DNA from: an uncultured Acetobacteraceae bacterium
Lineage (GTDB): Bacteria; Pseudomonadota; Alphaproteobacteria; Acetobacterales; Acetobacteraceae
Reading direction: 5' to 3'
Assembly: GCA_937873205.1 (NCBI GenBank)
Contig: CALMVO010000077.1
Location: forward strand, 37,112-101,111
DNA length: 64,000 nucleotides
The notes below the pieces were generated by a model, which made no database searches, was not told the DNA's origin, and was given only the letters and a program-made list of their open reading frames with translations. Each line of letters opens with the position of its first letter. Within the stretch, counting starts at the first letter, position 1. Below are positions 1-64,000 of the stretch, piece after piece. Position numbers and translations under genes: made by a program.

Positions 1-1
1 G

Positions 2-436
2 GTCCCGCGCCGCCTGGCCTTCACCTACCGCCGCATCACGCGCGCCGGCCCGTATGCCAACCGCTCGGCCGGCCTCGATCGGCGGGATGGGATCGCGGCC
101 ACCCTGCGGCGCAACCGGCTGCTGCGCGAGGCCGCGTCCGGCGCCGCGGGGCCGGCCGGGATCGTCCCGGCGCTCGAGGCGGCGCTGGCCCCGTCGCTGC
201 AGGCGGTGCAGGACCGCCTCGATCGCAACGGCGGCTGGGGCCACGGCCGCCACGCCGACACCCAGGAGCGGCTGATCCGGCTGGAGGCGGCGGTCGCCGC
301 GCTGCTGCAACGGTCCGACCGGACGCTGGACGCGCTGACGGCCCTTGAACCGGTGCTGCGCCCGCTGGGCCGGATATGGGACGCGCTGGAACGGCCGCGA
401 CATTGGCTCGCCCGGCTGCGCGGCCGGCGCCGGTAG
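2..436 (+). CDS. C-terminal part of an unidentified protein truncated by the window edge
   Basis: Open frame from base 2 to the stop at 436; ends LRPLGRIWDALERPRHWLARLRGRRR. Confidence 0.4.
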   Translation, partial: VPRRLAFTYRRITRAGPYANRSAGLDRRDGIAATLRRNRLLREAASGAAGPAGIVPALEAALAPSLQAVQDRLDRNGGWGHGRHADTQERLIRLEAAVAALLQRSDRTLDALTALEPVLRPLGRIWDALERPRHWLARLRGRRR

Positions 437-552
437 GGCATCGCCGCCCGGCGCGGTCGATGCGGGATCGACATGGTTCGCCGGATCGTCTATCCGGCTC
501 GTCGTGCCGTCGTCAAGGCCGGCGCCCGGCGACCCCTGCGGAGCATCCCACC

Positions 553-1689
553 ATGTCGATCCCGAGCCTCGGCAAGCGTGGGGTGGCATTGCTGCTGGCC
601 GGCGCGGCCGCTCCCGCCGCCGGCGCGCTCGCGGCGGCCCCGGTGCTCGGTCCGTACGTCAGCCTGGGCGCCGGGGTCGACTTCCTGCAGGACCAGAGCT
701 TCAGCCCTCACGACGGATATGGCCCGCTGGCTCGCCAGTACACCTTCGACCCGGGGGTGGCGACCCAGGCAAGCATCGGCTTCGGCCTCGGCAACGGGCT
801 GCGTCTGGAGATCGAGGGCGACTACGCCGACGATCACGTTCGCGGCGTGCATCTCTCGATACCGGAACGGGCCGGCGGCTACGAACAGCAGTTCGGCGGC
901 TTCGCCAACGTGCTCTACGACCTGCCGCTGCGGCTGCCGGTGACGCCCTTTATCGGCCTCGGTGTCGGCTATCAAGACATCGAGCTCGACCACGTGAACT
1001 CGAGTCGTTACGGCGTCCGCGGTGGCAGCGGCGTGACCGTGGACGAGGGCGACTTCGCCTATCAGGGGATCGCCGGCCTGAGCTACCCGATCGGCCTCCT
1101 TCGCGGCCTGTCGCTGACCGCGGAGTACCGCTTCATCGGCGTGGTATCGCCCTCGGCATTCTACCGCGGGGTGGGTCCGAACGACGTCGTGATCTCCAAC
1201 GGTCGGCGCCTGATCTACTCCAGCGACGTGAACAACATCTTCAATCACGAGGTCATGCTGGGCGTCCGCTACGCCTTCAACACGGCACCCCCGCCGCCGC
1301 CGCCGGCGGCCCCCGTCGTTCCCGCCGCCCCGCCGGCCGAGGCGCGCACCTACCTGGTGTTCTTCGACTGGGACCGCTCGGACCTCACGCCGCGTGCCCG
1401 CGAGATCGTCGCCCAGGCGGCGCAGGCCTCAACCCACGTGCAGACCACCCGCATCGAGGTCGACGGCTACACCGACAACTCGTCCATCCACGGCGGCGCC
1501 CGCGGCGCCCGCTACAATATCGGCCTCTCGATCCGCCGCGCGCAGAGCGTGAAGGCCGAGCTGATCCGCGACGGCGTGCCGGGCAGCGCCATCGACACCC
1601 ACGGGTTCGGCGAGAGCCACCCGCTGGTGCCGACCGGACCCGACACCCGCGAGCCGCAGAACCGTCGCGTCGAGATCGTCCTGCACTGA
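553..1689 (+). CDS. Outer membrane beta-barrel protein with C-terminal OmpA-like peptidoglycan-binding domain
   Basis: Signal peptide, beta-barrel-like region, Pro-rich linker, then YLVFFDWDRSDLTPRAREIV...GFGESHPLVPTGPDTREPQNRRVEIVL (OmpA C-terminal pattern). Confidence 0.9.
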   Translation: MSIPSLGKRGVALLLAGAAAPAAGALAAAPVLGPYVSLGAGVDFLQDQSFSPHDGYGPLARQYTFDPGVATQASIGFGLGNGLRLEIEGDYADDHVRGVHLSIPERAGGYEQQFGGFANVLYDLPLRLPVTPFIGLGVGYQDIELDHVNSSRYGVRGGSGVTVDEGDFAYQGIAGLSYPIGLLRGLSLTAEYRFIGVVSPSAFYRGVGPNDVVISNGRRLIYSSDVNNIFNHEVMLGVRYAFNTAPPPPPPAAPVVPAAPPAEARTYLVFFDWDRSDLTPRAREIVAQAAQASTHVQTTRIEVDGYTDNSSIHGGARGARYNIGLSIRRAQSVKAELIRDGVPGSAIDTHGFGESHPLVPTGPDTREPQNRRVEIVLH

Positions 1690-2260
1690 GCATCATGCCA
1701 CGGCATCGGGCTACGTCTCGGCAAGCGGGACCGTCCTGGCGCCATGCGGCTGGCACTGCACCGGCAGCTATGGCTCGGGCGGCGCCGTCCTGCTCCTGGA
1801 CACCGGATGCCGACACGGCCGATGCCCTGCCCGGCTTCTCGAGCCTCAAGCGCCCGGCGATCGAGCTATCGTTCCTCGACGGCGAGAACCCGGGCCGCGA
1901 TCAGGTGGCCGAGATCGTCTCGCGGCTGTTCCCGTCGAAGCGCCGTCTTGTCGACGACGTTGAACGAGGCAGACCACACTCCCCACGGCCCCTACCCCAC
2001 CGACAGGACCGCCCGCCGCGACCGGAAGGAGGTCGACGACACGACCCCGCCTCACCACGACGGGATGGGCACCTTCAGCAGCCGGCTGGCACCAAGCGCC
2101 GGTCCGATCGCGGGAGCGGCCTTCCTCGCCGAAAGCGAAGGCGTCGACAGCGTCGTGCTCCTGAACGTGCGGCTTCTCCCGCATCTCCGCGCCCTGACAT
2201 CCGCCATTCTCGATGCCGAGAGACAGGCGCAGGCAAGCCGGTCCCATTGACCACCGCCGG

Positions 2261-2926
2261 CTAGCGCCGCAGCAGACGAGCCCGCAGCGGACCGCGCTGC
2301 TCCCAGCCGGCCCGCTCCAGCTCCGGGCTGTCGGACACCTCCCGCGGGTAGCCCAGGCAGAGATAGCCGATGAAGCGCCAGTCCGGGGGCACCTCCAGCG
2401 CCGCCGCCACCGCCGCCGGATCCAGAATCGACACCCAGCCCAGCCCGATGCCGGCCGCCCGCGCCGCGAGCCACAGCGTGTGCACCGCGATCACCGCCGA
2501 ATAGGCCGCCGTCTCCGGCATCGTGGCACGGCCGAGCCCGCTTCCCTGCCCGGGATCGGGATCGGCGAACACCGCCACGTGGCACGGGGCCTCGTCCAGG
2601 CCGGCGAGCTTCAGCCGCACGTACTCGACCGGCTGGGCCAGGGCCGCGGCGGCGTTGCAGGCCTCATGGCTGGCGCGAATCGCGGCACGGCGACGCGGAT
2701 CGTCCACCGTCACGAACCGCCAGGGCTGGCTGAGCCCGACCGAAGGCGCGGTGTGCGCCAGCTCCAGCAGTTGCATGAGCAGGCCATCCGGCAACGGATC
2801 CGCGCGGAAGCGGCGGACATCGCGGCGCCAGTGCAGGAGCTGCGACAGCTCCTCCTGAAAGGCGGAGGGGAAGGAAGGCCAGGGCTCTGCCCTGAACCCG
2901 TTCAAGGCGGAGCCTTGAAAATCCAT
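2261..2926 (-). CDS. bluB: 5,6-dimethylbenzimidazole synthase (BluB, nitroreductase fold)
   Basis: FQEELSQLLHWRRDVRRFRADPLP...APSVGLSQPWRFV...GLGWVSILDP; starts 2 nt after the ribF stop. Confidence 0.85.
   Translation of the reverse strand: MDFQGSALNGFRAEPWPSFPSAFQEELSQLLHWRRDVRRFRADPLPDGLLMQLLELAHTAPSVGLSQPWRFVTVDDPRRRAAIRASHEACNAAAALAQPVEYVRLKLAGLDEAPCHVAVFADPDPGQGSGLGRATMPETAAYSAVIAVHTLWLAARAAGIGLGWVSILDPAAVAAALEVPPDWRFIGYLCLGYPREVSDSPELERAGWEQRGPLRARLLRR
2879..2919. repeat. Two-hairpin REP-like element, copy 1 (inside bluB 5' coding region)
   Basis: CCAGGGCtctGCCCTG then TTCAAGGCggaGCCTTGAA. Confidence 0.75.
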
Positions 2927-2928
2927 TT

Positions 2929-3855
2929 TCAGGTCTTCAGGTAGGCGCGGGCGCTCTTGGCGTCGAGCGTGATCTGCGCCTTCAGCGCGTCGAGGCCGTC
3001 GAACTTCTGCTCGGCCCGCAGCAGCGTGTGCAGCGAGACCGACAGCACTTGGCCATACAGATCGCCGTCGAAGTCGAACAGATTGACCTCGAGCCGGCTC
3101 TCCAGCGTGTCGTTGACCGTGGGCCGCCGGCCGATATTGGCGACGCCCGGCCACAGGCCGCCATCCGGCAGCCGCACCGTCACCGCATACACCCCACGCG
3201 CCGGCTCCAGATGCCGGCCCAGCTGGATGTTGGCGGTCGGAAACCCGAGCAGCCGGCCGCGCTTGTCGCCATGTCTGACCACGCCCCGCACCGCCCACGG
3301 CCGGCCCAGCTCCTCGCCGGCCCGCTCCGGATAGCCGTCCAGCAGCGCGCGGCGGATGCGCGTCGAGGAGTATGGGCCGCCGGCGTCGGTCAGCGCCGGA
3401 ACCACCGTAAGGCCGATCCCCAGCGCCTCCGCGTGCGCGGCCAAGGTCGCCACGTCGCCACCGCGGCGATGGCCGTAGGCGAAGTCGGCACCGCAGGCGA
3501 GATGCGTGGCGCCCAGCGCCTCGTGCAGCACCTCCTGCACGAAACGCCGCGCGGTCAGCAGCGAGAAGGCACGGTCGAACGGGATCTCGAAGATGCGTCC
3601 GACCCCCAGAGCGGCCAGGGCGTCCTGCCGCTCGTCCGACAGAGACAGGCGGAACGGCGCGTCGTCCGGCCGGAACAGCTCGCGCGGATGCGGCTCGAAC
3701 GTCAGCACGCCCAGGGTGGCACTTGGACGCGCCGCATGCAGCGTCCGCAGCAGGTGTGCATGGCCCCGGTGCACGCCGTCGAAGTTGCCAAGCGCCAGGA
3801 TGGTGCCGCGCGCCTCGTCGGGAATGTCGGTCCAGCCGGTGTAGCGTGTCGTCAT
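2929..3855 (-). CDS. ribF: Bifunctional riboflavin kinase / FAD synthetase
   Basis: ALGNFDGVHRGHAHLL, TFEPHPRELF, YSSTRIRRALLDG, GRLLGFPTANIQL, YAVTVRLPDG motifs. Confidence 0.95.
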   Translation of the reverse strand: MTTRYTGWTDIPDEARGTILALGNFDGVHRGHAHLLRTLHAARPSATLGVLTFEPHPRELFRPDDAPFRLSLSDERQDALAALGVGRIFEIPFDRAFSLLTARRFVQEVLHEALGATHLACGADFAYGHRRGGDVATLAAHAEALGIGLTVVPALTDAGGPYSSTRIRRALLDGYPERAGEELGRPWAVRGVVRHGDKRGRLLGFPTANIQLGRHLEPARGVYAVTVRLPDGGLWPGVANIGRRPTVNDTLESRLEVNLFDFDGDLYGQVLSVSLHTLLRAEQKFDGLDALKAQITLDAKSARAYLKT

Positions 3856-3958
3856 GCCACCGGCGTAGCAGAGACGCCCGGCAGCGCGAACCGCCATCGA
3901 AACGGCGGCGTGGCCATGGGGGATGTCAGCGAGCCCGCGCGATCGATGCGCCGGCAGG

Positions 3959-4279
3959 TCAGCCCGAATGACGCGCCGGCTCGACCGGGACCGACGATGC
4001 GGCCGGATAGGGCTGAGCCTGCTGCGGGTAGGGCGCCGGCTGCGACTGGTACGCGGCGGGCGGCGCATGGCCGACGGTGACACCCTGTGCGACCTGGGGC
4101 GGCGGCGGCGGCAACGGCGCGCCGTGCTCCATGGACTCGTCCTCGCCCATGTTCTTCTTGAACGACTTGATGCCCTTGGCGAAGTCGCCCATCAGCGTGC
4201 TGATCTTGCTGCTGCCGCCGAACAGCAAAAGGACCACCGCCAGCACGATCAGCCAATGCCAGATGCTCAAGCTACCCAT
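3959..4279 (-). CDS. tatA: Sec-independent protein translocase TatA
   Basis: [44 protein letters not shown] plus Pro/Gln-rich tail. Confidence 0.93.
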
Positions 4280-4382
4280 GGGAGACGCCCCTTCCTGTCG
4301 ATGCGGATGCCGCCGATCGACCGTGACACGGGGACGACATGGCGCCGTCCGGCCTCGCATGCAAGTTGTTTCAAGCCGCCGT

Positions 4383-5036
4383 TCAGCCGCGGCGCAGCGC
4401 CAGGATCAGCGCGTCGGCCGCCGCCCGGTCCAGCCCCAGCGCCCGCTCGGCGGTGTCCCGGTCGAAGCCGGCACGGCCCAGCGCCGCCAGCGCCCGGTTG
4501 CGCGCGACCGGATCGACCGTCGCAGCCTCCGCCCCGGCGTCCCCTTCTCCATCGGCATACGGGCCGATCCGGCGGCGCCGCGCCTGCAGCACCGCGGCGG
4601 CGAGGTCGGCGTCGGGATCGTTGGGCAGCACGCTCCGCGCCAGCTCCGGATCGACGCCGCGCCCGGCCAGGTGCGCCAGCGTCGCTCGCCGCGAGCGGCC
4701 GCTGCGGGCGAGCGACCGCGCGCGCGCCTCGGCATAGGCGCTATCGTCCAGCACGCCGTCGGCGACCAGCCGGGCCGTGACCAGGCGGGCGTCGTCCCGC
4801 GCCGTCCGCGATTGCGACGCCACCTGCTCCGGGGCTGCGCCCTCGGCGCCTGCACGCTGAGCCCAGCGCCGGATCCGGCGGTCCAGCACCCGCAGCAGCC
4901 CGGCCTCGGAGACGGCGAACCGAGCGAGATGCGCCAGCGCCGCCTCGCGCAGCCGGGCGCGGTCCGGTGCCGGGCCGGCGGCGACAGTCCGGTCGCGGCG
5001 CGCCGGGAGGAGCTGGTCCTGCATGGCGACGATCAT
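4383..5036 (-). CDS. recX: RecX-family regulatory protein
   Basis: Three-helix RecX repeats: [42 protein letters not shown]. Confidence 0.75.
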
Positions 5037-5186
5037 GCCGCACCACCGGCCGGCCGGGAACCGGACGCCAGGACGACCGCGCGGGCGAGCCATGACGGGG
5101 CGTGGTTTGACTTGAACTTGGACCGGCTCGCATGCTCGCTTGGCTGCCTTCAACCCCAACGAGCCCGCGTGGCTGACAGATTCCTC

Positions 5187-6415
<1,229 letters not shown>

Positions 6416-6419
<4 letters not shown>

Positions 6420-7432
6420 GCAGCCTGCTGCAGATCCCGCTGCCGGAACCGGATGTCGTCGCCGGGCCGGCGCCGGCGCTGCGGCACTTCCTCGACCTCC
6501 GCGACCGCGACGCGGCACTGCTGCGCGAGATCCTGGACGCGGCGGCGGCGATGAAGCGGGCGCATCGGACAGGCCGGCGCGCGCACCCGCGCCGCCCGTT
6601 CGACGGGCTGACGCTGGGGCTGATGCTGGAGAAGCCGTCCACGCGCACCCGGGTGTCGTTCGAGGTGGCGATGCGCCAGCTCGGCGGCGACGTGGTGGTG
6701 CTGAGTCCGCGCGACATGCAGCTCGGCCGCGGCGAGACCATCGCCGACACCGGCCGCGTGCTGTCGCGCTTCCTGGACGCGCTGGTGCTGCGCACCGACC
6801 GCGCAGCCAAGCTGCAGGCGCTGGCCCGCCATGCCACCATCCCGGTGATCAACGGCCTGACCGAGGTCTCGCATCCGGTGCAGCTGCTGGCCGACATCCT
6901 AACCTTCGAGGAGCATCGCGGCCCGATCGCCGGCCGCGTCGTCGCCTGGTGCGGCGACGGCAACAACATGGCCACGAGCTGGATCGAGGCGGCGGTTCGC
7001 TTCGGCTTCACGCTGCGGCTGGCGACGCCGCCCGCGCTGCGGCCGCGCCAGGACGTGCTGGACTGGGCGGCATCGGAGGGCACTGGGACCGGCCGCGTCG
7101 AGCTGGTGACCGATCCGCGCGCCGCCGTGCGCGGGGCCGACTGCGTGGTCACCGACACCTGGACCAGCATGTCGGACGATCCGGCCGAGAACCGGCGCGG
7201 GCGCCTCGAAGGCTATCAGGTGAACGCGGCGCTGATGGGCGAGGCCCGGCCGGACGCGCTGTTCATGCACTGCCTGCCGGCGCATCGCGGCGAGGAGGTC
7301 ACCGACGAGGTGATGGAGGGGCCCTGGTCGGTCGTGTTCGACGAGGCCGAGAACCGCCTGCACGCGCAGAAGGGCCTGCTCGCCTGGACGCTGGGGGGCG
7401 CCGGCTGGCGCGACCTGGCGGAAGCGGCGTGA
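6416..7432 (+). CDS. argF: Ornithine carbamoyltransferase
   Basis: [72 protein letters not shown] start overlaps argD stop. Confidence 0.96.
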
Positions 7433-7485
7433 CGACCACGCTGTCCCGGCCGGCGATCGTCCGTGGCTAGCGCGCCGGACGGACC

Positions 7486-7511
7486 GCCAGCCCTCGGGTG
7501 CGGGGGCTGGC
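7486..7511. terminator. Hairpin downstream of argF, possible terminator
   Basis: GCCAGCCC (7486-7493) pairs with GGGCTGGC (7504-7511); no clear T tract. Confidence 0.4.
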
Positions 7512-9276
7512 GCGGCAGGAGTCCCGGCCATTGAGTGCCAGCCGCTCTGTGCGCGCCCGGACGGACGGCCTCCCGGGCGGGCCTCGTCCCGCATCCCGTT
7601 CCTCCCGCCCCTTGATCCGGACGCTCGTCTGGGCGATCGCCGCATTCGCCGCGTTCGGGCTCCTCGCCGCCGACCGCTTCGCCGTCTCGACCGGCGACTA
7701 CCGCAATTCCGACGATGCCGGCAATTTCCTGGCCGGCGTGGAGATGGCGGAGGGCAACTGGCAGCTGCACGGCTGGGTGATGGCGTTCGACAGCTATTAC
7801 CCGACCGACGTCCTGGCCATGGCGATCCTGAGGCTGCTGTTCGGCTGGCACCCGATCTTCATGCAGGGCCTGGAGGCGGCGATCTGGGCGGCCATCGCCC
7901 TGGTCGGGACCGGCCTCGCCTGCATCGGCCTGCGGTCCCGGGTCCTGCCCGGGACCATCTCGATCGCCCTGGCGCTGCTCGCCTTCAACCGCTTCAGCCA
8001 CGGCTGGCGCGATGTCACCATCACCAACATCGGCTCGCACGGCTCGACCATCCTGCTGACGCTGCTGGCCTTCGCCCTGGTCGCGACAGACCCCGCCACG
8101 GCCAGCCCGGCCCGGCCGTGGCGGCGGGTCCAGCGCCTCGTCGCGTTCGGCCTGATCATGACCGCCGGTGCCATGGCGGACCCGATCTTCAAGCTCGTCG
8201 CCTGCCTGCCCATCCTCGCGGTCTCGCTGCTCGGCATGCGCCGGCGGCGGGCCTGGCGGCCGGGTGCCACCTGGATCGCCATCGTCGTCGGCGCGATCGG
8301 GCTCGCGCACATGCTGCTCAGCCTCGACGCCCATAATGGCGGCTTCCACAGCACCTCGCTGTCGGTCACGCTGGCGACGTTCCCGGAGCTGCTCGACCAC
8401 GCCGCCTCCGCCGCCGAGAGCATCGCCCGCCTGCTGGGGGCGGAGTTCTTCGGCCATGGCCTGGGCGAGCCCCTGGTCGGCGGTCCCGCCATCGCCCTCC
8501 TGCGCGCGCCGTTCGTGGTGATGGTCGTCCTCGCCTGGGTCTATGCCGGCGGTCGCCTGTTGCGCCGGGTCCAGGACTGGCCGCGGCACCGGCCGGCGCC
8601 GCCGGGCGAGGAGCTCGAGCAGCTCCTGTGGTTCAGCCTGACCCTCTGCATCGCCGGCACCTGCGTCACCACGGTGATCATCAACGAGGCGTGCGTGCGC
8701 TTCTTCCTGCCCGCGGCGGTGACCGGCTCGATCCTGGCCGCCAGGCGGTTCGGGCCGCAGCCGCTGGCGGCCGGATACGGCCTCGTCGCCCTGCTGGCGT
8801 CGATCGTGGTCGGCACGCTGCTGATCTCGCGCGACCCGCCACGCCGGGTCACGGCCATCCCGGAGATGCACCGGATCATCGACATCCTGGAGCGGCGCGG
8901 CCTCCGGCACGGCTATGCCGGCTACTGGGAGGCCACGATCGTCACCGCGCTCAGCGACCGGGAGATCACGAGCCTGCCGCTCTACGAGGCGGACGACGGA
9001 CGGCTGCATCCGCTCGGCTACCTGAGCAACCTCGACTGGTTCCGCGGCCCGGCCCGGGACTGGCACGGCCGCGTCTTCTTCATCTCCGACCAGATCGGCC
9101 CGATGGACGTCTTCACGGCGCCCGAGGACGCGGTTCGCCGCGAGTTCGGGCAACCGGTCGAGCGGATCGGCGTCGGCCGGTTCATGATCAACGTCTACGA
9201 CCTGCCGCCGCATGCGCTGCTGCCGCTGGCGCCGCAGAACTACCGGGCGAGCATGGGACCGTTCGGCGCCGGGTGA
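7498..9276 (+). CDS. Multi-pass integral membrane protein, function unknown (start uncertain)
   Basis: Long ORF with many hydrophobic segments; a downstream TTG at 7531 is a plausible start because a hairpin lies at 7486-7511. Confidence 0.65.
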   Translation: MRGLARQESRPLSASRSVRARTDGLPGGPRPASRSSRPLIRTLVWAIAAFAAFGLLAADRFAVSTGDYRNSDDAGNFLAGVEMAEGNWQLHGWVMAFDSYYPTDVLAMAILRLLFGWHPIFMQGLEAAIWAAIALVGTGLACIGLRSRVLPGTISIALALLAFNRFSHGWRDVTITNIGSHGSTILLTLLAFALVATDPATASPARPWRRVQRLVAFGLIMTAGAMADPIFKLVACLPILAVSLLGMRRRRAWRPGATWIAIVVGAIGLAHMLLSLDAHNGGFHSTSLSVTLATFPELLDHAASAAESIARLLGAEFFGHGLGEPLVGGPAIALLRAPFVVMVVLAWVYAGGRLLRRVQDWPRHRPAPPGEELEQLLWFSLTLCIAGTCVTTVIINEACVRFFLPAAVTGSILAARRFGPQPLAAGYGLVALLASIVVGTLLISRDPPRRVTAIPEMHRIIDILERRGLRHGYAGYWEATIVTALSDREITSLPLYEADDGRLHPLGYLSNLDWFRGPARDWHGRVFFISDQIGPMDVFTAPEDAVRREFGQPVERIGVGRFMINVYDLPPHALLPLAPQNYRASMGPFGAG

Positions 9277-10565
9277 GCGGAGGCGCCGAACGGTCCCTGG
9301 ACGGCGCCCCCCGTATCGGATCGCACTTGCCCCGCGGACACCGACTTGAACACGGCGATGCAGCCCGGCAACCCGTCGCAGAGCGGGTTCGGGCTGGCGA
9401 GCGGAAGGTAGACCGCGCCGGTCAGCAGGTTCGTGGCCACGCTGTGCGCGTTCGGCCCGGTGGGCACGTTCTCGATCCACTGGTTGGTCGACGCGTCGAT
9501 CACGCCGAGCACCGGTGTCGGCGCCGTCGCATTCGGATCGGTGAAGTAGTCGCGGGACGCGGTGTAGTAGCGCCGATGGACCAGATCGTAGGCGACGAAG
9601 TCCCCGCCGCCGACCTGCGTGATGTTCGCCAGGATCGCGCCGGTGCGCACGTTCACCACGTAGGTCCGAAGGGCGAACGCGATCGGGTCGGGCGCGGGAG
9701 AGCCGGGATCGCACGCGACGATGACGTTGTCACCCGGCCCTTCCGCGAGCGTGGACGGCTCGCATCCGTCGATGCCGGTGATCAGCCGCGTCACGTGCCC
9801 ATCGCGAGGGTCCATCACCGCGATCGCGCCCTCGGTCGGATCGGCGCCGAGCTGGGTGACGGTGGCGAGGAACGACCCCAACGCGTAATCGAAGAGCACG
9901 GTCCCGATCCCCTGGGCGACGGCATCCGGCGTGCCGTTGGCGCCGTCGAATACGATGCGGTTGGTGATCTTCAGGGTCTTGGTCGAGATCAGGGTGATGA
10001 ACGCCGGGCTGGTGTCGCCGTTGGCGACTGCGACACGCTGCGTGAACAGGTCGTCGTCGATCGAGTCGGCACGCGAGGTGCCGCCGGTCTTGATGACCGC
10101 GATCCGCTTCGGCGATGTCGGGTCCGGCAGCAGGTCGAACACCCGCACCTGGCTTGGATAGTCCGTCCCCCACAGCCTGGTGCCCGCGATGACCACGCCG
10201 TCGGGGCCGGAGTCATCCACGTCCGCGCCCACGCCGGCGAAGACCGGGGCCGTCTGCCCGATCGGCTGGTTGGTGAAGGCGTTGAACAGGGTCACGCTCT
10301 TTGACGACCGGCTCGCGAGCGCCCCCAGCTGCAGGAACGGGTCGACGGAGATCTGGTCGAACGACTTGAACGGGTTTTCGGCCGAGGTCCCTGGCACCGC
10401 CATCGCCGGCGGCGGCTGGCAAGCGAACGAAAGGGCCGCGCAGGCGCAGGCCGTCGGGAAAAGCTTATTGAAGGTCCCTCCGATTATTATTCGTTTTGGG
10501 GAGTCGTTGCTGCTCCCTGACCGGACGCTCGGCCGATGGTGTGCACCCGACAAGCGGCCGGTCAC
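9240..10565 (-). CDS. Secreted beta-propeller-like (YVTN-type) protein, function unknown
   Basis: Signal-like N-terminus; repeated blade-like segments (GVIDASTNQWIENVPTGPNAHSVATNLLTGAVYLP; AVMDPRDGHVTRLI). Confidence 0.75.
   Translation of the reverse strand: MTGRLSGAHHRPSVRSGSSNDSPKRIIIGGTFNKLFPTACACAALSFACQPPPAMAVPGTSAENPFKSFDQISVDPFLQLGALASRSSKSVTLFNAFTNQPIGQTAPVFAGVGADVDDSGPDGVVIAGTRLWGTDYPSQVRVFDLLPDPTSPKRIAVIKTGGTSRADSIDDDLFTQRVAVANGDTSPAFITLISTKTLKITNRIVFDGANGTPDAVAQGIGTVLFDYALGSFLATVTQLGADPTEGAIAVMDPRDGHVTRLITGIDGCEPSTLAEGPGDNVIVACDPGSPAPDPIAFALRTYVVNVRTGAILANITQVGGGDFVAYDLVHRRYYTASRDYFTDPNATAPTPVLGVIDASTNQWIENVPTGPNAHSVATNLLTGAVYLPLASPNPLCDGLPGCIAVFKSVSAGQVRSDTGGAVQGPFGASAHPAPNGPMLAR
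9255..9297. terminator. Putative bidirectional terminator in the overlap of two convergent CDSs
   Basis: Perfect 16-bp inverted repeat GGGACCGTTCGGCGCC / GGCGCCGAACGGTCCC with 11-nt loop containing the plus-strand stop codon. Confidence 0.65.
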
Positions 10566-10690
10566 TTGAAGTCGGCAGTTCCGCTGCCGAGAAAGCTTAG
10601 GAGGACGGAACCGCGCTCGGCGGGCGGAACAGGTCGTTCTTGGACACGCCGTCCAGCGGCCACGCCCCAGGCTGAAAGCGGCCTATACCC

Positions 10691-11212
10691 CTAGATCCGG
10701 GGGGTTCCGACGCTGTGGTAGCCGCGGGAGAAATACACGAGCGCCTCCGCCGGATCGCCGAGGTGGATCGCCTGGATGGCGCAGAACACCACGCTGTGGG
10801 TGCCGACCTCGAGGATGTCGGAGACCAGGCAGTCGAACGACATCAGCGCCTGGTGCAGCATCGGCGCGCCGGTCTCGAGCGTGGTCCAGGTGCCGACCTC
10901 GAAGCGCTCGGCCATCTCGATCTTGCCGCTCGAGAAGGTAGCGGACACGTGCTGCTGCGCGTGGCTCAGGGTGTTGATGCAGATCGGACCATTCATCTGG
11001 ACCGTCGGGCGCGACCGGACGTTGCGGTTGATGCAGACCAGCAGGGTCGGCGGCGCATCGGTGACCGAGCACACCGCCGACGCCGTGAATCCGTGCGGGC
11101 CCGTCTCGTCGCGTGTCGTGACGATGTTGACCGCGGCGCCGAGCCGGGACATCGCCTCGCGGTAGGTGGTGGCATCGACGCCCATGCTGCTCTCCTGGCT
11201 GTGACCGGTCAT
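10691..11212 (-). CDS. Flavin reductase family protein
   Basis: YREAMSRLGAAVNIVTTRDETGPHGFTASAVCSVTDAPPTLLVCINR typical of the FMN-binding flavin reductase family. Confidence 0.85.
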   Translation of the reverse strand: MTGHSQESSMGVDATTYREAMSRLGAAVNIVTTRDETGPHGFTASAVCSVTDAPPTLLVCINRNVRSRPTVQMNGPICINTLSHAQQHVSATFSSGKIEMAERFEVGTWTTLETGAPMLHQALMSFDCLVSDILEVGTHSVVFCAIQAIHLGDPAEALVYFSRGYHSVGTPRI

Positions 11213-11328
11213 TTCCTATACCGCCCGCCGCCCTCGATAGAAAGCGACCGCGGTCGCCGGCTCGTTCGCCCAACGCCGCAACCATCGGCGCGGCGCCGCC
11301 TTTGCAGTCCGTCGAGGAAGAGGCTCCC

Positions 11329-11676
11329 ATGATCGCTGCCCGGATGACCGCCCTGCTGCTGGCGGTGGCGTTGCTCTCTGGCTGCGGGATCGACTTCCAT
11401 CCGCAGAAGCCGGGCGATACCGCCTGCCTCGACAGCCAGGTCGACGATTTCGGGACCCTGTTCTACCAGGCGATTCAGATCTGCGGCACGCCGGTGCCGG
11501 ACCTCACCGGCGACGTCGAGCTGCAGCAATATGCGCAGGCCTACGACATCCCCTACCGCTACCAGCCAGCGCTGGACGCCGCGATCAAGCGGCACGACTT
11601 CCGCATGCTGCTGCTGGTCGGCAGCCATGTTCCGGACCAGTACTCCCTGAATGCCGCCGAGCTCGGCCCGCAATGA
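11329..11676 (+). CDS. Small putative lipoprotein
   Basis: MIAARMTALLLAVALLSGCG lipobox. Confidence 0.65.
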   Translation: MIAARMTALLLAVALLSGCGIDFHPQKPGDTACLDSQVDDFGTLFYQAIQICGTPVPDLTGDVELQQYAQAYDIPYRYQPALDAAIKRHDFRMLLLVGSHVPDQYSLNAAELGPQ

Positions 11677-11736
11677 CGGCCGTGCAACCCGCCGCGCGGT
11701 GACCGGTTGTCACGGCGCAGCGAAGACGGGGACACG

Positions 11737-12054
11737 ATGGCCGATCGCGGGGAGCCGGGGACCGCCGGCGAGGACAAGCACGGGATCGCGCGGCGCCTGG
11801 TCGAGGCTTCGATGCGGGCGCAGCGGGAGGGTGCGCTGGACGAGGCGGAGCGTCTGCTGGCCGAGGCCACGCACGTCGATCCGGACGCGGTGCAGGAGGC
11901 GCTGGCGGAGACCCGTCAGGGTGCGCGGCTCGATGCCGCCGAGGTCGGCACCGACGCCGAGGTCGCCGCCATGACGCGCACGGTGGAGCCGGGCTCCGCG
12001 GCCCCGTCGCGCGCCGGGATCACCGGGTCGGGCAGCGGCGCCGACGGCGAATGA
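11737..12054 (+). CDS. Hypothetical protein
   Basis: Short ORF, helical Ala/Glu-rich. Confidence 0.45.
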   Translation: MADRGEPGTAGEDKHGIARRLVEASMRAQREGALDEAERLLAEATHVDPDAVQEALAETRQGARLDAAEVGTDAEVAAMTRTVEPGSAAPSRAGITGSGSGADGE

Positions 12055-12108
12055 GCGCGCCCATGGCCGGATGATCGGCTGAACCCGGAGCCTGCCGCCC
12101 TTGCCCGA

Positions 12109-12675
12109 TCAAGCCTGACGCGCGGCGATCGTCCGGCTCACGAAGCGCGACCCCGCCATGACGAACCGCCAGGGCGTGTCGACGCCGCGGGTGATGCCGA
12201 TGCGCGGGCCGGGCAGCACCGCAATCGCGTCGCCTCGCGTCTGCAGCGCGAATGGTGGGACGTCGAGCGGATGGTGATCGAGGGCGCCGGTGATGCCGAG
12301 CGCCTGGCACAGGCGGCCAGGGCCGCGACAGAGGTCGCGCAGCACCGCCACCCCGCGCCTTGCCTGCATCTCGGCCAGACCATCGGTCGGCTCCAGCGCC
12401 CGGATCAGCACGGCGCTGCCTGGCTCGCACCCGCACACCAGATTGAGGCACCAGTGGATGCCATACGAGCGGTAGACGTAGGCGCGGCCGACGGGCCCGA
12501 ACATCGCCGCGTTGCGCGGGCTCGGGCCGCGCGCGCTGTGCGAGGCGGGATCGAGAGGGTCGTAGGCCTCGGTCTCGACGATCACGCCGCCGACGCCGTC
12601 GACCAGCAGCCGGGCGCCGATCAGGTCGCGCGCTACCACGGCGGCGTCGCGCCGGAAGAAGGCCGGATCCGACAT
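12109..12675 (-). CDS. mpg: DNA-3-methyladenine glycosylase (AAG/MPG family)
   Basis: ARDLIGARLLVDGVGGVIVETEAYDPLDPASHSARGPSPRNAAMFGPVGRAYVYRSYGIHWCLNLVC. Confidence 0.93.
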   Translation of the reverse strand: MSDPAFFRRDAAVVARDLIGARLLVDGVGGVIVETEAYDPLDPASHSARGPSPRNAAMFGPVGRAYVYRSYGIHWCLNLVCGCEPGSAVLIRALEPTDGLAEMQARRGVAVLRDLCRGPGRLCQALGITGALDHHPLDVPPFALQTRGDAIAVLPGPRIGITRGVDTPWRFVMAGSRFVSRTIAARQA

Positions 12676-12679
12676 CCGT

Positions 12680-14278
12680 TCAGACGATCGTGCGCATCAG
12701 GCCGTCGAGCCGGTCGGCCTCCTCCGGCCGCTTGTCCAGGCGCAGCCGGGCGACGCGCGGAAAGCGCAGCGCCACCCCGGATTTATGCCGGCTCGAGCGC
12801 TGCGCCGCGTCGAAGGCGATCTCCAGCACGATGCCGCTGCGGGGATCGTGGTCGACCTCCCGCACCGGGCCGTATCGCTGCGTGGTGTTGTTGCGGATCC
12901 AGCGGTCGAGCTGCACCAGCTCGGCATCGGTGAAGCCGGAATAGGCCTTACCGACCGGCACCAGCTCCTCGACGCCGGCCTCCGTCTCCCGCCACAGCCC
13001 GAACGTGTAGTCGGAGTAGAACGAGCTGCGCTTGCCGTGACCGCGCTGCGCATACATCAGCACCGCGTCGATCGTCAGCGGGTCGCGCTTCCACTTCCAC
13101 CAAAGACCCTTCGGCCGGCCCGGCAGGTAGGGGCTGTCGCGGCGCTTCAGCATCAGTCCCTCGATCGAGGCGGCGCGGGCGCCGTCGCGCAGCACCGACA
13201 GCGCCGCCAGGCTGGGCGCGGTGACGATCTCCGACAGGTCCATGCGGTCTGGCCGCTCGCGCGTCACGAACGCCTCCAGCCGGACGCGGCGCTCGGTGAA
13301 CGGCAACGGCCGCACATCGTCGCCGCGGTCGAACAGGATGTCGTAGAGCCGCACCGCCACCGGGAACTCGCCCATCATCCGCGCGGTCGGCGCCTTGCGG
13401 TTCAGCCGCTGCTGCAGGTCGGCGAACGGCGCCACCTCGCCGTCCCGCAGCACCAGCAGCTCGCCGTCCAGCACCGCGTCGAAGCCCATGCGCTCGACGA
13501 TCTCCGGGAACGCCGCCGAGATGTCGTCGGCGCCGCGCGAGTAGAGCCGGCGGCCGCCCGGAGTCGAGACCAGCTGCACCCGGATGCCGTCCCACTTCCA
13601 CTCCGCGGCGAAGCTGGCGAATTCGAGCGCCGCCAGGTCCGGCGCCTCCAGCGGGTGCGCCAGCATCGGCGGCCGGAACACCGGCGCATCGGCCGGATCG
13701 GGCCGCGGCCCCCGCCCCTCCACCCAGGCGAACAGCTCGGCATAGGGCGGCAGCAGCCCGTGCCAGACCTCCTCGATGTCGTCCGCGGCGATGGTCCCGC
13801 CGCCGAGCTCCGCCAGCGCGATCTTCGCCAGCCGCACCGAGGCCCCGACCCGCAGCGCCCCGGTGATCAGCTTCAGGATCGCGAACCGCACCGACGCCGG
13901 CGACGCGTCGAGCCAGCTGGCCACCAGGGCCGGCAGCTCGGGCTTGGGCGTCGTCGCCAGCGCGGCCACCACCTCGGCCAGCAGCGGCGGGGCGGCGTTG
14001 GTCGGGCGCTCCGGCCACATCAGCGCCACCGTCTCGGCCAGGTCGCCCACATAGTCGTAGGACCAGGCGAACAGCACAGGATCGGTGCGGCTTTCGGCCA
14101 GCCCGCGGATCAAGCCGGCCTTAGCCGTCTGGAACGACAGCTCGCCGGTCAGCGCGGCCAGGCCGATGCCGCGGTCGGGGTCGGGCTCGGTCTCGAAGAA
14201 GCGGCGCAGCAGGGCGACCTTGGCCAGTCGTCCGGGCGTGAGCGTCAATCTCTCTAGCAATTCCGCAAACGCGATCAT
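12680..14278 (-). CDS. ATP-dependent DNA ligase (bacterial exonuclease-associated type)
   Basis: EWKWDGIRVQLV nucleotidyltransferase motif I, LDGELLVLRDG, IEGLMLKRRDSPYLPGRPKGLWWKWKRDP, C-terminal OB domain. Confidence 0.93.
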   Translation of the reverse strand: MIAFAELLERLTLTPGRLAKVALLRRFFETEPDPDRGIGLAALTGELSFQTAKAGLIRGLAESRTDPVLFAWSYDYVGDLAETVALMWPERPTNAAPPLLAEVVAALATTPKPELPALVASWLDASPASVRFAILKLITGALRVGASVRLAKIALAELGGGTIAADDIEEVWHGLLPPYAELFAWVEGRGPRPDPADAPVFRPPMLAHPLEAPDLAALEFASFAAEWKWDGIRVQLVSTPGGRRLYSRGADDISAAFPEIVERMGFDAVLDGELLVLRDGEVAPFADLQQRLNRKAPTARMMGEFPVAVRLYDILFDRGDDVRPLPFTERRVRLEAFVTRERPDRMDLSEIVTAPSLAALSVLRDGARAASIEGLMLKRRDSPYLPGRPKGLWWKWKRDPLTIDAVLMYAQRGHGKRSSFYSDYTFGLWRETEAGVEELVPVGKAYSGFTDAELVQLDRWIRNNTTQRYGPVREVDHDPRSGIVLEIAFDAAQRSSRHKSGVALRFPRVARLRLDKRPEEADRLDGLMRTIV

Positions 14279-15375
14279 CAGGAAGCACGGCCAGGGCTCT
14301 GCCCTGGACCCGCTGGGGCCGTCGTGTGCGGCACGCTGTCGCCTGACGGCCCCGGACCCGGATCCTCTTCCTCTTCGTCTCCGTAGCCGACCAGGCGCAG
14401 CGCGCGACCGACGCGGCCTTGGGCTTCGGCGGCATGGATCAGGGCCTCCTCGCGGCCGTGCGTGACCCAGACCTCCGGCGCGCCGACATCGACCAGCGTC
14501 CGGCACAGCTCGTCCCAGTCGCAATGGTCGGAGATCACCAGCGGCAGCTCGATGCCCTTCGCCCGGGCGCGCTGCCGCACCCGCATCCAGCCCGACGCCA
14601 GGCAGGTCACCGGATCGGCCAGCCGCCGCGCCCAGCGATCCGCGATCGCCGACGGCGGCGCCAGCACGATGGCGCCCACCAGCTCCGCCTTTGCGGCGAC
14701 GGTCGCAGGCCGCAGATCGCCGAGCGGCACGCCCATCGCCTCGTAGGCGCGGCACACCGGCAGCAGCGCCCCATGCAGGTAGAGCGGCCCGTCATAGCCA
14801 GCCTCGCGCAGCAGCCGGATCAGCCGCTGGCACTTGCCCAGCGCGTAGCAGCCGATGACGTGCGTGCGCTCCGGGAACAGCCGCACGCTGTCCAGCAGCC
14901 GCGCGATCTCGCCGGCCGGCGGCGGGTGCCGGAACACCGGCAGCCCGAACGTCGCCTCGGTGACGAACACGTCGCAGGCGATCGGCTCGAACGGCCGGCA
15001 GGTCGGGTCGGCCACGCGCTTGTAGTCGCCCGACACCACGGCGCGGCTGCCGCGATACTCCATCGCCACCTGCGCGCTGCCCAGCACGTGGCCGGCTGGC
15101 TGCAGCCAGAGCGTGACCTCGCCCTCCCGCAGGATTTCGCCATAGGCCAGCGCCTGCTGGGTGCGGCCCGACCGCCCCTCCCCCATGCGCACGTCCATGA
15201 TCGCCAGCGTCTCAGCGCTGGCCAGCACGGCCCCGTTGCCGGGCCGCGCATGGTCGGCATGGGCATGGGTGATGACGGCCCGCTCGACGGGGTTCACCGG
15301 ATCGATGAAGAAGCCGCCCGGCTCGCACCACAGCCCATCGGGCATCACTTTCAGCCAGGTCTCGGGATGCGGCAT
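14278..15375 (-). CDS. Metallo-beta-lactamase/beta-CASP exonuclease associated with the ligase
   Basis: ITHAHADHARPGNGAVLASAET, PAGHVLGSAQVAMEY, VVSGDYKRVADPTCRPFEPIACDVFVTEATFGLPVF; TGATG overlap with ligase start. Confidence 0.9.
   Translation of the reverse strand: MPHPETWLKVMPDGLWCEPGGFFIDPVNPVERAVITHAHADHARPGNGAVLASAETLAIMDVRMGEGRSGRTQQALAYGEILREGEVTLWLQPAGHVLGSAQVAMEYRGSRAVVSGDYKRVADPTCRPFEPIACDVFVTEATFGLPVFRHPPPAGEIARLLDSVRLFPERTHVIGCYALGKCQRLIRLLREAGYDGPLYLHGALLPVCRAYEAMGVPLGDLRPATVAAKAELVGAIVLAPPSAIADRWARRLADPVTCLASGWMRVRQRARAKGIELPLVISDHCDWDELCRTLVDVGAPEVWVTHGREEALIHAAEAQGRVGRALRLVGYGDEEEEDPGPGPSGDSVPHTTAPAGPGQSPGRAS
14291..14353. repeat. Two-hairpin REP-like element, copy 2 (in exonuclease 3' coding region)
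   Basis: CCAGGGCtctGCCCTGG, spacer acccgct, GGGGCCGTC...GACGGCCCC. Confidence 0.85.
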
Positions 15376-15511
15376 CGCACTGCACAACTGCCCGGCCAGG
15401 GCTCCGGTTGCAGGGCCCACGGCACGGGGCGGAACCCGATCCGCGGCAGGCCGTTCGGCTCAGGATCGAGACGGTCGTGACGGACCCGCAACACAAGGTA
15501 AGGAACGACGG

Positions 15512-15991
15512 ATGAGCGGATTCATGGGGTCGCTGGAAGGCCTGATGCAGAACCAGGGGCATGCCGACGCGGCGGGCGGCCTGCTGTCGACGGCCTTCGC
15601 CAGCGCCGGCGGGCTGCAGGGAATCATGTCGAAGTTCGAGGCGGCCGGGCTCGGCAACAAGGTGCAGTCCTGGACCGGCGGCGGCGGCAATCTGCCGCTG
15701 GCGGCGGAGGAGGTGACACGAGTGTTCCCGCCGCAGCAGATCGAGAGCTTCGCCGAGGCGCATGGCGTGCCGGCGAGCGTCGCCACCGAGATGCTGGCCC
15801 ATCTGCTGCCGCACGCGGTCGACAGCCAGACCCCGGGCGGCCAGGTGCCTCCGGACCCGGCCACGACCGATCCCGACGCCTCGGCGACGCAAGGCCAGCC
15901 GATGACCGGCGCCGACGCAGCGGCACCACAGGGCCCCGGCGGAGGCTTCGATTTCGGCGGGCTGGTGCAGAGGTTGATGTCCAGCCGCTAG
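15512..15991 (+). CDS. YidB/DUF937-family protein
   Basis: GLLSTAFASAGGLQGIMSKFEAAGLGNKVQSWTGGGGNLPLAAEEVTRVF pattern. Confidence 0.8.
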   Translation: MSGFMGSLEGLMQNQGHADAAGGLLSTAFASAGGLQGIMSKFEAAGLGNKVQSWTGGGGNLPLAAEEVTRVFPPQQIESFAEAHGVPASVATEMLAHLLPHAVDSQTPGGQVPPDPATTDPDASATQGQPMTGADAAAPQGPGGGFDFGGLVQRLMSSR

Positions 15992-16229
15992 ACCGGCTTG
16001 GGTCCGTCATGGACATCATCAACCCCCGTCGGAAGGACAGTCAGTCATCGCGAGCCTGACCGCCTCGTAAGGCTGCCGACGCATCATCCCCGATCGAGCC
16101 TTGACGGCCAATCCGCCCGCCAGGACGAGGCCGACACGGCCACCCCGTCGGCTCCGTCAGGCCGAGTTTGCGCCTAGGCCCCGCCCGCGAATTTCGATAC
16201 GCTCGTGGATGAAAGCCAGGGGGTCATCG

Positions 16230-16709
16230 ATGGTCGGACGGGAGTGGACGGGTTTGATGGTGGCGGCGCTGTCGCTGGCGCTGATGGCGCCGGGAGCGGC
16301 CGGCGCAACCAGCCTCAAGGACTGCAGCCTCAAGTACAAGGCGGCGAAGGACGCTGGCACGCTGAACGGCGCCGACTGGAAGAGCTTCCGGGCCGCCCAG
16401 TGCGGAGCGACCCCGGTCGCCGCCACGACGCCGGCCCCGGCTGCGGCGGCCCCGGCTGCGGCGGCTCCGACGGCCACGGCCACCGCGACGGCTCCGACCG
16501 CCAAGGCCAAGCCGGTCGCCTCCGGCAGCGCGACTTTCCCGTCCGCGATCGATCCGAAATACGCCAAGCTTAGCGCTGGCAAGGGGCGAATGAAGACCTG
16601 CCTCGACCAGTATCACACCAACAAGAGCTCCGGCGGCAATGGCGGCCTGAAGTGGATCGCCAAGGACGGCTACTACAGCCAGTGCAACACGAAGCTGAAG
16701 GGCGCCTGA
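16230..16709 (+). CDS. Exported PsiF-like small protein
   Basis: Signal peptide, ATSLKDCSLKYKAAKDAGTLNGADWKSFRAAQC repeat-like segment, Ala/Pro linker, GRMKTCLDQYHTNK. Confidence 0.6.
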   Translation: MVGREWTGLMVAALSLALMAPGAAGATSLKDCSLKYKAAKDAGTLNGADWKSFRAAQCGATPVAATTPAPAAAAPAAAAPTATATATAPTAKAKPVASGSATFPSAIDPKYAKLSAGKGRMKTCLDQYHTNKSSGGNGGLKWIAKDGYYSQCNTKLKGA

Positions 16710-16903
16710 ACGCGACGCCGGCCCGCCCAGGCCGGCTCCTCGCCCGCCGGGGGTGACGTGCGGGCGAGCGCCCCGGCCAGCGCAGCGTGAAGTCGCGGTG
16801 CGGGAACCGGAACTCGATCCCGGCCTTCGACCGTGATCGCCATCGTCCCCGGCGGGGTCGCGGTGGGTTCCGGCAGCCCGGCCGGGTTCAGCGCCGCCAG
16901 CAT

Positions 16904-17173
16904 TCAAGCCAGCGCCAGGCTCTCGACCAGCGCCAGCGGGTTCGCCTGCACGTGCCGGCTGGCCGCCACCCGCACCTCGAACCAGATCAGCAGCACCAGC
17001 AGCAGCCGCGGCGCCGCCCGGGCCAGCGCGACGGCCAGGCGCTGCGCCGAGCCGGTCGGCAGCCGCGCGATCGCCGCCACCGGTCGCCGTGCCAGCCGCC
17101 GCGCCACCAGCGCCGTCAGCGCGGGTGCCGGCAGCGCGCCCGCCAGCAGCGCTAGCGTCGACCACAGCAGCAC
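16904..17173 (-). CDS. Possible small membrane protein (start uncertain)
   Basis: Two hydrophobic segments (LLWSTLALLAGAL, LLLVLLIWFEV) in a gap otherwise lacking genes. Confidence 0.3.
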   Translation of the reverse strand: MLLWSTLALLAGALPAPALTALVARRLARRPVAAIARLPTGSAQRLAVALARAAPRLLLVLLIWFEVRVAASRHVQANPLALVESLALA

Positions 17174-17264
17174 GCTCGCCTGCAGCCAGCGGACCGCCAG
17201 GAAGCCCGCGCGATGCCAGTAGGCCGCGCCGTCATCAGGCCGGGCACGGCGGCCACGTCAGGCC

Positions 17265-17440
17265 AGGAGCCTGTCTGGGAATAGGGTGTGCCGAGCGAGA
17301 GTGCTCGGCTGCGGGCGCGGCGGAGCACGCCCGCCGTGCCCTTCGAGAACCGGCGCGGAACGGTCTCCTGGCCGTGAGCGACGGCAAGCGGAGACGGGTG
17401 CGCCGGATCGCCGGCACGGCGCATTCGCGGGCAGGCTCCT
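17265..17440. repeat. Structured intergenic repeat family A, copy 1
   Basis: Ends AGGAGCCTG / CAGGCTCCT inverted; shares GGGTGTGCCGAGCG, TTCGAGAACCGG, GGCCGTGAGC, GGATCGCCGGCAC with 38473-38610. Confidence 0.7.
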
Positions 17441-18392
17441 AGGACGCCACCACGCGGGCGCGCCGACGCCGGGTCAGCAGCCGCCAGGACAGCGCGAGCC
17501 CGGCGCGCTGCTGCTCGAGCCAGGAGCCGCTGGCCAGCGCCTCGGGCGCGCGGCCGTCGCCGGTCTCGACCACGTCGTGGCGGAAATCGGCGGTGCGGAA
17601 CAGCATGTCCCACCATGGAAACACGCCGCCATAGTTGCGGCTGTTGCGGCCGGCCGCGTCCAGCCCGTGATGGGCGCGGTGGAACTGCGGCGAGATCAGC
17701 AGCCGCTCGCCGAGCCAGCCGAAGCGGATCCGGGTGTTGGCGTGGCTGAAGCTCTCGACCAGCCGGATGGTCAGCACCAGCAGCGGGAACTGCATCGGCG
17801 GCACCCCGATCAGCAGCCCGGCGGCGATGAACCACACGTAGGTGATGACGTCGTCCAGCACGTGGTTGCGGTCGTCGGACCAGAACGTCATCTGCCGCTG
17901 CGCATGGTGCAGCGCGTGCAGCCCATACCACCAGCCGACCGTGTGGCTGAGGCGGTGGCGCCAATACTCGGCGAAGTCCAGCAGCACGACGTAGATCAGG
18001 AAGGTCAGCGCCGGCACGCCCAGCAGGAACGGGAACAGCGTCTCCAGCGTCGGCGGGATGTAGCCGTGGTCGGTGAGCCAGCCGTTCAGCGCGGTCTGCA
18101 GCCAGTAGAAGCCGAAGAACGTCGCCAGCGGGAACACGCCGATGCGGGCCAGCAGCGTGTAGGCCACGTCCATCGCCACCGCGTCGCGGCGCTCCCAGCG
18201 CACCAAGGGCCAGAACCGCTCGGCCGGCACGCAGATCGCGGCGTTCACCACCACCTGCAGCACGCCGTAGGTCGCGAACAGCGCCCACATGAAGGAGGTG
18301 TCCTCCCACTGCATCAGCCCGGACCGGAACAGCAGCGGCAGCAGGATCGTCTCGTGGACCCAGCCGGCGGCCCAGGCGAACGGGTCGATCAC
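17439..18392 (-). CDS. Sterol desaturase / fatty acid hydroxylase superfamily protein
   Basis: DFAEYWRHRLSHTVGWWYGLHALHHAQRQMTFWSDDRNH, QFHRAHH histidine boxes. Confidence 0.9.
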   Translation of the reverse strand: MIDPFAWAAGWVHETILLPLLFRSGLMQWEDTSFMWALFATYGVLQVVVNAAICVPAERFWPLVRWERRDAVAMDVAYTLLARIGVFPLATFFGFYWLQTALNGWLTDHGYIPPTLETLFPFLLGVPALTFLIYVVLLDFAEYWRHRLSHTVGWWYGLHALHHAQRQMTFWSDDRNHVLDDVITYVWFIAAGLLIGVPPMQFPLLVLTIRLVESFSHANTRIRFGWLGERLLISPQFHRAHHGLDAAGRNSRNYGGVFPWWDMLFRTADFRHDVVETGDGRAPEALASGSWLEQQRAGLALSWRLLTRRRRARVVAS

Positions 18393-18587
18393 CTAAGGCT
18401 CCCCGCCGGTGACGGGGCCGGGCGCGCGGGGCGGCGTCTGGAGCGGCATCATCCGCCGATCCTACCATGCCGGCGGGCCGCGGCCAGCGGTCATGATGCG
18501 GCGCTTGCACGGCGTCGGCAGGTCGGGCCTAGTCGTGGTCGCGCGTCCGGCCATGCCGTCCCGGCCGCAGTGCGGGAGACCCGTTGG

Positions 18588-18950
18588 ATGGCCGCACGCC
18601 GGCTGCTGATCGTCGAGGACGAGTTCCTCATCCGCATGACCCTGGCCGAGGTGCTGACCGACGACGGCTACGAGGTGGTCGAGGCCGGCGACGCCGACGA
18701 GGCGCTGGCGGCGCTGGCCGGGAGCGGCGCGATCGACGTGATGCTGACCGACATCCAGCTGCCGGGCCCGCTCGACGGCAAGGCGCTGGCCGCCCGCGCC
18801 CGCAAGACCAGGCCGGCGCTCCCGGTGATCTTCATGAGCGGCCGGCCCGACCCGGACGCTGGCGGCAACCCGCTCGACGTGCACATCAACAAGCCCTATC
18901 TGCCCTCGACGATCTCGTCGGCCGTGCGTCGGCTCATCGGCGAGGGCTGA
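18588..18950 (+). CDS. Single-domain CheY-like response regulator
   Basis: RLLIVEDEFLIRMTLAEVLTDDGYEVVEAGDADEAL, MLTDIQLPGPLDG. Confidence 0.92.
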   Translation: MAARRLLIVEDEFLIRMTLAEVLTDDGYEVVEAGDADEALAALAGSGAIDVMLTDIQLPGPLDGKALAARARKTRPALPVIFMSGRPDPDAGGNPLDVHINKPYLPSTISSAVRRLIGEG

Positions 18951-20548
18951 TGCGGCTGGAGGCGCTGAAGTCCGGCTTCGCGCTGCTGCAGGAGGGCCGC
19001 TTCGACGAGGCGCGGGACGCGCTGGCGCCCTGGGCGACCCTCGAGGACCTGGAGGCCCGGCTCCTCTACGGCCTGGCGCTCGGCGGCAGCGGCGAGCCCG
19101 CGGCGGCGGCTGGCCACCTCACCGCGGTGGCGCGGGCACGGCCGGCCAACACGCATCCCTGCCTCGACCTGCTGGGGCTGCTGCACCGGCGCTATCGCGG
19201 ACGCGACGCGGAGGCGGTGGTCCTCGCCTGCCTCACCCTCACGCCGGACGACTGGAGGCTGCAGCTGAGCCACGGCCAGCTGCTCTACGAGCTGGGCCGA
19301 CCCACGGAGTCGATGGCGGCGGTGGAGCGCAGCCTGGCGCTGTCCCCGGGCCAGACGTCGGCGTTGAACCAGCGGGCGATCGTGCTGATCGCGTTGGGCC
19401 GAACCGCCGACGGGCTGGCGCTGTTCCGCGACGTGGTCGCCCGCGACCCGCGCAATGCGCCGGCCTGGGCCAACCTGGGCTGCACGCTGGCCAACGAGGG
19501 CGTGTTCGAGGAGGCGCTGTCGGCCTACCGGCAGAGCATCCAGCTTAAACCCGCCGAGGCGCAGGTGCGGCTCAACCACTCGATCTGCCTGCTGAAGGCC
19601 GGCCGCATGGTGCAGGGCTGGCAGGAGCACGAGTGGCGCTTCAGTCTGCCCGGCCATACCGAGCTGCCGCTCGACCGCCTGCTGCCGACGCTGCGCCGCG
19701 AGACCAGCCTCGCCGGCCGCAGCGTGCTGGTGACGCACGAGGAGGGTCTTGGCGACACGTTGATGTACCTGCGCTTCGTGCCGCTGCTGGCCCGCCTCGG
19801 CGCCCGCGTGCTGGTCTGGGCGCCGCCGGCGGTCGCCCGGCTGGCGGCGCGGGTCGAGGGCGTGGCCGGCGTCGTCGCCACCGACGACATCCGGCTCGAG
19901 GCCGACTGGCACTGCCCGATGATCAGCCTGCCGCGCGTGTTCTCCGGCACGCCGCAGGCGCTGGGCCTGCCGCCGCCCTACCTCAACACCGATCCGGACC
20001 GGGTCGCCGCGCTCGCCGGCCGGCTGCCGCCGGCGCGGGACCGACGGCTCCGCGTCGGGCTGGCCTGGGGCGGGGCACCTCGGCCGGAGAACCTCGCCGC
20101 TAACATGGTGGACCGCAAGCGCAGCATCGGGCTGGCGGCCCTGGCCCCCCTCGCCCGGCTGCGCCACGTCGAGCTGGTGAGCCTGCAGGTCGGGCCCTAC
20201 GCGGACGAGCTGCGGGCGCCGCCGCCCGGGCTGTCGATCACCGATCCAATGCAGGACGTCGCCGACATGGACGACACCGCGAGCCTGATGCGCCACCTCG
20301 ACGTGGTGGTCAGCGTCGACACCTCGGTCGTGCACCTGGCCGGCGGCCTCGGCCTGCCGACCATCCTGCTGGACCGCTACGACAATTGCTGGCGCTGGTT
20401 CCACGACCGCACCGACAGCCCCTGGTACCCGTCGCTCACCATCGTCCGGCAGACCAGCCAGGGCGACTGGGCCGGCGTCGTCGACCGGCTGCTGCCGATG
20501 CTGCAGACGATGGCGGACGCCCGGCGGCGAGGCCGGCGGGCGGCCTAG
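18950..20548 (+). CDS. TPR protein with C-terminal glycosyltransferase-9-like domain
   Basis: N-terminal TPR units (ALNQRAIVLIALGRTADGLALFRDVVARDPRNAPAWANLG); C-terminal HEEGLGDTLMYLRFVPLLARLGARV and VVVSVDTSVVHLAGGLGLPTILL. Confidence 0.85.
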   Translation: MRLEALKSGFALLQEGRFDEARDALAPWATLEDLEARLLYGLALGGSGEPAAAAGHLTAVARARPANTHPCLDLLGLLHRRYRGRDAEAVVLACLTLTPDDWRLQLSHGQLLYELGRPTESMAAVERSLALSPGQTSALNQRAIVLIALGRTADGLALFRDVVARDPRNAPAWANLGCTLANEGVFEEALSAYRQSIQLKPAEAQVRLNHSICLLKAGRMVQGWQEHEWRFSLPGHTELPLDRLLPTLRRETSLAGRSVLVTHEEGLGDTLMYLRFVPLLARLGARVLVWAPPAVARLAARVEGVAGVVATDDIRLEADWHCPMISLPRVFSGTPQALGLPPPYLNTDPDRVAALAGRLPPARDRRLRVGLAWGGAPRPENLAANMVDRKRSIGLAALAPLARLRHVELVSLQVGPYADELRAPPPGLSITDPMQDVADMDDTASLMRHLDVVVSVDTSVVHLAGGLGLPTILLDRYDNCWRWFHDRTDSPWYPSLTIVRQTSQGDWAGVVDRLLPMLQTMADARRRGRRAA

Positions 20549-20895
20549 GGTCAAACCGATCAGCCAGACCGCCGGGTATGGTGGGAAGCGGACATAGCCT
20601 GCCAGGCTGTCGCCGGCTGCTGTGCGCTCCGTATCGGACGTTCAGAGACCTCGCTCTCTTGTCTGACAGCGGACATGGCCGCTGACGCAGCAAACGACCG
20701 GTCTGATCGTGCGTGGATTTTCGTGCACGTCATTTACCTTGACGTCGAATGCCTGCGAGCCCATTCACCGCCTCGGACTCGTGAAAGTCACAGCCCGGTC
20801 GGTAGTCCGGGTAGCTCACTGCTCGTACATGGCGGCTGCCGTCAGCAGCCGGCTACCAGCGTGTCCTTTCCGCTCAACAGGAAAGGTGCGTCCTC

Positions 20896-21318
20896 ATGGA
20901 AATCGCAAAATACATCGTCGCTTTCGTCGCTATCTATGGCTTTGGCGGGCTCATCGCCGACGGGATTGTGCCGTTTACGGCGCGGCAACATCTCTACAAT
21001 CCGGCATGGCCACCACATGCGAAGTTTCACAATGGGCAGACAATGCTGATGGGGATCGTGAACGGCACGATCGCCCTTGCGGTGCTCTTCGCTTTCCGCC
21101 CGCTGACGCTTCCCTTGTTCTTGGTTGCGACGGCCGCCGCGTCTGTCTACTGGGTGACGATGGTGCTGGCTCCTTTGTTCCCCGGCACGGCGTGGTTTGA
21201 TCCAGAGTTTGCTGACTCGTCTGGTCGTCCGCTCGGATTGAGCCCGCAGCAGCTCCTTTCTTATCTTCTCTGCGGCCTTCTTATCGTCGCAGTCGTTCTG
21301 GCACTCTCGCTGGGATAA
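20896..21318 (+). CDS. Small membrane protein, possibly DUF6640-like
   Basis: Four hydrophobic helices; TARQHLYNPAWPPHAKFHNGQTMLMG. Confidence 0.65.
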   Translation: MEIAKYIVAFVAIYGFGGLIADGIVPFTARQHLYNPAWPPHAKFHNGQTMLMGIVNGTIALAVLFAFRPLTLPLFLVATAAASVYWVTMVLAPLFPGTAWFDPEFADSSGRPLGLSPQQLLSYLLCGLLIVAVVLALSLG

Positions 21319-21541
21319 AAGGGGTGCGGGAGTCGGTAGGCTCCCGCACGGCCTTCGTACGTCGTCTTGAGTTCGATCAGGACCGAGATTGACCGTTGAG
21401 GTAATACTGGATTGTGTCCGCTTTTCGAGGGTTCTCGCTCGAAACCGGACCATCCGCTTCCGGCCGGTCCGGGAAAGGCCGGGCCATTCTGGAGACCGGA
21501 ACAGGTGCCAACGGCGCTCGTCAAACACCTGGCTGTCGCCG

Positions 21542-22303
21542 TCAGATGTGTATGCCGCCGGCGATCTCGATACGCTGGGCGTTCACCCAGCGGAACTCGT
21601 CCGACAGCAAGGCCGCGATGACGGGCCCGACGTCGTCCGGGTGACCGATGCGGCCGAGCGCCGTATGCGAGGCGAGTGTCCTGGCCACGTCGGGGTTGTC
21701 GCGCACGATACCGCCGCTGAAGTCGGTGGCGATGGCTCCGGGTGCCACGACATTCACCGCAATCCGCCGCGGCCCAAGTTCGAGCGCCATGTAGCGCGTC
21801 AGCGCTTCCACGGCGGCCTTCATCGGCCCGTAGACCGAGCGGCCGGGAAAGGTGAAGCGGGCGAGACCCGACGAGACGTTTACGATCCGGCCCCCATCCT
21901 CCAGCAGCGGCAGAAGCTTCTGGCTGAGCAGGAAAGGTCCCTTGAAGTGAACCGCGAACTGCTCGTCGAGCTGGGCTTCCGTGCCCTCAACGAACGTCGC
22001 GGCGGACGAGGTGCCGGCGTTGTTGACGAGGTAGTCGAAACGCTCTGCACCGAGCCCGCTCAAGGCCTCGCGAACGCTCGCGACAAAGGCATCGAACGAT
22101 TCCGCCCTTCCCACATCGAGCTGCAGCGGCACGGCAGGCGCACCCGCTTCGGAGGCCAAGGCTACCACTTTGTCGGCTTCGGTCCGATTGGAGTTGTAGC
22201 TGAAGATCGAGCGAACGCCGCGCGCCGCAAGGCGCAGCACACTGTCGCGCCCGATACCCCGGCTGCCGCCGGTGATGATGGCGATGGGAGACTGCTTGAG
22301 CAT
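21542..22303 (-). CDS. SDR family oxidoreductase
   Basis: AIITGGSRGIGRDSVLRLA, NNAGTSSAATF, YGPMKAAVEALTRYMALELG. Confidence 0.95.
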   Translation of the reverse strand: MLKQSPIAIITGGSRGIGRDSVLRLAARGVRSIFSYNSNRTEADKVVALASEAGAPAVPLQLDVGRAESFDAFVASVREALSGLGAERFDYLVNNAGTSSAATFVEGTEAQLDEQFAVHFKGPFLLSQKLLPLLEDGGRIVNVSSGLARFTFPGRSVYGPMKAAVEALTRYMALELGPRRIAVNVVAPGAIATDFSGGIVRDNPDVARTLASHTALGRIGHPDDVGPVIAALLSDEFRWVNAQRIEIAGGIHI

Positions 22304-22407
22304 GAGGCACCATCCGTTCGTTGAAGGCCCTCATCTATCGCGCCGCGTCGGCAGTTTTTAGCCCGCCCTATCCGACAGCACTATTCTCCTCTACGGAACA
22401 ATCCAGC

Positions 22408-23304
22408 ATGGATCGTTTCCGAAGCCTCGAACTGTTCGTCCGGATCGTCGACCGGGGCAGCTTCACCGCGGCTGCTTCCGATCTCGGCATCTCGCGCCCC
22501 GTCGCGACGACCGCAATCAGGATGCTGGAGGAACGGCTCGGCGCGCGGCTGCTCCAGCGCTCGACGCGCCAACTTCGGCCGACCGCCGAGGGTGAGGACT
22601 ACTACCGTCGTTGCGTGGCGGTTCTCGCCGACCTCGAGGACGCCGACCGGGTCGCGAGCGGGGCGGTCACTGGAACGCTGCGGGTCGACGTCGCGGGCAA
22701 CCTCGCCCGCACCCTCCTGCTGCCGGCGCTGCCCGGCTTCCTGGCACGGCATCCTGGCCTGATCGTCTACCTTGGCGAAGGCGAACGTTTCGTCGATCTG
22801 ATTCGCGAGGGCTTCGACTGTGTGGTGCGAGCGGGCCCGCTTGACGACAGCGAGATGGCGGCCCGGCGGCTTGGGGTCATGGAAGAGGTGACCTGCGCGA
22901 GTCCTGCTTATCTCGCCCGCCACGGAACACCGGTTTCGCCCGACGCGCTGGACGGACACGTCACCGTCGGCTTCGTGTCCTCGCGCACCCGGGCGCCCTT
23001 GCCGCTGGAGTTCAGCATAAACGGCCGGCTGGTCGAGGTGACGCTGCCGGCGCGGATGCTGGTCAATACGTCGGACATGAGCGCTGCCGCGGCCCTGCTC
23101 GGGCTCGGGCTGGTACAGGCGCCGCGCTATCGCTTCGAGGAAGATCTCGCGTCGGGCGCCCTGGTGGAAGTGCTGACCGGTTTCCGGCCCCCACCGACGC
23201 CTGTTTCCGTCCTCACCCCGAGCAACCGCCAGCTGGCCCCACGCGTCCGGCTGTTCATCGCCTGGCTGGTCGACACGCTTGGGCCTGCGCTTGCCGACGA
23301 GTAG
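22408..23304 (+). CDS. LysR-family transcriptional regulator
   Basis: N-terminal HTH RSLELFVRIVDRGSFTAAASDLGISRPVATTAIRMLEERLGARLLQRSTR; divergent from the SDR gene. Confidence 0.95.
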   Translation: MDRFRSLELFVRIVDRGSFTAAASDLGISRPVATTAIRMLEERLGARLLQRSTRQLRPTAEGEDYYRRCVAVLADLEDADRVASGAVTGTLRVDVAGNLARTLLLPALPGFLARHPGLIVYLGEGERFVDLIREGFDCVVRAGPLDDSEMAARRLGVMEEVTCASPAYLARHGTPVSPDALDGHVTVGFVSSRTRAPLPLEFSINGRLVEVTLPARMLVNTSDMSAAAALLGLGLVQAPRYRFEEDLASGALVEVLTGFRPPPTPVSVLTPSNRQLAPRVRLFIAWLVDTLGPALADE

Positions 23305-23602
23305 CAGACGCCAGGGAACGTCGCAGTGAAGCTCACGTCTACTCCAGGCCCGGGCGTGCCCACACAGCCGTGCCGGCCGGCGCCAGCGCGTCCACTTTGT
23401 GTCCCGGCGGTGGGAGAGCAGCCGAGACAATGTCGCCCAAAAGTACTGCTAAAGCGGCGCCTTCGTCGCCTGGCTTTATGTTCGCTTCTCGCAAATGCTG
23501 CTCCGCAGCCGACGGTCCGGTTTCGGCCAGACTTGGCCACGTCTGATGATGCCCCGGGGTCCGCTTTGGATCGGATGCGGCTGGTCACCGCCGCCGTGGC
23601 GT

Positions 23603-24156
23603 TTAGATGTCCACCTGCTCGGAGGTGGCCAGCGCGTCATCCACCTCGATGCCGAGGTAGCGGACCGTGCTTTCCAGCTTAGTGTGGCCGAGCAGGAGCT
23701 GGACCGCCCGTAGATTGCCGGTGCGCCGGTAGATCAGGGCCACCTTGGTTCGCCGGAGCGAGTGGTGCCGTAGAGCGCCGGATCCAGACCGATCGAGGTG
23801 ACCCAGCCATCCATCAGCCGGGCGTAGTGCCGGGTCGTCAGGGACTTGTTCTTCCCGATCCGGCTCGGGAACAGGCAGTCGCCGGGTCGGCGACCGCCCT
23901 TGGCAATCCACTGCATGACCGTCTCGCGTGTCTGCTCCGTAATTTCGAACTGAACTGGCCGGCCGGTCTTTTTCTGGATGACGGTTGTCCGGGGCCGGAC
24001 GCGGCCGCTCAGCAGCACGTCATCCACCCGCAAGGCCACCAAGTCGCAGCCCCGCAGCTTCAGCGGCGGTTTCTGGCCGATCAGCTTGCCGAGGTTCCAG
24101 GGCCTGAAGGGTTCATTGCTGCTCGTCCCTGGGATGGGCGCTACAAGGGATGTCAT
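23603..24156 (-). pseudogene. Tyrosine recombinase/integrase, frameshifted
   Basis: TVIQKKTGRPVQFEITEQTRETVMQWI... continues in another frame as LRRTKVALIYRRTGNLRAVQLLLGHTKLESTVRYLGIEVDDAL. Confidence 0.85.
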
Positions 24157-24293
24157 GTGTGTCGCTCCTGGCTTGACCCACGGCACCCGGTGCGGGTCGC
24201 GGGCACTGCCAAGGGCAGGACGGGAGCCGGTGCGGCCGGGAGAAGCACGGCATTCCCTTCTGCCGGGTGCTATGCTTGCCCAGGAGGTTTCGC

Positions 24294-24572
24294 ATGAGCG
24301 TAATCCAGCTACCCGACGAGCTTCAGCGTGTGATCGAGCGGCAGGTGGCCGAAGGCAGGGCTGCCAACCCGGCGGCGTTCCTCGAAGAGGCGGTCCGGCG
24401 GCTGGTTGACGAGACGCTGAGCGAGGAGAACGAGCTCCTCCAGGCGGCGGAGGCCGGCTCAGCCGATATCGCGGCCGGCCGCTACGTGATGGTGACGGCC
24501 GCCGAGGACGAGAAGCGCGTCCACGACGGCATGATGGCACGGTTGCGGGCTCGGCTTTCCGCCGGCAACTGA
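24294..24572 (+). CDS. Ribbon-helix-helix antitoxin, ParD-like
   Basis: MSVIQLPDELQRVIERQVAEGRAANPAAFLEEAVRRLVDE; AGGAGG ribosome-binding site just upstream; followed by ParE-like frame. Confidence 0.8.
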   Translation: MSVIQLPDELQRVIERQVAEGRAANPAAFLEEAVRRLVDETLSEENELLQAAEAGSADIAAGRYVMVTAAEDEKRVHDGMMARLRARLSAGN

Positions 24573-24940
24573 TTGGCCTACCGGCTTACCGGGGCGGCGG
24601 AAGACCAGATCGACGCTGTCCTGCTCGATAGCGCCCGTAGCTACGGCCTCGAAGCTGCTGGACGGTATGGCCAGCTGATTCTGACGGCCATGGCCGCGCT
24701 TGGTGCGGAGCCGCGTATGGTCGGGTCGGTTGAGGTCCCTCGCTTGGCAGGTGTTCTCGCCTATCCGATCCGACACCTGCGTCGACGGGTGGAACCGGCA
24801 CGCCGGGTCGGCAACCCTCGTCACCTCATCGTCTATCGGCTCGGGCCGGATAAATCGTGGAGATCCTGGGGCTGGTTCACGATCGTATGGTGCTGTTCCG
24901 AGCCGCCCGGAAGATCATCGAGGCGACTGACACGGGCTGA
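24573..24940 (+). pseudogene. ParE/RelE-family toxin, frameshifted near the C-terminus
   Basis: YRLTGAAEDQIDAVLLDSARSYG...NPRHLIVYRLGPDK then frame change to IVEILGLVHDRMVLFRAARKIIEATDTG. Confidence 0.8.
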
Positions 24941-25108
24941 GCGTGGTGGGAAGCGGACCTTTATCAGTTCAGCAGTGCCCAATATGTGTCCCATGCATGC
25001 AGCGATAATTGTTGACCCGGACCGGCGCCGACCCACCATCCGCGCCTCTGGCGAAGTATTTGGACACCGGCCTTGCAGAACTACCGTGAACAGGCAACGG
25101 TGCTAACC

Positions 25109-25800
25109 ATGAACGATGGGCAGGTCCGAATCGGCTTGATCGGGGTCTCGCCCTTCGGGCAGGCCTTTTTTACTACGAACGGTTGCTGGAGCAGCACGTA
25201 GCGGAAGGGCGCTGTTTGAACTTGTTCTTGGCCCATGCCGACGTCGCCACCGTGCTGGCACACGTCGCGGCTGGCGACAGGTCTGCGCTGGGCAGCTACC
25301 TCGGCACACTCGCAAACGATCTGTTCGACGCAGGCGCTGGCTTGGTGGCGATTAGCGCCGTGGCGCCACATTTGGCAGCCGTCGAGATTGCCTCGGCAGC
25401 CCGGGGGCCGGTAATCAGCGTCCTGGATGTCATCCCGATGGCCCTCAAGGCCGGCAACATCGGCAAGGTGGCCGTTTTCGGTAATCGAGCCGTTATGGAA
25501 ACGGACGTGTTCGGTAGTATTTCGCCGTCTCTGATTGTTCGTCACGACGCTGCTCAGCTGGACGCGATCCACGCGGCCTACACCGACGTGGCTGTCAACG
25601 GGAAGCGCGGCACCGCGACCGAAGCCGCGTTTTTCGCCGATGCTGCCCGCCGGGCGATGCAGGAAGGAGGAGCCGAGGCGATCCTACTTGCAGGAACGGA
25701 TTTGTCCTCCTTCTATGCCGACGCGCCGCCGCCCTTCCCCGCCATCGACGTCGCGACGCTGCACGTGCGAGAAATCGTCCGATGCGCATGGGCAGCTTGA
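25109..25800 (+). pseudogene. Aspartate/glutamate racemase family protein, frameshifted at a T6 run
   Basis: MNDGQVRIGLIG... in one frame, YYERLLEQHVAEGRCLNLFLAHADV...ILLAGTDLSSF in the next; break at 25166-25171. Confidence 0.75.
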
Positions 25801-25839
25801 CCAGCAGGCGGGGGTAAGCGTGCTCATCTGGCCGAATGG

Positions 25840-25947
25840 CTAGAGCGTGATCCGATCGCATAGGCTCACGGATCACCCTCTAGCTTATTGTTTTAACGAG
25901 CATCTTTATCCGATCAAACGATTCCGTTCGATCGGATGATGCTCTAG
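25840..25947. repeat. 108-bp two-hairpin dispersed element, copy 1
   Basis: CTAGAGC...GCTCTAG ends; internal hairpins GTGATCCG/CGGATCAC and ATCCGATC/GATCGGAT; about 90% identical to 48079-48186. Confidence 0.9.
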
Positions 25948-26265
25948 GGCAGGCTGAACCGACCAACTGATATTGCCGATCTAAATCCGCATCGAGGGGT
26001 ACTGCGCGTTATTTTGTAGGTCCGCTTGGGGTCGGAAACGGCGGTAGGAGGGCGAGTAGCCAACTACCGCTGTAAGTGGTGGTTTGCGGGAACATCGCGA
26101 CGTCGAAAGCCGAGCGGCTTGGTGGTGACTTCCCGGTCAGCTCGATGACACGATGTGGACAGTCTCTCGCACGCCCCACCTCGTATGATGTCTGGCTTAG
26201 GGTCGCCTGTCGCAATAGCTTCCCCGGCTGGGACCTAGCCGCCGGGAAGGGTGGATAGCTGCCCT

Positions 26266-26868
26266 CTAAGGTTTGACAAAAGAATCAACCACCAGTGCCA
26301 CCCGTTCATCACGCGCGCTTTTCCGGATGCGGCCCGCACGTTCTAACTCGGCCAACCCATGCAGGGCCGCCCAGAGCGTCTCGGTAGCGACGTCTACGTC
26401 GCAGCCCGACGATGCAACTCCAGCCGCTAGCGCTTCGAAGGCGTCTCTGAGCTCCGACGGAGTGTCGTCCTGTACGAAGGGCAGTACGCTCGGCAGGGTG
26501 AACATCGCCTCGTAGAGCGCTGGACGCTCGCGGGCGAAGTCGAGGTACGTTTGGGCGATCTTTCGGCGCACCTGCCGATCGTCGCGCGTTCCTTGGGCGG
26601 CCTGCCGAAGCGCGCTGGTCAGGTCGACGAAGCCCTCAATGGCGACAGCCGCCACGATCGCGTCCTTGCTTGCGAAATGGGAATACAAGACCGGCTGGCT
26701 GTACTCGATGGTATCAGCCAGACGGCGGATCGTAACCGCGATCCAGCCTTCAGCCTCCGCGATCGTGCGCGCGGCCGTCGTAATGCGGTGCTCGCGCTCG
26801 GCGCGCTCCCGGCTCCTCCGCTCTGCGACACCCATCCCCTGTCTTGCTCCCCGATAAGCCGCCGTCAT
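26266..26868 (-). CDS. TetR-family transcriptional regulator
   Basis: ITTAARTIAEAEGWIAVTIRRLADTIEYSQPVLYSHFASKDAIVAAV HTH. Confidence 0.92.
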   Translation of the reverse strand: MTAAYRGARQGMGVAERRSRERAEREHRITTAARTIAEAEGWIAVTIRRLADTIEYSQPVLYSHFASKDAIVAAVAIEGFVDLTSALRQAAQGTRDDRQVRRKIAQTYLDFARERPALYEAMFTLPSVLPFVQDDTPSELRDAFEALAAGVASSGCDVDVATETLWAALHGLAELERAGRIRKSARDERVALVVDSFVKP

Positions 26869-26926
26869 ACCACTGCTTGTAGTCCTAGCATTGCTACGCT
26901 ATGTGCCGGCAGGGAAGGAGCTGCCC

Positions 26927-27307
26927 ATGCATTGGTTCTCGCTGGTTGTGGCGCTGCTGGTGGCGCTCGCCATCATCGGGATCGGCGTCGGCTATCTAAC
27001 TCGCCCCGTGGCCATGGCGCCGAGCTTCGGACTGCCACTTCCTTCTGACGAGGCCAGCATCGCCTGGTGGCTGCGTCTCAAGGGCGTCCGCGACGTCGCC
27101 TCGGGCGTGCTCGTCCTGGCGTTCATCGCCGCAGACGGGCATCGGGCGCTGGGGTTGGTGCTGCTGATCGCAGCCCTTATCCCGCTGGGCGACATGTCGA
27201 CCATCCTGGCCGCCCAGGGCCGGACCGCGACGGCGTTGGGCGTTCATGGTGTCACAGGCGCGCTGATGGTCGTGGCGGCCCTGCTTTTGCTGGTCGGGGC
27301 CGCTTGA
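26927..27307 (+). CDS. DUF4267-like small membrane protein
   Basis: Four hydrophobic helices, GVGYLTRPVAMAPSFGLPLP...WLRLKGVRDVASGVL. Confidence 0.75.
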   Translation: MHWFSLVVALLVALAIIGIGVGYLTRPVAMAPSFGLPLPSDEASIAWWLRLKGVRDVASGVLVLAFIAADGHRALGLVLLIAALIPLGDMSTILAAQGRTATALGVHGVTGALMVVAALLLLVGAA

Positions 27308-27308
27308 G

Positions 27309-27629
27309 GTGATGCAGGTCATCCTAATCGGACTCCTCGCGATCGCCTTCCTCGGAGCGGGCCTGGTGAACGCCATCGGCGCGCCCGCACAGCGGGAGAG
27401 CTTCGTCCGATGGGGTTATCCCGCATGGTGGTGCCGTGTCACTGGCGGCCTTGAAATTTCCGGCGCCCTTCTGATCGCACTACCCGCCACACGATTGGTC
27501 GGCCTGCTGCTCGGGTTTGCCATCGTTTTGGCGGCGGTCGCGACGGTGGTGCGCCGCCGCGAGTTCTCCCACCTCGTTCCACTTGGCATCTTCACCGTCC
27601 TTCTCGGACTGAAGGTATTCCTCACGTAG
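27309..27629 (+). CDS. DoxX-like small membrane protein
   Basis: LNAIGAPAQRESFVRWGYPAWWCRVTGGLEISGALLIALPATRL-type pattern. Confidence 0.75.
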   Translation: MMQVILIGLLAIAFLGAGLVNAIGAPAQRESFVRWGYPAWWCRVTGGLEISGALLIALPATRLVGLLLGFAIVLAAVATVVRRREFSHLVPLGIFTVLLGLKVFLT

Positions 27630-27664
27630 ACCCTATCAGAGGCGAATTCTTGAGCAGGGCGTGC

Positions 27665-27735
27665 GTCCGCTTTGGGTCGGGTGCCGCGGTAACCCGCCCG
27701 GCTGCGCCGAGCGCCGGGCTTGGTGGAAAGCGGAC
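27665..27735. repeat. Small element with GTCCGCTTT/AAAGCGGAC inverted ends
   Basis: 9-bp perfect terminal inverted repeat; half-sites recur at about 20583, 21419, 23556, 24950, 28329 and 33243. Confidence 0.55.
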
Positions 27736-27745
27736 TCCGGTCGGT

Positions 27746-28234
27746 TCAGCCCTGGCGGGTCACACGCTCCACCCGCGACAACAAGCAGCCTGGTCGGGCG
27801 GTATGGATGTTCACGAACGCCGTTCGACGATCGCCGAGAGCTCGTTCGAGTGGGCCGTCCACATCTTCGCCCGCACAAACTTGGCCGAGATCATAGAGGC
27901 ACTGATCCGCAGCATCGTAAGCACGAACGGACACTAGCGGGTTGGCGCGCACGATCGGCGCGATCTCATTCTCGGTTTCAGCGCGCGGGCAGGCAGCCTC
28001 GTGCAGAAAGATTGGGCTCGGCGTCCAGTAGATGCCGCACGGCCGTGGTAGGTTGTAGGACCCCAGCAGCATCACGTCGCCGGGCGTGGCCAGCTGTAGG
28101 CAGTGGCGGCACGGGAAGCCACCGGCCAGCGTCGCTACGACGCGGCGGAGTTGGTTGCCGTTGTCGTCCTCGCCCGTGCGGCGAAAGCGTTCGGCCGTAC
28201 TAGTTGCGATGGCGATGCATTGGAACGCGGTCAT
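27746..28234 (-). CDS. DUF1203 domain-containing protein
   Basis: MTAFQCIAIATSTAERFRRTGEDDNGNQLRRVVA...FPCRHCLQLATPGDVMLLGSYNLPRPCGIYWTPSPIFLH; strong AGGAGGT upstream. Confidence 0.85.
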   Translation of the reverse strand: MTAFQCIAIATSTAERFRRTGEDDNGNQLRRVVATLAGGFPCRHCLQLATPGDVMLLGSYNLPRPCGIYWTPSPIFLHEAACPRAETENEIAPIVRANPLVSVRAYDAADQCLYDLGQVCAGEDVDGPLERALGDRRTAFVNIHTARPGCLLSRVERVTRQG

Positions 28235-28777
28235 GCAAGTACCTCCTAGGCACATCTTCGACCGTGGCGAACTGACCAGCACCCCGTTTCTTGCCGTTGA
28301 ATTCAGGAAAGGGCCTGTCCTTAAAATGTCCGCTGTGGGTCGGCTGCAGACCTGAAGGGGTTGTGAGCCGAGGTGCCTAGACCTGCGAAGGCTTCAAATA
28401 CCAAACCGTCTGCTGTTGAGGGGGGGGCGGTGGAAGTGAGCGTCTGCAGCCAGGCAGCCGGAACGCCCGACGAGATCCCACACCTGCTCGGACAGACGAT
28501 CGGTCATGCTGACTCGGGAACGTCCCAAGAGGCGTTTTGAGTTCGATCGGTGAACGGCAAGGCGGTGGACAAGCCGCCGTAGCGCCTGACGGCGTCGACG
28601 GTGCTGATCTCGGAGCCGCTCGCCATCGCCGGGCCGATGAGGCACCATGATCGGCGTTGCCCGTGCGGCGGCCGGACACGGCGCGCGCAGCGTCCCGGTC
28701 TGCGGCGGATCGCGCTTCACCACGAGCCGGCGTCATGCCGGGTCGGGACGTCGGAACGAAAACCGGAAAGGCTCGTC

Positions 28778-31141
28778 TTGACGTTCTTGATTTGGTCCAT
28801 CGGCCGGTTCATGCCGGTCATCGGTGCCCTGGCCATGTTCGCGACGAGTTCCCCGGTCGGTGCCGCCCCCGCACCTGGCCCCGCCTCCAACTTCGCAGAC
28901 GTCGATCCCATGATCGGCACCGGGCCGGATGGCCACACCTATCCCGGCGCCACGGTGCCGTTCGGCATGGTCCAGCTCAGCCCGGACACCTGGATCGGCG
29001 ACTTCCGCCACTCCTACAGCCACGCCGCCGGCTACCGCTACGAGGACCCGACGATCCAGGGCTTCTCCCACACCCACTTCTCCGGCGCGGGACATTCCGA
29101 CCTCGGCGACGTGCTGGTGATGCCGATCGCCGGCGCGGTGCAGCTCGATCCGGGCGATCCGGACCACCCCGGCTCCGGCTACCGCTCGCGGTTCAGCCAC
29201 GACACCGAGCACGCGGAGCCCGGCTACTACGCCGTCACCCTGTCCGACTCACGCGTGCGTGCCGAGCTGACGGCGACGCCGCGCGTCGGCCTACACCGCT
29301 ACCGCTTCCCCGCCGACAAGCCCGCGCACCTGCTGATCGACCTGCGGCAGAGCATCTACAACTATCCGGGCAAGGTGCTGTGGTCGCGGATGACGCTGCA
29401 CCCCGACGGCACCATCACCGGGTTCCGCGAGACCCGCGGCTGGGCGCCCGCCCGCCAGCTGTACTTCGCCATGCGCTTCTCCCGCACGCCCACCGGCCAC
29501 GCCCTCATCGACCGCGAGGCCGAGCCGGTGCCGTATCACGGCTTCAAGGGCCCCGGGGACGACCCCGCCGACACCGACGCCATCGTCGGGCGCGGCCTGA
29601 TCGGCGTGGTCGATTTCGGCAAGCTCGATGCCCCGCTCGTGGTGGAGGTGGCGCTGTCCTCCGTCAGCGAGGACGGCGCGCTGGCCAACCTGCGGGCGGA
29701 GGCGCCCGACTTCGACTTCGACCGCATCCACGCCACCGCCAGCACAGCCTGGCAGCAGGCGCTGTCCTCGGTGGAGTTCACCGCCCCCACGCCGATGCGC
29801 CGCACGCTGGCAACGGCACTCTACCACGCGCTGCTGGCGCCCAGCCTGTCGATGGACACCGACGGACGCTACCGCGGCCCGGACGATGCGGTGCACCAGG
29901 CGCGCGACTTCGACTTCGTGTCCACCTTCTCGCTGTGGGACACCTACCGCGCCGAGCAGCCGCTGATGACGCTGATCCAGCCGGCCCGCCGCACGGTGGA
30001 CGTGGTGGACTCGCTGCTCGCCTCGCGGGACGAGAGCCCGTTCGGGATCCTGCCGATCTGGCAATTCCAGGGCCAGGAGACCTGGTGCATGATCGGCTAC
30101 CACGCGGTGCCGGAGATCGCCGACGCGGTGCTGAAGGGCATCCCCGGCATCGACCGGAACCGGGCGCTGGCCGCGATGGTCGCCAGCGCCACCTACGCGC
30201 CCTACGGCCACCTCGGCGACTACATGCGGCAGGGCTTCGTCCCGGTGGATCACGACGACGAGGCGGTGTCCAAGACGATGGAATACGCCTTCGACGACTG
30301 GACGATCGCGCGCACCGCCCGCGCGACCGGCCACGCCGCGATCGCCGACGCCTTCGACCGCCGCGCCCGGAACTGGCGCAACGTGTTCGACCCCGGCATC
30401 GGCTTCGTGCGGCCGAAGCTTGCCGACGGCCGGTTCCGCGACGGTTTCGATCCCGCCCGGGCCGGCGCCGGCAGCGGCTTCACCGAGGGCGATTCGTGGC
30501 AGTACTCCTGGTACCAGCCGCAGGACGTGGGCGGCCTGATCGGGCTGCTGGGCGGCGACGACCGTCTGGTCGCCAAGCTCGACGGGATGTTCGACGCGAC
30601 GATCGCGCCGCACCAGTACGACGCGGTGGAGGACATGTCTGGCCTGATCGGCCAGTACGTGCACGGCAACGAGCCGAGCCACCACCTGGCCTATCTCTAC
30701 GCCTATGCCGGCCAGCCCTGGCGCGGCCAGGCGCGGCTGCGGCAGATCGTCGACAGCCAGTACCACCCGACGCCGGACGGGCTGGTCGGCAACGATGACC
30801 TCGGCCAGATGTCGGCCTGGATGATCTTCACGGCATTCGGCTTCTATCCCGTGGCGCCCGGCTCGAACCAGTACGTCATCGGCCGCCCGTTCGTGGACCG
30901 CGCGGTCCTGAACCTGCCGAACGGCAGGCGGTTCACCATCAGCACCGAGGGGTTGTCCGACGCGCATCCCTATGTCGGCGAGGTGTTCCTCGACGGCGCG
31001 CCGCTGTCCCGCAGTTTCCTGCGTCACGACGAGATCATGCGCGGCGGCACGCTGCGCTTCGTCATGCAGGCCGCGCCGAACAAGGCCTGGGCGACGGCCG
31101 GGCAGGACCGCCCGTTCTCGACCACGCCCTATGGCGGCTGA
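28778..31141 (+). CDS. Secreted GH92 family alpha-mannosidase (start uncertain)
   Basis: DVDPMIGTGPDGHTYPGATVPFGMVQLSPD, GFSHTHFSGAGHSDLGDVLVMP, FDFVSTFSLWDTYRAEQPL, GNEPSHHLAYLYAYAGQPW, GNDDLGQMSAWMIFTAFGFYPVAPG. Confidence 0.93.
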   Translation: MTFLIWSIGRFMPVIGALAMFATSSPVGAAPAPGPASNFADVDPMIGTGPDGHTYPGATVPFGMVQLSPDTWIGDFRHSYSHAAGYRYEDPTIQGFSHTHFSGAGHSDLGDVLVMPIAGAVQLDPGDPDHPGSGYRSRFSHDTEHAEPGYYAVTLSDSRVRAELTATPRVGLHRYRFPADKPAHLLIDLRQSIYNYPGKVLWSRMTLHPDGTITGFRETRGWAPARQLYFAMRFSRTPTGHALIDREAEPVPYHGFKGPGDDPADTDAIVGRGLIGVVDFGKLDAPLVVEVALSSVSEDGALANLRAEAPDFDFDRIHATASTAWQQALSSVEFTAPTPMRRTLATALYHALLAPSLSMDTDGRYRGPDDAVHQARDFDFVSTFSLWDTYRAEQPLMTLIQPARRTVDVVDSLLASRDESPFGILPIWQFQGQETWCMIGYHAVPEIADAVLKGIPGIDRNRALAAMVASATYAPYGHLGDYMRQGFVPVDHDDEAVSKTMEYAFDDWTIARTARATGHAAIADAFDRRARNWRNVFDPGIGFVRPKLADGRFRDGFDPARAGAGSGFTEGDSWQYSWYQPQDVGGLIGLLGGDDRLVAKLDGMFDATIAPHQYDAVEDMSGLIGQYVHGNEPSHHLAYLYAYAGQPWRGQARLRQIVDSQYHPTPDGLVGNDDLGQMSAWMIFTAFGFYPVAPGSNQYVIGRPFVDRAVLNLPNGRRFTISTEGLSDAHPYVGEVFLDGAPLSRSFLRHDEIMRGGTLRFVMQAAPNKAWATAGQDRPFSTTPYGG

Positions 31142-31165
31142 TCCGGCGCGGACAGGCGACGCGAC

Positions 31166-32296
31166 ATGATGACCCGACGAGCGGCCCTGCTAGGATCGTT
31201 AGCCATGAGCACCAGCCCGATACCTCAGGCAGCCGCCGCGCCCGCCGTCGCACAGCCCGTCGCGGCCGGTCCGGTCCGCCACGACTTCATCATCCGCGAC
31301 TTCGTCACCGAAAGTGGGACGGTGCTGCCCGAGGCGCGCCTCGTCTACGGCACGCGCGGGTCGCTCAACGCCGCCCGCGACAACGCCGTGCTGCTGCCGT
31401 CGCACTACATGGCCGACATGCACGGCTACGACTGGCTGATCGGCCCCGGCCGGGCGCTCGATCCCGACAGACTGTTCCTCATCACCAGCGAGATGTTCGG
31501 CAACGGCCGCTCGTCGTCGCCGAGCAACACGCCCGAACCCCTGCACGGCCCCCGGTTCCCGGTCACCACGATCCGCGACAACGTGGCCGCCGTGCACCGC
31601 CTGCTGACCGAGGGGCTCGGCATTTCGCACCTGCGCGCCGTCATCGGCTTCTCGATGGGCGCGCAGCAGGCGCTGCAATGGGCGGTCAGCCACCCCGCCT
31701 TCATGGACCGCATCGTCGCCACCTGCGGCACCGCCCGGACCTATGGCCATGGCATCGTCCGCCTCGACGGCCAGATCGCGGCGCTGACCGCCGACCCGGC
31801 GTTCGACGACGGCAACTACACCGCCCAGCCCGCCCGCGGCATCCGGGCCACCGCCCTGGTCTGGCTGGGCTGGCTCTACTCCCAGGAGTGGTGGCGCGAG
31901 GAGCTATGGCGCGTGGACAACCCGCCCGGCACCACCTTCCGGCAGGCCGTCGACCAGGCCACCGACCAGTTCTTCGACGGCGACGACGCCAACGACCTGA
32001 TCCTTCACATGAGGTCCTGGCAGCGACACGACGTCGGCCAGACGCCGCCCTTCGCCGGCAACCTGGAGGCGGCACTTGGCTCGATCGAGGCCCCGGTCCT
32101 CTCCATGCCGTCCACGACCGACCTGTACTTCCCCGCGGACGAGGCCCGCGACGAGTCCCGCCACATCCGCCGCTGCACCTTCACGCCGATCCCGTCCCTT
32201 TGGGGCCATCCCGCCGGCGCCGGCGCCAGCCCCGCCGACGCCAGGTTCCTCAACGACCACGTCGCCGCCTTCATGGCCGGTCGCCCCGCCCCATAG
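31166..32296 (+). CDS. Exported alpha/beta hydrolase of the homoserine acetyltransferase (MetX-like) family
   Basis: Signal peptide; DFVTESGTVLPEARLVYGTRGSLNAARDNAVLLPSHY, VIGFSMGAQQALQWAVSHPAFM. Confidence 0.85.
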   Translation: MMTRRAALLGSLAMSTSPIPQAAAAPAVAQPVAAGPVRHDFIIRDFVTESGTVLPEARLVYGTRGSLNAARDNAVLLPSHYMADMHGYDWLIGPGRALDPDRLFLITSEMFGNGRSSSPSNTPEPLHGPRFPVTTIRDNVAAVHRLLTEGLGISHLRAVIGFSMGAQQALQWAVSHPAFMDRIVATCGTARTYGHGIVRLDGQIAALTADPAFDDGNYTAQPARGIRATALVWLGWLYSQEWWREELWRVDNPPGTTFRQAVDQATDQFFDGDDANDLILHMRSWQRHDVGQTPPFAGNLEAALGSIEAPVLSMPSTTDLYFPADEARDESRHIRRCTFTPIPSLWGHPAGAGASPADARFLNDHVAAFMAGRPAP

Positions 32297-32354
32297 TGGC
32301 CCGAACGGGACGCGGACCGCTTCGCGAGCGCGACGGGGCCGCCGCCTGCGTCCC

Positions 32355-33209
32355 CTATCCGGTCTGACAAACCGCGCACCAGTACAGCATCCGCCCCGCC
32401 ATCGGCTCCGCCAGCACCGGCGTCCCGCACACCCGGCACGGCCGCCTCGCCCGGTGCGCCACGTAGCAGGCATCGTGCCCACGCGCCTTGCCCGAGGAAC
32501 GCTCCCGGTCCGCGGGCTCGGTCGTCACGATCCGTCCCGTCTCGACCCCGTCCTGCAGCAGCGCCGCGAGATCCGTCCAGAGCGCGTCCCACGTGGCCGC
32601 CGAGATCTCCCGTCCGGGCCGGTGCGGATCGACCCGCGCCCTGAACAGGATCTCCGCGCGATAGATGTTGCCGATACCGGCCACGATATCCTGCCGCATC
32701 AGCAGCAGCCCGATCGCCGACCGCGACGCCTGGACCTTGGCGAACGCCCGCCCCGGATCGGCGTCGTCCCGCAAGGGATCTTCGCCCAGCCGCCGCATCG
32801 CGACCGCCTTTTCCGCACGCGAGAGCACCATGCACGCGGTCGGGCCGCTCAGGTCGGCCGCGTTGCCCCGGGTCAGCAGCCGCAGCCGCACCAGACCCCG
32901 AGGCTCCGGCGGAAACACGCCTGGCTCATCCGCGGCGACCCGCGCCGCGCGACGCCCGAAACCCGCCAGCCCCGGCCCGGCGAACCGCCACATCCCATAC
33001 AGCCCCAGATGAACCCGCAGCCAAAGCTCTTCGGAGAACATCAGGAACATCTGCTTGCCGTGGGCTTCGGTCGCCTGCAGGACCCGACCGTCCAGCAGCG
33101 CCGCCCCCTCGGCGAACCGTCCCTGCGGACTGCTCGCCTCGACCGTCTTGCCGACGAACCGTGCCCTGAACGCGCCTGCGAGCCGGTGCACCGTATGTCC
33201 TTCAGGCAT
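32355..33209 (-). CDS. nei: Fpg/Nei family DNA glycosylase
   Basis: MPEGHTVHRLAGAFRARFVGK; zinc finger CRVCGTPVLAEPMAGRMLYWCAVCQ. Confidence 0.92.
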   Translation of the reverse strand: MPEGHTVHRLAGAFRARFVGKTVEASSPQGRFAEGAALLDGRVLQATEAHGKQMFLMFSEELWLRVHLGLYGMWRFAGPGLAGFGRRAARVAADEPGVFPPEPRGLVRLRLLTRGNAADLSGPTACMVLSRAEKAVAMRRLGEDPLRDDADPGRAFAKVQASRSAIGLLLMRQDIVAGIGNIYRAEILFRARVDPHRPGREISAATWDALWTDLAALLQDGVETGRIVTTEPADRERSSGKARGHDACYVAHRARRPCRVCGTPVLAEPMAGRMLYWCAVCQTG

Positions 33210-33355
33210 CCGCTTCCCTTCGCCGGAGCATGAACGTCCAGAAGCGGACGCTCAGGCCGCCATGGCCCGCTCGACGGCAGCCTTGGCGTGGAGCGCCGTC
33301 GTCATGATCTCCGTTCATCCGAGGATCACGAGAGCCTTCGTCCAATCGGGGGTCT

Positions 33356-33420
33356 GGGACCGTCACGCGACAGCGTGCTGCGCACGACGGCTCCAGCGGG
33401 TCCAGGGCAGGGCCCTGGCC
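33356..33420. repeat. Two-hairpin REP-like element, copy 3 (after methyltransferase stop)
   Basis: Reverse complement GGCCAGGGCCCTGCCCTGGACCCGCTGGAGCCGTCGTGCGCAGCACGCTGTCGCGTGACGGTCCC closely matches 14289-14353. Confidence 0.85.
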
Positions 33421-34056
33421 CTACCCTCCTTCGGCCGTGCGCCCGATGACGGCCCAGATCGGATCGCCGCGGCGCGGCACCGAGGCGCGCTGCTCGGTCG
33501 CGGCGAAGCCGGCGTCCCGCATCGCCAGCGCCATCAGGCGCTGCTGGCCGGCGCCATCGAGCGCCCGCCAGATCGCCACCGCCTTGGTCGGGAAGCAGCG
33601 GTTGGAGAAGGTGACCACCAGCGGTGCTCCCGGCCGCAGCACGCGGGCCAGCTCGGCGAACACCTCCACCGGCCGCTGCAGATACTGCACCGAGACGCAG
33701 ATGCAGGCGGCGTCGAAGGACCGGTCCGGCAGCGGCAGGATCGGGTCGGCGTTCAGGTCCTGCACCAGCCGGCGGTCGAGCCGCGGGTTGGCGGCGAGCT
33801 CGGCCGCGTTCATCCCCAGCCCGGTGACGCCAGCGTAGGCGACCTCCGCGGGCAGGTGGCTGACCCAGCTGCTCATCAGGTCGAGGATGGCCCCACCTGC
33901 CGGCAGCAGCCCGCGATACAGCTCGGTGACGGTGGCGACGGCGGCGTCGTCGATATGGGTGACCAGGCGCGGCTCGGCGTAGAACAGCGGGTCGGGCGAC
34001 GGGTCGGCCTTGGCGAAGGCGCTGGGGGGCAGGTCTGCGAGGGCGGGCTCGGTCAT
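33421..34056 (-). CDS. Class I SAM-dependent methyltransferase
   Basis: ILDLMSSWVSHLP, PLPDRSFDAACICVSVQYLQRPVEVFAELARVLRPGAPLVVTFSNR. Confidence 0.88.
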   Translation of the reverse strand: MTEPALADLPPSAFAKADPSPDPLFYAEPRLVTHIDDAAVATVTELYRGLLPAGGAILDLMSSWVSHLPAEVAYAGVTGLGMNAAELAANPRLDRRLVQDLNADPILPLPDRSFDAACICVSVQYLQRPVEVFAELARVLRPGAPLVVTFSNRCFPTKAVAIWRALDGAGQQRLMALAMRDAGFAATEQRASVPRRGDPIWAVIGRTAEGG

Positions 34057-34304
34057 GCGGGCGGGATACCATGCGGATCGCGGTGCCGCATCCGGGCCGG
34101 CTCGCGATCCCTCACGCGCCGCCGGCCTGCTCGACAACGTGATCTCCCGTCGACGCCGAGGGAACGCCTCCATCACCCGGGCCCGGACGCCGCGGTCGGC
34201 ACCGGCCTGGCGGCAGCGGCTCGAAGACGGCATCGCGTCCGGCGACCAGCCGCCCTCGACCCAGGGGCCACGGTCGCGGGCGAGGCAGCGCGTGGCGGCG
34301 GCGA

Positions 34305-37300
34305 TCAATACTGGAACTGGTATTTGAGCGCCACCGAGCTGCCCGGGTCGTTCTCCGGCGTGATGATGCCGGTGGTGGCGCCGCCGGTGCCGACCGTGGT
34401 CACCAGCTTGAGCCGGCGGGTGAGGTCGATCTGCACCTCCGCCTGGCTGCCGCCGCCGCTGGTCGCCTGCTTGGCGCCGACATAGACGCCGCGGGTGACA
34501 TACTTGCCGGCCTCGATGCTCGCACTGCTGCTGTCGGTGCCGGACCCGCTGCCGATCGAGAGCCGGTCCAGCCCCAGCGACTTGCGCACCGTGCCGAGCG
34601 GATCGAAGCCGCCGCCGCCGGAGCCGGTGAGCGACGCGAGGGCGGCCGCCACCTGCGCGATCTGCAGCGCACTCAGCGACTTGGTGTCCTGCCCGAACAG
34701 GATCAGCGCCAGCACCTGATCCTGCGGAAGCGGCGGCGTCGAGGACAGCGTGATCTTCGGCGCACTGGCGTAGCCGCCGACGTTCAGCATCGCCACCGTC
34801 GAGTTCACGACGCTCTGCGCGGTGAAATCGAGCGTGGGGTCGATCTTGTGGCCGACGCCGGTGCCGTTGAAGCCGACCCGGCCCTTGGTGAAGGTGAGCG
34901 AGATGCCGGCCAGGTCGAAGGTGCCGCGCCGCATGTCGAAGGCGCCGCTCACCAAGGGTGCCGCGGAGGTGCCGCCGACATGCAGCATCCCGCCCAGCTC
35001 GGCGTCGAGCCCGTGGCCGCGCACGAAGATCTGGCCGGGCGCCTCAACCGCGAGGTCGAGCCCGATCAGCAGCCCGGGCGCCGCGGCCGAGGCCGGCGCC
35101 GGCGGCTTCTGCCCGGGACGGATCACGTCGAGCCGGGCCACCGAAGGCGGCAGCCCGTTCGGCACGTTGATCTGGGCGCCGTCGATGGTGAGCGTGCCGC
35201 CGACGTCGAGCCGAGTTGCCGCCTGGCCGCGGATGGCGATATCGGCGTCGAGCACCGCGGTCAGCAGGTCGCTCGACAGCGGCCGGGCCTGGTGCATGGT
35301 GAGGTGCAGGTCGACCGGCAGGCCGGGCGCCAATGCACCGACCGTGCCGCTGGCGCCGATGGTGCCGTCGCCGGCATGGGCGGTGAAGGTCTCGATGCTG
35401 AGCGTCTGCCCGCTGGCGCGGATCAGAGCCGAGATGTCGGTCAGCCGCAGCCCCTGGGCGTAGTCCAGCACCTTCGCGTCGGCGAGCTGCACGGTGCCGT
35501 CGAGCCGCGGCGCCTTCGCGGTGCCGGACACGCCCATGGCCAGCGTGAGGATACCGTCGGCCTCGCGGCCCTGCGCGCCCAGGACGGCATTGGCCAACGA
35601 CAGGTCGATGCGGCCATCGGCGCGGAGTGCCAGCGGCCCGGTGGCCGAGGTCGGCGCGGTGCCGGCGAGCGACAGCGCCACCTTCGGCCCGGCATCCAGA
35701 TGGACGTCCACGCGCGCCGTGCTGCCGGCCAGCGTCACGTCGGCGCGCAGGCTGCCGGCGGGCAGCGAGGCGGCCGGGCCGGTGCGCAGGCGCAGCCCAC
35801 TGCCGATCAGGTGCACGCTGCCGTGCGGCTGCGCGATCGTGCCGATGAGCTTCGCGTCCGCCGAGATCAGCCCGGTGGCATCCAGGGTCGGCGCGAACGG
35901 GTGGGCCAGCGCCGGGGTGATGCCGTCGATGCGGGCGGTGAGGTCGAGGCGTGGCTTCACCTCGCCGGCGACGTCGATGCCGGCCGGTGCGGCACCGGCT
36001 GTCGCCAGGGACAGGCGCAGCCGGTCCAACGCCGTGCGGGCCCCGAATGCGATCCGCGCCGGCGACAGCAGGCGCAGCGCCTCGCCCTTGGCATCGACGG
36101 CAAGACGGGAGATCGCCACCTCCTTCTTCGGCAGGTCGAGCCGCAGCGCGGCGTCGAGGCGGGCGGGGCCGCCCGCGACGCCCTCGAGCTGCGCCTGCGC
36201 GGCGACGTCGAGCGCCGTCTGCGGGCCGTGCGCGGTCGCATGCGCGGCTCCAGTGATGGCGCCGGCGCGGAGGCCGGTGGCGTCGAGGCGGAGCGCCACC
36301 GAGGGGCCGGCCAGCGGGTCGTCGACGGTGCCGGCGAGCAGCAGGCGGGACACGCGGGCGCTGGCGATGCCGCCATCCGCGCGCACGTCGATCGCCACAC
36401 GCGGGGCCGCGCCCGCCGTCTGGCTGGTCTGCACCCGTGCCAGCACGCTGCCGGAGATCGCCTGGCCGATCACCGGGCGCAGATCGGCCAGGCGCGCCAT
36501 GTGCAGGTCGAGGCTGCCCAGCGGCACCTTGGCGCCGGCCGGCAGCGTCATGTCGGCATGGCCGCTGGCGCTTCGCCAGGACAGCGTGTCCAGCACGAGG
36601 TGCAGCGCGCCGTCGGCCAGACGCGAGGCCTCCGCCTTCAGCGTGATGGGGGCGCGGTCGAGGGTGCCGGCGAGCGAGACGGCGCCGGCCGGGGCCGACG
36701 GCAGATGCTGCGCGTCCACCACCAGGTGCAGCGGGCCGGGCGCCATGGTGGCAGTGCCGGGATCGCCGTCGGCGGTGAGGTGGGCGGAGACATCGCGCAG
36801 CGGGCCGCTGGCAGTGCCGGCGATCGTCATGACGCCGCGCAGGCTGGGCAGCGCCTGCTGCAGCGACGGCAGGCCGAGCGAGACTTGTGCCGCGAGCACG
36901 CCCGCGGTGTCGGTGCCGGACGCGGCGAGGTGCAGCGCCTGGCCGTCGAGCTGGAGCTGGCGCAGCGCGAGCGCGGAGCCGTCGCGGCTGGCCTGCAGCG
37001 TGATCTGGCCGGTCGGCCCGATCAGCCCCACCGCCTGCGGCTGCCCGCCGGTGATGGCGATCGGGCCGGACAGGCTGATCTCGGCCTTCGGCCCGTCGAG
37101 CGAGAAGCGGGCGGCGAGGTCGGCGTGGCCCGCCAGCGCGGTGCCGCCGATGGCGGCGAGCGGCGCCAGGTCGGGCAGGTGCAGGGCCAGCTGCCCGCGC
37201 TGCGGCGCCGCGGTGAGCACGTGGCCACTCACCCCCAGCAGCGGATGCGACACGGTGAGGTCGAGCGGCCGGCCGGCGGCGTGCGGGTCGAGCGTGGCGT

Positions 37301-38471
37301 CCAGCGTGAGCGGGGCGGCGGCGAGCAGGGTCGGCTGCGGACCGGGCAGGCGCAGCCCGTCCAGCACCGCGTGCAGGTGCACCGGGCCCACGGTCTGCTG
37401 GCCGTCGAAGCCGGCGGTGAGCCGGCCGATGCCGACGCCGTCCGCGGCGAGCTCATCCAGCACCAGCGTGCCCTGCCCGGCCGGCGCCTGCGGCGTGCCG
37501 AGCAGGTGAGCATCGAGCGCCACCTTGGTCCATGCGATGCCCGGCATCGGCTGCATCGCCGGCGCGTGCACGGCCAGCGTGACGTCGAAGCGGGGCCGCA
37601 GCAGGTCGATTGTGCCGTGCGCGCCCAGCGTCAGCACGCCGGTGGCGGCGGCGCCGGCGGTGCCGGACAGCGCCAGCCGCTCGGCGTCGCGCGGGCCGGC
37701 GAGATCGAGCGAGAGATGCGACGGATCCAGGATCGGCAGGTGGCCGAGCGCCGCGACGAAGCCGTCCGCCGGATCGTCGAGCCGCAGATGCAGGGCCAGC
37801 GTCGACGGCGCCACCGTCGCCGCGAGGTCGAGGCGGCCGGGACGGTCGAGGCGGGCGAGCTGCAGGCCGAGGTCGCTGTTCGGCAGCCGGCCGATCGCCA
37901 CCCCGTCCAGCAGCGGCGCCAGGTCGGCGATGCGGACATGGCCGTCGATCGTCGCGGCGACCCCGGTGCCGGCGATGGGGGCGGCGACCGCGAGCCGGTC
38001 CACCCGCAGCCGGTCGATCAGGATGCCCAGATGCAGCCCGCTCCTGGTTCCCGGTCGTGTCGGCGCCGCCGGCTTGGCGTTCGGGGCCGGCACCGGCAGG
38101 CGCATGGCATCGATCAGCCCGGCGCTGGCCAGCTCAACATGCACGGTGTCGGTGAGCAGCCGCAGCGGCGACCAATCCAGCGCCAGCCGTTCGATCGCGA
38201 GCCAGGGGCCCTTGGTATCGTTCACGGTGATGCGGCGGACGGTGAGCGCGTCCGGGAAGCGGCCGCCCAGCCCCTCGATGCCGACCAGCCCGCCGGTGAG
38301 CGAGGTGGCCTGGCGCTCGATCAGGCGGCGCCCGGCGCCGGTGTTGGCGCCGACCAGGATCACCACCAGAAGCAGCACGATCAGCGCCAGAGGCAGGCCG
38401 ATCAGCAGCCCGGCGGCCCAGGCGGCGACGCGCAATGGACGGAAGCGGGAGGAGTGCGCGTGAGCGGCCAT
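34305..38471 (-). CDS. tamB: Translocation and assembly module protein TamB
   Basis: N-terminal TM anchor, very long repetitive beta-helix-like protein, C-terminal DUF490 region with VLALILFGQDTKSLSALQIAQ; downstream of tamA. Confidence 0.92.
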   Translation of the reverse strand: MAAHAHSSRFRPLRVAAWAAGLLIGLPLALIVLLLVVILVGANTGAGRRLIERQATSLTGGLVGIEGLGGRFPDALTVRRITVNDTKGPWLAIERLALDWSPLRLLTDTVHVELASAGLIDAMRLPVPAPNAKPAAPTRPGTRSGLHLGILIDRLRVDRLAVAAPIAGTGVAATIDGHVRIADLAPLLDGVAIGRLPNSDLGLQLARLDRPGRLDLAATVAPSTLALHLRLDDPADGFVAALGHLPILDPSHLSLDLAGPRDAERLALSGTAGAAATGVLTLGAHGTIDLLRPRFDVTLAVHAPAMQPMPGIAWTKVALDAHLLGTPQAPAGQGTLVLDELAADGVGIGRLTAGFDGQQTVGPVHLHAVLDGLRLPGPQPTLLAAAPLTLDATLDPHAAGRPLDLTVSHPLLGVSGHVLTAAPQRGQLALHLPDLAPLAAIGGTALAGHADLAARFSLDGPKAEISLSGPIAITGGQPQAVGLIGPTGQITLQASRDGSALALRQLQLDGQALHLAASGTDTAGVLAAQVSLGLPSLQQALPSLRGVMTIAGTASGPLRDVSAHLTADGDPGTATMAPGPLHLVVDAQHLPSAPAGAVSLAGTLDRAPITLKAEASRLADGALHLVLDTLSWRSASGHADMTLPAGAKVPLGSLDLHMARLADLRPVIGQAISGSVLARVQTSQTAGAAPRVAIDVRADGGIASARVSRLLLAGTVDDPLAGPSVALRLDATGLRAGAITGAAHATAHGPQTALDVAAQAQLEGVAGGPARLDAALRLDLPKKEVAISRLAVDAKGEALRLLSPARIAFGARTALDRLRLSLATAGAAPAGIDVAGEVKPRLDLTARIDGITPALAHPFAPTLDATGLISADAKLIGTIAQPHGSVHLIGSGLRLRTGPAASLPAGSLRADVTLAGSTARVDVHLDAGPKVALSLAGTAPTSATGPLALRADGRIDLSLANAVLGAQGREADGILTLAMGVSGTAKAPRLDGTVQLADAKVLDYAQGLRLTDISALIRASGQTLSIETFTAHAGDGTIGASGTVGALAPGLPVDLHLTMHQARPLSSDLLTAVLDADIAIRGQAATRLDVGGTLTIDGAQINVPNGLPPSVARLDVIRPGQKPPAPASAAAPGLLIGLDLAVEAPGQIFVRGHGLDAELGGMLHVGGTSAAPLVSGAFDMRRGTFDLAGISLTFTKGRVGFNGTGVGHKIDPTLDFTAQSVVNSTVAMLNVGGYASAPKITLSSTPPLPQDQVLALILFGQDTKSLSALQIAQVAAALASLTGSGGGGFDPLGTVRKSLGLDRLSIGSGSGTDSSSASIEAGKYVTRGVYVGAKQATSGGGSQAEVQIDLTRRLKLVTTVGTGGATTGIITPENDPGSSVALKYQFQY

Positions 38472-38472
38472 C

Positions 38473-38610
38473 AGGACCCGTTCGAGAATGGGGTGTGCCG
38501 AGCGGGCGTGTCGTTCGAGAACCGGAGCGGAGCGGCCTCCATGGCCGTGAGCACCGGCAAGCGCGACGGGCGCGGATCGCCGGCACAACGCATTCTCACG
38601 CGGGTTCTCA
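38473..38610. repeat. Structured intergenic repeat family A, copy 2
   Basis: ACCCGTTCGAGAATGGGGTGTGCC at one end is near-inverse of GGCACAACGCATTCTCACGCGGGTTCT at the other; homologous to 17265-17440. Confidence 0.7.
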
Positions 38611-40662
38611 GAATGCCTCTCCCAAGCCGACATAGAGCTCAAAGCTGTCGCCATATGGCGGCTTGTTCAGCGGAACCGCGACATCGAGCCGGATCGGGCC
38701 GATCGGAGTGTAGTAGCGCGCTCCCACGCCGGCGCCGACCCGGAGCGTGCCCTGGAACGGGCCGCTGCTGGACGAGACCTGGCCGGCATCGGCGAAGGCG
38801 GCGACGCCGTAGGTCTTGCCGATGCGCTGGCGGAACTCGATGGTGCCGGCATCGAGCGCCGTGCCGCCGATTGGGTCGCCGTTCGGGAACAGCGGCCCCA
38901 CCCCCTGATACTTGTAGCCGCGCACCGTGCCGCTGCCGCCGGCATAGAGCCGCTGGTCGGGCGGCAGCTCGAAGGTGGTGGCGCCCTGCACGGTGCCGAC
39001 CGTGGCGCGCAGGGCAATGACGCTGCGGCCGGGCTTCGCCAGCCCGATCCGGGCAAGGTCGAGATAGGTGGACGCCGTCGTCTGCAGGATGGCGAAGAAG
39101 CTGTCGCCACCCTGGTTGGTGCCGCCGCCGCTGCCGTTGCCGCTGCCCAGGCTGTAGCTGGGGGTGGCGTCGAGGGCGATGCGGAACCCATGCGTCGGGT
39201 CGTCGAGCGGGTTGGCCAGGCCGGTGCTGTCGTAGTTGGCGCTGAGCGGCACGAAGGCCAGCGTGTACTCGCGCGACACCCCCTGCTGCAGGATGCGCTC
39301 CTCCTCGACGCCGACGCCGCCCGACACCGTCCACAGCCGCGACAGCTTGCGGTTCACCACCGCCCGCATTAGCAGCGCGGTCTGGTCGTAGGCCTCGAGG
39401 TCCTGCTTCAGCCCCTCGACCCGGACATCGAGGGTCTGGTCGCGGTTGTAGAAGTCGGGCTTCAGCAGGTCGGCGTAGACGTCGTAGCCGAGGCCGTTCT
39501 CGGAGGTGCCGCCGACGCCGGTGAGCAGCGCGGTGAGGTCGAGCCGCTCGCCGTTGCCGAACAGGTCGTGGTGGGTCCAGGTGACGCCGGCGCTGCCGCC
39601 GAGGTCGGTCGAATAGCCGGCCTGCAGCGAGACCGTGTGCAGCTTGGCCTCGCTGAAATCGAAGGTGAGCGGCAACTCGCCGTCCGGCGCCAGCTGCTTG
39701 GCGGCGGTGACGCCGACATCGGAGAACACGCCGGTGGAGGCCAGCTCCTGGCGCGCCGCCTCGATCCTGCTCGGCTGGTAGAGCTGGCCCTGATGCACCT
39801 CCAGCAGCCGGGCGACATAGCCCGGGTTGGCGCGGCGCAGTCCGGCCAGGGTGATCCGGCCGATATCGACCCGCGGCCCCAGCTTGGCTGCGATGACGAT
39901 GTCGAGGGTCCGGGTCGCGGGGCGCAGATAGGCCAGCGGCGGCTGCACGTCGGCGAAGGCGTGGCCCTCCTCCTGCAGCGCGGTCAGCAGCCGGGTGCCG
40001 CCGCCCAGCACGTCGGAGGCGACCGCCGGCTGGCCGGCATGCAGGTCGAGCGCCCGATCGTCGGCGGGGGACAGGCTCTCGCCCGGCGGCAGCGTGACCG
40101 TGACGGTCCCCAGGTGGAACAGCGGGCCGATGGCGACCGCGATGCGGACCCGGGCCGGCTGGCCAGCCGGCAGCCCCGCCAGGATGTCGGGGAGGTCCGG
40201 ATCCGCGGCCGGATGGCCTGCCACCGTGATGTCGATGCTGCCGCCGTAGTAGCCGAAGCTCTCGAGCGCGATCTCGAGCCGACCGCGATCGTCGCGGATG
40301 CGGCCGGCGAGCGCGAACGGCCCCACCGCATGCGTCTTCTGCAGCGAGATCAGGCTGGAGGAACCCTTCAGCGCCGCGTCGAGGGCGGCGTTGCCGGTCG
40401 GCATCAGCGTGGTGACGTAGGGTTGCGGGTCGGCCGCGGGCGCCGCCCCGGACAGCGCCGCTAGCGAGCCGAGCAGGAGCGCCAGGAGCAGGGGCCGGGC
40501 GGCGGCGACGGGTCGCAGGGCGGGAGCGCCATGGGCACGTGCAGTCAGGGCGGCGTCCTCGTTCTCGCGATCCGGATCTCGGGGCCCGGCCCGTCCGGGC
40601 GGGCCGGAACAGGTCGGCGCTGCTGTAGCACCCCGCCAGATTGTCGTCCCGCCCCGAATCAC
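38608..40662 (-). CDS. tamA: BamA/TamA-family outer membrane protein (TamA); start uncertain
   Basis: POTRA-like region then LQAGYSTDLGGSAGVTWTHHDLFGNGERLDL, LYAGGSGTVRGYKYQGVGP, C-terminal VGLGEAF. Confidence 0.92.
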   Translation of the reverse strand: MIRGGTTIWRGATAAPTCSGPPGRAGPRDPDRENEDAALTARAHGAPALRPVAAARPLLLALLLGSLAALSGAAPAADPQPYVTTLMPTGNAALDAALKGSSSLISLQKTHAVGPFALAGRIRDDRGRLEIALESFGYYGGSIDITVAGHPAADPDLPDILAGLPAGQPARVRIAVAIGPLFHLGTVTVTLPPGESLSPADDRALDLHAGQPAVASDVLGGGTRLLTALQEEGHAFADVQPPLAYLRPATRTLDIVIAAKLGPRVDIGRITLAGLRRANPGYVARLLEVHQGQLYQPSRIEAARQELASTGVFSDVGVTAAKQLAPDGELPLTFDFSEAKLHTVSLQAGYSTDLGGSAGVTWTHHDLFGNGERLDLTALLTGVGGTSENGLGYDVYADLLKPDFYNRDQTLDVRVEGLKQDLEAYDQTALLMRAVVNRKLSRLWTVSGGVGVEEERILQQGVSREYTLAFVPLSANYDSTGLANPLDDPTHGFRIALDATPSYSLGSGNGSGGGTNQGGDSFFAILQTTASTYLDLARIGLAKPGRSVIALRATVGTVQGATTFELPPDQRLYAGGSGTVRGYKYQGVGPLFPNGDPIGGTALDAGTIEFRQRIGKTYGVAAFADAGQVSSSSGPFQGTLRVGAGVGARYYTPIGPIRLDVAVPLNKPPYGDSFELYVGLGEAF

Positions 40663-40811
40663 GCTATGCGGAACCGATGCAGGCCGTCCCCCGCAGCCTC
40701 GGCCGACGCGACGCCGCCCCGCCGCCGACGCGGCCGGGTCTCTCCCCGTTTCCTCGCCCGGCCTGTCCGCAAGCATCGCCGGACACGGTCCAGACCGACG
40801 ACCTGATCGAG

Positions 40812-41795
40812 ATGCCGGACCCGGACCGGCGGTCCCGACCGGCCGACGACGGCCCTGCGGTCCGGGCGATGCGGCTGCTCCGGGTCGCGCGCCGCCTCGT
40901 GCTGGTGATGGGCTGGACCGCGATCGCGGGGGTCGTGCAGTCGGCGATGCTGGTGCTGCCCGGCCGGGGCAAGAAGCTGTTCGCCCGCCAATATTGGTCG
41001 ACGGTCGCCACCCTGCTCGGCCTGCGTATCCGGGTGCTGGGCCGGGTCGCCGTCCATCCCGCCCCAGGTCAGGCGGCGGGACCCAGACGGCCGGTGATCT
41101 TCGTCTGCAACCATTCCTCCTGGCTCGACGTGCCGGTGCTGGGCGGGCGGCTGCTGGCGTGCTTCGTCGCCAAGGAGGATGTCGGGCGCTGGCCGGTGGT
41201 CGGCACCGTCGCCCGGCTGGGCCGCACCATCTTCGTCAGCCGGCAGCGCCGGGCCACGGGGCGCGAGCGCGACGACATGCGGCTGCGGCTGGCCGCCGGC
41301 GACGACCTGATCCTGTTCCCCGAGGGCACCAGCTCCGACGGCTCTCGGGTGCTGCCGTTCCATTCGAGCTTCTTCGCCGCCGCCAAGCCGAACGGCGCGG
41401 GCGAGCGCGCCTGCCTGGCCGAGGTGCCGCTGATCCAGCCGGTCTCGGTGGTCTACGACCGGCTCGGCGGCATGCCGGTCGGCCGCACGGCGCGCACGGT
41501 GTTCTCCTGGTATGGCGACATGGACCTCGCCTCGCACTTTGTCCGCCTCGGGCGCTGGCGGGGCATGCGCGCCACCATCCTGCTGCACCCCGTGCTCGAT
41601 CCGGCGGAGTTCGAGTCCCGCAAGGCGCTGTCGACCGCCACCTGGACCGCGGTGGCCGAGGGTGCCGCGGCGCTGCGCCAGAATCGCATGGATGGCCGCG
41701 TGGATGACAGCCCGGTGAAGACCGCGTCGCAGCCGCGGAATCAGCCCCCGCCGGAGGCTTTTCCGCTTGACAGCGACCAGCCCTCGTTCGCCTGA
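40812..41795 (+). CDS. 1-acyl-sn-glycerol-3-phosphate acyltransferase family protein (PlsC-like)
   Basis: FVCNHSSWLDVPVLG, FPEGTSSDGSRVLPFHSSFF. Confidence 0.9.
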   Translation: MPDPDRRSRPADDGPAVRAMRLLRVARRLVLVMGWTAIAGVVQSAMLVLPGRGKKLFARQYWSTVATLLGLRIRVLGRVAVHPAPGQAAGPRRPVIFVCNHSSWLDVPVLGGRLLACFVAKEDVGRWPVVGTVARLGRTIFVSRQRRATGRERDDMRLRLAAGDDLILFPEGTSSDGSRVLPFHSSFFAAAKPNGAGERACLAEVPLIQPVSVVYDRLGGMPVGRTARTVFSWYGDMDLASHFVRLGRWRGMRATILLHPVLDPAEFESRKALSTATWTAVAEGAAALRQNRMDGRVDDSPVKTASQPRNQPPPEAFPLDSDQPSFA

Positions 41796-41919
41796 TCGCG
41801 GTGGGACGCCGGACGCGCGGCGCCTGCCCGGGAGACCTGCCATCTCGATGCGACACCACGGAGCGATCGCCTGACGGACCTGGTCCGCGGACCCTCCGCC
41901 GCTTGAGCGGCGCCCGCGC

Positions 41920-43412
41920 TTGACCGCGTCGCATGCGGGTCCGATCACTGCGCCGCGCGCGCCCGGACGGTCCGGGACGCTCCCCGGAACCGCCTGCTTG
42001 ACCACGCCAGATCCGAATTCGCCCGCATCCCGTCGGCGGCGGCTGCACGTCATCACCTGGGGCTGCCAGATGAACGTGTACGACAGCGCCCGCATGGCGG
42101 ACGTGCTGCGCCCGCTCGGCTACGAGCCGGCGGACGGCCCCGAAACCGCCGACATGGTCATCCTCAACACCTGCCACATCCGCGACCGCGCTGCCGAGAA
42201 GGTGTTCTCCGAGCTCGGCCGGCTCAGGGTGGTGAAGGAGGCGCGGGCGCAGGCCGGGCTTTCCACCGTGCTGGCGGTGGCGGGCTGCGTCGCCCAGGCC
42301 GAGGGGGCCGAGATCCTGGCGCGCGCACCCTACGTCGACATCGTGCTGGGCCCGCAGACCTACCACCGGCTGCCCGAGATGGTGGCCCGCGCGGCCCGGG
42401 CCGGCGGCCTGCCGGGCGGCGTGGTCGAGACCGACTTTCCGCCCGAGCAGAAGTTCGACCACCTGCCCGACGCCACCGGCCCGCAGCTGCCCGGCGGCGT
42501 CACCGCGTTCCTGACCGTGCAGGAAGGCTGCGACAAGTTCTGCTCGTTCTGCGTGGTGCCCTATACGCGCGGCGCCGAGGCGAGCCGGCCGGCGGCCTCG
42601 GTGCTGGCCGAGGCGGCCCGCATGGTGGCGGGCGGCGTGCGCGAGCTCACCCTGCTCGGCCAGAACGTGAACGCCTATCACGGCGACGGGCCGGACGGCC
42701 GGACCTGGGGCCTGGCGCGGCTGATGCAGGCACTCGCCGACATCCCGGGCCTGCTGCGGCTCCGCTACACCACGTCGCATCCGCGCGACATGGATCCGAC
42801 GCTGATCGAGGCCCACCGCGACCTGCCGCAGCTGATGCCGTTCCTGCACCTGCCGGTGCAGTCCGGTTCCGACCGCATGCTGGCTTCGATGAACCGGGGT
42901 CACACCGCCGACGACTACCGCCGGCTTGTGGACCGGCTGCGCCGGGCGCGGCCCGACCTGGCCCTCTCGTCCGACTTCATCGTCGGGCACCCGGGCGAGA
43001 CCGATGCCGACCACGCGGCGACGCTGCGTCTGATCGGCGAGATCGGCTTCGCGCAGGCCTACTCGTTTCGGTATTCGCCCCGGCCGGGCACGCCGGCGGC
43101 CGGCGCCCCGGGCCGGGTAGCCGATGCCGTCGCCGGGGGCCGGCTGCAGCAGGTGCAGGCGCTGATCCGGCAGCAGCAGGATCGCTACAACCGGAACAGC
43201 GTCGGCGCGGCGATGCCGGTGCTGTTCACCGGGCGCGGCCGCAGGCCGGGCCAGCTGTCCGGCCGCAGCCCCTACCTGCAGGCGGTGCATGCCGACGCCC
43301 CCGAGAGCCTGATCGGCACCGTGGCCCCGGTGACGATCACCGAGATGCTCACCAATTCCCTGACCGCCACCCTGGACCCCGCCGCCAATCCCCTGCTGGA
43401 GAGAGCCTGCGC

Positions 43413-43416
<4 letters not shown>
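41920..43416 (+). CDS. miaB: tRNA-2-methylthio-N6-dimethylallyladenosine synthase MiaB (start uncertain)
   Basis: [53 protein letters not shown] radical SAM CxxxCxx[20 protein letters not shown]. Confidence 0.96.
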
Positions 43417-44562
<1,146 letters not shown>

Positions 44563-44579
<17 letters not shown>

Positions 44580-45123
44580 ATCCAAGGCCCGCCCCGAGAC
44601 GGAAACGGCACAGCGCAAGAAGGCGCGGAAGCGGGACCGAGAACGGGACGGCCGCGCGGCATTCCTCACACCCGTGCCGTCGGTCGAAATATTCGTGGCC
44701 GATATACGCTGGCGCCGGCTGGTGCCGCGGGTCGAGCGGTTGGCGCGGCTGGCGGCGATCGCCGGCGGTGGCGCCGGCACGGTGGTGCTGGACCGCGACC
44801 TCCGCGTGCGGCGGCTGAACGGGCGCCATCGCGGCCGCAACAAGCCCACCAACGTGCTGACCTTCGAGATGCCGCCGGGCGTTCCCGGCGGCGACATCGT
44901 GCTGGGGCTGGAGACGGTGCGGCGCGAGGCGCTGGCGGCCGGGCGGTGGCCGCGTCACCACCTGGTCCACCTCGTGGTGCACGGCGCGCTGCACCTGCGT
45001 GGACACGACCATCACGGCGCCGGCCAGGCCCGCCGCATGGAGATGCGGGAGGCCCGTATCCTGCACCGGCTCGGCGTGCCGAACCCCTGGAAGCCGCGTC
45101 CGCTGCCGGGGGCGACGCGGTGA
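44563..45123 (+). CDS. ybeY: rRNA maturation RNase YbeY
   Basis: [12 protein letters not shown]...[30 protein letters not shown] metal site. Confidence 0.95.
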
Positions 45124-46052
45124 GCGGGCCGGGCGCTCCCGATCCGTCGCGGCAGCACCCGCGCGTCGGCATGCTCGGCTGGCTGGACTGGTTCGGGCGC
45201 CGGCGCGGCGAGCAGGGCCTGCGCCACCGCGTCGCCGCCCTGGTGCAGGAGGCGGCCGAGGCGCCGCAGGCCGACGGCGAGCTGCCCGAGCTCGACCGCC
45301 AGGAGCGGGTGCTGATCGCCAACGTGCTGCGGCTGCGCGGAACCTCGGTCGACGACGTCATGGTGCCGCGCGCTGACATCGTGGCGATGCCCGTGGGCAT
45401 CAGCTTCGAGGAGGCGCTGGTCTTCATGAAGCGCGAGAACCACTCGCGGCTGCCGGTCTATGGCGAGCAGCTCGACGACATCGTCGGCATGGTCCACGTG
45501 AAGGATCTGGTCGCCTATGCCGGCCCGGCGGACGCGTTCCGGCTGCAGTCGATCCTGCGTCAGCCGCTGATGATCGCGCCGCAGATGCCGGTGCTGGACC
45601 TGCTGCTGCAGATGCGGCTGCGGCGCATCCACCTGGCGCTGGTGATCGACGAGTACGGCGGCATCGACGGGCTGGTGACGATCGAGGACCTGGTCGAGAC
45701 CATCGTCGGCGACATCGCCGACGAGCACGACGAGCCGGACGTGCCGATGGTGGTGGAGCGCCCGGACGGCGTGCTCGACATCGACGCGCGCATGCCGGTC
45801 GAGGATTTCGAGGCGCGGCTGGGCCCGGTGCTGACCGACCAGGAGCGCGAGAGCGACATCGAGACCGTGGGCGGTCTGGTGTTCCGGCTGGCCGGCCATG
45901 TGCCCGCCCGCGGCGAGGTGCTGAGCCACGAGAGCGGCATCCAGTTCCGCATCATGGACTCCGATCCCCGCCACATCCGGCGCCTGCGCGTGCGCCCGGC
46001 GCCGAAGCCCGCGCTGGCGGACGCCGCCGTGGGGCTGCCGCCGCCGACGTGA
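45120..46052 (+). CDS. corC: Hemolysin C / CorC-type CBS-domain protein
   Basis: [72 protein letters not shown]. Confidence 0.93.
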
Positions 46053-46438
46053 CGCATATCTGCACGGATCATACGATCGTGATTTAATTGAATAAAATCA
46101 CTTTGTGAGACGGTTAATTTAACGAGAGACAGTATTGCGACCATCATCAACTGGTTTGGGCTATTCCGCGGGAATATCTATAAAGAATTGCTTCTCGCGG
46201 CCCGTGTAGCTGCTGAAGATTGGGATGCTGATGGTATCTATGCCGCCGTCGGGCACGATCTCGAAAATCGACGCGGCCCGCGGACGCTCCGTTATATGGG
46301 GGTGGGAAATCCATTATCCTCACGCCTGACAACAGCGCATCATAAGCTTGGGACCTTCAGCTCTCGGAGCTATGGCTTGGTGAACCAGCTGTTCCCGGTT
46401 TACCTGGACGCCGGGTAAAGCGCATCAACCCGCACTAT

Positions 46439-47168
46439 GAGCACCTAACGAAACCGGTTCCGGGGCGTTATGGGAGGCATGGCCAGACCTCTTGTTCCCG
46501 ACGATCTGTGGGCGGCGATCGCGTCGCTTTTGCCGCCTGAGGCGCCGAAGCCAAAAGGGGGCCGACCGCGCCTGTCGGACCGTGCGGCGCTGACCGGCAT
46601 CCTGTTCGTGCTGAAGTCCGGCCTGCCGTGGGAGATGCTGCCCGCCGAGATGAGGTGCGGCTCCGGCATGAGCTGCTGGCGACGCCTGCGCGACTGGCAC
46701 GAGGCAGGGGTATGGGCGGCCTTGCATCAGGTGCTGCTGGAGCGCCTGCACGCGGCAGGACAGCTCGACTGGCGCCGCGCCGCCCTGGACAGTGCGTCTG
46801 TGCAGGCAAAAAGGGGGGTGCGGCTACCGGACCAAACCCGACGGATCGCGGCAGGCCGGGAAGCAAGCGCCACATCGCGGTCGACGCCAGGGGCACGCCA
46901 CTTGGTGTGCTGATCGGTCCAGCCAACCAGCACGACAGCCGCATGCTGGCGCCGACGCTGGATGCCGTCCCCCCCGGTGAAGAGCGGAAGGCGCGGCCGA
47001 CCGCGACGACGGCCCGGCAAGCTGCACGCCGACAAGGGCTACGACGACCGGCGCTTCCGGCGCCTCAGCGTGCGCTACGAACGCCGCGCCGACACCCACC
47101 TGGCCTTCAACATCCTCGGCTGCGCGCTCGTCTGCCTCAACCAGATCAGGCGGTTCTGTTAGGCGCTC
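46439..47168 (+). mobile_element. Degenerate IS5-family (IS427-like) insertion sequence
   Basis: Terminal inverted repeats GAGCACCTAACGAAACCG (46439-46456) and CGGTTCTGTTAGGCGCTC (47151-47168) bracket the transposase frames. Confidence 0.8.
46470..47162 (+). pseudogene. IS5-family transposase split over three frame segments
   Basis: MARPLVPDDLWAAIASLLPPEAPKPKGGRPR..DSASVQAK / KGGAATGPNPTDRGRPGSKRHIAVDARGTPL / GKLHADKGYDDRRFRR; breaks at A5G6 (46808-46818) and C7 (46969-46975). Confidence 0.85.
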
Positions 47169-47280
47169 TAAATGCTTCGACGACGGATAGTGCCTCGTTC
47201 TGGTCCGGAAGAGATCATTCCGTCCTGGACGATGCGCCAAGCGATCGATCTCGCGGACCCGGTACCTGCCGGAGCCTCGC

Positions 47281-48078
47281 ATGCCGTCCAAGAGCCTAAT
47301 CGTCTTTCGAACCCACTTCGTGGATCGGCGGCTGCTTGACCTCATCGAGTCGATCTGGACGGCACCCGACTACGAGGTGGTGGTCGCCGTCGACGAGGTC
47401 ATCGGCACGATCGACACCAAGGAGGCCCCCAAGCTTTCCATGACCGCAGTGCCGTTCGACGCACTCGGTCTCTATACCGAACTTTATGACATGCTCTGGC
47501 GGTGTGGCGACTACCTGCTCTACCTGGCGCGGCAGGCTTATCCGGGTGCCGCCAGCTACTGGCTGATCGAATACGACGTCGCCATCAACCGCCCTGATCC
47601 GGTCAGCTTCTTCCGCGATCACGACATCGTATCTCCGCATGATTTCCTATCCACCCATTTCCGCGAGCGCGAGCCGGGCTGGCGATGGGGTGATCCGATG
47701 CAGGGCGAGTATGCCGTGGTCTGGCGCTCCTACTTCCCGTTGGTCAGGCTATCGGGTCGGACGATCGGTTTCCTGCTGGAGCGCAGGGTGCTGGCCTTGA
47801 ACAGGATCAGGGCGATCGCTCCGCAGTTCAGGCCGGAATGGCCGAACGACGAGTCCTTCGTCGCCTGCGAGCTGCACTAAGACGGCTTCGAATGTGCCGA
47901 CTTCGCGATGCTAGGCGACTGCTACGACCGCACCACCTTCTTCAACGACGTACTAATCCATCCCGATGACCTACCGCCGCACGATGGCAAGATCTACCAC
48001 ATGGTCCGCTGGGGGGCGCACTACCTCAAGGGGATCCATCCGGGTCTGGATGCCAGCCGGCGACCGACCCTGCGTAAC
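47281..48078 (+). pseudogene. Hypothetical (glycan/surface-type) protein with internal stop, cut by a repeat element
   Basis: Frame MPSKSLIVFRTHFVDRR...CELH, TAA at 47878-47880, same frame continues DGFECADFAMLGDCYDRTTFFNDVLIHPDDLPPHDGKIYHMVRWG up to the repeat. Confidence 0.65.
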
Positions 48079-48186
48079 CTAGAGGATGATCCGATCGCTT
48101 AGGCTCACGGATCATCCTCTAGCTTGTTGTTTTGACGAGCATCTTTATCCGATCGAACGAGTCCGTTCGTTCGAATGATGCTCTAG
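48079..48186. repeat. 108-bp two-hairpin dispersed element, copy 2
   Basis: CTAGAG...GCTCTAG ends; GATGATCCG/CGGATCATC hairpin; homologous to 25840-25947. Confidence 0.9.
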
Positions 48187-48899
48187 TTGGCCTGACCGCG
48201 ACCGGCCTGTCCTTCCAGCAGATCATGCCGGTCCTGAAGGACCAGATCTTGTTCGCGCTGGGGTCGGACGGTGACACCCCAGAGCGGATCCTGGCGTCGG
48301 AAGGGCCGATCATGACGCTGCTGGCGGACGATCCATCGGCTCCAGTACTGCAGACGGTGGTGATGGCGCTGGCGCAGCTCCGCACGCGGCTGTCGATCGA
48401 CGCGCTGGCCCGGATCGCGGCACGGCGCGACTGGCCGGCGATCGAGCAGTTCTCCAATGTCGCCCAAGCCCGGCCGGCCTGGCAGAGTTCGATCAGCATG
48501 TGGTCAAAGCCACAGGACTACCGGCTGGACGCCGAGGGCGGCAACAACGGTCACCACGATATCGAATACAGTTTCCATACAGAACGCGGGCCCAACAACT
48601 ATTGGGCAGTGAACCTGCAGCAGCGCGTCCTTCTGACTGAAGTTAGGATCTACAACCGCCAGGCTTATGCTGAGCGCTTAAACGGCTTCCGCCTACTGGC
48701 TTAATTGGACGGTCAGGCCTGGCACCTCGTCTACCAGAGCCCCTCAGAGGCCGACCTAGCGCGAACCGTGGGGGAGCCGATCAGCATTCCGCTGTTCACG
48801 CCGGCTCGGCTGCTGCGGGTAGAGTCGCGGCAGGACGACTACTTTCACTTCCGCGAGCTCAAAGCCTACGGTACGCCGGTGCGGGACGGAATATCCTAG
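48187..48899 (+). pseudogene. Remnant with discoidin-like (F5/8 C) segment and internal stop
   Basis: NYWAVNLQQRVLLTEVRIYNRQAYAERLNGFRLLA, stop, LDGQAWHLVYQSPSEADLARTVGEPISIPLFTPARLLRVESRQDDYFHFRELKAYG. Confidence 0.55.
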
Positions 48900-49750
48900 C
48901 CTCCAGGGTCGACCCTGGAAGCGGCTTCGGCCGCATCCAGGAACACGTTGATGTCGGGACTCAGCAGTAGGTGACTTATCCGGTCGACCTTCCAGTCCGG
49001 CCAATTCCACCATGCAATGGTTTCGAGACGTGTGATGGTCGCGTCATCGAATCGGTTGCGTATATGCCGAATCGGATTGCCGCCATAGATCGAGTAGGGG
49101 GGGATGTTGCCGCGCGCAACGGCGTTGGCCGCGATGACGGCCCCATTACCGATGCGGGTTCCAGCCAGTACCGTCACGCCGTACCCGATCCAGACGTCGT
49201 TGCCGACGTCGATGTTCGCGGCGACGACCTCATTGTGACCATTGTCCGTCCGTTGCGATGGCCAGCCAGCCCCACTTTGGAACGGATAGGTGCTGACGCA
49301 GTCAAGGCGATGATTGCCCAGGATGAACGTAACGTTCTCCGCGAGCGAGCAGTACCGCCCGATCGTCAGGCACGCACCTGGGTATGGACCGATCCGCGGC
49401 TGGCCGTACGTATGCTCGCCAACCGAGCCCCAAAACCAACCCTCGCCCCAGATCATCTGCGGCTGGAAATGACGCTTTATTCCCCAACCGACCAGATCAC
49501 GCAGTTGCGTAAAGATGCGCTCATAACTCGGTGAATCTGCCAGTGTCGGCAGTGCGGCGATCAGAGTGTCCATATCGATCGTGGGTAGAATTTCTGTCAG
49601 AACTTCCCCACCATCCGGTTGATGAGCCAGCCGACATAGCATGTCAACCGTCAGCGGCGGCTTTGTGGCTTCTAGGGCCGTGGGCATCATTTTAGGATCG
49701 TCATCAATAGCGATCCGATTTTGGGTCTGTTTGACAGTATTGTCTTCCAT
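48896..49750 (-). CDS. CatB-like hexapeptide-repeat O-acetyltransferase
   Basis: IGRYCSLAENVTFILGNHRLDCVSTYPF, IDVGNDVWIGYGVTVLAGTRIGNGAVIAANAVARGNIPPYSIYGGNPIRHIR. Confidence 0.9.
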   Translation of the reverse strand: MEDNTVKQTQNRIAIDDDPKMMPTALEATKPPLTVDMLCRLAHQPDGGEVLTEILPTIDMDTLIAALPTLADSPSYERIFTQLRDLVGWGIKRHFQPQMIWGEGWFWGSVGEHTYGQPRIGPYPGACLTIGRYCSLAENVTFILGNHRLDCVSTYPFQSGAGWPSQRTDNGHNEVVAANIDVGNDVWIGYGVTVLAGTRIGNGAVIAANAVARGNIPPYSIYGGNPIRHIRNRFDDATITRLETIAWWNWPDWKVDRISHLLLSPDINVFLDAAEAASRVDPGG

Positions 49751-50224
49751 GGCTCATCCGACGGCTTGAGTGAATAACCTCAGGAAATTATCGTTTACCT
49801 GCCAGTTCGAAGATCTTTAGCTTTTCTTCTACATTTTAATCTACATATCACGATAGCAGATCGATATGGAAAATTATAGCATGATTCGTACAGATCGGCT
49901 CCGAATTTTAATCCCCGATCGGCGCCCAGAGCTGACTCCGGCAGAGAGTCATCTTAAACAATCTGGTCCTATAGTTAGGCATATAGGTGGTGTCAGCCTT
50001 GGAAGCCTGTGAGGGGTCAAACAGCCAGCTGATCCACACCAGCCCATGAGCCGCGCAGATCGTGCGCTCACCGGACTGATCACCCTGGCCCACGGCCACA
50101 GATTTTCAATGGATGGATGCGATCGATCAGGAGGCGGGTCTCAGATCCGGGATCGCAGCGCGGACGGTCGCGACATACCGCTGGAGGTTCTCGTCGAAGT
50201 TTCCGAAAGCAAAGGTCTTCGGTG

Positions 50225-50967
50225 GGGAAGTGATATTCGCTTGCAGCGTCCGCAAAGCGTCCCTGCCGCATCTGACGCGGTCCAGCCTGCGTCGCTGCCT
50301 GCAGCGCCACGCTTCAGCGGTCTCTTGCCGCTGAACCCGCCTGCCCGAGATCGAAGGCGACAAGCCGGGTAAGCAGAAGTTCAAGACCTACCCGATTGGG
50401 TTCTTCCACCTCGACATTGCCGAGGTCCGCACCCGCGAGGGCAAGCTCTATCTGTTCGTCGCCATCGACCGGACCTCGAAGTTCGCCGTCGCGCGGCTGG
50501 CGGAGGCGGCCGACCGGCAGAGCGCCGTGGCGTTCCTGGACGCCGTGATCGAGGTGGTGCCGTATCGCATCCACACGGTGCTGACCGACAACGGCATCCA
50601 GTTCTGCCACCCGCCGCGCTATCGCGCCGGGCCCACGGCACGGTTCAGCATGCACCTGTTCGACAGGCTCTGCTGCCAGCACGGCACCCGGCACAGGCTG
50701 ACAAAGCCGAACCATCCCTGGACCAACGGCCAGGTCGAACGCATGAACCGCACCATCAAGGATGCGACCGTCAAGCGATACCACTACGTCGACCACCAGC
50801 AGCTCCAGGTGCACCTTGAGCTGTTCCTGGACGCATATAATCACGCGCGCAGACCCAAAGCCCTGAATGGCCTCACGCCCCACGGCTATGTCTGCAGGAC
50901 CTGGACCGAACAGCCAGAACGGTTCAGCCTAAACCCGTACCACCACACACCGGAACTAAACACCTAG
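50225..50967 (+). pseudogene. IS481-family transposase remnant (DDE integrase core)
   Basis: RKASLPHLTRSSLRRCLQRH, stop at about 50332, then EGDKPGKQKFKTYPIGFFHLDIAEVRTREGKLYLFVAIDRTSKFAVARL...HTVLTDNGIQF...PNHPWTNGQVERMNRTIKDATVKRYHY. Confidence 0.85.
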
Positions 50968-51015
50968 CCCGGTTTGGGAAGCGAGCTAGGGTTGTCCCCC
51001 GCAACGTTTAGGGTA

Positions 51016-51315
51016 TTACGCTGTCTCCCGGGGACGCACCTGCCGCTCGACCGATGCCCCTATTTCCGCCTGCGCAACAGAAAGGTCATGATTGGACTGC
51101 AGGTTGAGCCAGAAGCCAGGCGTGGTGTCGAAATAGCGACCAAGGCGCATCGCCGTCTCGACGCTGACGCTCCGCGTCCCGTTCAGGATGGCGGTGATCC
51201 GGTTCGGAGGCACATGGAGTTCGAGCGCCAGCGCAGTGGCACTCATACCGTAGGGAACCAGATACTCTTCTCGAAGAACCTCGCCCGGGTGGGTCACGAT
51301 CCGTGTCACGGACAT
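51016..51315 (-). CDS. higA: HigA-family antitoxin (HTH)
   Basis: THPGEVLREEYLVPYGMSATALALELHVPPNRITAILNGTRSVSVETAMRLGRYFDTTPGFWLNLQ. Confidence 0.93.
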   Translation of the reverse strand: MSVTRIVTHPGEVLREEYLVPYGMSATALALELHVPPNRITAILNGTRSVSVETAMRLGRYFDTTPGFWLNLQSNHDLSVAQAEIGASVERQVRPRETA

Positions 51316-51318
51316 CTC

Positions 51319-51600
51319 CTAATGGTAGTCGATGATCTCAACCTCGGTCGGACCAGCCTCGGTCCAGACGAAGCAGATTCGAAACTGGTCGTTGATCCGG
51401 ATCGAATGTTGACCGATCCGGTCACCTCTCAAGGCTTCCAGGCGGTTACCCGGTGGCGAACGCATATCCTGCAACGCGACGGCGGCAGAGAGCATGTCCA
51501 GATTGCGGAGCGCTACCGCGGCAATGTTGCCGAAGCGGCGGCTCCTGCCGGTCTCAAACAGCGTTGCGGTCTCGACGCTGGCAAAGGACTGGATGGTCAC
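51319..51600 (-). CDS. higB: HigB/RelE-family toxin
   Basis: SIRINDQFRICFVWTEAGPTEVEIIDYH C-terminus; adjacent to HigA. Confidence 0.92.
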   Translation of the reverse strand: MTIQSFASVETATLFETGRSRRFGNIAAVALRNLDMLSAAVALQDMRSPPGNRLEALRGDRIGQHSIRINDQFRICFVWTEAGPTEVEIIDYH

Positions 51601-51658
51601 GACAGTGACTAATACGTGTTGCGTAATACGTCAAGCGCAATGGATGGGATTGCGATCG

Positions 51659-52300
51659 TCAGGGCGCCGGTCCCCTGTGCTCCGTCGGACGCTCCAGGAA
51701 GTCGGAGACGAACGGATGCCAGTCGCTAGCGCTGCCCCAGTTGCGGCTGTTCGAGTGGCCGATGTTCATGCAGCGGAGCCGGACGGTGCCGTCGCCGCGT
51801 TCCAGGAGGCAGACCTCCCGCGTCCGCGTGCCGAGGGCGATGGTCCGCTCGTGCCGGAAGGTCAGCCCGTCGAGCCGGTGCAGCCGCCGCTAGCTCGCCG
51901 TGCTGAACAGCAGCATGCGGCGCGGGCGCAGAGCCTCCAGCACGGTTGGCAGCGCGGCGGTCCCGCGTCGCCACATCTCGGGCGTCTTCTCGCCCGCCGG
52001 GCCGTCCGCCGCACCCTGGCAGAAGTTGGCGAAGGCGACGGTCGGCCAGAAGTCGGCCGGACGCGTCCCACCGCGTCCGCGGCCGGTGACGGCGCGCTCC
52101 ACGGCGGTGAAGAACCGGATTCTGGCGCCGTCGATCACTTCTCGCACCGCGGCGACGATCCGGTTGGGATCCTCCGGGTCTTCGCCGGGTCGGCAGTACA
52201 GGCTCTCGCCGAGGACGAGCAGGCCGGTCTCCCGCCAGTGGCTCCCCAGCCAGGGCCGGCGGACCGGCGCGTCCGCCGCCGCCGCCGCTCCGGTCCCTAT
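51659..52300 (-). pseudogene. Hypothetical protein with in-frame amber stop (approximate 5' end)
   Basis: WLGSHWRETGLLVLGESLYCRPGEDPEDPNRIVAAVREVIDGARIRFF...LLFSTAS TAG (51890-51892), same frame continues RRLHRLDGLTFRHERTIALGTRTREVCLLERGDGTVRLRCMNIGHSNSRNWG. Confidence 0.6.
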
Positions 52301-52306
52301 GCCGGG

Positions 52307-52525
52307 CTAGCCCCGCGACCGCGCGATCGTCTCGGCGACGCTGGCGGTGCCGCGGAAGTGGCGAGCGGCCTGGTGGCGGAGCTCGGCCAAGCCGGGCAGC
52401 ACGGCACCGTGCAGCGGGCGCAGCTTCTCATGGGTGGCGAAGAAGGCGCGGTCGATGCGGTTGGGCTGCAGGATCGCAGCGCCGACGAACACGCCGTCGA
52501 TCTCCACCACGTCGCTCTCGACCAT
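52307..52525 (-). CDS. Small hypothetical protein
   Basis: MVESDVVEIDGVFVGAAILQPNRIDRAFFATHEKLRPLHGAVLPGLAELRHQAARHFRGTASVAETIARSRG. Confidence 0.5.
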   Translation of the reverse strand: MVESDVVEIDGVFVGAAILQPNRIDRAFFATHEKLRPLHGAVLPGLAELRHQAARHFRGTASVAETIARSRG

Positions 52526-52655
52526 CGCATTTCTCCCGCTGGACCACGCACGGCGGCGACGCCCAGTGGCGCTCGCCGCCTGGCCTCTCCCCGCCATCTC
52601 GTCTCTACACCGACCCTATGGAGCAGCCTCATGAACTTGGCGCTAACGCGCGCGG

Positions 52656-54794
52656 TCAGCGCGGCAGGGCGCGCAGCCGGTCCAGGCCCTGCCCGCTGCC
52701 CAGCACGGCGGCGCGCTCGGGCAGGGTGAGCAGCGCCAGGACGGCGTCCAGCGTCGCCGCCTCGTCGAGCTTGGCCAGGCCCAGCGCCAGCAGCGGCTCG
52801 AACGGGTCGCGGCCGGGCACCCGCTCCGGCGGCAGCATGGCGCGGTGGGCGGCCATCAGGGCGGGATCGTCCAGCAGGCGGCGCAGGCTGCGACCAGGCG
52901 GCAGGTCGCGGCCGGCGGCCTGCAGGGCGGTCGCCCGCGCCAGGACGGCAGGAGTTACCGCCTCCTCGGGGATGCGCAGCAGGCCGAGCCGGCGCAACGC
53001 CAGGCCCGCGCCGCGGCCGGCGGTGAGCGAGACCAGCGGGACCGCCAAGGCGAGCCCCAGCAGCACCGGTGACATCCAGGCGAACAGCGCCGGCGACACC
53101 GCCCAGGCGGTCCCGGCCAGGACCAGCCCGAAGGCGGTGTAGCGCCAGTAGCCGAGCCAGATCTCGGCGAGTGGGATGCGCCCGCCGTCGCGACGCTGCG
53201 CGTTCCAGCCGCTGTCCCGCCCGGCCAGGATCGAGAGCACGCCGCCGGTCTGCACCAGCATGGCGATGGGCGCGATGAGGCCGCCGATCAGCGTCTCCAG
53301 CAGCAGCGACAGCAGCGCGCGGACCGCGCCGCCGGCCCCGCGCCGGTCGGCCGGGTTGCACAGCAGGGCGACGTAGGCCAACAGCTTGGGCGCCAGCAGC
53401 ACGGCCATGGTGCCGACGAACACCCACTTGGCCAGCACCGGATCGACCACCGGCCAGTTCGGGTAGAGCGTCTTGGCGGCGCCGAAATATTCCGGCCGCA
53501 CGAAGCGGGACTGCAGCGAGATCAGGATGCCGCAGAGCAGGAACACCAGCCAGAGCGGCGAGGTGACGTAGGAGCCGATGCCCATCAGCAGGTGCAGCCG
53601 GCTGACCCAGTGCAGGCCGCGCGCCGGCAGCACGCCGGCATGCTGCAGGTTGCCCTGGCACCAGCGGCGGTCGCGGATGGCGATGTCGGTGAGCGAGGGC
53701 GGGCTCTCCTCGTACGAGCCGGCCAGCCCCGGCACCATGTGGATCGCCCAGCCGCCGCGCCGCATCAGCGCCGCCTCGACGAAATCGTGGCTGAGGATGT
53801 GGCCGCCGACCGGACGCCGTCCCGCCAGCACCGGCAGCCCGGCCTGTTCGGCGAAGGCGCGGGTGCGGATGATGGCGTTGTGGCCCCAGTAGTTGCCCTC
53901 CGAGCCGTGCCACCAGGCGATGCCGCACGCGATCAGCGGGCCATACACGCGGCCGGCGAACTGCTGCATGCGGGCGAACAGCGTGCTGCCGTTCACGATC
54001 ACCGGCAGGGTCTGGATCAGGCCCACGGTCGGATGGCGTTCCATGGCGCTCGCGATGCGGACGATGGTGGCGCCGTCCATCACGCTGTCGGCGTCGAGCG
54101 TGATCATCTGCGGGTAGGCGCCGCCCCAGCGCCGCACCCACTCGCCGACGTTGCCGGCCTTGCGCCCGGTGTTCTTCGGCCGCCTGCGGTAGAAGATGCG
54201 CGCGTGGCCGCCGGTCGCAGTGCGCAGCGACAGGAACGCCGCCTCCTCCTCGAGCCAAAGGTCGGGATCGGTGGTGTCGGACAGGATGAACAGGTCGAAG
54301 GCGGCCAGCTGCCCGGTCGCCGCCAGGCTCTCGTGGATGGCGAGGAGCCCCGCCATCACCCGCGACGGGCTCTCGTTGTAGGTCGGGAGCAGCAGCGCGG
54401 TGCGGACGCTCAGTTCCGGCAGCGGGCCGTCGCGGGCGATGCCGAGCCCAAGTCCGCCGCGGGCCAGCAGCACGCCGAAGCCGCCGAGTGCGGAGGTGAA
54501 GGCGAGCGCGATCCAGGCGAACAGCACCACGAACAGCCCGAGCACGGCCAGCCCCAGCGTGTTGGCGCCGTTGCGGTTCAGCACGTGGTACATCTCGTAG
54601 CCGGCGAACAGCGTCATCAGGCCGGCGCCGCCGATGACGGCCAGCCGGCGCAACGCCAGCATGGCCGGCCGCGTCGGCGGCGTCGGAGCCCGCCCCGGCC
54701 GGTCGGACAGCGACTGCACCGGCATCGCCAGCGGCGCCTCCGGCGGCAGCGCCGGCGCCTCCAGGCGCGGGCCCGGCGTCGTCAGGGCGTCCAA
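52656..54794 (-). CDS. opgH: Glucans biosynthesis glucosyltransferase OpgH/MdoH
   Basis: LLPTYNESPSRVMAGLLAIHESL, FILSDTTDPDLWLEEE, YRRRPKNTGRKAGNVGEW, LDADSVMDGATI, RRWCQGNLQH. Confidence 0.96.
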   Translation of the reverse strand: MDALTTPGPRLEAPALPPEAPLAMPVQSLSDRPGRAPTPPTRPAMLALRRLAVIGGAGLMTLFAGYEMYHVLNRNGANTLGLAVLGLFVVLFAWIALAFTSALGGFGVLLARGGLGLGIARDGPLPELSVRTALLLPTYNESPSRVMAGLLAIHESLAATGQLAAFDLFILSDTTDPDLWLEEEAAFLSLRTATGGHARIFYRRRPKNTGRKAGNVGEWVRRWGGAYPQMITLDADSVMDGATIVRIASAMERHPTVGLIQTLPVIVNGSTLFARMQQFAGRVYGPLIACGIAWWHGSEGNYWGHNAIIRTRAFAEQAGLPVLAGRRPVGGHILSHDFVEAALMRRGGWAIHMVPGLAGSYEESPPSLTDIAIRDRRWCQGNLQHAGVLPARGLHWVSRLHLLMGIGSYVTSPLWLVFLLCGILISLQSRFVRPEYFGAAKTLYPNWPVVDPVLAKWVFVGTMAVLLAPKLLAYVALLCNPADRRGAGGAVRALLSLLLETLIGGLIAPIAMLVQTGGVLSILAGRDSGWNAQRRDGGRIPLAEIWLGYWRYTAFGLVLAGTAWAVSPALFAWMSPVLLGLALAVPLVSLTAGRGAGLALRRLGLLRIPEEAVTPAVLARATALQAAGRDLPPGRSLRRLLDDPALMAAHRAMLPPERVPGRDPFEPLLALGLAKLDEAATLDAVLALLTLPERAAVLGSGQGLDRLRALPR

Positions 54795-56323
54795 CGATAC
54801 GCCCAGGTCTCGGACAACGCCGCCTGCTCGCCCATCAGCCGTCCGTGCAGCTCGGCGACGCGGGCGGCTCCGGGATAGAACTCGAAGGTGATGCGCCAGC
54901 CCTGGATCGGCGGGTTGGGCTCCACCACGACGTTGCGGATCTCACCGACGCTGGCGCCGAGGTCGGCGTGCAGCCTGGCGTCGGCGCCCAGCGCCCGCAG
55001 CGCGTCGCCGGCGAAGTCCAGGATGACGAAGCGGCCCTTATGGTCGACGGTGGCGCCGATCCGGGTCTCGGCGACGCGGGCCAGCGTGCTGGTCCATGGA
55101 TTGTCCCAGCACCAGTGCATCCGGTACGTGTAGGCATACTCGCCGCCCGCCGCGAGCGGCGCCTTCGGCCGCCAGAACGCCACGATGTTGTCGTTCACCT
55201 CGTTGGGCGTCGGCAGCTCCACCAGGTCGACGGCCCCCTCGCCCCAGTCGCCGATCGGCTCGATCCACAGGCTCGGGCGCTTCTGGTAGTCGAGCGCCAG
55301 GTCCTGGAAGTCGGAGAAGGCGCGCTTCCTCTGCATCAGGCCGTAGCCCTTCGGCGTCACGTCGGAGAAGGCGCTGAACTGCAGGTCGACCGGGTTGGCC
55401 AGCGGGCGCCAGATCTGGTCGCCCTTGCCGGTCCACATCGACAGGCCCTCGCTGTCGTGCGCGGCGGGCCGCGCGTCGTCGACGTGCTGGCGGTCGTTGG
55501 CATCGAAGTAGAACATGCCGGTGAGCGGTGCCACGCCGGGACCGTCGATCGCATGGCGCGGGTAGAGCACGCTCTCGACGTCGAAGATGGTCTCCTCGCC
55601 CGGCCGGATGGTGAAGCGGAAGGCGCCGGTGACGGCCGGGCTGTCCAGCAGCGCGTGCACCACGATGGCGCTCATGCCGGGCTGCGGCCGCTCCAGCCAG
55701 AACGCCCGGAACAGCGCGAACTCCTCGCCCCTGGAATCGCCGGTGCCGTTGGCGAAGCCGCGCGCCGACAGGCCGTAGAGCTGGCCCTTCGCCACGGCGC
55801 GGAAGTAGCTCGCCCCCTGGAACACGCAGATCTCGTCGTAGTAGTCCGGGCGGTTGATCGGGGTGTGGATGCGGAAGCCCGAGTAGCCGAGCGCGTCGGG
55901 CACGCGGAGCTTCGGATCCTCGTAGCTGAACTGGTCAGGATCGTACCCGAGCCGCGCGGCCTGGCCGTCCTGCACCTCGAAGATGTCGATCCGGGGGCGA
56001 TACAGGAAGCCGCGCGGCAGGAACTCAACCTGGAAGTTGAGCCCCTGGCCGCGCCACAGCGCCACGTCCTTGCGGAAGCGGATGCCGCGATACTGGTCGA
56101 AGTCGAGCGACCCCACCGCGGCTGGCAGCCGCTCGTCCGGCGCCTGATACGGGTGCCGCGCCATCGCCTGGGCCAGCCGGCGGACGGTGGCGCCGTCGAA
56201 TGGGCCGGGTGCCGCCGTCGGCGCCCGGTCGGCCGCCCGCGCGCGGGCCGGGCCGGGCGCCAGCAATGCGGCCAGCGACGCGCCCGTCGCCGTCTGGACC
56301 AGGTCACGTCGCGACAGCACCAC
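54782..56323 (-). CDS. opgG: Glucan biosynthesis protein G/D (OpgG/OpgD)
   Basis: YRGIRFRKDVALWRGQGLNFQVEFLPRGFLYRPRIDIFEV, GYSGFRIHTPINRPDYYDEICVFQGASYFRAVAKGQLYGLSARG. Confidence 0.93.
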   Translation of the reverse strand: MVLSRRDLVQTATGASLAALLAPGPARARAADRAPTAAPGPFDGATVRRLAQAMARHPYQAPDERLPAAVGSLDFDQYRGIRFRKDVALWRGQGLNFQVEFLPRGFLYRPRIDIFEVQDGQAARLGYDPDQFSYEDPKLRVPDALGYSGFRIHTPINRPDYYDEICVFQGASYFRAVAKGQLYGLSARGFANGTGDSRGEEFALFRAFWLERPQPGMSAIVVHALLDSPAVTGAFRFTIRPGEETIFDVESVLYPRHAIDGPGVAPLTGMFYFDANDRQHVDDARPAAHDSEGLSMWTGKGDQIWRPLANPVDLQFSAFSDVTPKGYGLMQRKRAFSDFQDLALDYQKRPSLWIEPIGDWGEGAVDLVELPTPNEVNDNIVAFWRPKAPLAAGGEYAYTYRMHWCWDNPWTSTLARVAETRIGATVDHKGRFVILDFAGDALRALGADARLHADLGASVGEIRNVVVEPNPPIQGWRITFEFYPGAARVAELHGRLMGEQAALSETWAYRWTP

Positions 56324-56524
56324 TTTTCAACCTCCGGTTGGAACGACGCCATCGGCCTTGGCCTGCCGCTGATAACGGTGACGCGGCGCCATGGCAATTT
56401 GGACAGCGCCATCGGCCGACGGAACGTTCCGGCTTGATCCCGAAAAGCACGCCCTGTAGAGGTTGTTTTTCTAAATCACTACAAGCCGTAAGCTTTACGG
56501 CAATCAACGGGATACCGCTTCAAG

Positions 56525-58144
56525 ATGGCGCCTCGCCCCACCCGCCGACCCCTGCGGACCGCCCTGGCCGCGCTGCCGATGCTCGCGGCTGCCGGCGCCG
56601 CCCGGGCCCAGAGCCCGTCGGCCACCCTGCATACGGCGCCCGGCTTCTCGGCGCTGCCGCAGACGCTCAGCAACCCGCCGAAGTCGCAGGCGCCGGGGAC
56701 CATCCACACCGGCAACTGGGGCGTGTTCAACCAGCTCGACGGATCGCCCGCGGGTTTCGGGCCGGTGGCGCGCTACGGCGTGGTGCGCTGGGCCGAGGAT
56801 TGGAGCGCGCTGCGCGACCCCAAGCTCCGGGACGACCCGTTCGACCCGCTGAAGTTCATCGCGCTGAACGACTCCCAAAGCATCTACCTGACCTTCAGCG
56901 GCGAGAGCCGGCTGAAGAACTGGTTCGAGAACCGGCCGTTCCTCGGCCAGCAGAAGCCCAACGACTCTGGGCGCACCACGCTGCGCAACACGCTCGGCGC
57001 CGACCTGCACCTCGGCTCGCACCTGCGCGTCTACGGCGAGCTCATCAACGGCGACGCGTTCGGCCTCAACGCCTACGGCTACAACGCCACCTATCGCACC
57101 CGGCTCGACGTCCAGCAGCTGTTCGTCGAGGCCAAGACGGATCTGGCCGGCGCGCAGACCGGCGTCCTGTTCGGGCGCCAGGAGTTCCTCGACGCGCCGA
57201 ACTACGTGCTCTACGCCCGGGAAACGCCCAACGTGCCGCTGTCCTGGGACGGCGTGCGCAGCTACGCCATCTGGCCCAGGGTCCGCCTCGACGGCTGGGA
57301 CTTCGTGCAGACCAATACCACGCCCGCGGCGCTGTTCCACGACAACGAGAACTACAACGCGCGGCTGTTCGGCGGCTACGGCTCCTACGCCGCACCCGCC
57401 TTCAGGACGCTGGGCCAGCCCGGGCAGGTGTTCTTCGACCTGTTCTACATCGGCTACGAGCTGGGCGGCACGCCGGCGGTGATCGCCACCGCCACCGGCA
57501 CCAAGGCGGGCTCGACGCTGCGCGACAACTACGGCACCCGCATCTGGGGCCGTGCCGGGCCGATCGAGTTCTCGGCCGGCGGCATCTACCAGGGCGGCCA
57601 GTTCCGCTACGCCGCCAGCACCCGCACCCGCGACGTGGTGGCCTACGCGTTCAACGAGTTCGTCGGCTACCGCGTGGCGCACGCCTATGGCCGGCCGTTG
57701 TTCGGAGTGCAGGCGGACGTCTACTCCGGCGGCGACTACCGACGCAGCACCGGCACGGAGGGCACCTACATCACGCCCTACAACCCGCAGACCAACTACC
57801 TGGATACCACCACCTACTTCGCGCCGGGCAACCTCGTGAACGTGGCGCCCACGATCGAGGTGACGCCGCTGGACAAGACGCTGCTGCGCTTCAGGGTGCC
57901 GATCCTTTGGCGCGAGACCACCAACGACACGATCTACGGCTCGTCCAGCCGGGTCTACCCGTTCCGCGGCAACTACAGCGGCGGCTTCGTCGGCACGGTG
58001 CCGCAGTTCAACTTCGCCTGGCGGATCACCCGGCACCTGACCTGGACCCATGACCTCGCGCGCTACTTCGCGTCACGGTCGATCCAGAAGGCCGGCGCCT
58101 CGAATGGCACCTACTACCTGTCGACGCTCGCGTTCCGGTTCTGA
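56525..58144 (+). CDS. Alginate-export (AlgE-like) outer membrane porin
   Basis: Signal peptide; VRWAEDWSALRDPKLRDDPFDPLKFIAL...YLTFSGESRLKNWFE; C-terminal LSTLAFRF. Confidence 0.8.
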   Translation: MAPRPTRRPLRTALAALPMLAAAGAARAQSPSATLHTAPGFSALPQTLSNPPKSQAPGTIHTGNWGVFNQLDGSPAGFGPVARYGVVRWAEDWSALRDPKLRDDPFDPLKFIALNDSQSIYLTFSGESRLKNWFENRPFLGQQKPNDSGRTTLRNTLGADLHLGSHLRVYGELINGDAFGLNAYGYNATYRTRLDVQQLFVEAKTDLAGAQTGVLFGRQEFLDAPNYVLYARETPNVPLSWDGVRSYAIWPRVRLDGWDFVQTNTTPAALFHDNENYNARLFGGYGSYAAPAFRTLGQPGQVFFDLFYIGYELGGTPAVIATATGTKAGSTLRDNYGTRIWGRAGPIEFSAGGIYQGGQFRYAASTRTRDVVAYAFNEFVGYRVAHAYGRPLFGVQADVYSGGDYRRSTGTEGTYITPYNPQTNYLDTTTYFAPGNLVNVAPTIEVTPLDKTLLRFRVPILWRETTNDTIYGSSSRVYPFRGNYSGGFVGTVPQFNFAWRITRHLTWTHDLARYFASRSIQKAGASNGTYYLSTLAFRF

Positions 58145-58210
58145 GCGGCGGCCGAACCGTGGCGCGTCCGCGGCGTTCGGCACCGCTCGACCACAGGACG
58201 AGGTGCCGGC

Positions 58211-58699
58211 TTGCCGCCCAGTCACGTTCCCCTCCTGCCGATCCTGACGTCCATCCTGCTCGCCGGCTGCGCGCTGGAGGACAGCCGCACCGCCGACCGG
58301 GCACCCCGTGCGCTGCAGGGCCTGAGCGAGCAGGCGCTCGAATCCTGCCTGGGCGCACCGGACCAGCATGCCAGCTTCGGGACCACCGACATCCTAACCT
58401 ACTACGCGACGTCGAGCAGCTCGACGAGCTATTCGGTGCCGATCGTGGGCGGCGTCGGCTTCTCGAACGGCGGCTATTGCCACGCCACCTTCACGATCGA
58501 AAATGGCGTCGTCACCCGGCTGCTGTATTCGGGCGAGAAGAACGCCACCCTGGCGCCCGACGCCTACTGCGCGCCGATCCTGCGCACCTGCCTGGCCTGG
58601 CTGGACGCGCATCCCGAGGCGCGCGCCGTGACCGCCGACAGGGAGCGACCCGACGCCGCAGGGTATCCAGCCGGCACGCCGCCCCCCACGCCGCGGTAG
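58211..58699 (+). CDS. Putative lipoprotein
   Basis: LLPILTSILLAGCALED lipobox. Confidence 0.65.
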   Translation: MPPSHVPLLPILTSILLAGCALEDSRTADRAPRALQGLSEQALESCLGAPDQHASFGTTDILTYYATSSSSTSYSVPIVGGVGFSNGGYCHATFTIENGVVTRLLYSGEKNATLAPDAYCAPILRTCLAWLDAHPEARAVTADRERPDAAGYPAGTPPPTPR

Positions 58700-58765
58700 C
58701 GAGAGATGCGCATTTACATGCGCGTTAAAAAGGTCAGGATCATGCTTCCCCGTCGGAGGCTCGCG

Positions 58766-59011
58766 ATGTCTCGTCCCCTGGTCCGGACCGTTCCCCAACG
58801 GCCGACCAACATCACGCTGCCTGCCCCGCTCCTGGCGGAAGCGCGAACGCTCGGCCTGAACGTCTCGCAGGTCTGCGAGCGCGGCCTGATGGCGGAGATC
58901 GCCGCGGCGCGGGCAAGGCAATGGCTGCTGGAGAACCGCGAGGCGCTGGAGTCGTCGCGCCGTTACGTCGAGCGGAACGGGCTGCCGCTGGCTGAATACC
59001 GCCAGTTCTGA
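58766..59011 (+). CDS. ccdA: CcdA-family antitoxin
   Basis: RPTNITLPAPLLAEARTLGLNVSQVCERGLMAEIAAARARQWLLENREALESSRRYVERNGLPLAEYRQF. Confidence 0.9.
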   Translation: MSRPLVRTVPQRPTNITLPAPLLAEARTLGLNVSQVCERGLMAEIAAARARQWLLENREALESSRRYVERNGLPLAEYRQF

Positions 59012-59269
59012 TGGGCCGCTACGACGTCTACCCGGCGCCTGGCCGGGCTCGGCACGCGGGTCGTGGTCCCCCTGCTGCCGCCTGACGCGGCACCCCGTCC
59101 TGCACGTGGCCTCGATCCATCCTTCGAGATTGGGGGCACGCCGCACCTCATGCTGACGCAGTTCCTGGCCGCGGTGCCGGAGGCCGAACTGCGGCGGCCG
59201 ATGCAGTCGCTGGCCGCCCATGGCGACGACATCACCCGAGCCCTCGACATCCTCCTGACCGGGTTTTGA
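59011..59269 (+). pseudogene. CcdB-family toxin with internal deletion and frameshift
   Basis: MGRYDVYPAP then, in another frame, LAGLGTRVVVPLLPPDAAPRPARGLDPSFEIGGTPHLMLTQFLAAVPEAELRRPMQSLAAHGDDITRALDILLTGF. Confidence 0.85.
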
Positions 59270-59348
59270 AGGGCCTGGCGCGATCGCGGCATGCCGCCGA
59301 GCCGACATCGTTCCGGTCGTCTTGGACCAGCCGGATCCCGCCGGCCCG

Positions 59349-60428
59349 TCACGGCGTGCGGTCGTTGTTCTCCGGCCGCAGCGCGGTGGCGATATCGGCG
59401 AGGTCCCGGGACAGCATCTCCAGGGTGAAGCGGGGCAGCGGACCGGCGCGATCGCCAAGCGTCGCCAGCGCCTCCTGCAGCTGGGCCACCTCCACCAGCG
59501 CCTGATCGGCCTGGTGCGCGCGCTGCAGCGCCTCCTGCCGCATCGCCCCGACCAGCGCCTGCAGCACCGTGCCGATCGCCGCCGAGACCGGTGCCAGCGC
59601 CGGGCCGGGGACGGCGTCCTCGGTCTCGTGTACGGCGCGGGCGACGAACAGCATGTCGCTCTGCAGCCGGCGCAGCATCGGCACCAGACGCAGCATCAGC
59701 GGCTCGTGCTGGTCCAGCGCGGTCAGCCGCTCGCGCCGCGCCTCGGCGATGGCGGCGACCAGTGCCTTCAGGGCATCGCCGCTGCCGTCGTTCAGCCGCT
59801 CCAGCACCGAGGGCTCGATGGCGGCCGCCAGCACCTGCGTCCGGGTGGCGTCGAGGGCCGCCAGCATGGCGGCGGCCGCCTCGAACGCCTGCGCGCGGGC
59901 GCGGGTGCGGAACACCACGTAGGACACCAGCAGCGACACCGCCGCCCCCACCAGGATCGCCAGCACGCGGTCCACCGGGCGGTCGAACGGGCCGCCCTCA
60001 CTCGGGAACAGGAAGGTCACCACCAGGGCGACGCCAGCCAGGCGCAGGTTCGGCTTGAACGCGCCCAGGATCGCGATCGGCACCATGAGGACCGCGAACA
60101 CCGGCACCCTGGGCAGGCCAGCGAGCTGGAGCGCGATGGCGACCGCGCCGACGGCGGCGCCGATCAGCGTGCCGACGATCTGGTCGCGGCCGGCCTCGAT
60201 GGTCGAGCTGATCCGGGCCTGGGTGACGATCACCGCGGTGACCAGCGCCCAGTACGGCTCGCGCAGATGCAGCGCGTGCGCGGCCAGATAGGCCAGCAGC
60301 ACCGAGACCAGCGTGCGGACCGACTGCCGCAGCTCCGGCGACCAGCCGGCGAGGCGGTCGCGCAGGGTGGGCTGGCCGGAGCGTCCGACCGTGGGGGCCG
60401 AGGCCGCCGGGATGGCCGGGCCGCTCAT
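59349..60428 (-). CDS. FUSC-family transporter (aromatic acid exporter-like)
   Basis: SVLLAYLAAHALHLREPYWALVTAVIVTQARISSTIEAGRDQIVGTLIGAAVGAV. Confidence 0.88.
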   Translation of the reverse strand: MSGPAIPAASAPTVGRSGQPTLRDRLAGWSPELRQSVRTLVSVLLAYLAAHALHLREPYWALVTAVIVTQARISSTIEAGRDQIVGTLIGAAVGAVAIALQLAGLPRVPVFAVLMVPIAILGAFKPNLRLAGVALVVTFLFPSEGGPFDRPVDRVLAILVGAAVSLLVSYVVFRTRARAQAFEAAAAMLAALDATRTQVLAAAIEPSVLERLNDGSGDALKALVAAIAEARRERLTALDQHEPLMLRLVPMLRRLQSDMLFVARAVHETEDAVPGPALAPVSAAIGTVLQALVGAMRQEALQRAHQADQALVEVAQLQEALATLGDRAGPLPRFTLEMLSRDLADIATALRPENNDRTP

Positions 60429-60454
60429 CGCCGCGTCAGCTTCAAGGGTCCGGC

Positions 60455-62113
60455 TCAGCCCGGCGCCTTGCCGTGCACGGTGCCGCCGTCGGCGGGCACG
60501 CCCTGGATCGGCAGCGGCACCCAGCGCATGCCGTCGTTGTTCTGCACCAGCATCACCACCGAGGGACGCTTCTGGTGCCGCGCCTGATCGATCCGGGTCT
60601 GCACGTCGGCCGGCTGCGACACCTCGGACTGCTGCACCTCGACGATGACGTCGCCCGGCTTGATGCCGCGGTCGGAGGCGGGGCCGGACGGTACGGTGTC
60701 GGTCACCACGACGCCCTTCTGGCCGTCGGCGATCTGGTACTTCTGCCGCAGCGCGTCGTCGAGGCCGGCCAGCTTCATGCCGAGGCCGGCGAGATCGAGC
60801 GGCGCCGGGCCAGCCGGCGTCTTCGCCGCCCCGGCCGGCGCCGGCTTGGCGGCGTCCTCGGGGAAGTCGCGCACCGCCACCTGGAGGGTCTGCGCCTTCC
60901 CATCACGCCAGATGCCGAGCGGCACGGTCTGCCCGACCGCGGTCTCGCCCACCACCCGCGGCAGGCTGCGGCCGTCCACCGCCTGGCCGGCAACGGTCTG
61001 GATCACGTCGCCGGTCCGGAGCCCGGCCTTGGCGGCCGGCCCGTTCGGCTCGATGCCGGCGACCAGGGCGCCCTTCGCGGTCTTGAGCCCCAGGCTGTCG
61101 GCGATGTCCTGGCTCACGTCCTGGATGCGCACGCCGATCCAGCCGCGGCGCGCCTTGCCGTACTGGCGCAGTTGCGCGATCACGCCGGCCGCCTCGTTGG
61201 ACGGGATCGAGAAGCCGATGCCGATCGAGCCGCCGGACGGCGAATAGATCGCGGTGTTGATGCCGATCACGGCGCCGTCCATGTCGAACAGCGGGCCGCC
61301 GGAGTTGCCGCGGTTGATCGGCGCGTCGGTCTGGATGAAGTCGTCGTACGGGCCGCTATCGAGCGAGCGGCCGCGCGAGCTGACGATGCCCGCCGTGACC
61401 GTGCCGGACAGGCCGAACGGGTTGCCGATCGCCACCACCCAGTCGCCGACGCGGGCATGGTCGCTGTCGCCGAACGCGACCGCCGGCAGCGGGTGCGGCG
61501 CATCCACCTTGAGCAACGCGAGGTCGGTCTTGTCGTCGTGGCCGAGCAGCCGCGCCTTCAGGACGGTGTTGTCCTGCAGCGTGACCGTGATGGTGTCGGC
61601 GCCCTTGATGACGTGGTTGTTGGTCACGATCAGGCCGGACGGATCGATGACGAAGCCCGATCCCAGGCTCTGCATCTTGTGGCCGGGCGCCGCTGGGCCC
61701 CCGCCCTGGCCGCCCCCCTGGCCGCCCCCTGGGCCGCCATGCTTGTTCATGAAGTCGTGGAAGAACTTGTCGAACGGCGAGCCGGGCGGGATCGACGGCG
61801 ACGGCGTCTGAACACCCGGCTCCTTGCCATGGTCCGGCACCGCGTCGCCGGGCGCGTCGTCGTCGTCGTCCTGGCTGTCGTCGGTGACGGTCTCGGTCGA
61901 CGAAATGTTGACGACCGAGGGCAGCAGCCGGGCGGCGAGGTCGGCGAAGCTGTCCGGCGCGGGACGCGCCAGCGCCGGCGCCGGCGCCGCCGCCAGGACC
62001 AGCAGCAGCAATCCAACCATCGGCCGCCGCAACCGCGACGGGCGGGCAGATCGATCAGGCGGCGTCGTGAGGCGCATGGGCGCGGTGTCTCCTGGCAGCC
62101 CGACTGTGCTCAT
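60455..62113 (-). CDS. Do/HtrA-family periplasmic serine protease with two PDZ domains
   Basis: GSGFVIDPSGLIVTNNHVI, DLALLKVD, IQTDAPINRGNSGGPLFDMDGAVIGINTAIYSPSGGSIGIGFSIPSN; start may be downstream (about 62077). Confidence 0.95.
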   Translation of the reverse strand: MSTVGLPGDTAPMRLTTPPDRSARPSRLRRPMVGLLLLVLAAAPAPALARPAPDSFADLAARLLPSVVNISSTETVTDDSQDDDDDAPGDAVPDHGKEPGVQTPSPSIPPGSPFDKFFHDFMNKHGGPGGGQGGGQGGGPAAPGHKMQSLGSGFVIDPSGLIVTNNHVIKGADTITVTLQDNTVLKARLLGHDDKTDLALLKVDAPHPLPAVAFGDSDHARVGDWVVAIGNPFGLSGTVTAGIVSSRGRSLDSGPYDDFIQTDAPINRGNSGGPLFDMDGAVIGINTAIYSPSGGSIGIGFSIPSNEAAGVIAQLRQYGKARRGWIGVRIQDVSQDIADSLGLKTAKGALVAGIEPNGPAAKAGLRTGDVIQTVAGQAVDGRSLPRVVGETAVGQTVPLGIWRDGKAQTLQVAVRDFPEDAAKPAPAGAAKTPAGPAPLDLAGLGMKLAGLDDALRQKYQIADGQKGVVVTDTVPSGPASDRGIKPGDVIVEVQQSEVSQPADVQTRIDQARHQKRPSVVMLVQNNDGMRWVPLPIQGVPADGGTVHGKAPG

Positions 62114-62139
62114 GCGGTCGGTCCGCAGACAAGAGGAGG

Positions 62140-62176
62140 CCAGGGCTCCGCCCTGGACCGAGGGCTGAGGCCCTTG
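62140..62176. repeat. Two-hairpin REP-like element, copy 4 (upstream of htrA)
   Basis: CCAGGGCtccGCCCTGGaccgAGGGCtgagGCCCTtgg; a further palindrome CCAGAGGttcagCCTCTGG at 62202-62220. Confidence 0.8.
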
Positions 62177-62225
62177 GAACCCGATGACTTATAAATGGTG
62201 TCCAGAGGTTCAGCCTCTGGCGGGG

Positions 62226-62855
62226 TCAAGGAACAGAGCCCCTTGCCTTCCCGAGCAGCCAGAGCGCCACCGCCTCGCCCAGCGCCCGATAGCCCGCATC
62301 GCCCATGTGGGTGCCGTCGGGAGAGAGCGTCTCGATGGTGAAGCGGCCGGACCCGCACCAGCCGCGCATGCGCTCGTAGCGCGGGAACACCGGCACGCCA
62401 GCCTCGGCCGCGATCCGGTGCAGCATCGCCCGATAGTCCGGCAGGGTGGGCAAGGCCTCGAGCGCCGACGAATATTGCTGGTCCATCAGCACCAGGTCGG
62501 CGCCGGCCGCGGCCAGCCGGTCGAGTCCGCGCCGGGTCAGCTCGGCAAAACGCGGGAGGGCGACCGGCCGGGCGACATCGTTGGAGCCGGTCTGCCAGAC
62601 CACGAGGTCCGGTGCCGCGGCGAGCACGGCGTCCAGCCTGTCATCCATCTCGAGGCAGGTGTCGCCGCCGATGCCGAGGTTGGCGAGCGAGACGCCTCCG
62701 GGAAAGGCGGGCAGCAGCGTCGCCCGCATCACCGCCGGATAGGTGTGCGCGGGCGCGCTGGCGCCGACGCCGGCGGTGGTGGACGAGCCGAATGCAACCA
62801 GCCGGAGGACCTGTCGGCCGCTGCGCCGTGCCGAGGTGCGGGGAAGTGCGGCCAT
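62226..62855 (-). CDS. SGNH/GDSL hydrolase
   Basis: VAFGSSTTAGVGASAPAHTYPAVM, NLGIGGDTCLEM, WQTGSNDVARPV, DGTHMGDAGYRALGEA. Confidence 0.9.
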   Translation of the reverse strand: MAALPRTSARRSGRQVLRLVAFGSSTTAGVGASAPAHTYPAVMRATLLPAFPGGVSLANLGIGGDTCLEMDDRLDAVLAAAPDLVVWQTGSNDVARPVALPRFAELTRRGLDRLAAAGADLVLMDQQYSSALEALPTLPDYRAMLHRIAAEAGVPVFPRYERMRGWCGSGRFTIETLSPDGTHMGDAGYRALGEAVALWLLGKARGSVP

Positions 62856-62866
62856 CGCTCCGTCCG

Positions 62867-64000
62867 TCAGGCTTCGACCGTCGCAAGCTCCCGGCGCGCC
62901 TCGGCACGGCGCCGGCTGCGGCGCTTGCGGCGGTCCAGCACCGTCGCCAGGCCGAACAGCGTGCCGAGCCCGGTCACGTTGACAACGATCTGCATCGCCC
63001 AGCCGCTGCCGTAGGTGGTCATCAGCAGCCGGAACAGCAGGTCGAGCACGGTGCCGACCGAGAACACCTCCAGCGAGTGGCGCCCGAACACCGCCAGCAC
63101 CTGGCCGACCGGGCCGGCGCTGATCCGGCGCGCCAGCTGGCTGCTCTGCACCAGGTAGAAGATCGCCATAACGTCGATCAGCCGCAGCGGCGAGAGCGGC
63201 GTCTTCAGCGGCGGGTCGATCGCCAGCGGCGAGAGGTCCGGCAGGCCCCACTGCGCCCAGGGGAAGGACTGCACGGCGCTGAACGCCAGGTAGAGCGAGC
63301 AGCCCGCCACCAGCCAGCCGCGGCGCGGCGCGTCGCCGCCGCTGCGGCTGGTCTGCAGCGTCGACCAGGCGCCGAGCGTGAACAGGAACTGCCACGCGAA
63401 CGGGTCGAAATACCAGCCGTCCGGATCGAACCAGTTCGGCAGGTTGAGCCGCGGGTCGACGTTGATCGTCATCCACAGCGCGGCACTGAGCGCCAGCGCC
63501 GCCCACCGGTTGATCCGGAGGGCGAGGTAGATCAGCGGGAATAGGATCAGCAGCAGCATGTAGAGCGGCAGGATGTTCAGGTTGCCGGGCAGCGCCTGCA
63601 GCGACAGCACCCGCCAGAAGCTGGTCGCGCCGTGCGCCAGCTCCGGCTCCAGGAAGTCCACCGGCACCACGTGGAGGTGGCGCCAGTACTTGATCATGGC
63701 CACCGTGGTCAGCAGCATGACCATCTGGAACACATAGAGCCGGACCACGCGGCGGCCGAGCCGGACCAGGCCCTGCCGCGTGTCGCCGCGATCGAGCATG
63801 CGGCCATAGGCCAGCATGGAGGCGTACCCGGCCAGCAGCACGAACACCTCGGCCGCGTCGCAGAAGCCGAGGTTGCGCAGCGTGAAGCGGTTGAGGAGGT
63901 TCTGCGGGATGTGGTCGCAGAACATCATGGTGAGCGCCACGCCGCGAAGCGCGTCGATGCGGTGGTCGCGGCCGGGGCGGGGGACGTCCTGGGCCGGGAC
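62867..64000 (-). CDS. opgC: OpgC-domain membrane protein, 5' end outside window
   Basis: IDALRGVALTMMFCDHIPQNLLNRFTLRNLGFCDAAEVFVLLAGYASMLAYGRM. Confidence 0.93.
   Translation of the reverse strand, partial: VPAQDVPRPGRDHRIDALRGVALTMMFCDHIPQNLLNRFTLRNLGFCDAAEVFVLLAGYASMLAYGRMLDRGDTRQGLVRLGRRVVRLYVFQMVMLLTTVAMIKYWRHLHVVPVDFLEPELAHGATSFWRVLSLQALPGNLNILPLYMLLLILFPLIYLALRINRWAALALSAALWMTINVDPRLNLPNWFDPDGWYFDPFAWQFLFTLGAWSTLQTSRSGGDAPRRGWLVAGCSLYLAFSAVQSFPWAQWGLPDLSPLAIDPPLKTPLSPLRLIDVMAIFYLVQSSQLARRISAGPVGQVLAVFGRHSLEVFSVGTVLDLLFRLLMTTYGSGWAMQIVVNVTGLGTLFGLATVLDRRKRRSRRRAEARRELATVEA

Follow-up and report, generated by a model that had tools for sequence, protein, structure and literature searches.

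Short hairpin elements with effects on the upstream mRNA have been described in two bacterial systems. Passages of PMC2229807 report that ERIC elements are co-transcribed with upstream genes and, citing De Gregorio 2005, that in Yersinia they affect upstream mRNA stability in an orientation-dependent manner; a passage of PMC12306157, citing Liang 2015, reports that E. coli REPs lying within 15 nt of a stop codon stall ribosomes. The element family analyzed here resembles ERIC in being a short, non-autonomous hairpin and E. coli REPs in being a palindromic repeat near gene 3' ends, but it is homologous to neither. Its sequence is unrelated to ERIC, whose target type is TA. REPs are 20–40 nt long, carry a tagged tetranucleotide, and are linked to RAYT, whereas our element measures 105–180 nt, makes a 3-bp TNA duplication, has a stop codon at its border, and is found in copy-rich genomes in which RAYT is absent. 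To our knowledge, nucleotide-exact, sense-only placement on stop codons has not been reported for ERIC. IS1031-type elements of the IS5 family make 3-bp TNA duplications, and the MITEs of this group share with our element this duplication, inverted terminal arms, and the absence of a transposase gene; however, the arms of our element vary among copies and do not resemble the autonomous ends found (GAGCGCCTTTCAAAAC), and its center is conserved instead. Integron attC sites are similar in that a structured hairpin directly follows the stop codon in gene sense, its arms vary in sequence, and the strand opposite the gene folds better. An attC identity was rejected because our element occurs without cassette arrays, has target duplications, and inserts alone, with empty sites showing that it moves without a gene; moreover, its GTT/AAC boxes are not in the attC arrangement.

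The window (the whole stretch analyzed, 64,000 nt of a contig from an uncultured Acetobacteraceae bacterium) carries two copies of the element (Table 1). The preliminary description had reported two copies with common blocks in the same order, placed in the same orientation at the stop codons of the minus-strand sterol desaturase and tamA genes, and the window sequence bears out each of these points. For copy 2 it gave 38473–38610, which is the right place, but the bounds by the covariance model are 38472–38610; in addition to the tamA stop at one edge, copy 2 has a second TGA on the far side, which overlaps the tamB start codon. Each copy folds far better than its dinucleotide-preserving shuffles, most strongly on the window's plus strand (z −6.5 for copy 1 and −6.2 for copy 2); the gene strand shows a weaker excess, with z −5.2 and −3.7, respectively. 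Other repeats were also observed in the window. One, with the motif GGCCAGGGCTCTGCCCTGGACCCG, is found at 14289–14359 and 33350–33420 as well as at 2869–2900, 14281–14312, and 62130–62161, and congeners have similar sequence behind their genes at orthologous sites. The other is a 108-nt direct repeat (25840–25947 and 48079–48186, 91% identical), which is separate from the stop-codon element family.

Table 1. Element copies, stop codons, and host genes in the window
Feature	Position	Strand	Basis or remark
Element copy 1	17265..17441	-	Covariance-model match G000:C77:54376-54552, 150 bits; gene-sense 5' end is the TAG stop of the upstream gene
TAG stop, sterol desaturase/fatty acid hydroxylase gene	17439..17441	-	At 5' end of copy 1; sequence and ORF 17439-18392
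Host gene of copy 1, fatty acid hydroxylase/sterol desaturase family	17439..18392	-	PF04116, E 1.3e-29
Element copy 2, internally deleted form, between tamA and tamB	38472..38610	-	Covariance-model match G000:C77:75583-75721, 128 bits
TGA stop of tamA, first copy of the 3-bp target duplication	38608..38610	-	Sequence; three congeners have the empty site TTC-TGA-TGG
TGA, second copy of the target duplication; its A opens the tamB ATG, as in empty sites	38471..38473	-	Sequence and empty sites
tamA, host gene of copy 2	38608..40776	-	Omp85 and POTRA domains
tamB, downstream of copy 2	34305..38471	-	PF04357, E 1.5e-54

The genome was searched using BLAST together with a covariance model trained on 18 of its own copies, a check that the preliminary description had proposed, and 22 loci matched, with many more in relatives. 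The model matched in 11 of 60 relative genomes, all 11 of them Acetobacteraceae, with 1 to 36 copies each; most of the other genomes, including one congener, gave no covariance-model match. Among 150 sampled members of the family, 27 were positive. A scan of named genomes found the element in Gluconacetobacter (many species, including G. diazotrophicus PA1 5), Endobacter medicaginis, Lichenicoccus, Rhodovastum, Acidisphaera, and an Elioraea MAG, and a few copies beyond the Acetobacteraceae in Sphingomonadales. Six Gluconacetobacter genomes had 30 to 137 matches each. Tandem or nested copies, some of them partial, were seen at three loci (L118, L120, and L190) in Endobacter and Gluconacetobacter. 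No plasmid relatives were found. Rfam gave nothing at the gathering threshold within the window and, in 12 loci, only chance-level matches.

The element forms one long branched hairpin (about 170 nt; element length about 105–180 nt) and contains no conserved gene. In 62 full-length copies, 46 of the 60 base pairs showed a two-sided change in one copy or more, and such changes numbered 587 cells, versus 199 in column shuffles and 92–135 with slid partners. The outer arms (about 20 bp) diverge almost freely in sequence among copies of one genome while their complementarity is kept; the most conserved part is the center, CGGTGCTCACGGCC-N-GGCCGCTCCGCTCCGGTGCTCG. Related genomes provided 47 pairs of same-site copies, in which 544 base pairs had changed; 277 of these were double changes from one Watson–Crick pair to another, many of them double transversions. 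The copies L257:2554-2720 and L363:604-770 occupy one insertion site with almost identical flanks in two Gluconacetobacter species; they differ by two-sided changes at 12 base pairs, and no change is uncompensated. This pattern can reflect either selection on pairing or a process in which one arm is copied from the other. C.A mismatches in the sense strand, which are G.U pairs in the antisense strand, outnumber sense G.U pairs (492 vs 237), indicating that the better-folded, more stable strand is the antisense one, opposite the gene. An inner small ORF starting at GAGAATG was considered and rejected, since its ATG lacks conservation and indels do not come in multiples of three.

Orthologues in congeners end on the same residue without the element, leaving precise empty sites at tamA, pstB, and other genes. 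For example, the end of tamA reads ...F-TGA-TGGCC in three congeners and ...F-TGA-[element]-TGA-TGGCC in this genome. Hence, the copies insert. The arms are well defined in 244 copies; left and right flanking triplets were identical in 41 of these at one register, versus 0–8 at 12 other registers tested, and the matching pairs included TGA/TGA (29), TTA/TTA (4), and TCA/TCA (4). The element inserts into TNA trinucleotides with a 3-bp duplication; at stop codons, as at tamA, the duplication copies the stop codon itself, and the host protein is unchanged. Both the duplication test and the empty sites are independent of gene calls. A joined-flank search (query 4,064 of 6,020 nt), which serves as supporting evidence only, found empty sites in close species for both stop and non-stop copies. 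The right-hand triplet is still TNA in 30 of 93 stop copies, compared to 23 of 62 per side in non-stop copies; given this similar decay, the stop copies do not look older. At three stop codons (L043 and L082 in pstB, L035 and L105, and L032 and L108), two genomes carry the element with different arms and other congeners are empty, which may be due to either common ancestry or repeated use of one site. The empty sites gave no sign of the arms being inverted copies of the host flank.

Like a MITE, the element occurs as dispersed copies, has precise empty sites, and makes a target duplication, here 3-bp TNA. Sequence-conserved terminal inverted repeats common to an autonomous element were not found: the inverted arms vary in sequence, and no autonomous form with these ends was detected. 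Autonomous IS5-family elements with 3-bp TTA/TAA duplications are present in two copy-carrying genomes; their duplication type fits, but they were rejected as parents, as their ends are unlike the element arms. An IS5-family (PF13340) transposase match at 46497–46727 (+) of the window has no clear terminal repeats around it and is therefore probably a remnant.

The placement of the element was measured in 271 distinct copies from about 20 genomes, a set that is skewed to high model scores and whose counts are not all independent because related Gluconacetobacter species partly share orthologous copies. With genes called by our own codon-usage script, the stop codon of the upstream same-strand gene lies within −5 to +17 nt of the element start in 196 copies and exactly at the first base in 108. 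TGA, TAG, or TAA stands at the first base in 46% of copies, versus about 1–3% at positions just upstream, under a model whose first positions were trained on own-genome copies trimmed at the stop column. Exact-stop copies lie in sense in 156 cases and in antisense in 7, whereas copies 2–40 nt from a stop are evenly oriented (19 sense vs 21 antisense; Fisher 4e-12 between the two classes), as are non-stop copies between co-directional genes (17:21). The rule holds separately within four genomes (G000, G001, G002, and G005). Thus, the resemblance of the two window copies is not due to chance: the genome has further copies, and most of the distinct copies start at a stop codon in sense. Random placement without stop bias, which would have spoken against the preliminary description, was not what we found. 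No rule that we know of for such elements predicts placement this precise.

We consider it about an even bet (probability roughly 0.5) that the family is a non-autonomous, MITE-like element that, where it lies in sense on a stop codon, is retained as a portable structured 3' UTR. It inserts into TNA with a 3-bp duplication, which leaves the host protein intact where the TNA is the stop codon; judging from the duplication type, it would be mobilized in trans by an IS5/IS1031-type transposase. Sense copies at stop codons would be favored because the element then serves as the structured 3' UTR of the upstream mRNA. There, like ERIC or stop-proximal REPs, it may influence translation termination, 3' processing, or mRNA decay, and arm pairing would be maintained while arm sequence drifts. 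The MITE with stop-codon-linked insertion proposed in the preliminary description is supported by the empty sites, the TNA duplication, the dispersed copies, and the orientation bias at stops; a role as a 3'-UTR processing element or 3'-UTR sRNA, which it also offered, is possible. Pairing is better in exact-stop copies (0.83 vs 0.75, p 0.001) and truncated copies are fewer there (15/156 vs 22/75, p 2e-4), both of which speak for selection. Several observations argue against this reading. Stop copies do not look older, contrary to the prediction of long retention; both stop and non-stop copies have empty sites in close species by the joined-flank search; the terminal arms are unconserved, which is odd for a transposase substrate, and the center is conserved instead; the better-folded strand is the antisense one; and some copies adjoin tRNA 3' ends, where there is no stop codon. 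A selenocysteine-type or readthrough signal was rejected because orthologues that lack the element terminate at the same residue and because additional in-frame stops often come next.

The strongest rival, which we regard as possible though clearly less probable than the MITE-like 3' UTR, is directed insertion, in which whatever mobilizes the element has a preference for gene 3' ends, both stop codons and tRNA CCA ends, and for a fixed orientation, so that integration itself, and not selection, creates the bias. The bias is nucleotide-exact and gone 2 nt away, and insertions recent enough to be missing from every congener checked already conform to the rule; this and the similar duplication decay, by which stop copies are not older, speak for directed insertion. 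It is also favored by three ARAGORN-confirmed neighbors, tRNA-Tyr and tRNA-Ala genes, at whose exact 3' ends sense copies begin (L229:2692, L253:1245-1393, and L220:7255-7404), and by an excess of C before TGA stops among copies (C at −1 in 75% vs 56%). In Sphingomonadales and Rhodovastum, some copies start in sense at tRNA 3' CCA ends. However, no candidate enzyme was identified, and we know of no DNA transposase that recognizes stop codons as such. Among non-stop copies, TGA, TCA, TTA, and TAA all serve as targets in either orientation, and therefore the duplication triplet alone is not directional. In a more specific form of the proposal, integration would be directed to functional gene 3' ends by a mechanism that recognizes such ends and not DNA sequence only; the translation stop codon would be the 3-bp target, in a single orientation, and other taxa would use tRNA CCA ends. 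We consider this form marginally more doubtful still.

Pure tolerance, whereby the element enters any TNA site, most insertions are harmful or lethal, and stop codons are simply where they survive, seems unlikely to us. The TNA target is established, and stop triplets are tolerated with an unchanged C-terminus, but TNA-type stops make up only about 9% of TNA sites in the noncoding sequence of the window (38 vs 377), and copies per site are about fivefold more frequent at exact stops than at TNA sites 2–40 nt downstream, which should be equally harmless. Target choice plus tolerance therefore does not explain the rule, and tolerance alone leaves the 156:7 orientation unexplained. An intrinsic transcription terminator, or else an old and conserved cis-regulatory RNA that belongs to specific genes, would fit the strong hairpin and the covariation, yet we hold it to be very improbable: no stem with a U-tract was detected at either window copy, the upstream genes are mostly unrelated (only 4 orthologous pairs were common to the first genomes compared), and the precise empty sites disfavor it. 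The plain intrinsic terminator offered in the preliminary description is likewise not supported, as several copies also lie inside co-directional gene pairs, such as tamA–tamB. A sigma-70 promoter was sought in element copies and none was found. Least credible is a REP/BIME-like element moved by a RAYT (Y1/HUH) transposase, since, although the element is palindromic, intergenic, and often near stops, as passages of PMC12306157 describe for REPs, it has 3-bp target duplications and a length of 105–180 nt, and Y1_Tnp (PF01797) has no match in the copy-carrying genomes searched (G000-G005, G008, G010, G011, and G030).

Collectively, these results describe an abundant element family, present in well-studied bacteria (Gluconacetobacter diazotrophicus and Endobacter), of which we found no description in Rfam or in the papers searched on Acetobacteraceae or Gluconacetobacter repeats at stop codons. 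Its exact-stop sense rule, set beside control copies from the same genomes that show no bias, makes it testable whether selection or directed insertion to gene 3' ends is at work, and the family would affect 3' UTR annotation in these species.
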